45,008 nucleotides of DNA, from assembly GCF_900101395.1 (NCBI RefSeq), contig NZ_FMZO01000001.1:460892-505899 (forward strand), written 5' to 3'. The notes under the pieces were generated by a model. The model was not told where the DNA came from. It ran no database searches and saw only the letters and a list, made by a program, of their open reading frames with translations. Of the stretch, positions 1-45,008 are shown in pieces (positions within the stretch are counted from its first letter, which is position 1; each line of letters starts with the position of its first letter). The translations under genes and the position numbers were made by a program. This stretch comes from Niabella drilacis. Lineage in GTDB: Bacteria > Bacteroidota > Bacteroidia > Chitinophagales > Chitinophagaceae.

Positions 1-117
1 GGCAAAAATGAGAATCCCGAAGACTATCGCATGCGGGTCAAGATAAAAAGCGGGTCTATTGCCATAAAATGTAGTGTGAATAAGCCTTTGGAGGCCGAAA
101 AGGACCTGATCTTTTGA
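1..117 (+). CDS. 3' end of an unidentified gene (partial)
   Basis: The window opens inside a + strand reading frame that stays open for 38 codons and ends at TGA 115-117, followed directly by an in-frame TAG. The visible C-terminus is rich in Lys, Glu and Ile, contains one Cys and ends in KDLIF. I do not recognise a family from this fragment, and no motif or membrane segment is visible. It is convergent with the DUF6807 gene. The frame could be chance, but the composition is protein-like and the tandem stops fit a real gene end. Confidence 0.45.
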   Translation, partial: GKNENPEDYRMRVKIKSGSIAIKCSVNKPLEAEKDLIF

Positions 118-441
118 TAGCAGGCGCAGCGCGCCGCAAATAATGGTAACAAGCACTTCCAGGGACTTACCCGTAGCCGCAGCGCGGCGGGAATCTTTTC
201 GGGGGAGGCTTATATTACCGGTGCGCTGCACCTCTGTTCCAGCTCGTATTCGTTGCTAATAAGCGCAACGCTGCGCTGCAGCTTTGGCCTTTAACCGCTA
301 AATTCCTAAAATTAACCGGACGCGTATGCGAAAACATCCGGGACAAAAAATAGCATGCACACAGCTACAATACCGGTTTTTTGTTGAATCTATGTTGCAA
401 AACCGGCGCCGTAATTCGAAAAAGATCAGGGTCTTATACCC
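118..441. other. Intergenic stretch between convergent genes
   Basis: No gene is seen. The first half is GC-rich with many GCGC and GCCGC runs. The second half contains an inverted repeat, CCGGTTTT at 373-380 and AAAACCGG at 399-406, separated by 18 bases. It lies just beyond the end of the DUF6807 gene and could act as a weak terminator for it. No other signal stands out. Confidence 0.4.
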
Positions 442-1482
442 TTAATAACGGGTTTTGTGAAACTCCGCTTCCATTTTCCCCATTTCGGGAAGCGGGAGAT
501 CCTGCTGTGCAATTACGATACGATAGGTGAATTTTTTGGATTGGCCGGGCTGCAGCGTAAGGTTCAGTGAATCTTTTCCCTTGCTGAATACCGACCTGCC
601 AAGCGGATTGAGGGCAAAGAGTCCGTAGCCGCGCGCATGCCAGTAGGTGGGGTAACCGGTGTTGGAAGGATGGTCAAACATGCCAATGGATATGGGTGCC
701 CCGTCTTTTTTCCCTTTGAGCAGGGCCCAGGTTCCCTGGCTGCTCCATACCGCATCCCCCTTTAGCCCGTTGGAGGCATAATACATACCGGTGGGTATAT
801 TGGTACCGGAGGCTGCTACATTGGTTACATTGCCCTGGTTGTCTGCAAACGACTGGGTTCCTGTTGACGGCATTTCCAGTTCTTTGGCCACCCTGATGGC
901 AAAGAAGCCATCCTTAACATCTGCAAATACCACCGGCCTGTTCAGGGCCGTAAGGGTAGAGGAGCGGGTGATATAAAACCGGTCACCCTTTACTTCAAAA
1001 AAATAAGTGGTGGCTTCGTTAAGGAAGGGTTCCCCTGCATGGTTCACCCAGGTAGCGGTGGTCTGCAGCCGGGCCTGGTTTTTTGATGCGGTCTGTTTCA
1101 GGATCTTTTGATGCAGGATGGTTCCGTAGTGCTCTTTTTTTGCAGCAGGGATGGCAGAAGAGTTATTCCAGAAATCGACACCGTTCACCGATTCGTAATT
1201 CATCCAGATACCCACGTGATGCGGGTGGTCTGTACTTTCACCGGGGATGGGTTTTACCGGGAACCCGCGGGTAATCGTAACGCCGCTCAATGTGTTGACC
1301 GGGTAAAGAAACGGTTTGGCAATACTATCGGTATAGCAGAAGGCCGTGAGCAGCCGGCCGTTGTAGCGGACATCTACCTGGTCCTGGCCGGGGCGGGCAA
1401 TGAGCGCAAAACCTTTTTTTGCAGATTGAGCTCCGGCGGCCAGGGATAACAATGCAAACAGGGCAAGAAGATTCCTTTTCAT
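442..1482 (-). CDS. DUF6807 (PmoA-like) family exported protein
   Basis: The 346-aa protein starts with a Sec signal peptide (about residues 1-20: Met-Lys-Arg, a hydrophobic Leu/Ala core, then an Ala-x-Ala-Gln type end), so it is probably periplasmic or secreted. The body carries a His-rich segment STDHPHHVGIWMNY near residue 85, an FWNN segment, a DVKDGFFAIRVA segment and FDHPSN near residue 270. These are characteristic of the DUF6807 family, formerly called methane oxygenase PmoA. Family members sit next to carbohydrate-use genes in Bacteroidota; their reaction is not established. The PmoA name does not imply methane oxidation. A TATCTTTG -7 type element lies 32 bases upstream. It is followed at 120 bp by the siderophore receptor gene on the same strand. 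Confidence 0.8.
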   Translation of the reverse strand: MKRNLLALFALLSLAAGAQSAKKGFALIARPGQDQVDVRYNGRLLTAFCYTDSIAKPFLYPVNTLSGVTITRGFPVKPIPGESTDHPHHVGIWMNYESVNGVDFWNNSSAIPAAKKEHYGTILHQKILKQTASKNQARLQTTATWVNHAGEPFLNEATTYFFEVKGDRFYITRSSTLTALNRPVVFADVKDGFFAIRVAKELEMPSTGTQSFADNQGNVTNVAASGTNIPTGMYYASNGLKGDAVWSSQGTWALLKGKKDGAPISIGMFDHPSNTGYPTYWHARGYGLFALNPLGRSVFSKGKDSLNLTLQPGQSKKFTYRIVIAQQDLPLPEMGKMEAEFHKTRY

Positions 1483-1513
1483 ATCGTTTAATTTGAAGGA
1501 TCGTTAAGAGGAT

Positions 1514-1521
1514 CAAAGATA
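1514..1521 (-). promoter_or_regulatory. Bacteroidota -7 element TATCTTTG for the DUF6807 gene
   Basis: On the - strand the sequence reads TATCTTTG, matching the TAnnTTTG -7 consensus of Bacteroidota housekeeping promoters. It lies 31 bases upstream of the start codon at 1482. No convincing -33 TTG partner is obvious. Confidence 0.5.
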
Positions 1522-1543
1522 AGAAAGGCCGGGCAACAGCCTC

Positions 1544-1584
1544 AAAAAGAAAAACTGTTGTCTGCCGACAGGCAGACAACAGTT
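1544..1584 (-). terminator. Rho-independent terminator of the TonB receptor gene
   Basis: A perfect 14-bp stem (1553-1566 with 1571-1584) closes a four-base GACA loop. Read on the - strand it is followed by a run of T interrupted by one C. It lies 18 bases past the stop codon of the receptor gene at 1603, so the receptor and the DUF6807 gene are probably separate transcripts. Confidence 0.85.
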
Positions 1585-1602
1585 CACCGGAACCGGCCCG
1601 GA

Positions 1603-4014
1603 TCAGAACCGGTAGCTTACACTGAACCGTATATTGCGTGGCGGCTCCGTCTGGTAATAGTAAGCAGGTTTTACCGAGCTCCAGTCGCCGTAAACAGAAG
1701 GCAGGTCATAATAAGAACCGGTGTAGAGATAGCTGTTGAGCATATTAAATACGTTGAGCGTAAAACGGTACCGGTCCTGCGTATAAAATAACCCGCCATC
1801 CAGTTTGAAGTAGTCCGGAAGCTGTTGTCCCCGGGTAGACCAACCGGTGTGCCGGCCGATAAGGGAAGTGAACCCGCCTGAGATACCCAGGCCCTGTAAT
1901 GCCCCTTTCTGCAGTTCATAGGAAAGCCAGGCGTTGGAAGTGTGCTTTGCATAACCGGGCACAATTTCGCCTACCGCATAAATGCCGGCGGCGCCGGGCG
2001 CTACCTTCGTGATCAGGCCTTCTGTAAAGGCGTAGTTGGCCGTGGCTGTAAAGCCGGGAAGGATGGTGCCTCTTACATCAAGCTCAACGCCCCGGGCCAC
2101 TTTCTCTCCAAGTACGATACTGGTAGGCTGGTTAGGGTTGGGCGCATCCGGATCTGCAGTGAGCTCGTTTTGTTTGAGGATGCGGTATACGGACAGCGTG
2201 GTCAGCCAGCGGTTATGGAACCAGTTTTTCTTGATACCGAGTTCCATGTTATTACCGGTAACCGGTTTTATTTTTCCGCCGCCGGTAAGGGTTCCGGTTT
2301 GCGGGATAAAGGCCTGGTCGTACAAACCATATACAGAGAGGGTTTTACCGATCGAATAGCTCAGCCCGGTACGGGGAGTGAGATGTTTGGCCGTTGAAAA
2401 GTCGGTTCCGGTGCCATAGATCTGGCTTACATCCGTATAACGGCCGGCAAGCGTGAGCCTTAAGCGGTCCCTGAAAAAAGCCAGTTCATCCTGCACATAA
2501 ACGCTGGAATAGCGCTGTGTCTGGATCCCCCCGGCGGCGATCGCCCGTTCTTCGATGGGCCTGCTGCGGTCAAAGACGGGGTAGCCGTTTGCCGGAACGC
2601 CATAGTCCGGATTCCGGGGGTCAAACAGGGCACCTACGGAATCCAGGTCGTGCGATTGCCCCCAGTCTGCATAATATTTTTTATCGGCGGCATCCACACC
2701 TGCCAGGATCCGGTGGCGGACGGAACCGGTACGGAATTCGCCGTTCAGGAATACCTGGCCGAGCACCATATTGCTCTTGGCATCCCAGAGGCCGATATTG
2801 CGGACCAGGTGACCGTTGGTGGAATCCATCATAGAGGGCCAGGAGCTCATACCCGCCTGGTTGTAGTTGAAATAAGCACCCTGTGCCGTGAGCTTCCAGT
2901 TGGTATTAAACGCATGTTCGAAGGTAAGATAAGCACTCTGGTCGTTGATCTTTGTAGGCGGCAGGCCCGGGTTGGTAAGGGTGAAGTTGACGGGATAGGT
3001 TCCATACCCGAATTTTGAAAATACATAGTAGGAGCCCACTTCCGTCATTTTTGCAAACTGCCCGTTATACTCCAGGGTTAGTTTGGTCTTATCATCTACC
3101 TGGTAGGAGAGCACCGGGGCAATGACGTACCGGTTATTGTATTCAAAATCGCGGTGGGAGCCTTTATGCTGTGCCGCGATATTGAGGCGGTATAATAATT
3201 TTTTATCCTTGCTCAGGGATCCGTCAAGGTCCAGGCTACCCCGGTAAAGGTCAAAACTTCCGAGGGTAAGGTTGACTGCTCCTTTTGTAATGCCGGTTGG
3301 TTTTTTTGTAACAATATTATACAGGCCGCTTGGATCACCGTTGGCCAGCATAAACCCGGCAGGGCCTTTTACAAATTCGACCCGGTCTACAAAGCTCATA
3401 TCTTCCGTAAGCGGTCCCCAGTAAGAGGCTACCACGTTAAACCCGTTCCTGAACGCCTGTATCTGGGAACCACGGGCCGTGATGTTGGCATAAAGATCGC
3501 CCCAGTGCTCCACCCGCGTGGCCCCGCTTACATTCCGCACCAGCCCGTCGCTCATGCTGATCACCTGCTGCTGAACCAGGGCGGCCTGATCCACTACCTG
3601 TATGTTTTGAGGCGTTTCCAGCAGCGGCGTTTTCAGACGCAGGCTTACCGAGGCATGCTCGGTGCCCTTGTGTGCGTTAACAAATACGGCATCCAGCTGC
3701 CGGGAGGTCTCTTTAATGATGAAATTTTCGATGCGTGTTTCGTTTGCGCCAACGGTTATCGTTCTGCGCTGGGCCGCTGTTTCTGCTGCCGTTATAACCA
3801 GGGTACGGGTGCCGGGACGTATGTTCTTTATTTCATAGGCGCCTTCTTCATCACTTGAAGATTGCTGCCAAGTGCCATCGATGGAGACGGTGATATACCG
3901 GGCCGGCTTACCATCAGCCGTGGTAATAGCGCCCTTTATTTTCCCTGGTTGGGCGGCAAGGTGGGCAGAGGTAAAAAGGGCAAAAAAGAGGAGTAAGGAG
4001 TAATGCTGCTTCAT
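1603..4014 (-). CDS. TonB-dependent siderophore-type outer membrane receptor
   Basis: The 803-aa protein has a signal peptide (about 1-21, ending AHLAAQ). A carboxypeptidase-regulatory-like beta-sandwich follows (about 25-105: GKIKGAITTADGKPA, then YEIKNIRPGTRTL). The plug domain (about 125-240) includes the conserved segments VEFVKGPAGFMLANGDPSG and YNIVTKKPTG, which are typical of ferrichrome/FhuE-class siderophore receptors. The rest is a 22-strand-type barrel ending in Phe (RFSVSYRF), as expected for BAM-dependent insertion. It imports a ferric siderophore or similar ligand using TonB-ExbBD energy. No siderophore synthesis, inner-membrane transporter or iron regulator lies nearby, so the ligand is unknown. 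It appears to be transcribed alone, with a TAGATTTG -7 element upstream and a strong terminator downstream. Confidence 0.92.
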   Translation of the reverse strand: MKQHYSLLLFFALFTSAHLAAQPGKIKGAITTADGKPARYITVSIDGTWQQSSSDEEGAYEIKNIRPGTRTLVITAAETAAQRRTITVGANETRIENFIIKETSRQLDAVFVNAHKGTEHASVSLRLKTPLLETPQNIQVVDQAALVQQQVISMSDGLVRNVSGATRVEHWGDLYANITARGSQIQAFRNGFNVVASYWGPLTEDMSFVDRVEFVKGPAGFMLANGDPSGLYNIVTKKPTGITKGAVNLTLGSFDLYRGSLDLDGSLSKDKKLLYRLNIAAQHKGSHRDFEYNNRYVIAPVLSYQVDDKTKLTLEYNGQFAKMTEVGSYYVFSKFGYGTYPVNFTLTNPGLPPTKINDQSAYLTFEHAFNTNWKLTAQGAYFNYNQAGMSSWPSMMDSTNGHLVRNIGLWDAKSNMVLGQVFLNGEFRTGSVRHRILAGVDAADKKYYADWGQSHDLDSVGALFDPRNPDYGVPANGYPVFDRSRPIEERAIAAGGIQTQRYSSVYVQDELAFFRDRLRLTLAGRYTDVSQIYGTGTDFSTAKHLTPRTGLSYSIGKTLSVYGLYDQAFIPQTGTLTGGGKIKPVTGNNMELGIKKNWFHNRWLTTLSVYRILKQNELTADPDAPNPNQPTSIVLGEKVARGVELDVRGTILPGFTATANYAFTEGLITKVAPGAAGIYAVGEIVPGYAKHTSNAWLSYELQKGALQGLGISGGFTSLIGRHTGWSTRGQQLPDYFKLDGGLFYTQDRYRFTLNVFNMLNSYLYTGSYYDLPSVYGDWSSVKPAYYYQTEPPRNIRFSVSYRF

Positions 4015-4036
4015 TATAAACTTGTTTTAAACGGCG

Positions 4037-4044
4037 CAAATCTA
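4037..4044 (-). promoter_or_regulatory. -7 element TAGATTTG for the TonB receptor gene
   Basis: The - strand reads TAGATTTG, a match to TAnnTTTG, 22 bases upstream of the receptor start codon. No Fur-like palindrome was recognised around it. Confidence 0.45.
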
Positions 4045-4167
4045 TTTTGCCCGGCAGCGAATCATTTACGGGATCAGAAAAAAAGGTTACGGGATCCGGA
4101 AAAAAACGGAATGCTTTTATGACCTCCGGGGCTTAAGTGGCGGCTTTGGGAAGCGGCGGTTGCGGGC

Positions 4168-4203
4168 AAAAAAAAACCGTACCAGGAACTGATACGGTTT
4201 TTA
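4168..4203 (-). terminator. Terminator of secDF
   Basis: A hairpin with stem CCGTA (4177-4181) and TACGG (4193-4197) can extend through CAG/CTG inside the loop. An A run lies on its left and a T run on its right. It is therefore symmetrical, but it lies 24 bases past the secDF stop and most plausibly ends that - strand transcript. Confidence 0.8.
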
Positions 4204-4227
4204 TTGATAAGTTGTTATCTACGTTGC

Positions 4228-7200
4228 TTAATGCTCGGGCTGCACTTTGACCGGGGTGCTGGCTTTGTTTTTTTTCAAACCGCCCTTAAGGTCTACCAGT
4301 ACCGGGGCCGCTACAAAGATAGAAGAGTAAACACCGGTAACGACACCGATCAGCATAGCAAAGGCAAAACCTCTAACGGCTTCCCCTCCAAAGATGAACA
4401 GGATCAACACGGTGATAAACACGGTGAAGGACGTCATGATGGTACGGCTTAGCGTATCGTTGATGGCCTTATTCACCAGCGTTTTCTGATCCAGGTTCGG
4501 GTACAGTTTCCCGTCTTCCCGGATCCGGTCAAATACCACCACGGTATCGTTCATCGAGAAGCCGATCACCGTAAGGATGGCCGCAATAAAATGCTGATCG
4601 ATCTCCAGCGGGAAGGGCACCCAGTCCCGCGCATAAGAGAACACGATCAATGTGACCAGCGCATCGTGCAGCAGGGAGAAGATGGTACCCAGTGAATATC
4701 TCCAGTCGCGGAAACGCAGGAAGATGTACACAAAGATGGCCAGGATTGCCAGCACAGTGGCGGTTACGGCGCCTCTTTTCAGATCATCAGAAATGGTGGG
4801 CAGCACCTTGTTCGTTTTTATCTTATACTTTGTATCAAACTGCTCATAGGTAGCGCCTTGCGGCAGGTAGGATTTTAATCCTTCGAATAACTTATGTGAT
4901 ACGATAGAGTCTGCTTTTGTTGTATTGGGATCGGTGATCAGATAAGAGGTTGTAATGTCAAGCTCACTTGCATCCCCCACTGTTTTAACAAAAGGATTCT
5001 CATTGTCAAACGTAGCTTTCAGATCTACCTTTAACTTTTCTACGTCTACTTTTTTACCAAAGTCGATCCGGTAGGAGCGTCCTCCGTTGAACTCAACGCC
5101 ATAATCAAAACCATGGAATATCGTACCGATCGATAACAGCAGGATCACTACTGAAATGATATAGGCTATTTTCCGGAACTCGATAAATTTAAACGCGCTG
5201 TGCTTGAAGATGCTGCGGCTCAGACTGGTAAAGTACTTGAGGTGATGGTTCTTGTTGGTGAACCAGTCGGTTACCCAACGGCTTACCAGGATACCACAGA
5301 ACAGGGACAGCAACAGCCCCAGGATCTGCGTGGTTGCAAAACCTTTAACCGGTCCCAATCCGAAGTAATAAAGGATAAAGGCGGTGATCAGCGTGGTTAC
5401 GTGGCCATCCAGTACCGGCGCCAGGGATCGGTTATAACCGTCATTGATGGCCGATATATAGCTCTTGCCCTTGGTCAGTTCTTCTTTGATCCGTTCATAA
5501 ATGATTACGTTACTATCCACCGCCATACCAATGGTCAGTACCAGGCCGGCGATACCCGGCGCGGTCAGTGTGGCGCCCAGCCCCGCAAGCACACCTACGG
5601 TAAAGAGCAGGTTTAAGATCAACGCGATGTTGGCTACCCATCCACTGGTATTGTAATAGATAAGCATTAATATGAATATTACGATAAAGGAGATGGTAAA
5701 GGACATCAAACCTCCTTTGATCGCTGCTTCACCCAGGGTGGGTCCAACGGTTTCATCCGAAACGATCTTAGCCGGTGCAGGCAGTTTACCGATCTTCAGG
5801 ATATTGGCCAGGTCTTTTGCTTCTTCTGCAGAGAAATTGCCGGAGATACTGGAACGGCCGCCTTCGATGGCTTCATTTACCACGGGAGCGGAATACACCT
5901 GGTTATCTACTACAATGGCAATATGCTTGCCCTTGTTAGCACGGGTCATATCGGCCCATACACGGCTTCCGATCGCATCCATTTCGAGGGATACATTGGT
6001 TTTGCCGGACTGATCATAGTCGGCGCCGGCATTGGTCACATGCTCTCCTTCCAGTTTGGCTTTATCGCGGCCGCCTGTTTTGATGGCATAAAGGGCCACC
6101 ATATTGCTTTTCTTGTTGCCGATCTTATCGGGCATGCCGTACATCCAGGCAATTTCGGAAGGGAACTGGGAGCGGATAGACGGAGCGGTAAGCATGGCTC
6201 TTACGGCAGCAGTATCTTTAATATTTACTTGCCCTACAATGCCCATATCGGCTAAACCGCCTTTTTCATCCACGGGAGGAATAAGCAGGCCCCAAATATG
6301 CTTCTGCAGTTCCTGCTGCTGGTTGGCAGCAGCATCTCCTGTTTTGGCTGCATTTTTATCGGCGTTGGCCAGTTGTGATAACTGGTCCTGTATTTTTTTA
6401 GCGGTATCTGTTCCGGCTGTTTTTGAAGAATCAGGCGTGGTGGCAGCACCGGCGGCAACTCCCGCTGTGTCTGTTTTAGCGGAGCTGTCTTTTGCTGACT
6501 TCCCTGCGTTTTGTGCAAAGTAGATCTCGTCCGCCTTTTGAAGGTTACCCCATAGTTCGGAAATATTATATACTTCCCAGAACTGGAGGTTGGCAGAGGC
6601 CTGCAGGTTTTTGCGTACCCGCTCCTTGTCCTGAACACCGGGCAGTTCTACTGTAATGATCTGTTTGCTGGGGTCCGGGTTAATGCTGGGCTGCGCCACG
6701 CCGAATTTGTCGATACGGGTGGTGATCAGGCGGGCCGTATTGTCAAAAGCGGCCTTGGCCTGCTCCTGCAGAAACCGGGTTACCTTGGCATCATTATCGG
6801 TCACTTTCAGGCTCTCGCGGTTGGCCGTTGCAAACAGCGAAGCCAGTGGGGTGTTGGGGCTTAGTTTCTTAAATTCTTCAACGAAGAGGGTAATAAAGTT
6901 GGCATCACTGTTCCCTTTGCGGTTATCGGCATTTTGTAAAGCCTTTAAAAAGTTAGGGTCTTTTGAATTGTTGGCCAGTGTTTGCAGCAATCCGTTCATC
7001 TCCACTTCCATGGTCACGTTCATACCACCCTGGAGGTCAAGACCCAGGTTCAGCTCTTCTTCTTTTGCTTTCTGGTAGCTGATGGCACCGGTAATTCCAT
7101 AGGTAATGGTTTCATCTTTAGTGCTGTCTTTTAAACGGCTCAGGCGATCGTTGTAATGCTGGCTGAGCTCTTCCTGGTACACATCCTGGGAGTCCTTGTT

Positions 7201-7368
7201 GGAGGGGAATTTTTGGGCAGCAGTCTGGTAATTGGCATTTACATAATTGTGCGCAATTTTCTCCAATTTCTTTTCGTGGTTGCGAACAAACCATGTAAAT
7301 GACAGCTGGTAGAGTGAGTAGATAATAAGTAAGATTGTAAAAAATCTAACCAGTCCTTTAAGTTGCAT
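4228..7368 (-). CDS. secDF: Protein translocase subunit SecDF (fused)
   Basis: This 1046-aa fusion of SecD and SecF uses the proton gradient to help pull preproteins through SecYEG. The SecD part has an N-terminal membrane helix (about 8-28), the first periplasmic domain with DLQGG at 111-115, and a membrane domain with the GMAVDSNVIIYERI motif. The SecF part begins near residue 740 (FNGGRSYRIDFGKK) and has the matching motif FSMNDTVVVFDRIRED. Fusion of the two is normal in Bacteroidota. An Ala/Lys/Asp/Ser-rich low-complexity insert of about 70 residues (about 280-350) lies in the periplasmic part of SecD. The gene is monocistronic, with its own -7 element and terminator; secG lies elsewhere, at 16518-16901. 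Confidence 0.97.
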   Translation of the reverse strand: MQLKGLVRFFTILLIIYSLYQLSFTWFVRNHEKKLEKIAHNYVNANYQTAAQKFPSNKDSQDVYQEELSQHYNDRLSRLKDSTKDETITYGITGAISYQKAKEEELNLGLDLQGGMNVTMEVEMNGLLQTLANNSKDPNFLKALQNADNRKGNSDANFITLFVEEFKKLSPNTPLASLFATANRESLKVTDNDAKVTRFLQEQAKAAFDNTARLITTRIDKFGVAQPSINPDPSKQIITVELPGVQDKERVRKNLQASANLQFWEVYNISELWGNLQKADEIYFAQNAGKSAKDSSAKTDTAGVAAGAATTPDSSKTAGTDTAKKIQDQLSQLANADKNAAKTGDAAANQQQELQKHIWGLLIPPVDEKGGLADMGIVGQVNIKDTAAVRAMLTAPSIRSQFPSEIAWMYGMPDKIGNKKSNMVALYAIKTGGRDKAKLEGEHVTNAGADYDQSGKTNVSLEMDAIGSRVWADMTRANKGKHIAIVVDNQVYSAPVVNEAIEGGRSSISGNFSAEEAKDLANILKIGKLPAPAKIVSDETVGPTLGEAAIKGGLMSFTISFIVIFILMLIYYNTSGWVANIALILNLLFTVGVLAGLGATLTAPGIAGLVLTIGMAVDSNVIIYERIKEELTKGKSYISAINDGYNRSLAPVLDGHVTTLITAFILYYFGLGPVKGFATTQILGLLLSLFCGILVSRWVTDWFTNKNHHLKYFTSLSRSIFKHSAFKFIEFRKIAYIISVVILLLSIGTIFHGFDYGVEFNGGRSYRIDFGKKVDVEKLKVDLKATFDNENPFVKTVGDASELDITTSYLITDPNTTKADSIVSHKLFEGLKSYLPQGATYEQFDTKYKIKTNKVLPTISDDLKRGAVTATVLAILAIFVYIFLRFRDWRYSLGTIFSLLHDALVTLIVFSYARDWVPFPLEIDQHFIAAILTVIGFSMNDTVVVFDRIREDGKLYPNLDQKTLVNKAINDTLSRTIMTSFTVFITVLILFIFGGEAVRGFAFAMLIGVVTGVYSSIFVAAPVLVDLKGGLKKNKASTPVKVQPEH

Positions 7369-7397
7369 ACGTATTTGTTATTTAATCTTTGGTTCCT

Positions 7398-7411
7398 CTT
7401 TAAATTTAAAG
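7398..7411. promoter_or_regulatory. 14-bp palindrome in the secDF leader
   Basis: CTTTAAATTTAAAG is a perfect palindrome just downstream of the secDF -7 element (7416-7423) and 30 bases before its start codon. It could be an operator or a small leader hairpin. Its AT-only core means chance is also possible. Confidence 0.3.
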
Positions 7412-7415
7412 GGGG

Positions 7416-7423
7416 CAAAGATA
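7416..7423 (-). promoter_or_regulatory. -7 element TATCTTTG for secDF
   Basis: The - strand reads TATCTTTG, identical to the elements upstream of the DUF6807 and miaB genes. It lies 47 bases upstream of the secDF start codon. Confidence 0.5.
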
Positions 7424-7555
7424 AGGTTTATAGACATATAGTGGATTTGGTTTTATAAACGGTTTTTCTGCTGTATAAATTTTTGTTTAAGCGTGGATTT
7501 TATAGAATATTTCGATTTTTTAGGATTTTAGGTTCGAAGCTGTCTTTGTAACCCC

Positions 7556-7563
7556 TAAATTTG
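7556..7563 (+). promoter_or_regulatory. -7 element TAAATTTG for the aminotransferase
   Basis: TAAATTTG matches TAnnTTTG 37 bases upstream of the ATG at 7601. The secDF and aminotransferase genes diverge, and this AT-rich gap carries both promoters. No clear -33 TTG at the usual distance was found. Confidence 0.4.
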
Positions 7564-7600
7564 CGTGAATTTGTTTAAAATTAATCCATAAACGTTTAAA

Positions 7601-8791
7601 ATGTCATTATCTTCTCTTTTACAGCGTTTTAGTGAACCGGAAACGTTGAAAATGGCCAAATTAGGCCGCGAACTGAGGGCACAGGGGATCGATGTGATCG
7701 ATCTGAGCCTGGGTGAACCCGATTTTGATACGCCCGAGCACATTAAGGAGGCTGCTATTAAAGCCATTAATGACAACTGGAGCCATTATTCTCCTGTTGC
7801 TGGTTTTTTAGATGCCCGGGAAGCGGTTTGTACCAAACTGAAAAGAGACAATAACCTGGATTACAGGCCGGAGCAGATCGTCATTTCTACCGGAGCCAAG
7901 CAAAGCCTGGCAAATGTAATCCTTGCGTTGGTAGATGATGGCGAGGAAGTGATCATTCCTACCCCGTACTGGGTAACCTATTCCGAGCTGGTAAAAATCG
8001 CCCGGGGAAAAGTAGTGGAAATCAGGACCACCGTAGCGCAGAAACTGAAGATCACTGCGGCAGACCTGGAAAAGGCGATTACGCCCAATACCAAAGCCTT
8101 CCTGTTCTCTTCTCCCTGTAATCCTTCCGGTGCCGTTTACAGCAAGGAAGAGCTGGCCAGCCTGATGGAAGTATTTAAAAAACATCCGCAGATCTATATC
8201 ATTTCCGATGAGATCTATGAATATATCAATTATGTAGGTCAGCATGAAAGCATTGCACAATTTGACGAAATTAAAGACCGCGTGATCGTGGTGAACGGCC
8301 TGGCAAAGGGATTTGCCATGACCGGCTGGCGGATTGGGTATACCGCCTCTACTGTAGAAGTGGCTAAGGGAATGGAAAAACTACAGGGACAAATGACCAG
8401 CGGCACCAATACCATTGCACAAAAAGCAACGGTAACGGCACTGACAGCGGACCTGGCTCCTTCAATGGAAATGACCAGGGAGTTTACCCGCCGCAAACAA
8501 CGGGTAATGGACCTGATCAGCGATATCCCGGGCATCACCTGTACCGAGCCGGATGGCGCTTTTTATATCTTCCCGGATATGAGCGCTTATTATGGAAAGT
8601 CCGACGGGGAAATCACCATCAAGGATTCTGCGGATCTTTGTATGTATATCCTTAATAAAGCGCATGTATCATCCGTGATGGGCGCTGCATTTGGAGAGCC
8701 AAACTGTGTGCGCTTCTCATTTGCCAACAGCCTGGAGAAAATAGAAGAAGGCTGGGCCCGTATCAAAAAAGTATTGGCCCTGCTGAAATAA
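7601..8791 (+). CDS. Class I/II pyridoxal phosphate aminotransferase (aspartate type)
   Basis: The 396-aa protein has the full fold-type I aminotransferase pattern: LSLGEPDFDTP at about 36-45, Asn174 in SPCNPSG, Asp203 in SDEIYE (pairs with the cofactor ring nitrogen) and Lys236 in AKGFAMTGWRIGY (Schiff-base lysine). A C-terminal VRFSFANS segment carries the carboxylate-binding Arg. The family most often transfers amino groups between aspartate or aromatic amino acids and 2-oxoglutarate in the cytosol. The exact substrate cannot be read from sequence. The residue before the lysine is Ala where Ser is usual. It stands alone between a divergent secDF and a terminator at 8816-8848. Confidence 0.93.
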   Translation: MSLSSLLQRFSEPETLKMAKLGRELRAQGIDVIDLSLGEPDFDTPEHIKEAAIKAINDNWSHYSPVAGFLDAREAVCTKLKRDNNLDYRPEQIVISTGAKQSLANVILALVDDGEEVIIPTPYWVTYSELVKIARGKVVEIRTTVAQKLKITAADLEKAITPNTKAFLFSSPCNPSGAVYSKEELASLMEVFKKHPQIYIISDEIYEYINYVGQHESIAQFDEIKDRVIVVNGLAKGFAMTGWRIGYTASTVEVAKGMEKLQGQMTSGTNTIAQKATVTALTADLAPSMEMTREFTRRKQRVMDLISDIPGITCTEPDGAFYIFPDMSAYYGKSDGEITIKDSADLCMYILNKAHVSSVMGAAFGEPNCVRFSFANSLEKIEEGWARIKKVLALLK

Positions 8792-8815
8792 ATAAAAAAA
8801 ACAGAACGCTATTGA

Positions 8816-8848
8816 AAGGACGCCTGGAAACGGGTGTCCTTCATTTTT
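8816..8848 (+). terminator. Terminator of the aminotransferase gene
   Basis: AAGGACGCC (8816-8824) pairs with GGTGTCCTT (8833-8841) with one G-T wobble and is followed by CATTTTT. It lies 25 bases after the stop codon. The rest of the gap up to 9093 shows no gene or repeat. Confidence 0.8.
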
Positions 8849-9093
8849 CGGGAGGAAGCAAAGTGCGGTGGGAGGGTTTGTTCCGGCGCAATGCTGATTG
8901 CCAAGCAGCTCAATAGAGACGAGAGCATGCTTCCTCTTTCTGTAACCATTGGGTCCGGTGCTTCCGGGATCGGCCATCCGGCGTCTGACACCCGGTTATA
9001 AATGCAGCTGAATAGAACGCTGACATACAGGAGATTTTAGTAACTTTAAGTGCCGGATCTGCGAAAAGTTAGTCTGCATTCTCACAACTAAAT

Positions 9094-11055
9094 ATGAAAA
9101 TCTTTCTTCCCTATGGTTTGCTTTTATTAGCCGGGCTGCTGCTGTTTGCCCCGGCCGGTAAAATATGGTCGCAGACAAACGGAGCGGTACATATGGAAGC
9201 AATGGCATTACTGAACCAGCCGGAAAGTAAAGCCAAAGTGGATTCGATTATTGCTTTTACCATGCGTAACCGTAAGAACAATCTTATGGATACCTTGTTT
9301 ACGGCGGGATTTGAACTGGTAAAAAAACTCGACTACCAGGCAGCGGAGCCCCGGTTGCTGGATGCCTACGGTGTATATAACCGTGATTTTTCCAAATATG
9401 CATTGGCATTGGCCAATCACAAAGATAGCCGGGCGCAGGCACATAAGCTCGGGGATATTACAACAGAGATCCATGCTACCAATAATATTGGGGTAGTATA
9501 CCGGCGGCTGGATGAAAACGGCAAAGCGCTTACTTATCATATGGAAGCGCTGCGGCTTGCCGAAAAAGTGGGGGACGACTACAGCGCCAGCGTTTCATTA
9601 AACAGCATCGGCAATATCCATATCGTTTTGGGAAACTATAAAGATGCGATCCTGTATTTCCGTAAAAGCCTGCCCATTGCCCAAAAGGCCAATAATATGC
9701 TGGGTATGGCTATGAACTATAATAATATCGGCGAAGCCTATGAATACATGGGCAAACTGGATTCTGCAGATAAATACTACAAGGAATCGCTTTATTATAA
9801 TGAAAAGATCAATAACCATAAGGGGATTGCCATCAGCTACAACTCGATAGGGAATGTGTTAAAAAAACAGACCCGGATCAGCGAGGCGATAGCGTTATTC
9901 GAAAAAGCGAAGCGGATCACCGATACCCTTGGCGACGGGCTGTACCGGGCCAATAACTACAATAACCTGGGCAATGCTTACCTGCTGCAAAAGCAGTACG
10001 ATAAGGCCAAAGCAATGTTCTTTGATGCCTTGCTGATAGCCCGGGATATCGGTACAATGACGGAGATCAAAAGTGCCTATGAAGGCCTGATGAAGCTGAA
10101 CGAACGAACCAGCCACCTGGACTCTGCATTGCTTTATAGCAAACTGTTCAAACAATACAGCGACAGTATTGTAGCAGAAAGCAACAACCGTCATGTGCGG
10201 CAGATGGAAGCGATCTATGATACAGAAAAAGAGAAGGCCCGTATTGCATTTCTGGAAGCCAACCGGGAAAAGGACAGCGTTTTAAGAAAGAATGACCGCA
10301 TTTTCCTGTTTGGAGCATTGATCCTGTTCCTGCTGATCCTGACTTCCGGTATCCTTTATTATTTGCGGTACCGGTTGCTGGAACGTAATAAACGGCTGAG
10401 CCAGGAGCTGGAGATCCGCTCGCAGATCGCTTCCGACCTGCATGACGACATGGGCTCCACGCTTAGCAGCATCCATATTTTTAGTGAGCTGCTGCGGAAA
10501 TCCGGTACCAATAAAGAAGAGCTGCTGACAAAGATCGAGGCCAATGCAAAAGATACACTGGATGCGCTGGATGATATTATCTGGCTGGTAAAACCCTCTA
10601 ATGATAAGTTCAGCAACCTTTGCCAGCATATCCGGGAGTATGCCATACCCATGTTCCAGTCAAAAGGGATCCGGTTTGTTATCGACTTCCCTGACTCCGT
10701 TTCAGAAATGCCCCTGCCCATGGATACCCGGCGGAATATTTTTCTTATAGTAAAAGAGACCGTGAACAACCTCGTCAAATACTCCCGGTGCACGGAAGCC
10801 TCAATTATAGCGCGGAACGAAGATGCACAGATCTCCTTTGCTATAAAGGATAATGGAATCGGGTTTGACCCGGATAAACTGACAGACCGGAACGGTATAA
10901 AGAATATAAAATCCAGGGCAGGGAAGATCAATGCTGATATTAAGATCGTAACCGCCTGCGGCGAAGGGACCCTTGTGGAGTTTTGGGTGGCAAAAGATAA
11001 ACCTGTCTATGAAAAATCAACCCCGGTAGCCCCGGGAATGAGAAATCAGAAATGA
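9094..11055 (+). CDS. TPR-containing sensor histidine kinase
   Basis: The 653-aa protein has a signal peptide (about 1-27). A periplasmic array of tetratricopeptide repeats follows (about 115-335, with repeated NNIG/NSIG and YKESLYY-like helices), then a short coiled coil. A membrane helix (about 402-424) leads to a cytoplasmic HisKA_3-type kinase with His450 in SDLHDDMGS. An ATPase domain carries the N-box NN at 558-559 and DNGIGFD at 586-592. Kinases of this build usually phosphorylate a LuxR-type regulator encoded next door, but none is present; the downstream gene is a peptidase. It is probably an orphan kinase reading a periplasmic protein signal. The last G-box is less canonical (CGEGTLVEF), as is common for this class. 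Confidence 0.9.
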   Translation: MKIFLPYGLLLLAGLLLFAPAGKIWSQTNGAVHMEAMALLNQPESKAKVDSIIAFTMRNRKNNLMDTLFTAGFELVKKLDYQAAEPRLLDAYGVYNRDFSKYALALANHKDSRAQAHKLGDITTEIHATNNIGVVYRRLDENGKALTYHMEALRLAEKVGDDYSASVSLNSIGNIHIVLGNYKDAILYFRKSLPIAQKANNMLGMAMNYNNIGEAYEYMGKLDSADKYYKESLYYNEKINNHKGIAISYNSIGNVLKKQTRISEAIALFEKAKRITDTLGDGLYRANNYNNLGNAYLLQKQYDKAKAMFFDALLIARDIGTMTEIKSAYEGLMKLNERTSHLDSALLYSKLFKQYSDSIVAESNNRHVRQMEAIYDTEKEKARIAFLEANREKDSVLRKNDRIFLFGALILFLLILTSGILYYLRYRLLERNKRLSQELEIRSQIASDLHDDMGSTLSSIHIFSELLRKSGTNKEELLTKIEANAKDTLDALDDIIWLVKPSNDKFSNLCQHIREYAIPMFQSKGIRFVIDFPDSVSEMPLPMDTRRNIFLIVKETVNNLVKYSRCTEASIIARNEDAQISFAIKDNGIGFDPDKLTDRNGIKNIKSRAGKINADIKIVTACGEGTLVEFWVAKDKPVYEKSTPVAPGMRNQK

Positions 11056-11082
11056 GCATTATCTTTATTCAAATGCTTTTAT

Positions 11083-13191
11083 ATGAAGAGAATTTTTTAT
11101 TTCCCATTTTTATTACTGACTATGAAGACCATGGCGCAGATCCAGTACCCGGCAACGCATAAAGAGGAGGTTACGGATGATTATTTCGGCACGAAGGTGG
11201 AGGATCCTTATCGCTGGCTGGAGGACGATAATGCAGCGGCTACAAAAGCATGGGTGGCAGCGCAAAACAACGTAACGAATGACTATTTGTCTAAGATACC
11301 CTACCGGTCGGCCATCAAAAGCAGGCTGGAAGCGTTGTGGAACTATCCTAAGTTCGGCGCTCCGTTTAAGAAAGGGGCGTATTACTATTTTTATAAAAAT
11401 GACGGGCTGCAGAACCAGGCCGTGCTATACCGGCTAAAGGACCTTAATGGTACTCCGGAAGTTTTTATAGATCCCAATACCTTGAGCAGTGAAGGCATTG
11501 CGGCGTTGAGCGGTCTGTCCTTTACCAAAGATGGAAAACTGTGCACCTATTCCGTATCGAAGGCCGGGAGCGACTGGAGTGAGATCTTCGTGATGAATAC
11601 AGATACAAAGGCATTGCTGGCGGATAAGATCAACTGGACCAAATTCGGAGGCGTTGCCTGGAAGGGGGATGAAGGCTTTTATTACAGCGCTTATGACGAA
11701 CCGGATGAAAAATCAAAGCTGAGCAAAAAGAACGAGTTCCAGAAAGTGTTCTACCACCGGCTGGGTACTTCGCAGAAAGACGATATTATTATTTACCAGG
11801 ACAGGGAGCACCCCCTGCGCTATTTTGGAGTAGGCCTGACAGAAGACCAGCGGTTCCTGATCCTGAGCGTTACCGAAGGGACCAGTGGCAGTGAGCTCTG
11901 GTACCGCGATCTTAATGATCCTGCACAACAGGAATTTGCCCTGCTGGTAAAGGGATTTGATACGGAGTCGTCCGTGATCGAAAATAAAGGGGCACTGCTC
12001 CTGGTAAACACGAATTATGAAGCTCCGAATTACCGGGTGGTGCTGATCGATCCTAAAAAGCCGGAGAGGACGCATTGGAAAACGGTGATCCCCGAGCAAA
12101 AAGAAGCGTTGCAGGGGGTAGGCACAGGTGGCGGCTACCTGTTTGCAAGCTACCTGAAAGATGCATCGTCAAAGATCGTGCAATACGATTTTGAGGGTAA
12201 GCGGATCCGGGATATTGCGCTGCCGGGGATTGGTACCGCGGGGGGCTTTGGAGCTGAGCAGGAGGACCGGAGTTTTTATTATTCCTATAGTTCTTTTGCA
12301 ACTCCGCCGGCAATTTATCAATACGATATCGCCTCCGGGAAATCCACGCTGTATCGGAAAACAGCCCTTAGCTTAAACACAGACGATCTTGTAACGGAGC
12401 AGGTATTTTTTACAAGCAAGGACGGCGCGCGCGTACCGATGTTCCTGACCTATAAAAAGGGATTGAAAAAAGATGGGAACAATCCCGTGCTCCTGTATGG
12501 TTATGGCGGGTTCAACATCCCGATGACCCCGGGGTTTAGCGTCAGCAATGCATTTTTTGTAGAACAGGGTGGTATTTATGCCGTAGTGAACCTGAGAGGG
12601 GGGAGTGAGTATGGAGAAGCATGGCATAAGGCCGGAATGCTGTTGAATAAACAGAATGTATTTAATGATTTTATCGGCGCAGCGGAATACCTGATCGCGC
12701 ATAAATATACCAACAGGAATAAAACGGCTATAAGGGGAGGCAGCAACGGCGGATTGCTGGTAGGGGCTGCTATGACCCAGCGCCCGGATCTGTTTAAGGT
12801 GGCTATACCCCAGGTGGGGGTACTGGATATGCTGCGTTTTCAGAAGTTTACGGTAGGCTGGGGCTGGACGGTGGAGTATGGCAGCTCCGATTCTGCGCAA
12901 TATTTCCCCTACCTGTACCGGTACTCGCCCTATCATAACCTGAAAAAAGGAACCAGTTACCCGGCTACCTTGATAACAACCGGGGATCATGATGACAGGG
13001 TAGTGCCGGCGCATTCCTTTAAATTTGCCGCGCGGTTACAGGAATATCATAAAGGGCCCAACCCGGTATTGATCCGTATTGAAACCAATGCCGGGCACGG
13101 AGCCGGAAAGCCAACCGGTAAAGTGATTGAAGAGGCTGCCGACATCTGGGCCTTTACCATGTACAACCTGGGAATGAAATTTAAGGAGTAA
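11083..13191 (+). CDS. Prolyl oligopeptidase family serine peptidase (S9A)
   Basis: The 702-aa protein has a short signal-like N-terminus (about 1-19, ending in MKTMAQ), so it is probably periplasmic. It begins IQYPATHKEEVTDDYFG, then a domain expected to be the seven-bladed propeller (about 75-420), and then the alpha/beta hydrolase domain. The catalytic triad is visible: Ser554 in GGSNGG, Asp in DHDDRV (635-640) and His672 in GHGAG. It cleaves short peptides after proline. It follows the histidine kinase gene by 27 bases and may share its transcript. The downstream gap carries two hairpins that may end transcription. Confidence 0.93.
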   Translation: MKRIFYFPFLLLTMKTMAQIQYPATHKEEVTDDYFGTKVEDPYRWLEDDNAAATKAWVAAQNNVTNDYLSKIPYRSAIKSRLEALWNYPKFGAPFKKGAYYYFYKNDGLQNQAVLYRLKDLNGTPEVFIDPNTLSSEGIAALSGLSFTKDGKLCTYSVSKAGSDWSEIFVMNTDTKALLADKINWTKFGGVAWKGDEGFYYSAYDEPDEKSKLSKKNEFQKVFYHRLGTSQKDDIIIYQDREHPLRYFGVGLTEDQRFLILSVTEGTSGSELWYRDLNDPAQQEFALLVKGFDTESSVIENKGALLLVNTNYEAPNYRVVLIDPKKPERTHWKTVIPEQKEALQGVGTGGGYLFASYLKDASSKIVQYDFEGKRIRDIALPGIGTAGGFGAEQEDRSFYYSYSSFATPPAIYQYDIASGKSTLYRKTALSLNTDDLVTEQVFFTSKDGARVPMFLTYKKGLKKDGNNPVLLYGYGGFNIPMTPGFSVSNAFFVEQGGIYAVVNLRGGSEYGEAWHKAGMLLNKQNVFNDFIGAAEYLIAHKYTNRNKTAIRGGSNGGLLVGAAMTQRPDLFKVAIPQVGVLDMLRFQKFTVGWGWTVEYGSSDSAQYFPYLYRYSPYHNLKKGTSYPATLITTGDHDDRVVPAHSFKFAARLQEYHKGPNPVLIRIETNAGHGAGKPTGKVIEEAADIWAFTMYNLGMKFKE

Positions 13192-13214
13192 GCCGCAAAT
13201 ATTTTGTTCTTTTT

Positions 13215-13285
13215 GCAGGTGATTTCGGGGAAGCCTGCAGCTGTTCGGTCATATTATTGGCCGGGCGGGGAAAAGAGCGCCCCGC
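13215..13285 (+). terminator. Pair of hairpins after the prolyl oligopeptidase gene
   Basis: GCAGG (13215-13219) pairs with CCTGC (13234-13238), and GCGGGG (13265-13270) pairs with CCCCGC (13280-13285). Neither has a strong T run. They may terminate or process the upstream transcript, or lie in the leader of the transporter gene that starts at 13315. Confidence 0.35.
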
Positions 13286-13314
13286 TTATATCAATTTAAA
13301 ACTAAAAACGAGTA

Positions 13315-14568
13315 ATGGAGCAAACAAAGCGACCACTGATGCACGAGGATTGGGCCGTTGTATTATTAGGAGGCCTTATTATTGTCCTGGCCCTTTCGGG
13401 GCTGGTAATTCCTGTACCTGCATATTCCTGGAAGACCGGGGCAGATCTTACAGGCACGGTCTTTTCTTCATCTAACCTGGCAGGTATCGGGCAGCAGCTG
13501 CTGATCGTTTTGCCGGTGGCGGTACTCGCTGCATTGTTAACGGGGAAGCCGGTGAAAACGACGATCCCGGTATTTGGCCTGATCTTTATTATTACGCAGG
13601 CTGCCCTTATACTGGCCGGCAACAGTGCTATGCGCGATCTTAACCTTGAGGCTGTAATATTCAGCCTGGCACTGGGTTTGATCATCGGCAACTGCTTCCG
13701 GTTACCGGGATGGATCCGTGAGGTGCTGAATGCTGAACTGTATGTGAAGATCGGCCTGGTATTGCTGGGCTGTTCGGTTATTTTTTCGGATGTGATGAAA
13801 GCAGGAGGGCTGGGCCTGGTGCAGGCGCTGGTAGTGGTACTGTCTGTATGGTATTTTGCATTCTGGTTGTGCCGCAAACTAAAGGTGGATGACGATTTGA
13901 CGATGATGATCTCCAGCGCGGTTTCCATTTGTGGCGTATCGGCGGCTATTGCAACTTCCGGGGCCATCAAGGGAGATTCTAAAAAATTATCCTATGTGAT
14001 CTCGATGGTGCTGGTTACCGCCGTGCCAATGATGATCTTTATGCCTGTTATTGCCAATTATTTTAATTTCCCGGAACAGGTAACAGGAGCCTGGCTTGGC
14101 GGAAGCATTGATACCTCCGGGGCGGTAGTGGCCTCCGGGTCGCTGGTAGGGGAAGAGGCGCTTAAGATCAGCACGATCGTAAAGTTTTCGCAAAATGTGC
14201 TGCTCGGTATTGCAGCCTTTGCGATCTCTATTTACTGGACCTATACCAAAAGCAGCGCAGCAGGCCGCCAGGAAAAACCCACGCTGGGGGTTATCTGGCA
14301 ACGGTTCCCCAAATTCATACTGGGCTTTATCGGGGCCTCCCTGCTGTTCTCTTTCTTTGTGACCCCCGAAGTAAACGCATCAGTGAAAAGCGGGCTTAAA
14401 AGCATCCAGGGATTATGGTTCGGACTGGCATTTACCAGTATTGGGCTGGAAACAAGATTTGCCGACCTGTTTAAAAATAACAGCAGGAAGCCGCTTTGGG
14501 CCTTTCTGATCGCACAATCATTTAATGTGATCATTACACTGATCATTGCATTTATTCTTTTCCGGTAG
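13315..14568 (+). CDS. YeiH family putative sulfate exporter, inner membrane
   Basis: This 417-aa polytopic membrane protein belongs to the UPF0324/YeiH family (Cons_hypoth698). About ten hydrophobic helices are visible from residue 14 to the end. The family-typical segments are the NCFRLPGWIREVLNAELYVKIGLVLLG region near 125, SVSICGVSAAIATSGAIKGD-like near 205, and GGSIDTSGAVVASG near 262. Some family members have been linked to sulfite or sulfate export; the substrate here is not shown by the sequence. No sulfur-metabolism gene and no LysR regulator, a common partner of yeiH, is adjacent. It ends just before a GC hairpin. Confidence 0.88.
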   Translation: MEQTKRPLMHEDWAVVLLGGLIIVLALSGLVIPVPAYSWKTGADLTGTVFSSSNLAGIGQQLLIVLPVAVLAALLTGKPVKTTIPVFGLIFIITQAALILAGNSAMRDLNLEAVIFSLALGLIIGNCFRLPGWIREVLNAELYVKIGLVLLGCSVIFSDVMKAGGLGLVQALVVVLSVWYFAFWLCRKLKVDDDLTMMISSAVSICGVSAAIATSGAIKGDSKKLSYVISMVLVTAVPMMIFMPVIANYFNFPEQVTGAWLGGSIDTSGAVVASGSLVGEEALKISTIVKFSQNVLLGIAAFAISIYWTYTKSSAAGRQEKPTLGVIWQRFPKFILGFIGASLLFSFFVTPEVNASVKSGLKSIQGLWFGLAFTSIGLETRFADLFKNNSRKPLWAFLIAQSFNVIITLIIAFILFR

Positions 14569-14570
14569 GG

Positions 14571-14589
14571 GACCCGGCGCTACCGGGTC
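14571..14589 (+). terminator. Terminator-like hairpin after the YeiH gene
   Basis: GACCCGG (14571-14577) pairs perfectly with CCGGGTC (14583-14589) around a five-base loop, three bases after the stop codon. The following T run is poor, so termination may be weak. Confidence 0.55.
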
Positions 14590-14960
14590 TACGCTTGTAT
14601 GGAGCGCTTCACAAGTTGCACGGTGAGGGCTCCTGGTGTGTACCATAGCCATCAATTTATGGCCAGTGCCTACTACGGCGCCCTGGATCCTCCGGTACCG
14701 CGAACGGAAGCCCGCAGCGGATGGTTGAAGGCCCCCGGGATTTCCTCCGGTCTGCCTTTCTCCCTGCTCCGGAAAATAGCGCAAGCAAACCGAATGCCGG
14801 GTGCCGCAGGCGCATGTGCGTCAGGTTCATGTTGGTCTGCAGGGGATTGTGGGTAACCAGGGCATAGGATGGACAGGGCAAACGCATCTAAATTGGGTGA
14901 AAAGAGCACACCAGGAGCATTTTCAGGCATTGTAAGTGCCTCGTGTTTATAGCAGGATAT

Positions 14961-15127
14961 TAAGAGCCTGTTTAAAATTCATTCAATGGCTTTATTATGG
15001 CTGTTTTGGGCTGCAACTGCGTTAAATTTTTCGCCATAGTGGCCTACTATGCCTGCAAAATTTTCCTTGTTTCGCTCCAAAATAGCTTCATAATAAATTC
15101 CATCAATAAAATTTAAACAGGCTCTAA
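14961..15127. mobile_element. MITE-like palindromic element with TAA target duplication
   Basis: A 161-bp element (14964-15124) begins GAGCCTGTTTAAA and ends with the reverse complement of that sequence. It is flanked on both sides by the trinucleotide TAA (14961-14963 and 15125-15127). The two halves are imperfect inverted copies along nearly their whole length and meet at CATAGT-GGCCT-ACTATG near 15043. There is no transposase gene, so movement would need one in trans. Terminal repeats starting GAGCC with a 3-bp duplication resemble IS5-family elements; that assignment is inference. RNA from either strand would fold into a long hairpin. Confidence 0.8.
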
Positions 15128-15128
15128 A

Positions 15129-15248
15129 GGGGAAACCCCGGCTCCTGTAGGAGCCGCGTAAAATTTCGGGCCCAACAAACACGCGGCTCCAAAGGAGCCG
15201 GGGTTGATAAAACAGCAGATTACTATAAACACGCTGCTCCTCCGGAGC
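15129..15248. repeat. Cluster of GC-rich nested palindromes
   Basis: AACCCCGGCTCC (15134-15145) pairs with GGAGCCGGGGTT (15194-15205), and inside it GGAGCCGCGT (15150-15159) pairs with ACGCGGCTCC (15181-15190). Each GGCTCC can alternatively pair with its near neighbour GGAGCC, so a cruciform or a long hairpin are both possible. A third degenerate unit, GCTCC-TCC-GGAGC, sits at 15236-15248. The cluster abuts the MITE. Confidence 0.75.
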
Positions 15249-15450
15249 TGAACAATGCTGAAATTAGATGCGTTTGCCCTGATAGGATGGGTACCGGTTC
15301 TATATATGGTCAGCTGATTAAGTCCCGCAATCGGTTTGGTCTTTTCCGCTTTTGTCATTGAGTGGCTGTTGCACAACATGACTTTAAAAATGCCGGCAGA
15401 TTAGCAGAACGGTCAGCGCCTGTCAATTTCGTAGTAAAAATTTGCCGGGC

Positions 15451-15903
15451 CTATTTAATATTATGATAATACACAATACAATGATCCGTTGTATGGAAAA
15501 TATTTTTTAAAAGATTGGAATAATAATGCTCAAGCTTTGTTATCAGCGCTTGTGCCTTCGCTACAACTTTAGGTCCTCCCGCATACCTGAGCAGTTTCTT
15601 TAAATTGTATGCAGTGGCTGCCATCGTCATACATTTATTGGCCTGTGCTATCCCTTTTGTATTTACTTTTTTCATTCCCAGATAATTTATCAACCTGCCG
15701 ATGACTGGTTCTACTGTGCCTTGTCTCAATTTCATCAATCTCCTGGCCTTACCGGTTTGCATCCGCTCATGCATTCGGGAATAATAGATCTTATCGATCG
15801 GGTCTCTGAGTATTCCGTCTTTTGACTGATACACCTGGCATTGTTCTTTAAAGGGGCAGTTCCTGCAGGATTTCTTGCCTAATCTTCTTTTTATCTGATC
15901 TCA
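15451..15903 (-). pseudogene. 5'-truncated IS1182-type transposase remnant
   Basis: The frame covers only the C-terminal third of an IS1182-family DDE transposase of about 450-500 aa. It opens after an in-frame TGA (15901-15903) with a Cys cluster (CRNCPFKEQC). VYQSKDGILRD, then RMHERMQTGKARRLMKLRQGTVEPVIG-like residues and a C-terminal AYNLKKLLRY follow; all are characteristic of the family's C-terminal region. A GTG at 15832-15834 could start a shorter ORF, but the family's upstream catalytic part is missing. No terminal repeats or target duplication could be found, so this is a dead fragment. Confidence 0.8.
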
Positions 15904-16463
15904 AATGAATCCGTTTTACGATGAAATTTGTTGAATTTCGACGTAAACAGCAGGCCCTATATATAAATGACCGCCAAACCGCTGTTTTCCCCCCGCTGTT
16001 GCCCTGATAAACCCGTAAGCGGTTGTATTTGATGAACCGCGGGTGGAACGCGGGGCTCATGATCCGGATCCTGGTTGAACCCCGGCCGGGGTTCCCTGCA
16101 AATGAATCGCCCATAAACCGACGGCTATCCGGGCATAAACCCATCCACGGTTTTACCGCTTACCTTGATGCATATGCCAGGCGCGGTGCCTTTCCGGGGG
16201 CTGTTCCGATGGTAACCGGGATCAGCCGCAGGCTTTATTTCCCGTTTAAGCTGATGGATGTGGGGCCTTTTTGGATCATAAAATAAACGGGTATGAAGAT
16301 GACTGGATACCCAGGGCGCAGCGCCGGTTTTAAAGGGTCCCTGTTCCGTCAGAAGGATCTGTACCAGGCTGAGGAACGATGGTCCGTATCCTGCCGGGAG
16401 CCCGGTAACCCGGGGATCAGCAGGGGCCTTGCGCGATGTTTTCCCATTGATTGACCATATACA
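15904..16463. other. Intergenic stretch, no gene recognised
   Basis: About 560 bases between the transposase remnant and the secG terminator hold no convincing gene; reading frames here lack family features. The clearest structure is an 18-bp perfect palindrome at 16077-16094. The upstream part of the lost IS element is not seen here. Confidence 0.5.
16077..16094. repeat. 18-bp perfect GC palindrome
   Basis: GAACCCCGGCCGGGGTTC is its own reverse complement. It lies in a gene-free stretch near GAACCGCGGGTGGAACGCGG at 16034-16053, so it may belong to a dispersed repeat. It has no T run and is not next to a gene end. Confidence 0.55.
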
Positions 16464-16492
16464 CAAAAAATCCCGGCAGCCACTGCCGGGAT
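16464..16492 (-). terminator. Terminator of the miaB-secG cluster
   Basis: ATCCCGGCAG (16470-16479) pairs perfectly with CTGCCGGGAT (16483-16492) around a three-base loop. On the - strand it is followed by a run of T. It lies 26 bases beyond the secG stop codon. Confidence 0.85.
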
Positions 16493-16517
16493 CTGAATAT
16501 TTTTGATAAAAGCGCCC

Positions 16518-16901
16518 TTATTTACCAGAGTCTGCTTTGGGGGCTGTTTGGGCAGGTTGTTGCTGAACGCCGTTGCTGAACGGAACGGCGGGGGCTGCCT
16601 GGGGTTGCGCCTGCTGTACAGGTTGTGTACTGATATCCTGCAGACGTCCGTTAGTTGCACCACCGGTCTTTGTACCGGATACAAAAAAGGTAGAGAACAG
16701 GCACAGTACGCCGATCACCGCTGCAAAGATCCAGGTACCTTTTTCCAGTACGTCATTGGTTTGTTTTACTCCCATAAACTGGCTGCTTACGCCGCCAAAG
16801 GTTCCGGCCAGGCCGCCACCTTTGGGGTTCTGGATGAGGATGATAAAACTTAAAATAACACAAACCAGTATGATCAGTATTACAAATAATGTTGTTAACA
16901 T
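16518..16901 (-). CDS. secG: Preprotein translocase subunit SecG
   Basis: The 127-aa protein has two membrane helices (about 4-24 and 57-77). Between them is the family signature QNPKGGGLAGTFGG, followed by SQFMGVKQTNDVLEKGTW. SecG binds SecYEG and supports SecA-driven translocation. The C-terminal 45 residues are a Gln/Pro/Ala-rich tail typical of Bacteroidota SecG. It starts three bases after the stop of the TPR-like gene and is the last gene of the cluster, followed by a strong terminator. Confidence 0.94.
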   Translation of the reverse strand: MLTTLFVILIILVCVILSFIILIQNPKGGGLAGTFGGVSSQFMGVKQTNDVLEKGTWIFAAVIGVLCLFSTFFVSGTKTGGATNGRLQDISTQPVQQAQPQAAPAVPFSNGVQQQPAQTAPKADSGK

Positions 16902-16904
16902 GAA

Positions 16905-17654
16905 TTATTTCTTTAAATGTTCAATTTTCGCTGCAAAATAAGCTCTTTTAGAGGGATTTAGCAAACTTAATTTTTGATAAATCTCAATGGCTTTTGCTTT
17001 ATTGCCCTGTTTGGCCCAAACTTCCGCCATGGCAGCAGTCTCTTCGTTTTGTCCATTGAGGGATTTTTCAGCCATTTTTTCGATAACGGCTTCATTTTTA
17101 ATGCTAAACCGGATCCCTGAGGTTGCTTCCGGAAGCCGGCGCATTTCCTTCAGCCAGGAGGTAAAGCTCTTCAGCTGGCTCCCGAAACGGTCGCCTGTAT
17201 TGTTGTCATCGCTTAACTGGATTCCCTGGGAGGCGAAATAGTCAACTGTATAATAGGGTGTAAACAGCAGGTTGGCCTTTGCCGTATCCAGCGGCTCCAG
17301 TTTCAGGCCCGGGATGGGAATGGGTGCTTCGGAGGTATCGGGGCCTGCTTCGGCGTCTGCCTGCTGAACTTCTGTGTCATGGGCCGATGCCGGGGGAATT
17401 CCGGAGGCGGGTCGTTGCTGTTCTGCAAAAAACTGGTATTGGAGCAGTAAGGGATCTTTAAAGTAAAGCAGGGTCTTTTGCCATTGACCGGCAAACCCCG
17501 GATCCTGTGTTTCCTTAAGACGCGCGGCCAGCAGGAGCTGCAGGGCCGGGGCATAAGGATATTGCCGGGCCAGCTGTTCCAGGGCGGCCACCGGCATGGG
17601 CTGCTGCTGGTGGGGGAATGTGGCCCATGCGATCGTATTGATAAAATGATTCAT
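16905..17654 (-). CDS. TPR-like protein of unknown function in the lptE-secG cluster
   Basis: The 249-aa protein has no signal peptide or membrane helix. The N-terminal 80 residues are Ala/Leu/Gln-rich helices. A variable Ala/Glu/Pro linker lies at about 85-115. The end (about 195-249) forms a tetratricopeptide-like pair of helices (EVWAKQGNKAKAIEIYQKLS, then AYFAAKIEHLKK). It is probably a cytosolic scaffold. Its place between lptE and secG, three bases from secG, suggests an envelope-related role, but the function is unknown. Confidence 0.75.
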   Translation of the reverse strand: MNHFINTIAWATFPHQQQPMPVAALEQLARQYPYAPALQLLLAARLKETQDPGFAGQWQKTLLYFKDPLLLQYQFFAEQQRPASGIPPASAHDTEVQQADAEAGPDTSEAPIPIPGLKLEPLDTAKANLLFTPYYTVDYFASQGIQLSDDNNTGDRFGSQLKSFTSWLKEMRRLPEATSGIRFSIKNEAVIEKMAEKSLNGQNEETAAMAEVWAKQGNKAKAIEIYQKLSLLNPSKRAYFAAKIEHLKK

Positions 17655-17696
17655 CTGCTTGTTTTTTATTGATTTTGGTCAGATGGAATTTTGCAT

Positions 17697-17740
17697 AAGA
17701 AAATATTCATGCTGCTGCGTATGAAAATGAATATTTTCTT
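17697..17740. repeat. 14-bp perfect inverted repeat between lptE and the TPR-like gene
   Basis: AAGAAAATATTCAT (17697-17710) pairs perfectly with ATGAATATTTTCTT (17727-17740) around a 16-base loop. It fills the only sizeable gap in the cluster. It could be a partial terminator, a processing site that lowers expression of the downstream genes, or an operator. Confidence 0.6.
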
Positions 17741-17756
17741 GTGCTGCATTTCATAA

Positions 17757-18284
17757 TTACCAGTTGGAGAATATCCGGTTAAAAACATCGTCGGAGAGGC
17801 TTCTTAGCATTTCCGTTTTCAGTTCCTGCTCAGCCTGCTGCAGGGCCAGTGTTCCGTTATAGTCAAAGCTGCGGGTGACGTCGTATTTACTTACTTTCTG
17901 AGAATGATTGTCGCGGACGTCCACGTGTACGCCTACATTTAACCGGTTGGTATTGGCCCGCTGGTTGGAGATACCGGAGGTGGAGAAGGAGTAGGAGGTA
18001 ATGGTACAATTGATATCCCAGTCGGCATCGTCTCCGTTTGTTTGCTTAAGACGGGTCTGGCTGGTGATCTTTCGCTTCAGGCTTTCCGTTAGTTCAGGCG
18101 CCAGCTGCGGGTTTACATAGGACGCCTTGTTCTGGATAATGCCGACGCGGACAATCCTGATGCTGTCCGGTATACTTACATCCTTGAACTTGTAAATGCC
18201 GCAGCCTGCCTGGGCAAATGCGAGCACCAGCACGGCAGATATGGTCAGCGCTGCAAAAAAGGTTTTATAGCTCTTCAATGTCAT
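17757..18284 (-). CDS. lptE: LptE-family LPS assembly lipoprotein
   Basis: The 175-aa protein has a lipoprotein signal peptide ending at Cys28 (FAQAGC). CGIYKF at the mature start and the residues IPDSIRIVRVGIIQNKA are typical of Bacteroidota LptE. LptE plugs the LptD barrel in the outer membrane and helps place lipopolysaccharide in the outer leaflet. The rest is an alpha/beta domain with SLKRKITSQTRLKQTNGDADW-like residues. Its start codon overlaps the end of the upstream sigma-54 activator gene by 20 bases, so the two are translationally linked. Confidence 0.88.
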   Translation of the reverse strand: MTLKSYKTFFAALTISAVLVLAFAQAGCGIYKFKDVSIPDSIRIVRVGIIQNKASYVNPQLAPELTESLKRKITSQTRLKQTNGDDADWDINCTITSYSFSTSGISNQRANTNRLNVGVHVDVRDNHSQKVSKYDVTRSFDYNGTLALQQAEQELKTEMLRSLSDDVFNRIFSNW

Positions 18285-19521
18285 ATTCTTTTAGTTTTCT
18301 GTAAAGGGTGCGTTCGCTGATGCCAAGATCCAGCGAGGCGTCTTTACGTTTGCCTTTATGCTTTTTAAGGGCTTTGATGATCAGTTCCTTTTCCTTTTCC
18401 ATGATATTCAGGCTTTCGTCTACCTCTTCGTGTTCATCAATGGTATTATCCATAATTACCGGTGCTGCCGGCTGCGGCATACTCAGCTGTACGGGCTGGT
18501 AAGTGGTGGCAGGGGCCGGCAGGTAGCCGGATTCATGTCCATTGTTCAGGTCCTTAAGCTCATTGATCAGCGATGGGTTCTGTGCAGCAACCGACGGGTT
18601 TTGCAATACTTCGAGGAACATTCGTTTGAGCTCGTTTACATCCTTTTTCATGTCAAAAAAAAGCTTATAAAGAATTTCCCGTTCGTTTTGAAATTCATTT
18701 TGGGGCTGGGCCTGTGAGATCGCAGGCAGGCGGTTGCTGGAATAGGGCTGAAGATAGCGGCTGAGCGCTTTGGCCGAGATCTGCTTGTTCTCCGACAGGA
18801 CGGAGATCTGCTCTGCTATATTCTTCAGCTCCCGGATATTTCCGGGCCAGGGATATTCCAGCAATAAACTTTTAGCTTCCTCATCCAGCTGAACCGAAGG
18901 CGTTTTATACTTGTCGGCAAAGTCTGCTGCAAACTTTCTAAAGAGCAGTACAATGTCTTCTTTCCGGCTCGAGAGCGAAGGTACCCGGATGGGTACGGTA
19001 CTCAAACGGTAGTAAAGGTCTTCCCGGAACTTGTTTTGCTCTACCAGTTTGAGCAGGTCTTTGTTCGTAGCAGCGATAACCCGTACATCTGTTTTCTGCA
19101 CCTTGCTGGAGCCTACACGGATATATTCACCCGCTTCAAGTACCCGCAGCAGCCGGGCCTGGGTGCCCAGCGGCATTTCGCCGATCTCATCCAGGAAAAT
19201 GGTACCACCGTTCACTGTTTCGAAATAACCTTTACGCGCATCCACGGCCCCGGTAAACGAACCCTTTTCATGTCCGAACAGTTCAGAGTCGATCGTGCCT
19301 TCCGGAATGGCACCGCAGTTGACCGCAATAAAGGGATTGTGCTTCCGGGAGGATAGCGAATGGATGATCGAGGAGAAAGCTTCTTTACCCACGCCGCTGT
19401 CCCCGATGATCAGTACGGTAAGGTCTGTGTTGGCTACCTGCACAGCTACCTGTAATGCATAGTTCAGTTCGGGCGAATTCCCGATGATATTAAAACGGTT
19501 TTTTATCGATTGTAGATCCAT
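18265..19521 (-). CDS. Sigma-54-dependent transcriptional activator without receiver domain
   Basis: This 418-aa AAA+ activator starts almost directly with the ATPase domain: Walker A GDSGVGKE at 40-47, the sigma-54-contacting loop GSFTGA at 88-93, Walker B LDEIGE at 111-116, and the arginine region FREDLYYRLS. A linker with a Pro/Gln/Ala-rich part leads to a Fis-type helix-turn-helix at the C-terminus (about 378-415, DASLDLGISERTLYRKLKEY). With no receiver or other sensory domain, its activity may be set by level or by a partner protein. It lies 36 bases after miaB and overlaps lptE, in a cluster I recognise as recurrent in Bacteroidota. Its targets are unknown. Confidence 0.9.
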   Translation of the reverse strand: MDLQSIKNRFNIIGNSPELNYALQVAVQVANTDLTVLIIGDSGVGKEAFSSIIHSLSSRKHNPFIAVNCGAIPEGTIDSELFGHEKGSFTGAVDARKGYFETVNGGTIFLDEIGEMPLGTQARLLRVLEAGEYIRVGSSKVQKTDVRVIAATNKDLLKLVEQNKFREDLYYRLSTVPIRVPSLSSRKEDIVLLFRKFAADFADKYKTPSVQLDEEAKSLLLEYPWPGNIRELKNIAEQISVLSENKQISAKALSRYLQPYSSNRLPAISQAQPQNEFQNEREILYKLFFDMKKDVNELKRMFLEVLQNPSVAAQNPSLINELKDLNNGHESGYLPAPATTYQPVQLSMPQPAAPVIMDNTIDEHEEVDESLNIMEKEKELIIKALKKHKGKRKDASLDLGISERTLYRKLKEYDIEEL

Positions 19522-19557
19522 TTATTTATTATTTCCGGTGCCATGTTTTATCAATGT

Positions 19558-20985
19558 TTATATGATTGCTCCAAACAGGGTTGCCTGGGTACAATCGTTG
19601 ATCTGTACCTGTACATAGTCGCCTTTTTTATGCCGGCCGTTTTCCAGTTTGGGAAAGATCACTACCTTATTCTGTGAGTTACGGCCCACCCATTGTTCGC
19701 TGCTGCGTTTGCTGTCGCCGTCGATCAGCACTTTACAGGTTTGCCCGATATCTTTTTTATAGTCTGCCAGCGACAACTGATTTTGTTTTTCGATGATCTC
19801 CTGCAGCCGTTGTTTTTTTACCTCCAGTGGAACATCGTCCTGGTAACGGCGCTGGGCCAGTGTGCCCGGGCGTTCGCTGTAATAGAACATATACCCATAT
19901 ACGTAGTTGCTGTAATCCATAATGGATAGTGTGTCCTGATGGTCCTGGTCGGTCTCCGTACAAAAGCCTGCAATGATATCGGAAGTGATGCTGCAGCCCG
20001 GCAACAGCTCGCGGATACGGTCCACTTTTTTCATATACCATTCGCGGGTATAGGTCCGGTTCATCAGCTGCAGGATGCGGGTTGACCCGCTTTGCACGGG
20101 CAGGTGAATGCATTTGCAGATGTTTTCGTAAGCAGCCATAGTATGCAGTACATCATCGGTAATATCCTTGGGATGCGAGGTGGAGAACCGTACCCTTAAT
20201 TCGGGGGAGATCAGCGCCACCTGCTCCAGCAGGTTTGCAAAGCTTACGGCATTGGCTTCGGTCCCATTACCGGGAATATAATGATAGGAATCCACATTCT
20301 GTCCCAGCAGGGTCACTTCTTTGTATCCCTGGTCAAAAAGATCCCGGCATTCGTTAATAATGCTTCCGGCATCCCGGCTGCGCTCGCGACCCCTTGTAAA
20401 GGGCACTACACAAAATGAGCACATATTATTACAGCCCCGCATGATGCTCACAAAAGCGCTGACGCCATTGCTGTTCAGGCGCACGGGGGCAATATCGGCA
20501 TAGGTCTCTTCACGGCTCAAAAGCACATTCACGCTTTTCTGACCTTCATTCGCCTCGCTTACCAGCCGGGGGAGGCTGCGGTATGCGTCCGGGCCTACTA
20601 CAATATCAACCAGTTTCTCTTCCTCCAGGAATTTGGACTTAAGACGTTCTGCCATACAGCCCAGTACCCCGATGAGCGTACCGGGTTTGCCGGTCTTGAG
20701 TTTTTTAAAATCGGTCAGGCGTTTTCGCACCGTTTGTTCTGCTTTTTCGCGGATTGAACAGGTGTTGATAAAAATAAGGTCCGCATCTTCTACATTGCGC
20801 GTGGCTCCAAATCCTTCCTTATTCAAAATAGCGGCCACAACCTCGCTGTCTGCAAAATTCATCTGGCAGCCGTAACTTTCAATATAAAACTGTTTTCCAT
20901 AGCTGTTAGGGTCGTCTTTAAAGGGTGCAAACCGCTCTCCCTGGCGTGCCTCATCGTGCACCTTTGTTGCTGTTAAATCTAACAT
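19558..20985 (-). CDS. miaB: tRNA-2-methylthio-N6-dimethylallyladenosine synthase
   Basis: This 475-aa radical-SAM methylthiotransferase adds the 2-methylthio group to i6A37 of tRNAs. The N-terminal domain carries the auxiliary-cluster cysteines Cys40 ([11 protein letters not shown]), Cys76 (NTCSIRE) and Cys110 (LGCMAER). The radical-SAM triad is Cys185, Cys189 and Cys192 ([18 protein letters not shown]). A TRAM domain ends the protein. The sequence matches MiaB rather than RimO or MtaB. It is the first gene of the miaB-to-secG cluster and has a TATCTTTG -7 element upstream. Confidence 0.96.
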
Positions 20986-21329
20986 ACTGTATGTTGTTCT
21001 TATGAAACGGCAAAGATAAGTAAATCTGTTGGTTGTATGACAGTATGGCAGTGGGAGAAATGTTAATTCCTGTTTGCGGCCCTGCCGGTTTTGATGTCTG
21101 ACAGGGATCGGGGCGCTGTGGGGAGGGCTTCCCGGGGCTGCCGTTCATTATAAAAAATCCGTTAACCCGGTATTAACGGGGCCGGTATAGTTTTCCACAT
21201 TTTCCGGGATAGGTGGAAAATATTTTTTATTACGAAAAGAACAGATTTAATAATTTACCGGGAAATTTCCTGTTGAGCAGATTTTATGAGGATGGTGTTG
21301 CGGTTTAAAACAAGTAAAACCAGATACAT
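20986..21329. other. Divergent intergenic region miaB / YkuK gene
   Basis: It holds the miaB promoter element (21011-21018). Further on, CCGTTAA and TTAACGG (21161-21167 and 21174-21180) form a short inverted repeat around CCCGGTA. The last 100 bases are AT-rich with TATTTTTTATTA, a likely promoter area for the + strand gene. No gene is seen. Confidence 0.4.
21011..21018 (-). promoter_or_regulatory. -7 element TATCTTTG for miaB
   Basis: The - strand reads TATCTTTG 25 bases upstream of the miaB start codon, the same eight bases as upstream of secDF and the DUF6807 gene. Confidence 0.5.
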
Positions 21330-21818
21330 ATGCAGAATAAAACAAAGCAATGGCGAAAACTGACCGGTGAAAAAATTACAGCCTATATCGAAGACGAACT
21401 GCGCGGCGTTATTCAACGCGAACGCCGGATGGGCAGCCAGCTCAAAGTGTGCATCGGCACCGATAGCCAGGTAAAGGGTGCTGATACCGAATTTGCAACA
21501 GCGATCGTATTCATCCGCAAAGGACGTGGCGGATTTATGTACCTGAATAATGAAATAACACAGGAGAAAATGAGTATCCGCCAGCGGATGATGACCGAAG
21601 TGGCCCGCAGCATCGAAGTTGCTTACGCCCTGAGCAGCGTATTGAATACACACCAGGTGGATATGGAAGTGCACGTAGATATTAATACCGACCCGATGTA
21701 CAAGAGCCATGACGCCTTAAAGGAAGCTATCGGCTATATTACCGGGATGGGCTTTGTATTTAAAGCTAAACCTGAGGCTTTTGCGAGCTCCTGCTGCGCC
21801 AATAAAGTAGTGCAGTAG
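21330..21818 (+). CDS. YkuK-family ribonuclease H-like protein
   Basis: The 162-aa protein matches the YkuK/DUF458 RNase H-like family (PF04308). Visible features are CIGTDSQVKGADTEFATAIV near residue 48 (first acidic site and strand), MEVHVDINTDP near 113, and GYITGMGFVFKAKPEAFASS at the end. The acidic residues Asp50, Asp116 and Asp120 could bind metal. No activity is established for the family. The protein is cytosolic. The gene is alone, divergent from miaB and convergent with the desaturase gene. Confidence 0.85.
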   Translation: MQNKTKQWRKLTGEKITAYIEDELRGVIQRERRMGSQLKVCIGTDSQVKGADTEFATAIVFIRKGRGGFMYLNNEITQEKMSIRQRMMTEVARSIEVAYALSSVLNTHQVDMEVHVDINTDPMYKSHDALKEAIGYITGMGFVFKAKPEAFASSCCANKVVQ

Positions 21819-21825
21819 GCCTGTT

Positions 21826-21889
21826 GTTCCAGGTTTGAGGTTCAACGCTTCACGTTAGCTCAGTAAACGTTGAACGTGAAACTTGATGC
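21826..21889. repeat. Inverted heptad-repeat arrays between convergent genes
   Basis: On the - strand, four consecutive 7-bp units run from 21853 back to 21826 (GTGAAGC, GTTGAAC, CTCAAAC, CTGGAAC). On the + strand, three run from 21869 to 21889 (GTTGAAC, GTGAAAC, TTGATGC). The two arrays face apart around a 15-base centre and can form a hairpin. This is the shortest member of the heptad-repeat family and may act as a terminator for both convergent genes. Confidence 0.6.
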
Positions 21890-21965
21890 ATATGGTATGA
21901 AGGGTCCTGCCATCAATGATACTTTTTGGATCTATGCGGGACCTCGGCTAAAGGGCGCTTAAACC

Positions 21966-23009
21966 CTAAACGATCCGCCGGGTACGTTCCTTCATCAGCC
22001 GGATCGCCTGTTCCCGGGTCTCAAACATGTTGTTGATATTTACCAGGTTATCCGCAAGTTTATTGTATTGTTTCGTCATGAGGTAAATAAAGATATGCAG
22101 GTAATGGATCCCGTCAAACACAATAGCCTTCCGGGCTGCAAACTCATCTTTCCGTTTTAAAAATTCCCCGGGCATTTCGGTGTAGTGCAAACCGGGTCTC
22201 AGGTGGTGAATGATGTGATAACCATCGTTCCAGCAAATCCGGTTATATTCCGTGTTAATGCAGTTAATAGAGTTGGTATACAGGTTTTCCGGATCGGTAT
22301 GGTCAATAAAGGAGTGCTGCGTCCAGTTGCCCAGCATCATCACAAAACGGGCAAATAAAAGGGGAATAATAAATACGACCAGCGTAGCCTTCAGGTTCAC
22401 AAAGCACATGAGAACACAAAAGATCAGATAGGTGATCTCTCCAACGGAGAGACGTCTTGCGAGCTTTTTGCGGTTGCGTTTGGTGAGGTACTGAAAGGTG
22501 TCTTTAACCCCGGTAAATATGAAGTTAAAGAAATAAGCAAAAAAACTTTGCAGGCTGTCTCGCTGATAGCACATCGTACTGCTGTCATCGTGTTCGTTAT
22601 TGTTCTCTACATGATGCATGCCCATATGATGGCTGAAATAGCCTTCGGGGGCATGCCCGAATAACGGACAGAGGATCCAGGTAATGTAATTATGCGCTGC
22701 CTGCTGGTATTTTGGTTTAAACATCTTCCGGTGACAAAGACAATGGAACATCAGCCCGAACCGGCCCTTAAAATAAAACTGCGCCAGGTAAAAGTAGGGG
22801 ATCGCCACGGCCCACCAGAGCCATCCGTGCAGGAGGGGCGTAAACAGCAAAATGGCCAGCGGTAATACGGTAAGATGGATGAGCGTGAGCAGGTAAATAA
22901 AAGGAAGGTCCCGCTTATCGTTCATGATCCGCAACCAGAAACGGTCATAGGAACTCAACGATTTTTTAGGCTGATACACAGGATCAGTTAATGCGGATAA
23001 GGTCTTCAT
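21966..23009 (-). CDS. Membrane fatty acid desaturase family protein
   Basis: The 347-aa protein has four to six membrane helices (about 37-60, 64-82, 104-122 and a pair near 195-230). The di-iron histidine boxes are HCLCH at 89-93, HHMGMHH at 127-133, and HIIHHLRPGLHY in the C-terminal third. This is the FA_desaturase fold (PF00487), which introduces a double bond or hydroxyl into an acyl or terpenoid chain using O2. The position specificity cannot be read from sequence. No ferredoxin or reductase gene is adjacent. It is transcribed alone toward the heptad repeats at 21826-21889 and diverges from the NAD synthetase gene. Confidence 0.88.
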   Translation of the reverse strand: MKTLSALTDPVYQPKKSLSSYDRFWLRIMNDKRDLPFIYLLTLIHLTVLPLAILLFTPLLHGWLWWAVAIPYFYLAQFYFKGRFGLMFHCLCHRKMFKPKYQQAAHNYITWILCPLFGHAPEGYFSHHMGMHHVENNNEHDDSSTMCYQRDSLQSFFAYFFNFIFTGVKDTFQYLTKRNRKKLARRLSVGEITYLIFCVLMCFVNLKATLVVFIIPLLFARFVMMLGNWTQHSFIDHTDPENLYTNSINCINTEYNRICWNDGYHIIHHLRPGLHYTEMPGEFLKRKDEFAARKAIVFDGIHYLHIFIYLMTKQYNKLADNLVNINNMFETREQAIRLMKERTRRIV

Positions 23010-23134
23010 AACAGATTTTCAATTTACATATATAGCAGCGTGGCAATATAGGCAATCTTTTTAAGGTGGGCGGAGTTAATTATCTATAGAGAATGTTAAA
23101 GTATATTTGGCTTTAAACTTTGTTCTCATAAGAT

Positions 23135-23142
23135 TACATTTG
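23135..23142 (+). promoter_or_regulatory. -7 element TACATTTG for the NAD synthetase gene
   Basis: TACATTTG matches TAnnTTTG 21 bases upstream of ATG 23164. A second match, TATATTTG, lies further up at 23102-23109. Confidence 0.45.
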
Positions 23143-23163
23143 TAACTATTAATTGAGTACTTG

Positions 23164-24864
23164 ATGAAAATTGCTTTAGCGCAACAAAATTATCATATCG
23201 GGAATTTTGAGATCAACGTGGGAAAGATCATTTCCGGGATTCAGCAGGCAAAGGAAGCAGGGGCTGATCTTGTGGTATTTACCGAGTTGTGCGTTTGTGG
23301 ATACCCACCACAGGATTTCCTGGAATTTGATGATTTTATCCATGCCTGTGAGACGGCCGTGAACAGGATCGCCGCGCATACGCAGGGCATCGGTGTATTG
23401 ATCGGTACCCCCTGCCGTAATGAGAACGCCGATGGGAAAGATCTGTACAATGCTGCTTTTCTGCTGGAGGATGGAGCTGTTAAAGGAGTGGTACACAAAA
23501 CCCTGCTGCCCAATTATGATATTTTTGATGAGTATCGTTATTTTGAACCGGCAGATCACTGGCGGGTCCTGGAGTTCCGGGGTAAAAAGCTGGCCGTTAC
23601 GATTTGTGAGGATATCTGGAACATGGGTGAGAACCCGCTGTACCGTATAACACCGATGGATGAACTGATCAAAGATCAGCCGGATCTTATGATCAACCTT
23701 TCCGCATCTCCCTATAATTATGCCCAGGATGTAGTGCGCAACAGTATTGTAAAAGCGCATACCCTAAAGTACGGGTTGCCCATGCTTTATTGCAACACGG
23801 TTGGCTCGCAAACGGAAGTGGTGTTTGACGGGGGAAGCCTGGTTTACGACAACGCAGGTAATAAGGTAAAGGAATGCCGGTATTTTGAGGAAGATTTTTA
23901 TGTAGTGGAGCTGGATGCGCTTTTTGCAGGTTCCGCGCATACAGTAGCAGAAACGCCGATCTACTTTTCAGCATCGGAAGTAGGATTGGGTAAGCATACG
24001 CTGGACTACCTGTCTGACGAAAAAAATATCGAAGAGATCTACCAGGCGCTGGTATTGGGCATAAAGGACTATTTTACCAAGATGGGCTTTACCAAAGCGA
24101 TCCTTGGTGCATCCGGGGGGATTGACAGTGCCCTGGTGCAGGTATTGGCCGTGGATGCGCTGGGAAAAGAGAACGTTTGGGCTATATTGATGCCTTCGCA
24201 ATACTCTACCGGGCATTCCGTAGCAGATGCTGAGCAACTCAGCCGGAACCTGGGGAATCCGTATAACGTTCTTCCCATAAAAAACATTTATGACGCTTTT
24301 CTTAAAGAGCTGGCGCCTGTTTTTAAAGATCTTCCCTTTAGCGTAGCCGAGGAGAATATCCAGAGCCGGAGTCGCGGCAACCTGCTGATGGCCCTGTCGA
24401 ATAAATTCGGGAATATTTTATTGAACACTTCCAATAAGAGCGAACTGGCAACCGGCTATGGTACATTGTATGGCGACATGGCAGGAGGGATCGGTGTATT
24501 GGGGGATGTATATAAAACGCAGGTATATGCGCTGGCCCGGTATATTAACCGGAACGGAACGATTATACCGGACAACATCATCATCAAACCGCCTTCTGCA
24601 GAATTACGCCCGGGACAGAAGGACAGCGACAGTTTACCGGATTACGCGGACCTGGACACGATCCTGGTAGAATATATTGAAGGACGTAAGGGCCCGCGGG
24701 AAATAGAGGCCATGGGATATGATGCGGAACTGGTAGACCGGATCCTGAAAATGGTAAACCGGAATGAATATAAACGGAAACAGTTCTGTCCCATCATCCG
24801 GGTAAGCTATAAAGCATTTGGACCAGGCCGGAGGATGCCGGTAGTAGGCAAGTATCTTTCATAG
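23164..24864 (+). CDS. nadE: Glutamine-dependent NAD+ synthetase
   Basis: The 566-aa enzyme joins a CN-hydrolase glutaminase domain to an NAD synthetase domain. The glutaminase triad is Glu41 (FTELCVCGYPP), Lys112 (HKTLLPNYDIFDEYRYF) and Cys148 (TICEDIW). The synthetase domain has the ATP pyrophosphatase loop SGGIDS starting at 317, then LLNTSNKSELATGYGTLYGD and the C-terminal RVSYKAFGPGRRMPV. It amidates nicotinic acid adenine dinucleotide to NAD+ with ammonia from glutamine. I place the start at ATG 23164 rather than the adjacent TTG at 23161. It is monocistronic and followed by a heptad-repeat region. Confidence 0.96.
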   Translation: MKIALAQQNYHIGNFEINVGKIISGIQQAKEAGADLVVFTELCVCGYPPQDFLEFDDFIHACETAVNRIAAHTQGIGVLIGTPCRNENADGKDLYNAAFLLEDGAVKGVVHKTLLPNYDIFDEYRYFEPADHWRVLEFRGKKLAVTICEDIWNMGENPLYRITPMDELIKDQPDLMINLSASPYNYAQDVVRNSIVKAHTLKYGLPMLYCNTVGSQTEVVFDGGSLVYDNAGNKVKECRYFEEDFYVVELDALFAGSAHTVAETPIYFSASEVGLGKHTLDYLSDEKNIEEIYQALVLGIKDYFTKMGFTKAILGASGGIDSALVQVLAVDALGKENVWAILMPSQYSTGHSVADAEQLSRNLGNPYNVLPIKNIYDAFLKELAPVFKDLPFSVAEENIQSRSRGNLLMALSNKFGNILLNTSNKSELATGYGTLYGDMAGGIGVLGDVYKTQVYALARYINRNGTIIPDNIIIKPPSAELRPGQKDSDSLPDYADLDTILVEYIEGRKGPREIEAMGYDAELVDRILKMVNRNEYKRKQFCPIIRVSYKAFGPGRRMPVVGKYLS

Positions 24865-24939
24865 CGGGTGGCTGGCTGGAATTGAATAAGGGCCGGTGAA
24901 AAGAATATTCCGGCAGGTTATTTGCAGAAGGGAGGGGGA

Positions 24940-25061
24940 GTGAGCAGGGAAAGGCAATAGTGGATAGGGAGTGGTGAATAGACAATGATGAACAGGAGCG
25001 CTGTTGGCGAAGCTAAATGCTGATAGCGGAGATCTGAATACTGATATCTGTAATCTCAAAA
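24940..25061 (+). repeat. Heptad-repeat arrays in the moxR leader
   Basis: Units of 7 bp run from 24940, with one 6-bp slip: GTGAGCA, GGGAAAG, then GTGGATA, GGGAGTG, GTGAATA, GACAATG and ATGAACA to 24994. After a 25-base spacer a second array of CTGANNN-type units (CTGATAG, CTGAATA, CTGATAT and others) fills 25020-25061, ending six bases before the moxR ATG. The units are degenerate but the 7-bp register is clear. Confidence 0.65.
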
Positions 25062-25067
25062 ATAATT

Positions 25068-26069
25068 ATGGCAAAAACGGGAGAAGAAATACGTCAGTTA
25101 AATGAAAAAATAGTTGGGGCCGGCTATTTCGTGGACGCGTTACGTCAGGAGATCGGCCAGGTCATTGTAGGACAGCATCACATGCTGGATCGCTTATTGA
25201 TAGGGCTGCTCAGCAACGGGCATGTGCTGCTGGAGGGCGTGCCGGGGCTTGCAAAAACGCTTACGATCAAGTCCCTTGCCACGGCCATACAGGCCAACTT
25301 TAACCGGATCCAGTTTACACCGGACCTGTTGCCGGCTGATGTGATCGGCACACTGATCTATAACCAGCAGCAGAATGAATTTGTGGTGCGCAAGGGTCCC
25401 ATTTTTGCAAATTTCATCCTTGCGGATGAGATCAACCGGGCGCCTGCAAAAGTGCAGTCGGCCTTACTGGAGGCCATGCAGGAGCGGCAGGTGACTATTG
25501 GTGATCATACCTATAAGCTGGATGACCCTTTTTTGGTACTGGCCACACAGAACCCGCTGGAGCAGGAAGGCACCTATCCGTTGCCCGAGGCCCAGGTAGA
25601 CCGTTTCATTATGAAAGTGATCGTGCGTTACCCGGAAATGCAGGAGGAGCAGCTGATCCTGAGGCACAATGTACAGGGCGAAAAGCTGCCTCCGATCCGG
25701 CCGGTGGTCAATGTGCAGGAAATACTGGATGCAAAAAGCCTGGTGCGTGAGATCTATCTTGACGAGAAAGTAGAGCGGTATATACTGGATATCGTATTTG
25801 CCACCCGGTACCCGGGCCGGTATCAGCTGGAAAAGCTGGCTCCCCTGATCTCTTATGGAGCGTCTCCGCGCGGAAGCATTAACCTTGCATTGGCTGGTAA
25901 AGCACAGGCTTTTTTGAACAAGCGCGGATTTGTGATCCCTGAGGATATCCGTAGTGTGGTGTATGATGTACTGCGGCACCGGATCGGGCTTACCTACGAG
26001 GCGGAAGCAGAAAATATCGCGGCAGAGAATATTATTGATGAGGTACTGAAGGCGGTGAATGTGCCGTAG
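25068..26069 (+). CDS. moxR: MoxR family AAA+ ATPase
   Basis: The 333-aa ATPase carries Walker A GVPGLAKT at 57-64, Walker B FILADEINRAP near 113-123, and sensor segments VLATQNPLEQEGTYPLPEAQ and DRFIMK. This is the AAA_3 MoxR class, thought to act as a chaperone that activates VWA-domain partners. The DUF58 and BatA proteins encoded downstream are the likely partners. It is the first gene of a short aerotolerance-type operon. Its leader consists of heptad repeats up to six bases before the start codon. Confidence 0.94.
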   Translation: MAKTGEEIRQLNEKIVGAGYFVDALRQEIGQVIVGQHHMLDRLLIGLLSNGHVLLEGVPGLAKTLTIKSLATAIQANFNRIQFTPDLLPADVIGTLIYNQQQNEFVVRKGPIFANFILADEINRAPAKVQSALLEAMQERQVTIGDHTYKLDDPFLVLATQNPLEQEGTYPLPEAQVDRFIMKVIVRYPEMQEEQLILRHNVQGEKLPPIRPVVNVQEILDAKSLVREIYLDEKVERYILDIVFATRYPGRYQLEKLAPLISYGASPRGSINLALAGKAQAFLNKRGFVIPEDIRSVVYDVLRHRIGLTYEAEAENIAAENIIDEVLKAVNVP

Positions 26070-26075
26070 GAAGAA

Positions 26076-26196
26076 GTGAATGGTGAATAGTGAGAAGTGA
26101 ATAGTGAGAAATGAATAGTGAAAAGTAAATAGTGAATGGCCTGGTTGCTGACGACTAAAAACTCAAGGCTGATAGCTGATACCAGAAGTCTGATCG
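26076..26196 (+). repeat. Heptad-repeat arrays between moxR and the DUF58 gene
   Basis: Nine consecutive 7-bp units (GTGAATA and GTGAGAA types) fill 26076-26138. After nine bases, seven more of the CTGANNN type (CTGACGA to CTGATCG) fill 26148-26196. The order, GTGA-type then CTGA-type, is the same as upstream of moxR. The arrays contain TGA or TAG in every reading frame of the + strand. They occupy almost the whole intergenic gap. Confidence 0.85.
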
Positions 26197-26212
26197 CCCA
26201 AAAGAAAAATCA

Positions 26213-27097
26213 TTGCGGACACGTGAAGAAATATTAAAAAAGGTACGGGAGCTGGAGATCAAAAGCAAGAAACTGGCAACAGAATTGTTCTCCGGGGAGT
26301 ATCATAGTGCCTTCAAGGGCAAGGGAATGTCCTTTAAAGAGGTGCGGGAATATACTCCGGGTGATGATATCCGTTTTATCGATTGGAACGTATCGGCACG
26401 GATCGGGCATCCCTATTCCAAGATCTTCGAGGAAGAACGCGAGTTAACGGTAATGCTGCTGATCGATATCAGCCGGAGTGGTTTGTTTGGCACTTCTTAC
26501 GGGCGTAAACGGGATGTGGCTGCAGAGATCGCGGCTGTGCTTTCCTTTTCAGCAGTAGCCAACGCCGATAAGGTAGGCGCCGTTTTTTACAGCGACAAGA
26601 TCGAAATGTATATCCCGCCCAAAAAAGGAAGGCAGCATGCATTATTTATTGTAAGGGAGATGCTGGGGCTGGAGCCTTCCGGTAAAGGAACCAATACCGC
26701 AACCGCGATCCGTTTTTTGACCAATGCTATGAAGCAGGGGTGTATCGCATTTGTACTCAGTGATTTCATCGATACGAACTATGAAGATGCGTTGCGTGTG
26801 GCTGGAAAAAAGCACGATCTGATCGGGGTTAAGCTGTACGACCGGATGGATAAAGAGCTGCCGGATGCGGGGCTGATCCAGCTGATGGATGCAGAAACCG
26901 GGGCGCTTCAGTGGGTCGATTCGGGGAACGCCTATGTGCGGCGGAAGTATGAGGAAGAATTTTTCCGGATCACCGCCTATTGTGCCGCAGTTTTTAAAAA
27001 GGCCAACAGCGACCTGTTGCACCTGAAAACCGGGGATGATTACATCCAGGTGTTGCGTCGTTTTTTCAAGAGCAGGGTTAAAGGAAGTATTAAATAA
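26213..27097 (+). CDS. DUF58 domain protein of the Bat (aerotolerance) operon
   Basis: The 294-aa cytosolic protein has the DUF58 signature near residue 40 (YHSAFKGKGMSFKEVREYTPG, then DDIRFIDWNVSARIG). A VWA-like fold follows with LLIDISRSG at about 85-93 in place of a full MIDAS. The start is TTG 26213: no ATG lies in frame between it and an upstream TGA at 26177, and the resulting N-terminus (MRTREEILKKVRELEIKSKKL) fits the family length. It works with MoxR in an envelope-stress or assembly module. The gap to the next gene is 14 bases. Confidence 0.9.
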   Translation: MRTREEILKKVRELEIKSKKLATELFSGEYHSAFKGKGMSFKEVREYTPGDDIRFIDWNVSARIGHPYSKIFEEERELTVMLLIDISRSGLFGTSYGRKRDVAAEIAAVLSFSAVANADKVGAVFYSDKIEMYIPPKKGRQHALFIVREMLGLEPSGKGTNTATAIRFLTNAMKQGCIAFVLSDFIDTNYEDALRVAGKKHDLIGVKLYDRMDKELPDAGLIQLMDAETGALQWVDSGNAYVRRKYEEEFFRITAYCAAVFKKANSDLLHLKTGDDYIQVLRRFFKSRVKGSIK

Positions 27098-27111
27098 AGA
27101 GCAAGCAAGGA

Positions 27112-28059
27112 ATGTTTATAAAACGGGCATGGATCATAGTTTTGTTGTACCTGCTGACAGCGGGCTTCAATGCATCGCTGCTGGCCCAGGCGCCAACGGT
27201 TAGTGCTTCGGTAGATAAAAACAAGATCCTGCTTGGCGAACCGGTTCTGCTAACGCTCGAGATAAAGGCACCGCCGGGTAGTAAAATACAACCTGTAAAG
27301 ATCGATACCCTGCCACATTTTGAATTTCTTTCAAAAGACAGTATCGTAAAGGACAGTGCAGAAGGACAGCTGATTTTACGTCAGTACTTCCGGATTACAA
27401 GTTTTGACTCCGGCCGTTGGGCCATTCCCCCGATCGTTTTGAATGCTGAGGCTAAGACGGCATCTGTTCTGATGGATGTGGTGTTTACGGAGCCATTCGA
27501 TCCCAGCCAACCCTACCATGATATCCAGGATATCCGCTCGATCCCGTTCAAATTGGGAAAACAGTTTGAAAAATGGTGGTATATGATCGCCCTGTTACTC
27601 ATTATGATGACGCTGGTCGTTTATGTAATGACCGGGGAAAAGAAGCCCCGGGCAGAAACGAAAGCATATAAGAGCGCATATACCAGGGCCAAACAACAGC
27701 TGGCCGAATTAAAGAAAGCACAGGTTCCGGAGAGTCGTTTTTATGCCCGCCTGGTGGAGATATTAAGAGCTTTCTTGTCGGAGCGGGCAAGGGTGAATTC
27801 ATTACAGCAGACGTCCGGGGATCTTGTTGAAAAGATCAAACCACTTTTTAATGACGGGCAGTTGTACCAGAGCCTGGCGCAGGTACTGTCATTGTGCGAC
27901 CTGGTAAAGTTTGCCAAATACGACCCTGAAGACGCAGAGGCACGATCGGCTTATGAGGTGATCGATAAAGGGGTTGACCATATTGAGGAAGGGATCCGGA
28001 ACGCGGCAAAATTGAAAAAAGACGAAGACCGGCGCACTGAAATGATCCATAAAAAATGA
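27112..28059 (+). CDS. BatD/DUF4381-like membrane protein
   Basis: The 315-aa protein has a signal peptide (about 1-25), a periplasmic beta-rich domain (about 28-130: VSASVDKNKILLGEPVLLTLEI, as in BatD), a membrane helix (about 157-176) and a helical cytoplasmic tail ending in Lys-Lys. It is about half the length of a typical BatD and resembles the short BatD-like or DUF4381 proteins found between DUF58 and batA. Its stop codon overlaps the batA start by four bases (ATGA), so translation is coupled. The function is inferred from context. Confidence 0.72.
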   Translation: MFIKRAWIIVLLYLLTAGFNASLLAQAPTVSASVDKNKILLGEPVLLTLEIKAPPGSKIQPVKIDTLPHFEFLSKDSIVKDSAEGQLILRQYFRITSFDSGRWAIPPIVLNAEAKTASVLMDVVFTEPFDPSQPYHDIQDIRSIPFKLGKQFEKWWYMIALLLIMMTLVVYVMTGEKKPRAETKAYKSAYTRAKQQLAELKKAQVPESRFYARLVEILRAFLSERARVNSLQQTSGDLVEKIKPLFNDGQLYQSLAQVLSLCDLVKFAKYDPEDAEARSAYEVIDKGVDHIEEGIRNAAKLKKDEDRRTEMIHKK

Positions 28060-29054
28060 TTTACGACTGGTTGCAAAATATAAAGTTTATCTGGCCGGAG
28101 AATTTTATCTTCCTGGCGCTGATCCCTTTCCTGATTGCCCAGTATGTTAAGAATGGCAAGCAGGGGAAAAGCGCGATCCTGACCTCAGGTATCCAGTCGA
28201 AGATCCCTGGTACGTTTAAGACCCGGTTCCGGCATTTGCCTTTTGTGCTCCGCCTGATCGGTATAACCTGCCTGGTAACAGCGCTGGCGCGGCCGCAGCA
28301 TCAAAAGGATATGTCGCGCAGTGAAGGAGAAGGTATTGATATTATGCTGGTGATGGATGTGAGCGGCAGTATGCTTACCCAGGATATAAAGCCAAGGCGT
28401 TTCACTGTTGCAAAAGAAGTAGCCATTGATTTTGTGAAGAACCGGCCTACCGACCGGATCGGGCTGGTTATTTTTTCCGGGGAGGCTTTTACAAAAGTGC
28501 CGTTAACGCCGGATAAAGCTACCCTGCTGGATCAGCTCAGCCAGTTGAAGGTCATGGACGATGGCTACCTGGAGCCGGGCACGCTGATTGGGGAGGGGCT
28601 GGCAACAGCCGTAAACCGCATTAGCAAAGGCAGCAGTAAAACAAAGGTGATCATATTGCTGACCGATGGCAAGGAAGATGCGCCGCCCACCCGCATTATT
28701 GATCCGGGAATGGCACTGGAGATCGCCAAAGCCAACCGTGTAAGAGTTTATTGTGTAGGGTTGGGCGTAAGTGAGTTTACAGAGGAACAGGTGGCCTCGG
28801 GGGTCCGCAACTTCCTGGATGAGGACCTGCTGAAACGGATTGCCAGTGAGACCGGCGGCCAGTATTACCATGCGGTAGACAAGACGTCGCTGCAGGCGAT
28901 CTATAACCAGATCAATAAGCTGGAAAAGACAAAGGTTGAAGTGATCCGGTATAAACAAACGGAGGAAATGTTCCTGCCGTTGGTGCTTGCGGCACTGGGA
29001 CTTTTGCTGATCGAAGTGTTGCTGCGGTACACCTGGTTTAAACGCTTTCCGTAA
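28056..29054 (+). CDS. batA: VWA domain protein BatA
   Basis: The 332-aa protein is anchored by membrane helices near the start (about 16-32 and 60-78) and a C-terminal helix (about 306-325). The VWA domain in between has a complete MIDAS: DVSGSM at 101-106, a conserved Thr in PLTPDK and Asp in LLTDGKED. This is the BatA type of the aerotolerance operon and the likely client of MoxR. A batB, TPR batC and full-length batD usually follow; here a terminator comes directly after the stop codon. Confidence 0.9.
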   Translation: MIYDWLQNIKFIWPENFIFLALIPFLIAQYVKNGKQGKSAILTSGIQSKIPGTFKTRFRHLPFVLRLIGITCLVTALARPQHQKDMSRSEGEGIDIMLVMDVSGSMLTQDIKPRRFTVAKEVAIDFVKNRPTDRIGLVIFSGEAFTKVPLTPDKATLLDQLSQLKVMDDGYLEPGTLIGEGLATAVNRISKGSSKTKVIILLTDGKEDAPPTRIIDPGMALEIAKANRVRVYCVGLGVSEFTEEQVASGVRNFLDEDLLKRIASETGGQYYHAVDKTSLQAIYNQINKLEKTKVEVIRYKQTEEMFLPLVLAALGLLLIEVLLRYTWFKRFP

Positions 29055-29073
29055 TGACCGTACCGGTCATTTT
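29054..29073 (+). terminator. Terminator of the moxR-batA operon
   Basis: ATGACCG (29054-29060) pairs perfectly with CGGTCAT (29064-29070) around TAC and is followed by TTT. It overlaps the last base of the batA stop codon. Confidence 0.7.
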
Positions 29074-29334
29074 CCTGCAGAGAAACATTGAAAAAGGTCA
29101 CCGGCAGATCGGTGGGAAAAGATCCGCTTGAACCTGCAGTTGAGATTGCTTAAAGCCACCGGGCGAACCCTGTGGTTATTCCCGGGTATTTAATTTTGAA
29201 ATAAAAAGGCATTTATTGGAACAATTCCGGAGTTTTGGTATCTTCAGGAAGTATTTGATGATTGCTGTAGAAGAAGGTTATGTAGCGACGGTGTTTTTTT
29301 GACGTTGTTTATTCATCCTTAAAACATAAATCAT

Positions 29335-30048
29335 ATGAAAGTAACTGCTGTATCAAAGTTCTTTGCAGAACTGATCGGAACCATGGTATTGGTGCTTATG
29401 GGATGCGGAAGCGCTGTAATTGCCGGGGCAGATGGCACAACCGGCGTTGGTCTGCTGGGTATTGCCTTCGCCTTTGGATTAAGCGTGGTGGCAATGGCCT
29501 ATGCGATCGGGCATATATCCGGTTGTCATATTAATCCGGCGATCTCTATTGCCATGGTGGCAGCAGGACGCATGAAGGCCGGTGAAGCGGCCTACTATAT
29601 TTTAGCCCAGATCATCGGTGCCATTATCGGCGCGGCATTGCTTTCGCTGATCGCCAGCGGTAAGATCGATTATATGGGCGGACTGGGACAAAACGGCTAT
29701 GGAGAGTTTTCGCCGCAAAAATACTCGTTGCAAAGCGGGCTGGTGGCCGAGATCATTTTTACATTCATTTTCCTGATGGTGATCCTCGGATCTACTTCAA
29801 CAAAAAATATCAACGGTGGCTTTGCAGGCCTCAGCATCGGGCTTAGCCTGGTATTGATCCATATTGTGGGTATACCTATTACCGGTGTTTCAGTGAATCC
29901 TGCACGTAGCATCGGGCCAGCCCTGCTCAAAGGCGGGGAAGCCTTAAGCCAGGTATGGTTGTTTATTGTAGCGCCCATTGCCGGTGCCATCCTGGCGGCC
30001 ATTGTTTGGAGCTTGTTGCTGGAGCGCCCCGAACGGAAAGCGGCCTGA
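29335..30048 (+). CDS. Aquaporin (AqpZ-like MIP channel)
   Basis: The 237-aa channel has six membrane helices and the two NPA boxes, at 67-69 (GCHINPAIS) and 188-190 (SVNPARSIGPAL). The selectivity-filter pattern with His176 and Arg191 points to a water-selective AqpZ type rather than a glycerol facilitator. The position matching Thr183 of E. coli AqpZ is Val185 here (ITGVSVNPAR). It stands alone, with terminators before and after it. The 280-base upstream gap holds no recognised repeat. Confidence 0.92.
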   Translation: MKVTAVSKFFAELIGTMVLVLMGCGSAVIAGADGTTGVGLLGIAFAFGLSVVAMAYAIGHISGCHINPAISIAMVAAGRMKAGEAAYYILAQIIGAIIGAALLSLIASGKIDYMGGLGQNGYGEFSPQKYSLQSGLVAEIIFTFIFLMVILGSTSTKNINGGFAGLSIGLSLVLIHIVGIPITGVSVNPARSIGPALLKGGEALSQVWLFIVAPIAGAILAAIVWSLLLERPERKAA

Positions 30049-30093
30049 TCAACTGAGAACGGCCCCCGGAAAGGACGGTAAGCAAAATAGTGT

Positions 30094-30139
30094 AAGCCGC
30101 ATCATCGTACCATTCATTGTACGATAATGCGGCTTATTT
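30094..30139 (+). terminator. Long terminator hairpin after the aquaporin gene
   Basis: AAGCCGCAT (30094-30102) and ATCGTAC (30104-30110) pair with GTACGAT (30119-30125) and ATGCGGCTT (30127-30135), giving a 16-bp stem with a single mismatch and an eight-base loop, followed by ATTTG. It lies between the convergent aquaporin and cytochrome genes and may also stop - strand transcripts. Confidence 0.85.
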
Positions 30140-30345
30140 GTTAAAAGATAAGGTAATGCCCATTAAAAACCGATGCGGAAAGTTGGTGCACTGATTCCAA
30201 CTGTACAGATCTGAAATCGTTCCGGTGGCAGCCCGTTCCGCCCAAAGATCTGCTCAATATGTAAAAGGCTGCCGGGGCTGCAAGGCCGTCAGCAAAACGT
30301 ATACGGGCAATGATAAAACGGGGGGCATAAAGTATTCATCTCATA

Positions 30346-32583
30346 TTACAACATTCCCAATTGCTGCCAGAGCTGGAGAAAGCGCTGATCGCCCGGGTAA
30401 TAACGTTTAAGGGTTTCTGCATAAGGCCTGGCCGCAGCCGGGTTCTGCTGTTGCAGGTGTAGCACACAAAGGGCATAATTGATATCTGCATCCGAAGGTG
30501 CCAGCTGTAACGCCTTCAGGTATTGCTGTTCCGCCTCTTTATATTGCTGCCGTTGTTGTAGCAGAATGGCATAGTTATAATATACCCTTGGATTTGAGGT
30601 TTTGAGTTCAATGGCCTTCTTCAGGCTTTTCTCAACGTTGCCGGGCTGATTCAGCTCATTGTACAACAAGGCAAGATTGAAGTAAATGCGGTCGTTTTTA
30701 GGATCAACACGGGCGGCTTCTTCCAGTGTTTTCAATGCCGCTTCGTTATTGCCTTTTATATTGTAAACGGTTGAAAGATTCAGGCGCGCATAGTTCATCT
30801 GGTTGTCTTTCTGCAATCCTTTCAGGTAAAAGGATTCCGCTTTATCATAGTTTTTCAGCTTTAAGTAATAATCAGCGGCCATGATATTGCCGGAGGCGAA
30901 ATCTGTCTGGTAAAGTACATGGTCGTTGAGTTCGGCCAGTGCGTTGGTGTAAGCTGCTCCCAAACCAGCGATGAGGTCGGCATCATTGGCACCCAGCACC
31001 AGGTTCGCCGCAGCGATACGTACGGCCCGAACTTTATCGGTAAGCATGTCCTGGATCGCATCCCGCCACAGCGCCGGGGCAAAATTATTTAACCCCGTGA
31101 CTGCCCGGTAACGTACCTGGGCATCCTTGTTGTGCAGCTCCCGCAACACGCCGGCAACCGGGTTTTCGCCGCCCTGCACACCGGATAAATAGTGTACCGC
31201 CGTAGCCTGGATGATGGGTGGGGTGGCGGTATCCTGTATGAGTTTGATCAGGTGGGCCTGGCTGCCGGCATCCATTTTGCTTCCGGGGATCAGGTCTTCA
31301 GCAAAATGATAGGCACGCGTGGGGCCATACCATTTGTTGACTGCGGTTTCTGCCCAGGCTGCAGATTGATTGGCATGGCAGTTGTTGCAGGCATTGGGAG
31401 TACCGTATTTAACGGAAAGATCCGGACGCGGTACCCGGAATGTGTGATCATGCCGCCAGTCGTTGCCCATATAAAACTTGCCTGGCATGTGGCAGTTCTT
31501 ACATTCGGCACCAGCCGTATTTACAGCATGAAAAGTATGGGTAGGTGCATCATATTTTTTATCGTGGCATTGCAGGCAGGCCCCGTTGCCGGCGATCAGT
31601 AATTTGCCGGTATGCGGGTTATGACAGTTGCTGCATTTTACCCCATGCTTGTACATCTTGCTTTGCAGGAAAGACGTATAGGTGTAATCTTCATCATCGG
31701 CCTGTCCGTCTGCATGAAAAAACTCAGTGGAAGGGATCTCGGGAATATAGTCATCCATGATCTCATTGCTGTTCTTCAGGTTGCTGCTGATGTTGCCTTT
31801 GCGGGCATGACAGGGAAAGCAGGTCTGGATCTGCGCAAGCTGGCTGCTGTTCTTGGGCGCCCGCAGGTAGGAGCCGGCCTGCCTGGTTCCTTGTTTATAA
31901 TCACCGCCGTTGATATAGTCAATATGCTGTTTGGCCGGCCCATGACAAGCCTCGCAGCTTACCGTAAGTACGCTGTACGTGGTATTGTAACTGTCTGTTT
32001 CGGTGTTGTAGTTCTTTTTTAAATTAGTACTGTGGCATTCGGCACACATGGTATTCCAGTTCTGTCCGTTGCCCGTCCAGTGGAGCCAGTCATTGGCGGC
32101 AATTTTCTGGCCGGCATACTGATGAAACCAGTTTTTGTCCTTGCTGTTCCAGGATTGCCGGGTCGCCTGCATGCGGCCCCTGTCAAATTCCACCAGGTAT
32201 TGTTGCAGGGGATAGTATCCAAATGTGTATTTGATCTCATAGTCGTGCTGCTTTCCGTCCGGGCCTTCCGTATTGATAAAAAATTTACCATCTTTCTTAA
32301 AAAAACGGGAGGTAACGCCATCGGCGGAAAAGGAGGCGTTGTTAAAGTTGCCCAATACCGTGGAGTCATTGGCGGGCTGCATGGCTTTAAAATGATCCGA
32401 AAGCTGCCATTGATCATGTTCGCTTTTATGGCAACTGATACAGGCGGCATCCCCCACGTAGTCATTGGCTGTTCGCTTTTCCCCGCTTTTTTTATCCGGC
32501 TGAGAGCAACGTACGATGATCAGGCTGCCCAAAAAGAAGAGCAGGATCGACGAAAGCACAAGAACCGTTTTTTTGTGATGCAT
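30346..32583 (-). CDS. Octaheme c-type cytochrome fused to HEAT/TPR repeats
   Basis: The protein (about 745 aa) has an N-terminal membrane or signal helix, possibly lipoprotein-like (LIIVRC). The cytochrome part of about 400 residues has eight CXXCH haem-binding motifs: CISCH, CAECH, CEACH, CFPCH, CSNCH, CLQCH, CKNCH and CNNCH. The rest is HEAT-like (about 435-540) and then at least three TPR units (about 575-720). The arrangement resembles cytochrome c554-type multihaem proteins. It is probably a periplasmic electron carrier or oxidoreductase with a protein-docking tail. I chose ATG 32583: the upstream TTG at 32601 overlaps a TATATTTG promoter-like element, and ATG 32592 is an alternative. 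Confidence 0.88.
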   Translation of the reverse strand: MHHKKTVLVLSSILLFFLGSLIIVRCSQPDKKSGEKRTANDYVGDAACISCHKSEHDQWQLSDHFKAMQPANDSTVLGNFNNASFSADGVTSRFFKKDGKFFINTEGPDGKQHDYEIKYTFGYYPLQQYLVEFDRGRMQATRQSWNSKDKNWFHQYAGQKIAANDWLHWTGNGQNWNTMCAECHSTNLKKNYNTETDSYNTTYSVLTVSCEACHGPAKQHIDYINGGDYKQGTRQAGSYLRAPKNSSQLAQIQTCFPCHARKGNISSNLKNSNEIMDDYIPEIPSTEFFHADGQADDEDYTYTSFLQSKMYKHGVKCSNCHNPHTGKLLIAGNGACLQCHDKKYDAPTHTFHAVNTAGAECKNCHMPGKFYMGNDWRHDHTFRVPRPDLSVKYGTPNACNNCHANQSAAWAETAVNKWYGPTRAYHFAEDLIPGSKMDAGSQAHLIKLIQDTATPPIIQATAVHYLSGVQGGENPVAGVLRELHNKDAQVRYRAVTGLNNFAPALWRDAIQDMLTDKVRAVRIAAANLVLGANDADLIAGLGAAYTNALAELNDHVLYQTDFASGNIMAADYYLKLKNYDKAESFYLKGLQKDNQMNYARLNLSTVYNIKGNNEAALKTLEEAARVDPKNDRIYFNLALLYNELNQPGNVEKSLKKAIELKTSNPRVYYNYAILLQQRQQYKEAEQQYLKALQLAPSDADINYALCVLHLQQQNPAAARPYAETLKRYYPGDQRFLQLWQQLGML

Positions 32584-32598
32584 CCACCTCATAAGGAA

Positions 32599-32606
32599 CA
32601 AATATA
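32599..32606 (-). promoter_or_regulatory. -7 element TATATTTG for the octaheme cytochrome gene
   Basis: The - strand reads TATATTTG, matching TAnnTTTG, 15 bases upstream of ATG 32583. It supports the later start codon. Confidence 0.45.
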
Positions 32607-32614
32607 AGTATCCG

Positions 32615-32649
32615 TTTTCAGGTATCAGTCATCAGTTTTCAGCTATCAG
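32615..32649 (-). repeat. Heptad-repeat array upstream of the cytochrome gene
   Basis: On the - strand five consecutive 7-bp units are visible: CTGATAG, CTGAAAA, CTGATGA, CTGATAC and CTGAAAA. These are the same CTGANNN type as in the moxR region, in the sense of the cytochrome gene. Confidence 0.75.
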
Positions 32650-32727
32650 CCCGGGCTCCTTCCCTGATTTGAGATTGGTTTCGGTTTTATTCCCAGTTCC
32701 TCCGGTCCATTTTCGCATTTTTCAAAT

Positions 32728-32755
32728 CTGACTGCTGGTAGCTGAGGTCTATTGA
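32728..32755 (+). repeat. Short heptad-repeat array at the end of the endonuclease V gene
   Basis: CTGACTG, CTGGTAG, CTGAGGT and CTATTGA lie in 7-bp register on the + strand. The last unit overlaps the stop codon and final codon of the - strand endonuclease gene. Orientation is opposite to the array at 32615-32649, 78 bases away. Confidence 0.5.
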
Positions 32756-33426
32756 CTCCCTTTCACCCGCTCCTGGTTCACCAGCATATGCGCCAGCCGC
32801 GTAGGTTCGGGAATACGGTATTTACCGCAGCATTGGGTAATGATCTGCAGGCTTTGCTCCATTCCCACCTTGTGTCCGGGTGATACAAACACCGGGTTAC
32901 AATTGGGTTTGGTACGCAACACGGTGCCGATCTGTTCTTCTTTATGAAACAGGGGCGTGTGGTCAAAACGGTTGTTGCCGGGCTCCTGGTATACGCCGGT
33001 TAGCCGGGTTTTAGCGCAGCCGATGGTGGGCAGGTTCTTTACAATACCAAAATGTGTGGCAATGCCCAGGCGGCGGGGATGTGCTATACCATGCCCATCC
33101 AGCACTAATAAATCGGGCTTTAAGGTCAGCGCTTCCCACGCTTTCAGCAATGCCGGCACTTCCCGGAATGCCAGCAAGCCCGATATATAGGGGAATTGAA
33201 CCGTGCAGGTAACGGATGCATGTGCCTGTACCACCATTTCGGGGTACTTCAGCACCACGATGCCTGCATAAACGGTGGTCTCAAATTTATTGAAGGAGAT
33301 GTCTGCGCCGCCAATATACCGGACCGGTGTGCTGAGCGGTGTGAGGTTGATTTTTTCACGTAGTTCTTTTTGCAGGGCGACGGCTTCAGAGGGGGTAAGG
33401 TTGTCGTAAAATTCGGGTGTGATCAT
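32749..33426 (-). CDS. nfi: Endonuclease V (deoxyinosine 3' endonuclease)
   Basis: This 225-aa repair enzyme nicks DNA near deoxyinosine and other deaminated bases. The family motifs are present: YIGGADISF near 38-45 with catalytic Asp42, the PYISGLLAFREVPALL segment with a conserved Glu near 94, and LLVLDGHGIAHPRRLGIATHFG near 105-126 with the second acidic site. The length is normal. It is separated from the upstream histidine kinase gene by 158 bases of repeat-rich sequence, so it probably does not belong to the kdp transcript. Confidence 0.94.
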   Translation of the reverse strand: MITPEFYDNLTPSEAVALQKELREKINLTPLSTPVRYIGGADISFNKFETTVYAGIVVLKYPEMVVQAHASVTCTVQFPYISGLLAFREVPALLKAWEALTLKPDLLVLDGHGIAHPRRLGIATHFGIVKNLPTIGCAKTRLTGVYQEPGNNRFDHTPLFHKEEQIGTVLRTKPNCNPVFVSPGHKVGMEQSLQIITQCCGKYRIPEPTRLAHMLVNQERVKGSQ

Positions 33427-33463
33427 GTATTAAAGGTACGGCATTCGCAGGGATCCATCGGTG

Positions 33464-33559
33464 ATCAGCGAATATCAGCGGGGATTCGTTTCCGCTGATC
33501 CCGCAGATGAAACGCAGGAGGATGAAGGTATCGGCGAACATCAGCGGAAAATACCAGCG
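33464..33559. repeat. Cluster of ATCAGCGG-type repeats
   Basis: ATCAGCG or its complement recurs at 33464, 33474, 33492 (as CCGCTGAT) and 33540, with related CCGCAGATG, AACGCAGG and ACCAGCG units between. Some copies form inverted pairs, such as ATCAGCGG with CCGCTGAT around 33474-33499. This repeat type differs from the heptad family. It fills the gap between the histidine kinase and endonuclease V genes. Confidence 0.65.
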
Positions 33560-33584
33560 TACTGAAGTAGGAATGTTGTGCCGG

Positions 33585-35312
33585 CTAATTGTTGTTTGCA
33601 ACGGGCAGGGTTACCGTAAATTCGGTTCCTGCACCAAATTCGCTGTGTACTCCAATGGATCCCCCCTGGGCTTCGATCAGCTCTTTGCTGATGGAAAGCC
33701 CCAGCCCCGTACCTTCTTTTTTAGACCCGGGGATCCGGAAATAACGGTCGAATATTTTGTCGAGATAAAAAGGCGCAATTCCCTGGCCATGATCTTTAAC
33801 GGAGAAACGGATTTCTTCTTTACTGGCAGCAACGGTTACCGTAACCGGGCTGTTTTCATGACTGTAACGGATGGCGTTGGAAATCAGGTTGCTGAAGATC
33901 CAGGCGGTTTTATCGGCATCCACATTTAAAAAAGGCAGGTCTGGGGGGAGTTGTACCTGGATATGAATATTCCGGGAAGCCGCTGCCGTTTCGTTGATCT
34001 GTAGCGCCTTTTGGATCAGCTCCTCCGGCCGGCACAATACCGGTTGTAACTGTAGTTTGCCGCTTTCCAGCTGGGTTACATTCAGCAGTTCACTGGTTAT
34101 TTTCAGCAGGCGGGCGGCATCATCCTGTATGCTCTCCACCAGTTCCTTTTGTTCGGCGTTTAAATTTCCGATGCGGTGGTTCTCGAGCAACTGGGCGCTC
34201 ATTTTTATGGAAGATATGGGGGTTTTGAGTTCATGCGAGACCGTGGCGATAAAATTGGTCTTTGCATAATCCAGCTCTTTGAACGGCGTAATATTTTTGA
34301 GGAAGATTACATCACCCAGGTGCCGGGCTTCGGTTTCGCCGGTTGGTACAATGCTGATCGGAATGATGGCCTTGTCAAAATAGCTTTCTTTATTATCTGC
34401 ATATATTTTTAGCGGCACCTGCGCTGCAACCGGTTCAAAAAAATCCCGGATCAGCATCCGGATCAGGTCGTTGCTTACAGCCAGGTCCTGTACCGGTTTC
34501 CCCAGCACATCTGCCGGTTGAATATTGGTGATACGGGCCGCTTCTTCGTTGATAAAAATGACTTTTTTATTTTCATCGAGGCCAATCACCGGTTCGTGTA
34601 TATTATTGATCAGCGTTTCGATCCGCTGCTTTTCGTTCATGAGGCGTGCCAGGTTGCTGTTATTATATTCTTCCAGTTTTTGCGCCATGGTATTGAAGGC
34701 CTTCGCCATATCGCCAAATTCATCCGGTTTGTTATAATAGATCCGCTGGGAATAGTTTTTGGAGGTAATGCTGCGGATACTGGATGTAAGGGCTTTAATG
34801 GGATTGGAGATGGCTGCCGGCAGGTTCAGCAACAGGGTAAAGGCAATAATAAAACAAAGGGTACCGCTTACGGCGATCCACACAATGGCCTTATCTGCCG
34901 TTTTACCTGCGATCGCGCTTTTTCGCTGAATCGCCTGCATGTTCAGCAGCATGATATCTGCAAGATCTTTGCGGATCTGGCGGGTCAGGAAAGAATCCGG
35001 GGGGGCGTTTTTGATCTGTTCAAAATCGGCATTGACCCGTTCCGTAGCTTCGAGTTCATCGGGCTCGGTGATGTTCTCTTTCTGACGTTTTAGCTGGACT
35101 TCAAATTTTTGCTGTACCTGGGGCGATTGAATGCCTTCATCCAGTGCCAGCAACATTTCCCGGGAATAGGACACGGAGTTGTAATTGGCCACCAGGATGT
35201 TCTTGGTGTCTGCCGAAAGCCGGTTGATATAAATGCCGGAGAGGATGGCCAGGAAGGCAACCAATGCAAAGAGCGCACCCAATGCCAATACCAGTTTTGT
35301 TTGAATACGCAT
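33585..35312 (-). CDS. HAMP-PAS sensor histidine kinase of the kdp locus
   Basis: The 575-aa kinase has two membrane helices (about 7-29 and 143-163) enclosing a helical periplasmic domain, then HAMP (about 165-218) and PAS (about 230-345). The HisKA domain has His360 in SHELKTPIS. The ATPase domain carries NLISNAIRYS, DHGQGI and GTGLGLSISKEL. It lies 35 bases after the kinase-less KdpD gene, so the pair probably replaces a full-length KdpD. Its likely partner is the NtrC-type regulator at 43455-44798. A TACTTTTG element in the gap could allow separate expression. Confidence 0.92.
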   Translation of the reverse strand: MRIQTKLVLALGALFALVAFLAILSGIYINRLSADTKNILVANYNSVSYSREMLLALDEGIQSPQVQQKFEVQLKRQKENITEPDELEATERVNADFEQIKNAPPDSFLTRQIRKDLADIMLLNMQAIQRKSAIAGKTADKAIVWIAVSGTLCFIIAFTLLLNLPAAISNPIKALTSSIRSITSKNYSQRIYYNKPDEFGDMAKAFNTMAQKLEEYNNSNLARLMNEKQRIETLINNIHEPVIGLDENKKVIFINEEAARITNIQPADVLGKPVQDLAVSNDLIRMLIRDFFEPVAAQVPLKIYADNKESYFDKAIIPISIVPTGETEARHLGDVIFLKNITPFKELDYAKTNFIATVSHELKTPISSIKMSAQLLENHRIGNLNAEQKELVESIQDDAARLLKITSELLNVTQLESGKLQLQPVLCRPEELIQKALQINETAAASRNIHIQVQLPPDLPFLNVDADKTAWIFSNLISNAIRYSHENSPVTVTVAASKEEIRFSVKDHGQGIAPFYLDKIFDRYFRIPGSKKEGTGLGLSISKELIEAQGGSIGVHSEFGAGTEFTVTLPVANNN

Positions 35313-35333
35313 TTCTTAATGTTTATACATCAA

Positions 35334-35341
35334 CAAAAGTA
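35334..35341 (-). promoter_or_regulatory. Possible internal -7 element TACTTTTG before the histidine kinase gene
   Basis: The - strand reads TACTTTTG in the 35-base gap between the KdpD-like and histidine kinase genes, 21 bases before the kinase start. Confidence 0.3.
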
Positions 35342-35347
35342 ATAACC

Positions 35348-36457
35348 TTAGCTCAGGATCACCAGGTCGATCTGGCTATCGCTGAGTTTCTTTAAAAGAT
35401 TGCTGAAAATATTGGTGGCGGCAATGACCTGCATTAAATTCAAATGGGGCTTGCCGATACAAATGGTGGTGATTTTGCGCTCCCCGGCCTGTTCCACGAT
35501 CGCTGCAGCAATGCGGTCGGCTTTTATCTTAATGATCTCTGCGCCCAGCTCCGTAGCCAGCTGAAAATTATTGATGAGGTACCGCTGTTTATCCAGCCGG
35601 ATCTTATCGGCACTTTCTGCAGGTGTTTCCACATACAGCACGTACCATTTGCTGTGATAATAATTTGCCAGGCGGGCGGTTTTCCGGATCACGGTCTTGG
35701 AGGTTTGTTCGTTGCTGCTGATACAGGCCATAAAACGTTCCTGTTGCAGCGGAAGCTTTACCACTTCGGCTTCCACTTTCCGTTCCACGGCGGAAGCCAC
35801 TTCTTTTAGCGCCAGTTCGCGCAGTTGCAGGATATGGTCGTGTTTGAAAAAATGATTAAGAGCGGATTGTATCTTGTCACTTTTATAGATCTTTCCTTCT
35901 TTCAGACGGGTGATCAGCTCATCGGATGGCAGATCGATGTTCACGACTTCATCGGCATCCTTAATGATGCTGTCTGGTATCCGTTCCTTTACATTCACGC
36001 CGGTGATCATCAGTATATCCTCATGCAGGCTTTCAATGTGCTGAATGTTCACGGCTGAGATCACATTGATACCCGCATCGAGGATATCCCGTACATCCTG
36101 CCAGCGTTTGTTATTGCGGCTTCCTTCTATATTGGTATGGGCCAGTTCATCTACCAGTACTACCTCTGGCCGCAGGTTGATGATGGCATCGGTATCCATT
36201 TCTTCCAGTTCCTTACCCTTGTAGAAGAGCCGCCTGCGCGGAATTTCGGGCAATCCTTCCAGCAGGGCATGGGTTTCTTCGCGGTGGTGGGTTTCAATAT
36301 AACCGATGCGTACATCAATCCCGTTGCGCAGCAGCACATGGGCTTCCTGCAGCATCCGGTATGTTTTTCCCACGCCGGCACTCATGCCGATGTATATTTT
36401 AAACCGGCCCCGTTTGTTTTTCTGAATGAGTTGTAAGAAATCGGCTGCTGAGTCCAT
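35348..36457 (-). CDS. KdpD N-terminal sensor protein without kinase domain
   Basis: The 369-aa protein corresponds to the cytoplasmic N-terminal half of KdpD. It has the KdpD domain with Walker A GMSAGVGKT at 24-32 and VVLVDELAHTN near 98-108, then a universal-stress-like domain (about 240-369) ending LSDSQIDLVILS. It lacks the four membrane helices, HisKA and ATPase domain of classical KdpD (about 900 aa). Family knowledge says this part binds nucleotides and senses K+ or c-di-AMP. It is a stand-alone sensor that probably acts on the histidine kinase encoded next. The gap to the porin gene is 12 bases. Confidence 0.92.
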   Translation of the reverse strand: MDSAADFLQLIQKNKRGRFKIYIGMSAGVGKTYRMLQEAHVLLRNGIDVRIGYIETHHREETHALLEGLPEIPRRRLFYKGKELEEMDTDAIINLRPEVVLVDELAHTNIEGSRNNKRWQDVRDILDAGINVISAVNIQHIESLHEDILMITGVNVKERIPDSIIKDADEVVNIDLPSDELITRLKEGKIYKSDKIQSALNHFFKHDHILQLRELALKEVASAVERKVEAEVVKLPLQQERFMACISSNEQTSKTVIRKTARLANYYHSKWYVLYVETPAESADKIRLDKQRYLINNFQLATELGAEIIKIKADRIAAAIVEQAGERKITTICIGKPHLNLMQVIAATNIFSNLLKKLSDSQIDLVILS

Positions 36458-36469
36458 AGTGTGGTTTAT

Positions 36470-37570
36470 TTAAAAAGAAAACGCAAGTGCGCTAGTGATC
36501 GCAAAGTTATTATTTGATGAAAGATTCCCCCTTAAAAAGACCGGGTCGCTGCTGTTAAACCCCCGGCCTTCAATACGCCATACAAACTGACGGCTGATCC
36601 TGCGGTCGATATTGAGGGAATAGCCCCAGGTTTTAAACCCCTGTGCCGTATTGGTAGCAATGATCACTCCGGCCGGGTCATTAAAATATTCACCGCGCAG
36701 CCCGGTGTTCCACCTGTCATTAAACCAGCTGGCAATTACCACCGGCGTATACCAGGTATTGTAGCCATGGTGTTCGGCTTTCCGCTGCTCCACACCGATA
36801 TCAAATCCCAGGGTTAATGAAAAATGGGGCGACAGGAGTAACTGCCCATACAGATTGTGAAAATACCGCATCTGCCGGGTACTGTCCGGCTTATCATTAC
36901 CGATGAATGAGCTGCTGTTAAGCGTTATGTTGTCCGAAGGCTTAAAGGTAAGCTGGTGGCCAAAGGCCAGGGTATTGTTCCCGTGTGCCCGTTCAATGCG
37001 TTGCCAGCCATTCAGGACCAAGCCGCTCAGATACCATTTGCCATTGCCGGAGGTATAGGAAAGGCGGACACCCGTTTCAAAATAGGGCGAATTTTCTGCC
37101 GCGATGCTGCGGGTCAATGTCGGGCAGTCTTTTCCAATAGCACTTTCCCAGCCAATATGGGAGGGCAGGATACCGGCGTCTACCCAGAGGTTGCTTTTTT
37201 TTGAGAGTTTAACACCGGCGTTGGCTTCGTAAATATTTTTTAACCCATCTTTTTCGGCAGCCATATTATCATTGCTATAGGTACCGGCCATGAGGGCGAT
37301 ATTTCCTCTTACGCGTTCTGCGGCATAACTGGCCTTGACCATTGCAAGATTGATCGCTATCGTATGATGACGATTGTAGCTGTACAAAAAAGGCTGGCGG
37401 ATATGATGGCCGGGTTTCCCGAAATCATAGCTGTAAAATGTTTCGCCATAACCGCTGACTGTTAACGATTTTTCGGTGGTATCCGTTTGCGCGGTTGCTT
37501 TTTGAAGCGCGGTAAACGGAGCGGTGAGCGCCAGCCAGATAATGCTGTTGCGGATTGTTCTGCTGTTCAT
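36470..37570 (-). CDS. BBP2-type outer membrane porin in the kdp operon
   Basis: The 366-aa protein has a signal peptide (about 1-28) and then an antiparallel beta-barrel. It begins SLTVSGYGETFYSYDFG and has alternating aromatic strands and a final Phe (SALAFSF). This matches the putative beta-barrel porin-2 family (BBP2). Position between kdpC and the KdpD-like gene suggests an outer-membrane path used when K+ is scarce; that is inference. Selectivity cannot be read from sequence. A long imperfect hairpin lies upstream (37603-37675), and the kdpD-like gene follows by 12 bases. Confidence 0.85.
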   Translation of the reverse strand: MNSRTIRNSIIWLALTAPFTALQKATAQTDTTEKSLTVSGYGETFYSYDFGKPGHHIRQPFLYSYNRHHTIAINLAMVKASYAAERVRGNIALMAGTYSNDNMAAEKDGLKNIYEANAGVKLSKKSNLWVDAGILPSHIGWESAIGKDCPTLTRSIAAENSPYFETGVRLSYTSGNGKWYLSGLVLNGWQRIERAHGNNTLAFGHQLTFKPSDNITLNSSSFIGNDKPDSTRQMRYFHNLYGQLLLSPHFSLTLGFDIGVEQRKAEHHGYNTWYTPVVIASWFNDRWNTGLRGEYFNDPAGVIIATNTAQGFKTWGYSLNIDRRISRQFVWRIEGRGFNSSDPVFLRGNLSSNNNFAITSALAFSF

Positions 37571-37602
37571 ACGTGTTGGTTTCTTTGAGTTGTTTTGCGA
37601 AG

Positions 37603-37675
37603 GACCGGTACGCCTTGCGGTTCCCGGCGGCCTCCCCTTTTAAAAAGAGGAGTACCGGGAGCGCAGGTGCCGGTC
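37603..37675. repeat. Long imperfect hairpin between kdpC and the porin gene
   Basis: GACCGG (37603-37608) pairs with CCGGTC (37670-37675). Inside, GCCTTGCGGTTCCCGG pairs imperfectly with CCGGGAGCGCAGGTGC, leaving a centre with CCCCTTTTAAAAAGAGG. It has no terminal T run. It may attenuate or stabilise the kdp transcript so that the porin and sensor genes are expressed at another level than kdpABC. Confidence 0.6.
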
Positions 37676-37691
37676 ATCGGGTTATAAGGAA

Positions 37692-38240
37692 TCAATGGTT
37701 CAATTTGTCAAGGTCGATATTTAACTTCAGTACGTTTATTTTCTGAGGTCCCAGCAGCGGCCGGTTTGTGTGTTGGTTTACCAGCTCCTGTACGGCCTGT
37801 TGCGATAACTTGCGGGCCGTTGCAATACGGGCCACCTGTGCATTTGCCGCAGCAACAGAAATGTCGGGATCCAGTCCGCTGCCGCTTGCGGTTACGATAT
37901 CGGCGGGGATTACGGCTCCGGGATTGTTTTGCCGGAAGGCTTCCACCCGTTGCTGTACTTCTTTCAGGTAGCCGGGGTTATTGGGCCCCTTGTTGCTGCC
38001 CCCGCTTCCGGCAGCATTATAGGCTACTGCGGAAGGGCGGGAGTTGAAGTAGATAACACTATCGAAACGCTGTCCGATATTGGCATAATAACTTTTCCCG
38101 TTGCGATCGGCAATCTTTTCGCCCTTTCCTTTTTCGGGGGTGAGCCCTGCAAAGCCGGAGAGCAGAAGTGTATAAACGCCTGCACAAAGGATCATCAGCA
38201 CAAGGGTAAGGCGTAGAGCGGGAAGGATCTGTTGTTTCAT
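37692..38240 (-). CDS. kdpC: Potassium-transporting ATPase subunit KdpC
   Basis: The 182-aa protein has one N-terminal membrane helix (about 9-31) and the periplasmic KdpC domain. Family segments include IGQRFDSVIYFNSRPSAVAYNA near 56, GSNKGPNNPGYL near 82, and ASGSGLDPDISVAAANAQVARIA near 122, followed by LVNQHTNRPLLG. KdpC stabilises the KdpFABC complex. The gap to kdpB is 127 bases and holds heptad repeats. Confidence 0.95.
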   Translation of the reverse strand: MKQQILPALRLTLVLMILCAGVYTLLLSGFAGLTPEKGKGEKIADRNGKSYYANIGQRFDSVIYFNSRPSAVAYNAAGSGGSNKGPNNPGYLKEVQQRVEAFRQNNPGAVIPADIVTASGSGLDPDISVAAANAQVARIATARKLSQQAVQELVNQHTNRPLLGPQKINVLKLNIDLDKLNH

Positions 38241-38271
38241 TGTTTTGTTTTTTTGGGGAGTGGGGGAATTA

Positions 38272-38353
38272 GTGAGATGTTTACAGTGAGATGTTTTTAG
38301 TGAAATGTTTTAGTGAAATGTTTTAGTGAGATGTTTGTAGTAAAATGTTGATG
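38272..38353 (+). repeat. Heptad-repeat array between kdpB and kdpC
   Basis: Twelve units alternate GTGAGAT or GTGAAAT with GTTTTTA-type units. Ten are 7 bp and two are 6 bp, giving a 13-14-bp higher-order period. The array lies on the strand opposite to the kdp genes and ends 14 bases before the kdpB stop codon at 38368. Confidence 0.85.
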
Positions 38354-38367
38354 AAGGGCGCCGCTTT

Positions 38368-40449
38368 TTAAAACAGCAGTCCGGTCATCAGATCAATCAG
38401 CTTGATACCGATAAAGGGTACGATGATACCACCGAGGCCGTAAATAAACAGGTTTCTTCGCAGCAGTGCGCTGGCACCAATGGGTTTGTAGGCAACGCCC
38501 TTCAACGCCAATGGTATTAGTAAAGGAATGATGATGGCATTAAAGATCACTGCCGAAAGAATGGCGCTTTCCGGACTGTGCAGCCGCATAATATTCAGTC
38601 CTTGCAGGGACGGAATGGCCGCAATGAATAAGGCAGGAATGATGGCGAAATATTTGGCTACATCATTGGCAATGCTGAAGGTGGTAAGCGTACCACGGGT
38701 CATCAGCAATTGTTTGCCGATCTCCACTACTTCAATAAGTTTGGTAGGATCGTTGTCTAGATCCACCATATTGCCGGCCTCTTTAGCCGCCTGTGTTCCG
38801 CTGTTCATGGCTACACCAACATCCGCCTGGGCCAGTGCAGGTGCATCATTGGTGCCGTCGCCCATCATCGCCACCAAACGGCCTTCTGCCTGCTCCTTGC
38901 GGATATAGTTCATTTTATCTTCGGGTTTCGCCTCCGCAATAAAATCATCCACACCGGCCTTTTCAGCAATGAATTTTGCGGTAAGCGGGTTGTCTCCGGT
39001 TACCATCACCGTTTTAATACCCATCCGGCGCAGCCGTTCAAAGCGTTCCTGTATACCGGGTTTAATAATGTCCTGCAATTCGATTACTCCCAGCACCACA
39101 TCGTTTTGGGCTACAACCAGGGGCGTGCCACCATTGCTGGCGATCTCCTTTGTTTTTGCCAGGGTTTCGGCCGGGATGTAGTTGCCGGCTTTTTGAACCA
39201 GCCGGGTAATGGCATCCATAGCGCCTTTACGGATATGGACACCACTGAAGTTTACACCGGAGCAGCGGGTCTCGGCGGTAAACGGAATGGGCTTATAACT
39301 GCTGTGCTCGGAGGAAAATTGTTGCTGTGCATAGGGGATATAGTTTTTATCTTTAAACAGGCCGGATGCCAGTTCCACAATGGATTTTCCCTCAGGCGTT
39401 TCATCTGCAAGAGAACCCAATACGGCCGCTTCCATAAAATCCTGTTCGCCGGTATTATGAGCCGGCCAAAAGTGGGTGGCCTTCCGGTTTCCGATGGTGA
39501 TGGTTCCTGTTTTATCCAGTAACAGCACGTCAATATCGCCGGCGGTTTCAACGGCTTTACCGCTTTTGGTAATCACGTTTGCTCTTAGTGCCCGGTCCAT
39601 ACCCGCAATACCGATCGCAGACAGCAAACCACCAATGGTGGTGGGTATCAGACAAACAAAGAGCGCAATCAGGGCGGCGATGGGAATGGGCGAATGGGCA
39701 AAATCGCCAAAGGGTTTCAGGGTGGTACAAACGATAATAAATACCAGTGAAAAACCGGCCAGCAGGATGGTAAGGGCAATTTCGTTGGGCGTTTTCTGCC
39801 GGGAGGCACCTTCCACCAGGGCAATCATTTTGTCGAGGAAACTTTCGCCGGGTTTGGTGGTTACTTTTACTTTTATTTTATCCGACAATACTTTGGTACC
39901 GCCCGTAACGGAGCTTTTATCGCCCCCGGCTTCGCGGATCACCGGTGCACTTTCGCCGGTGATGGCGCTTTCATCAATCGTGGCAAGTCCTTCGATAATC
40001 TCCCCGTCGGTGGGGATGATATCGCCTGGTTCGCATACAAAAATATCATTGAGCTGAAGGGTAGAAGAGGGCACGATGCGGATTTCATTCAGCGTCATTT
40101 CGCCTACCAGATCTATTTTTTTTGCCGGGGTTTCTTCTCTCGTTTTCCGAAGGCTGTTGGCCTGTGCCTTACCACGTGCTTCGGCAATGGCTTCTGCAAA
40201 ATTGGCAAAGAGCAGGGTAACAAATAGTACAGCGGTGATGATAATATTATAGGCAAGTGTTCTCTGTGCTCCGTTGCTTCCGTTAACAGCGATCTGAACG
40301 CATACGCCCAGCATCACCAGGGTGCCGGTCCATACCAGGAACATGACAGGGTTACGGAACATTTTTGAGGGACTGAGTTTTAAAAAAGAGTCCTTCAGCG
40401 CTTCAATGAACTGGTCTTTTTGAAATAATGATGTATGTTGATTTTTCAT
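38368..40449 (-). CDS. kdpB: Potassium-transporting P-type ATPase subunit KdpB
   Basis: The 693-aa P-type ATPase hydrolyses ATP to drive K+ uptake in KdpFABC. Motifs are TGES at 164-167 (actuator domain), the phosphorylated Asp312 in [17 protein letters not shown], and [12 protein letters not shown] in the P-domain. The membrane segments expected of KdpB are present. The length is normal and no key residue is missing. On the upstream side, heptad repeats begin one base before its start codon, so the natural leader appears replaced. It is 742 bases from kdpA because a four-helix-bundle gene and repeats lie between. Confidence 0.97.
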
Positions 40450-40450
40450 T

Positions 40451-40582
40451 GTGAGATGTTTGTGAGAGGTGATAGTGAGATGTTCTTAGTAAGAGGTTCT
40501 TAGTGAGAAGTTTTTAGTGAGAGGTTATTAGTGAGAAGTTTTTAGTAAGAAGTTGTTTGTGAGCGGTTATTCGTGAGCTCTT
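40451..40582 (+). repeat. Heptad-repeat array upstream of kdpB
   Basis: After two irregular units, fifteen consecutive 7-bp units fill 40475-40579. GTGAGAA, GTGAGAG or GTAAGAA alternate with GTTNTTA, giving a 14-bp higher-order period. The array begins one base upstream of the kdpB start codon and ends 85 bases before the four-helix-bundle gene, in the same orientation as that gene. Confidence 0.9.
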
Positions 40583-40664
40583 TTGTAAAAGGGAGCATAT
40601 TGTTGGATAAAATGTATTTGTTTTTTATATTATAATTAATTATATTCGATGAAATATTTAACTT
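40583..40664 (+). promoter_or_regulatory. AT-rich leader with a 12-bp palindrome upstream of the four-helix-bundle gene
   Basis: The 82 bases before the start codon are far more AT-rich than the surroundings. They contain the palindrome ATAATTAATTAT (40632-40643). It is a likely promoter or binding site for the + strand gene. No clean TAnnTTTG is present. Confidence 0.4.
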
Positions 40665-41018
40665 ATGAAACCACACCAAAAATTAAACGCATGGGCAGAC
40701 AGTTTTGAACTTGTTAAAGAATTATATGCTGTAACAAAAGCACTTCCTCCCGAAGAAAAATTTGGCCTTGTTTCGCAAATACGAAGGGCCGCCGTTTCTG
40801 TTCCTGTAAACATTGCTGAAGGGGCCGCCCGGAAAAGCCCGAAGCAGTTTGCCTGGTTCCTGTATGTTTCGCTGGGCTCGCTGACGGAACTGGATACGCT
40901 TATATTGCTCTGCGGTGCCCTGGAATTTATTCCCCCGCAGGAATGTACCCGGTTGGTTGAAAAAATGGATATCATTGGGAAGATGATTTATGGGTTGATT
41001 AAAAGTTTGGAGAAGTGA
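40665..41018 (+). CDS. Four helix bundle protein (23S rRNA intervening-sequence type)
   Basis: The 117-aa protein matches the S23/IVP family (PF05635, TIGR02436). It opens HQKLNAWADSFELVKELY, and the signature SQIRRAAVSVPVNIAEGAAR lies at about 37-56, followed by FLYVSLGSLTELDTLILL. The family forms a pentameric four-helix bundle that is positively charged; the related Avd protein serves diversity-generating retroelements. Some members sit in 23S rRNA intervening sequences, but this copy is not in an rRNA gene, and no reverse transcriptase is near. It lies on the + strand between the - strand genes kdpA and kdpB and is flanked by heptad-repeat arrays. It looks inserted. The cellular role is unknown. 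Confidence 0.92.
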   Translation: MKPHQKLNAWADSFELVKELYAVTKALPPEEKFGLVSQIRRAAVSVPVNIAEGAARKSPKQFAWFLYVSLGSLTELDTLILLCGALEFIPPQECTRLVEKMDIIGKMIYGLIKSLEK

Positions 41019-41023
41019 TGTTG

Positions 41024-41121
41024 GTGAAATGTTTTTAGTGAGAAGTTGTTTGTAAAAAGTGAGAAGTTGTTTGTAAAAAGTTGTTAGTAAGAAGTGAGAT
41101 GTTATTGGTAAGAAGTGGGAT
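41024..41121 (+). repeat. Heptad-repeat array downstream of the four-helix-bundle gene
   Basis: Fourteen consecutive 7-bp units run without a slip from 41024 to 41121. GTGAGAA, GTTGTTT and GTAAAAA follow each other twice (41038-41079), then more diverged units. The array begins six bases after the stop codon of the four-helix-bundle gene. Every unit starts with GT. Confidence 0.92.
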
Positions 41122-41153
41122 GGAAAGGACTAACCCAACTATGCTGTATCCTA

Positions 41154-41181
41154 CTTTTACAAACAACTTCTTACCGGCTAC
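41154..41181 (-). repeat. Inverted heptad-repeat array before the kdpA end
   Basis: On the - strand GTAGCCG, GTAAGAA, GTTGTTT and GTAAAAG lie in 7-bp register. Seventeen bases (41155-41171) are the exact reverse complement of 41041-41057 and of 41062-41078, so a stem can form. The array starts 11 bases beyond the kdpA stop codon and is the only one in the kdp region with this orientation. Confidence 0.85.
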
Positions 41182-41191
41182 TTTTCATAAC

Positions 41192-42880
41192 CTAACCCAT
41201 CCCAAAATATTCTGCAATAGGCCCCAATGTTAATGCCGGGAAGAAGGAAAGTGCAGCTACGATAACGATTACGGCAAAAACCATAAATCCGAAAGTGGCG
41301 GTATCTGTTTTCAGGGTGCCGGCGCTTTCAGGGATGTATTTTTTTGCACCAAGAATGCCGGCGATGGCCACTGGGCCGATGATGGGAAGATAGCGGGAGA
41401 GGATCAGTACAAAACCCGTGCTGATATTCCACCAGGGGGTATTGTCACCCAGGCCTTCAAACCCACTTCCGTTGTTGGCTGCACTGGAAGTATATTCGTA
41501 GAGCATCTCGCTAAAGCCATGAAAGCCGGGATTGGCGAGGGTAGAAGCCGTTTGTGAAGGCAATGCCGCAGCCAGTGCGGTGCCGGCCAGTATCAGCAGC
41601 GGATGCAGCAAAGCTACGATCATGGCAATCTTCATTTCGCGGGCTTCTATTTTCTTGCCCAGGAATTCCGGGGTGCGTCCAACCATCAATCCGCTTACAA
41701 AAACGGCAAGAATGATGAATACAAAATAGTTCAGGATACCCACACCGCAGCCGCCATAAAAACAATTGGTCATCATCGCCAGCAGCATATTCATACCACT
41801 CAGTGGCATATAGCTGGAGTGCATGGAGTTAATGGAGCCGGTGGAGATCACCGTGGTGGCAATGCTCCAATAGGCGGAGGCCGGGGTACCGAAGCGTACT
41901 TCTTTTCCCTCCATGGCCCCCAGTGCAGGGCTAACGCCCATGGCCGTGATGTTGGGGTTGCCGTGCATCTCCATAATAATATTGGGTATACAAAGGATCA
42001 GGAATCCAAGGGTCATGACGCACCAGATTGCCCATCCCAGTTTCCTGCGGTTGATGAACTGTCCAAAAGCAAATACCATCGCAAAGGGGATTAGCATTTG
42101 TGCAATCATCTGCGTCATATTGGTGATGTAATTCACATTTTCCAGTGGGTGCGCGGAGTTGGCGCCAAAAAAACCACCACCATTGGTGCCCAGGTGTTTG
42201 ATAGGAACAAATGCAGCCACCGGACCGGTAGACACATACGTAGTATCGCCCTGCAGGGTAATCATCTGCTGTTTGCCTTCAAAGGTCATGGGGGTATGAT
42301 TAAGGATCAGGATTATTCCAATGATGATGGAAATGGGCAACAGGATCCGGGTAATGGATTTTACAAAGGCGTTGTAAAAATTGCCCAGGGTTTGATGTGT
42401 TCCTTTCCGGAACGCATAGAACACCGCGGCGGCGGCGGCCATACCGGTGGCAGCGGTTACAAACTGCAAAAACATCAGGTAGAGCTGGCTGAAGTAGCTG
42501 ACTCCGGTTTCTCCGGAATAGTGCTGCAGGTTACAGTTTACCAGGAAGGAAATGGAAGTATTAAAGGCCTGGTCCGGCGTTTGGTTGGGATTATGATCGG
42601 GGTTAAGCGGCAGCCAGGACTGATTCAGCAGGATGAACATACCCAGGAGAAACCAAACCAGGTTAATGACCAGCAATGCCACAAGCTGTTGTTTCCAGTT
42701 TTGTTCCTTTTGGGGATCGATCCCGCTGCATTTAAAAAGAAACCGTTCAATGGGATTAAAAACCGGATCAAGGAATGTGCGCTCATTGCCGTACACTTTT
42801 GCAATATACCTTCCTAAGGGCAGGGAAAGCAACAGTGTAAGAATAAACATGACGATGATGCCTGATATTTCTGTGTTCAT
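41192..42880 (-). CDS. kdpA: Potassium-transporting ATPase subunit KdpA
   Basis: This 562-aa channel-like subunit selects and passes K+ in KdpFABC. It has about ten membrane helices. Filter-loop segments include FNTSISFLVNCNLQHYSGE near 106-124 and HLGTNGGGFFGANSAHP near 229-245. FGTPASAYWSIATTVISTGS lies further on, with a last repeat near NNGSGFEGLG. Length and motifs are normal. Its start is preceded by a heptad-repeat array that separates it from kdpF by about 110 bases. Confidence 0.97.
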   Translation of the reverse strand: MNTEISGIIVMFILTLLLSLPLGRYIAKVYGNERTFLDPVFNPIERFLFKCSGIDPQKEQNWKQQLVALLVINLVWFLLGMFILLNQSWLPLNPDHNPNQTPDQAFNTSISFLVNCNLQHYSGETGVSYFSQLYLMFLQFVTAATGMAAAAAVFYAFRKGTHQTLGNFYNAFVKSITRILLPISIIIGIILILNHTPMTFEGKQQMITLQGDTTYVSTGPVAAFVPIKHLGTNGGGFFGANSAHPLENVNYITNMTQMIAQMLIPFAMVFAFGQFINRRKLGWAIWCVMTLGFLILCIPNIIMEMHGNPNITAMGVSPALGAMEGKEVRFGTPASAYWSIATTVISTGSINSMHSSYMPLSGMNMLLAMMTNCFYGGCGVGILNYFVFIILAVFVSGLMVGRTPEFLGKKIEAREMKIAMIVALLHPLLILAGTALAAALPSQTASTLANPGFHGFSEMLYEYTSSAANNGSGFEGLGDNTPWWNISTGFVLILSRYLPIIGPVAIAGILGAKKYIPESAGTLKTDTATFGFMVFAVIVIVAALSFFPALTLGPIAEYFGMG

Positions 42881-42890
42881 TGTTTGGAGG

Positions 42891-42988
42891 AAGTTTTTAG
42901 TGAGAAATGAAGGGTTAATAATGTTTTAGTGAGAAGTAATGTTAAGGGGGGAAGTTTATGGTGAGAGGTTTATAGTGAAACGTGGAGC
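42891..42988 (+). repeat. Heptad-repeat array between kdpF and kdpA
   Basis: Units such as GTGAGAA (42900 and 42929), ATGAAGG, GTTAATA, GTGAGAG (42961), GTTTATA, GTGAAAC and GTGGAGC are in 7-bp register with two interruptions. The array starts ten bases upstream of the kdpA start codon and ends five bases before the kdpF stop. Confidence 0.75.
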
Positions 42989-42993
42989 TGGTC

Positions 42994-43071
42994 CTAAAAC
43001 TTTTCGGGCTTCAGCAGTACGTAACACATATAAATAAATACAAGAATGGCGATGATGAATAGTCCTGTCAT
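42994..43071 (-). CDS. kdpF: Potassium-transporting ATPase small subunit KdpF
   Basis: A 25-codon frame encodes one membrane helix (MTGLFIIAILVFIYMCYVLL) followed by KPEKF and a TAG stop. The C-terminal LLKPEKF is typical of KdpF (LxxPExF). KdpF is a short hydrophobic peptide that stabilises the KdpFABC complex. It sits upstream of kdpA in the expected position but is separated from it by heptad repeats. A run of eight A (7-8 bases) precedes the start codon on the coding strand. Confidence 0.88.
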   Translation of the reverse strand: MTGLFIIAILVFIYMCYVLLKPEKF

Positions 43072-43102
43072 TTTTTTTAGATTTAATTGTTTAAAAGCTG
43101 CT

Positions 43103-43186
43103 TTAGATCTTTTCAAAAAGAGAAATGGATCTGAAAAAGAGTATGAAACAGCCAATGCCTGCGAGAATCAAAATACCTGTTACCAT
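43103..43186 (-). CDS. 27-aa membrane peptide upstream of kdpF
   Basis: ATG at 43186 opens a 27-codon frame encoding a hydrophobic helix (MVTGILILAGIGCFILFF) and the tail RSISLFEKI, stopped by TAA. It lies 31 bases upstream of kdpF in the same direction. Size, single helix and charged tail resemble KdpF, but the PExF ending is absent. It could be a second small subunit or regulator of the K+ pump. It is not a shadow of another gene. An extended frame without ATG continues upstream for 13 codons to a TGA. Confidence 0.6.
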   Translation of the reverse strand: MVTGILILAGIGCFILFFRSISLFEKI

Positions 43187-43219
43187 ATACCAGTGATTTA
43201 AATGTTTACTGTTGCCATT

Positions 43220-43236
43220 CCTGTTTCAAATACAGG
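43220..43236. promoter_or_regulatory. Inverted repeat upstream of the kdp genes
   Basis: CCTGT (43220-43224) and ACAGG (43232-43236) form an inverted repeat with a seven-base centre (TTCAAAT), 34 bases upstream of the 27-aa peptide start. It is a possible operator for the kdp response regulator. No sigma-54 GG-N10-GC promoter was found near it. Confidence 0.4.
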
Positions 43237-43306
43237 TCCGGATTTTAATATTTTGTGCAGAGGGCTGTTTATCAGGTGGTTGTGTTTGAGAGTCCGGGCT
43301 GGCACA

Positions 43307-43333
43307 TAAAAAAAGCCTATCATTTTGATAGGC
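43307..43333 (-). terminator. Terminator of the NtrC-type regulator gene
   Basis: GCCTATCA (43315-43322) pairs perfectly with TGATAGGC (43326-43333) around TTT, and on the - strand it is followed by a run of T. It separates the regulator gene from the kdp structural genes, so these need their own promoter. Confidence 0.85.
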
Positions 43334-43454
43334 GGCATTCTCAAAATGAGAAATACACTAAGATCTGAACAGCCGGGAGATACAGCGGCCGTGAGGCTTT
43401 TAAAGCGCAGTCGAATGCAGCACGGTAATAAACAGTGGCTGGAAATACCGGGGA

Positions 43455-44798
43455 TTATAACCGGTACTCATCAATTTTCCGGTACAGGGTGGCTACGCCG
43501 ATTTCGAGGATGCGGGCGGCTTCTGCTTTATTGCCTTTGGTAAATTGCAGGATACGGCGGATATGGTTTTTCTCCATAGAGGCCAGCGACGAAGGATTTT
43601 CTCCCGCGTCGGCCCCCGGATGCTGGTATTGTTGAATTTCGAGCGGAAGGTCGTCTACATGCAGTTCATCATCCTGCATCAGGATCACGCTGCGTTCAAT
43701 GCTGTTCTTCAATTCCCGTATATTGCCCGGCCAGTTGTAGTTTTCCAGGGCGCGGAATGCTTCCGGTGAAATGTGGAGCAATTTCCGGTTGGTTTTTTCG
43801 GCAAAGAAACGGAGGTAGAAAACCGCTAGTTCTTTGATGTCTTTTTTTCGCTCCCGCAGTGCCGGAAGATTGATCTTAAAGGTAGAAATCCGGTAATAAA
43901 GATCTTCCCGGAATTGCCCGCTTTCAATTTCCTTCAGCAAATTGCGGTTGGTAGCGGCCAGCAGCCGCAGGTTGATCTTTGTGGGCCTGGTTTCACCAAT
44001 TTTAATAAATTCGCCGGATTCCAGTACCCGCAGCAGTTTTGCCTGCAGGTCGGTGGCCATTTCGCCGATCTCATCCAGGAACAGGGTGCCGTTATGGGCT
44101 TCCTCCAGCAGACCCGCCTGGTCTTTTACCGCGCCGGTAAAGGACCCCGCCCGGTGTCCAAAGAGTTCTCCTTCCAGCAGTTCGCGGCTAAACGCTGCAC
44201 AGTTGATGGCCACAAAGCTTTTATTTTTACGGTTACTGGCCTCGTGTATGGCTCTTGCAAACACTTCTTTGCCCGTGCCGGTTTCCCCGGTAAATAAAAC
44301 GGTGGCATCGGTAGGGGCCACTTTTCTGCCAAAAAGAACGGCTTGTTGTATGGCTTCAGAATGACCGATAACACTGTCGAACGAATATTTGTTACCAAGC
44401 TGTTGCTCCAGTTGCTGTACTCTTTTATGAAGGGCGGCCTTTTCCAAGGCCCGGTTCAGCAGCGGAATGATCCGGTTATTGTCATCTCCCTTTGTAATAT
44501 AGTCAAAAGCCCCATTTTTAATGGCCTGCACGCCATCGGGGATATTGCCATAGGCGGTGAGCAGGATCACTTCTGTTTGCGGGGCCTGGGCTTTTATTTT
44601 CTTTACCAGTTCCACACCATTATCGTCCGGAAGCTTTACATCGCAGAGGACCACATCCGCGCCGGTTTTTTCCAGTAATTTCAGTCCGGAGCGGCCATCG
44701 CCCGCCTGAAACACCTCAAATCCTTCGAGTGTGATGATGCGGGAAAGTAGCTGTCTTAATTTTTCTTCATCATCAATGATCAGTACGCTGTGCTTCAT
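43455..44798 (-). CDS. NtrC-family sigma-54 response regulator upstream of kdp
   Basis: The 447-aa regulator has a receiver domain with acidic Asp9-Asp10, phosphoacceptor Asp53, Thr81 and Lys103. The AAA+ domain has Walker A GETGTGKE at 171-178, GSFTGA at 218-223 and Walker B LDEIGE at 241-246. A Fis-type helix-turn-helix ends the protein (KAEAARILEIGVATLYRKI). It lies upstream of the kdp genes on the same strand and probably takes the place of the OmpR-type KdpE, receiving phosphate from the histidine kinase at 33585-35312. Sigma-54 control of kdp is inference: no matching promoter was seen. Confidence 0.92.
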   Translation of the reverse strand: MKHSVLIIDDEEKLRQLLSRIITLEGFEVFQAGDGRSGLKLLEKTGADVVLCDVKLPDDNGVELVKKIKAQAPQTEVILLTAYGNIPDGVQAIKNGAFDYITKGDDNNRIIPLLNRALEKAALHKRVQQLEQQLGNKYSFDSVIGHSEAIQQAVLFGRKVAPTDATVLFTGETGTGKEVFARAIHEASNRKNKSFVAINCAAFSRELLEGELFGHRAGSFTGAVKDQAGLLEEAHNGTLFLDEIGEMATDLQAKLLRVLESGEFIKIGETRPTKINLRLLAATNRNLLKEIESGQFREDLYYRISTFKINLPALRERKKDIKELAVFYLRFFAEKTNRKLLHISPEAFRALENYNWPGNIRELKNSIERSVILMQDDELHVDDLPLEIQQYQHPGADAGENPSSLASMEKNHIRRILQFTKGNKAEAARILEIGVATLYRKIDEYRL

Positions 44799-44814
44799 TG
44801 TAAAAAACTTGAAG

Positions 44815-44822
44815 CAAAAGTA
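44815..44822 (-). promoter_or_regulatory. -7 element TACTTTTG for the regulator gene
   Basis: The - strand reads TACTTTTG, a TAnnTTTG match, 16 bases upstream of the regulator start codon. Beyond it, to the end of the window at 45008, no gene is seen. Confidence 0.4.
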
Positions 44823-45008
44823 ACGGAATAATTGGAGGGTTGTTTTTAGAAAGGATAACAGGTTTGAGCGTTGCGGTAATCAATTCTGTAGGCCTACCCC
44901 GGTGCTGCCGCTATAGCATTTCTTAAGCGTGTGGCCCCATAAAATACAGGTGTAAAAATAGCTATTGGCTTATAAAAAAAGCCCGGTATCTCTGCTGAGT
45001 TTATTTGC

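Follow-up and report, generated by a model that had tools for sequence, protein, structure and literature searches.

Comparison of loci makes it probable that the 7-bp arrays between genes in this region of the Niabella drilacis genome belong, as arms or as scars, to an element widespread across many bacterial phyla in which an S23 gene, usually in the sense direction in an operon gap, is enclosed by inverted 7- or 8-bp arrays. The gene belongs to PF05635 (S23, the "23S rRNA intervening sequence protein"). The window (the whole stretch of DNA analysed, 45,008 nt) holds such an element in its kdp cluster, as well as arrays with no gene inside. The initial annotation had recorded ten array-filled places; it had not noticed that many arrays are inverted pairs with PF05635 genes inside them, nor that other gaps use quite different words. 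The features concerned are as follows.

40450..40664, + strand: 5' arm of the PF05635 element; 15 in-register heptads (40475-40579) followed by an A/T-rich leader up to the ATG
40665..41018, + strand: PF05635 gene (S23, 23S_rRNA_IVP); 117 aa, four-helix-bundle family; in the kdp cluster, between kdpB and kdpA
41019..41191, + strand: 3' side of the PF05635 element; 14 direct heptads (41024-41121), then an inverted arm (about 41151-41188)
38241..38367, + strand: kdpC-kdpB gap array; one-sided; shares its word class with the PF05635 arms; z 5.9
42881..42985, + strand: array upstream of kdpA; shares its word class with the PF05635 arms; z 4.5, weak if judged on period alone
26070..26212, + strand: moxR-DUF58 gap array; GTGAATA units followed by CTGATAG units, without a gene; z 18.8
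24865..25067, + strand: nadE-moxR gap array; GTGANNN, then CTGANNN units; one-sided; z 8.2
32602..32748, - strand: gap downstream of endonuclease V; inverted arms at about 32615-32649 and 32722-32748, no gene between them
21819..21893, + strand: convergent gap; paired arms GGTTTGAGGTTCAACG / CGTTGAACGTGAAACTTG; z 5.6

Periodicity and its controls

Word-free and word-based scans of the window both place the intergenic 7-bp arrays beyond shuffled controls. GT opens all 15 units of the run at 40475-40579, in register, and all 14 of that at 41024-41121. The register described at the outset is borne out, though "strict" is slightly too strong a word for it: GT opens eight of nine units at 26076-26138, the other being ATGAATA, and CT opens six of seven at 26148-26196 (CTGA in four of these), with one exception. 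Eight of the ten places have z values of 5.3-18.8 by a word-free 7-column score in 63-bp windows. The remaining two, at 41154 (z 3.6) and 42891 (z 4.5), are weak by period alone, because a shuffled 45-kb window yields 3.4 runs at z of at least 4.5; the array at 41154 is the inverted partner of the one at 41024.

By the test that the initial annotation had proposed, runs of at least four GTNANNN or CTGANNN units number three in the window, three in a 400-kb sample of its contig and none in shuffles, and all six of these in-register runs are intergenic. The 6-, 8- and 9-bp versions of the search gave one run in all, in coding sequence, and units spelled backwards at 7 bp gave one, which is intergenic and in the window. 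With low-complexity sequence left in, period 7 accounts for 19 runs at z of at least 7 in the 400-kb sample (0.7 in shuffles) and 12 at z of at least 8 (none in shuffles). The corresponding counts are 19 and 5 for period 4 and 13 and 5 for period 6; periods 5, 8, 10, 11 and 13 give 4, 4, 2, 1 and 0 runs at z of at least 7. A stricter lag-7 count recovers just three of the ten places of the window. Shuffles and period controls together rule out a chance origin of the arrays. Array densities per 100 kb, which have no value for genomes G021 and G017, put period 5 level with period 7 in G008 (6 versus 5).

Genes between matched inverted arms

The 5' arm of the window element alternates GTGAGAA and GTTNTTA heptads. 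It matches the 3' side in inverted orientation with a score of 23, whereas none of 147 control ORFs exceeds 17 (flanks of 270 bp from the domain ends for PF05635 and of 250 bp from the ORF ends for controls); the direct match is higher, at 42, because the 3' side opens with direct heptads. The gap at 41019..41191 also pairs with itself, at a score of 19.5 that none of 50 shuffles reached.

Comparison across loci shows that the gene and its inverted arms belong together and that each locus has its own word, common to both arms. In the window's genome, in congeners and at the loci retrieved from other phyla, most PF05635 genes are bracketed by two inverted 7-bp arrays, a minority by 8-bp arrays. 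Matched inverted arms were found at 143 of 190 loci, taking as threshold a score of 16, which some 95% of mispaired arms do not reach, and 47 loci scored below it (the 190 are what is left of 218 fetched, less 12 without usable coordinates, 14 duplicates and 2 with short flanks). In the window's genome and its relatives (38 loci, leaving aside the below-cut-off PF05635 matches L034, L035 and L036 and the short locus L061), the inverted flank match is 18.5 versus 11.4 for mispaired flanks (p 9e-17). In a set of 76 named loci, which leaves aside L103, L104, L134 and L147 as having no second flank, the values are 19.9 and 10.9 (p 3e-38). For 20 loci from 15 genomes chosen outside Bacteroidota, about half of them also in the 76-locus set, they are 23.2 and 10.6, and the cyanobacterial phylum, with 28 loci, gives 32.6 and 12.2; each of these two sets began with 30 loci, of which cut contigs cost the first 10 and the second 2. 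The direct flank match also exceeds that of mispaired flanks, less strongly (14.0 versus 10.8, p 2e-4, for the 38 loci; 14.0 versus 10.7, p 1e-5, for the 76). Among the matches left aside, L035 has inverted flanks (21), and L034 and L036 are without them.

In a blind test of 881 ORFs from eight samples, the two known PF05635 genes ranked second and third for inverted flanks; the top-ranked ORF has no heptads. Five low-scoring members from genome G237 (L287-L291) have no arms.

The gene itself is under purifying selection, as judged by a dN/dS of 0.04 between the window copy and its G005 orthologue, and the nearest solved structure to its product is XCC0516 (2gsc). PF05635 genes lie mostly in operon gaps and in the sense direction (158 loci: 121 co-oriented, 15 opposed).

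Words, step and polarity

The arm word varies from locus to locus within one genome, while the two arms of a locus agree: for 50 loci in six genomes, mispaired within each genome only, the inverted match is 21.6 versus 11.2 (p 8e-23). The mispaired arms score about background, that is, no end sequence is common to the copies within these six genomes. The early suggestion that conservation lies in the spacing and not in the exact sequence holds up and can be taken further: by eye, orthologous gaps of sister species can change their word and keep period and inversion; the endonuclease V gap, for example, is array-filled in five of them, with other words (again by eye). Frame closure by TGA, proposed for all frames of one strand, is not general, because several arms use the TGA-free words AATTCGT, GGCAATC and AATGGAC.

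Of 152 flanks, 82 have a period-7 signal above that of all 30 shuffles (4.9 expected); for other periods the count is 2-15, apart from period 14, a harmonic, for which it is 58. Steps of 7 and 8 dominate among arms and both occur within one genome, which rejects a period set by the host; at loci L118 and L152, both arms have the 8-bp step. Along the S23 protein tree, the period changes 15 times versus 21.2 when shuffled (0/300), and 20 versus 28.9 times (0/300) in an enlarged set that excludes duplicates, L298 (no open frame under the rule applied) and loci assigned to neither step. The protein may set the period, as all loci together suggest, but shuffling within genomes only was not significant (21/300). 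The arms also have a polarity: at 125 of 143 loci the 5' arm is rich in G and poor in C, against 104 of 261 control 5' flanks, the latter taken solely from the window's family.

Arrays without a gene

At the hisA-hisF, moxR-DUF58 and kdpB-kdpA gaps, some congeners have the gene with its arms and others have arms alone; the moxR-DUF58 gap, for instance, holds a PF05635 gene in congeners G001 and G002. In three distant gene-less congeners, the hisA-hisF gap is 0-7 bp long and has no array. Compared site by site, orthologous gaps thus differ in the presence of the gene, as do those occupied by mobile elements in the wide sense. Decay of the gene is evident at kdp, because one copy there is truncated (G015) and another is interrupted by a stop (G011). 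Because congeners show gene plus arms and arms alone at the same gaps, the best reading of the arrays that lack a gene in the window is that they are scars of lost genes, although the arms may have come first.

In the sampled genome, most arrays enclose no gene, and only 8 of 30 gene-less arrays form hairpins, so that loss of one arm or one-sided growth must be assumed. In the window, the self-inverted score was reached by 0 of 50 shuffles for the endonuclease V gap, by 1 of 50 for the convergent gap (21819..21893), by 30 of 50 for the kdpC-kdpB array and by 48 of 50 for the nadE-moxR array. The genome's gene-less arrays match its own PF05635 arms at 18.3 and the arms of four other genomes at 12.6-15.1.

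Distribution across genomes

A sample of 198 genomes of the window's phylum (its own included) has PF05635 in 157, and one of 78 genomes of the cyanobacterial phylum has it in 41 (36 over the cut-off). Array amount correlates with PF05635 copy number across 197 genomes (rho 0.49); the heptad counts were run at the 7-bp step only and include overlapping matches of one array, and so give array amount, not array number. Five-unit TGA or AGT heptads occur in 134 of 156 genomes with PF05635 versus 13 of 41 without. AGT, the TGA pattern read backwards, had been designed as a control and was counted as a second heptad word because it is common in arms; the picture is the same with TGA alone (110/156 versus 10/41). 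Genome size and family were rejected as confounders (partial rho 0.44 given genome size; 0/2000 within-family permutations), with single families varying from rho 0.03 (f30) through 0.25 (f37) to 0.97 (f38). Array matches are numerous in some genomes that lack a PF05635 hit (G131, G141 and G205), and among the 99 genomes that carry at least four PF05635 copies, 9 have none of the searched words.

Origin of the arrays

As we picture the S23 element, its arms would be a foldable DNA hairpin and not a fixed recognition sequence, because no word is common to the copies. Whole-unit slippage and fold-back template switching during DNA replication would keep the arms alike, and as one arm is copied onto the other the word would drift while step and inversion stay. 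The S23 ring protein may act on the array, with the 7- or 8-nt step as its register, and gene-less arms would mostly be scars of lost S23 genes. By analogy, this would be an rRNA intervening sequence (an S23 ORF in an inverted-repeat stem) that lives in the gaps between protein genes. Among the roles first proposed, the footprint of a copying process comes nearest to the evidence, in the form of arms and scars of an element.

Replication slippage biased to 7 nt might make the gap arrays, with PF05635 genes just landing or surviving best there. Among long simple repeats, heptanucleotides are described as the commonest kind in most surveyed genomes, and polymerase slippage has been proposed for them (Mrazek et al. 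2007, as cited in PMC4679880); moreover, some genomes carry arrays and no PF05635, most arrays of the sampled genome enclose no gene, and gene and arrays may have arrived in either order. Slippage alone, however, accounts for neither the inversion, the matched words nor the G-rich 5' arm, and a 7-nt version leaves over the 8-bp elements, which coexist with 7-bp ones in one genome; in its plain form, we reject it. The period also follows the S23 tree over all loci, the non-significant within-genome shuffle notwithstanding, and the distant gene-less congeners have array-free hisA-hisF gaps, which makes the broader reading unlikely. The arrays may instead be binding sites, as the initial annotation allowed, for S23 or another repeat-reading ring that takes one 7- or 8-nt unit per subunit and regulates the host operon. 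A conserved step (7 or 8) with free sequence, a period that partly follows the protein tree and sense placement in operon gaps fit such a role, as does a Xanthomonas S23 relative described as a homopentamer of four-helix bundles (PMC4990558). We hold it to be unlikely, given that presence or absence among sister species at housekeeping operons and turnover of the word are unlike conserved regulation.

Were the arms instead to pair in the mRNA and be cut, or the heptads to recruit a translation regulator (as has been proposed for TAACTGA repeats 5' of start codons), several observations would fall into place: RNase III excises S23-bearing rRNA intervening sequences at such a stem (PMC4990558), several heptads end directly 5' of start codons (by eye), and a C-poor 5' arm with a G-poor 3' arm would limit self-pairing. 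Arm mismatches, however, are 265 of the G.U type versus 261 of the A.C type, with no G.U bias, folding of the window element does not surpass that of 20 shuffles (z -1.25), and arrays also occur in the convergent gap and antisense to kdp. These G.U and fold tests lend no positive support to the RNA element first suggested; we reject a selected sense-strand RNA stem and consider an RNA device of any kind markedly unlikely. Improbable in the extreme is self-primed copying of the arms by a genomic reverse transcriptase, with S23 acting as Avd does in diversity-generating retroelements. PF05635 resembles Avd (PMC10053308) and the window protein has a bAvd Pfam match, below the cut-off, but RVT_1, matched in 12 of 30 genomes searched, has no match in the window's genome or in G001, G007, G008 and G016 despite 10-20 PF05635 matches in each, which largely refutes such copying.

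Comparison with known systems

The S23 element most resembles the 23S rRNA intervening sequence (e.g., of Coxiella burnetii), in that both have a PF05635/S23 ORF within terminal inverted repeats; the window gene encodes such a protein, and the repeats are those matched at the 143 loci above. The rRNA sequence lies in helix 45 of the rRNA with one 28-bp stem, whereas the element lies between protein genes (the window gene between kdpB and kdpA, with no Rfam match in the window) and has tandem 7/8-bp arms, a locus-specific word, often several copies per genome, and gene-less arms. The rRNA form has been termed a selfish element and was formerly thought mobile (PMC4990558).

In Beggiatoaceae, Cyanobacteria and five Bacteroidetes, TAACTGA heptamers stand in tandem between genes, frequently just ahead of a start codon; some Bacteroidetes have other heptamers beside them, and close relatives have shorter gaps without repeats (MacGregor 2015, PMC4679880). 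Tandem 7-bp units in intergenic DNA are common to both systems. According to the same paper, TAACTGA is one main word, repeated directly apart from one indirect repeat in the main genome, and was read as post-transcriptional, whereas here we see many words, mostly in inverted pairs around PF05635. The words "intervening", "23S" and "four helix" do not occur in its text.

The initial comparison with STRR repeats was right in kind, as cyanobacterial PF05635 genes are flanked by heptads. Their arms (GTCATTA, AATTCGT, AGGAGTC) look similar to the STRR heptads of heterocystous cyanobacteria, and we know of no link between STRR repeats and PF05635. Our literature search found no paper that joins S23 or rRNA intervening sequences with TAACTGA or STRR heptamers.

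MITEs and insertion sequences share with the S23 element a small insert or gene between inverted ends and presence/absence polymorphism; their end sequence is conserved between copies, unlike that of S23 elements when mispaired within a genome. To our knowledge, PF05635 is not a transposase. Avd/bAvd proteins of diversity-generating retroelements share a superfamily with PF05635 (PMC10053308), but these retroelements need a reverse transcriptase, and the RVT_1 search found none in the window's genome.

Implications

Tentatively, these elements could be minimal mobile elements of a new class, marked at their ends by a rhythm in place of a sequence. Each S23 element would build or rewrite its own matched pair of 7- or 8-nt arrays, which would let a conserved protein work with words that drift freely; the scattered heptamers of Bacteroidota and Cyanobacteria would then largely be its ends and scars. 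S23 elements would tie together two open puzzles, the role of S23/PF05635 outside rRNA and the origin of bacterial heptamer repeats, and the question can now be tested at defined loci. For those who annotate such genomes, "four helix bundle protein" genes in operons may be the cargo of an element, not members of the operon.

Arrays and their genomic setting

The initial annotation described ten intergenic arrays in 7-bp register, and these are real, both in the window and by period counts over a 400-kb sample of the contig on which they lie; all six runs of at least four GTNANNN or CTGANNN units lie between genes rather than equally often inside coding regions. In this sample, period 7 is the highest at a periodicity strength (z) of at least 8, with 12 runs against at most five for every other tested period, and at z of at least 7 it equals period 4 (19 runs each). 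Judged by eye, nearly every gap of this sample has its own word, that is, its own unit sequence. The arrays were likened to the heptanucleotide STRR repeats of heterocystous cyanobacteria.

Three places along the contig (C29) deserve a mention. A run of gaps that looks by eye like a ribosomal protein operon (C29:205973-213860) has a different word in nearly every gap, and several of these words stop a few bases upstream of the start codon. The most regular array of the sample (C29:190348-190518; z 26.7) consists of about 15 near-perfect CTGATGT units. Around the kdp genes (window 38241-42985), several stretches have a GTGAGAA/GTTTTTA word class in common, as if a single word had spread into adjacent gaps; similar words also occur at C29:411883 and C29:232833.

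The gene between the arms

The best arrays of the window flank a gene of family PF05635 (the S23 or 23S rRNA intervening sequence protein, a four-helix bundle) at 40665-41018, between kdpB and kdpA. There are 13 PF05635 matches in this genome, 10 of them over the Pfam cut-off. Among these 10, the inverted flank match exceeds that of all 147 control ORFs in five and falls within the top 2.1% in a further three; two (L030 and L033) are not outstanding against these controls. Below the cut-off, L035 stands out, but L034 and L036 do not. When 881 ORFs of eight samples were ranked blind, the PF05635 genes of known position there, two in all and not counting a few unlisted matches of genomes G008, G012, and G020, came second and third.

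Of all fetched loci examined, 143/190 score at least 16 for the inverted match of their flanks, approximately the 95th percentile of mispaired arms. PF05635 is present in 35 of 39 relatives' genomes (own genome counted), and 25/38 loci of this genome and its relatives lie above that percentile for mispaired flanks, as do 50/76 in named genomes, taken from the best 80 of at least 588 confirmed places (e.g., a Clostridia MAG, Ignavibacteriae, Pyrinomonadaceae, a betaproteobacterial MAG, Gemmataceae, and Brevundimonas). Outside Bacteroidota the count is 17/20 in fifteen genomes, about half being places already in the named-genome set, and in the cyanobacterial phylum it is 24/28. Direct-orientation matches are raised too in the relatives' and named-genome loci, though less than inverted ones.

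Two loci (L104 and L200), on contigs putatively belonging to a Methanophagales archaeon MAG, have 8-bp arms, CTAAACCG/CTAAACCT, adjoining a PF05635 gene. An inverted repeat of a different, G+C-rich kind (GTCGCCTCCGGCGAC type) surrounds a gene in a genome lacking PF05635 (the G018 sample, L180-L184, and L314).

Among 197 genomes of the phylum, own genome excluded, five-unit TGA or AGT heptads occur in 134/156 with PF05635 versus 13/41 without (TGA heptads alone, 110/156 versus 10/41). Median heptad matches are 0, 7, 11, 16.5, 25, and 35 for 0, 1, 2-3, 4-6, 7-9, and 10 or more PF05635 copies, and the link holds after controls for genome size and family. In DNA samples, period-7 runs per 100 kb number 5-10.3 in four genomes with 8-14 copies and 0-2 in three with 0-1. 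Three genomes (G131, G141, and G205) have many heptad matches and no PF05635 hit; their heptads could be scars only, or have another driver.

Presence and absence at orthologous gaps

Four gaps were compared by eye across species. Between hisA and hisF, the gene is found in G000 (the window's genome), G008, G011, and G016; G005 and G006 lack it but still have a 3' arm almost the same as the one in G011, and short heptad stretches remain in G010 and G015. This gap is 0-7 bp in G001, G009, and G014, practically nil in G007, and 99-195 bp in G003, G004, G012, and G018; the gene and arm calls cover the other genomes. Between moxR and DUF58 (the window array at 26076), G001 and G002 have gene and arms, and G013, lacking the gene, keeps the arm word. 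Between kdpB and kdpA, G000, G005, and G011 carry the gene, the G011 copy containing a stop; G015 has a truncated remnant of it, and G006 and G010 have a hairpin of another word without the gene; no array was seen in seven distant congeners. At the endonuclease V gap, G000 and five sister species have arrays, and the words differ from one species to the next. Among four less closely related genomes, in which the identity of the next gene is assumed, G012 has some CAG-type heptads and none were seen in the other three.

Anatomy and locus-specific words

The matched part of the arms has a median length of 44 bp, and 33-40 bp separate it from the ends of the domain. In the 5' arm, G makes up 26% of the bases and C 10%, and the 3' arm is its mirror; G exceeds C in 125 of 143 5' arms (C exceeds G in 12, equal in 6), compared with 104/261 control 5' flanks. 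Where both neighbors are close (158 loci), the gene is co-oriented with both in 121, opposed to both in 15, and mixed in 22, the window copy being an exception in running antisense to kdp. Nine pairs gave a computable dN/dS ratio: it lies at 0.02-0.18 for eight of them and at 0.53 for the ninth, a very close pair, with dS at least 1 in five of the nine; two further pairs were saturated.

Arms of one locus match each other at 21.6, versus 11.2 for arms of different loci in the same genome (50 loci, six genomes). At an ABC-transporter gap followed through seven genomes, 5/7 score at least 19.5 (L044, 9.5; L047, 14), with at least three word classes by eye. In a Clostridia genome (G237), 8/13 loci have word-bearing arms and 5/13 do not; its words include GGCAATC, GAATGAG, AATGGAC, and the 8-bp TCGTGAAG. 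The five without inverted arms (L287-L291), low-scoring members of the family, are perhaps a subfamily of different life style. Among 232 flanks with z of at least 4, the best period is 7 in 86, 8 in 12, 5 in six, and any other in one to three.

Within open-licence PMC, no title or abstract opening among the matches listed connects heptamer arrays to PF05635 or to genes for four-helix bundles; related work includes PMC4679880, PMC4990558, PMC11270868, PMC10053308, PMC5524665, and PMC4853749.

How the arms may be kept alike

No word is common to the copies, which rules out a fixed recognition sequence at the ends, and since the arms of one locus agree, either one is copied onto the other or something holds both to one word. 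Arm mismatches show no G.U bias and no reverse transcriptase was found in the G000 genome; DNA-level fold-back copying plus unit slippage is therefore the simplest explanation. We infer that the arms of a locus are kept alike in this way, one arm being copied onto the other by fold-back while units slip. The S23 protein would be a putative driver, a binder, or a mere passenger of this copying. Periods 7 and 8 coexist within one genome, and period follows the S23 protein tree over all loci, with the within-genome test not significant; this coexistence and this agreement with the tree suggest that the S23 protein may play a role.
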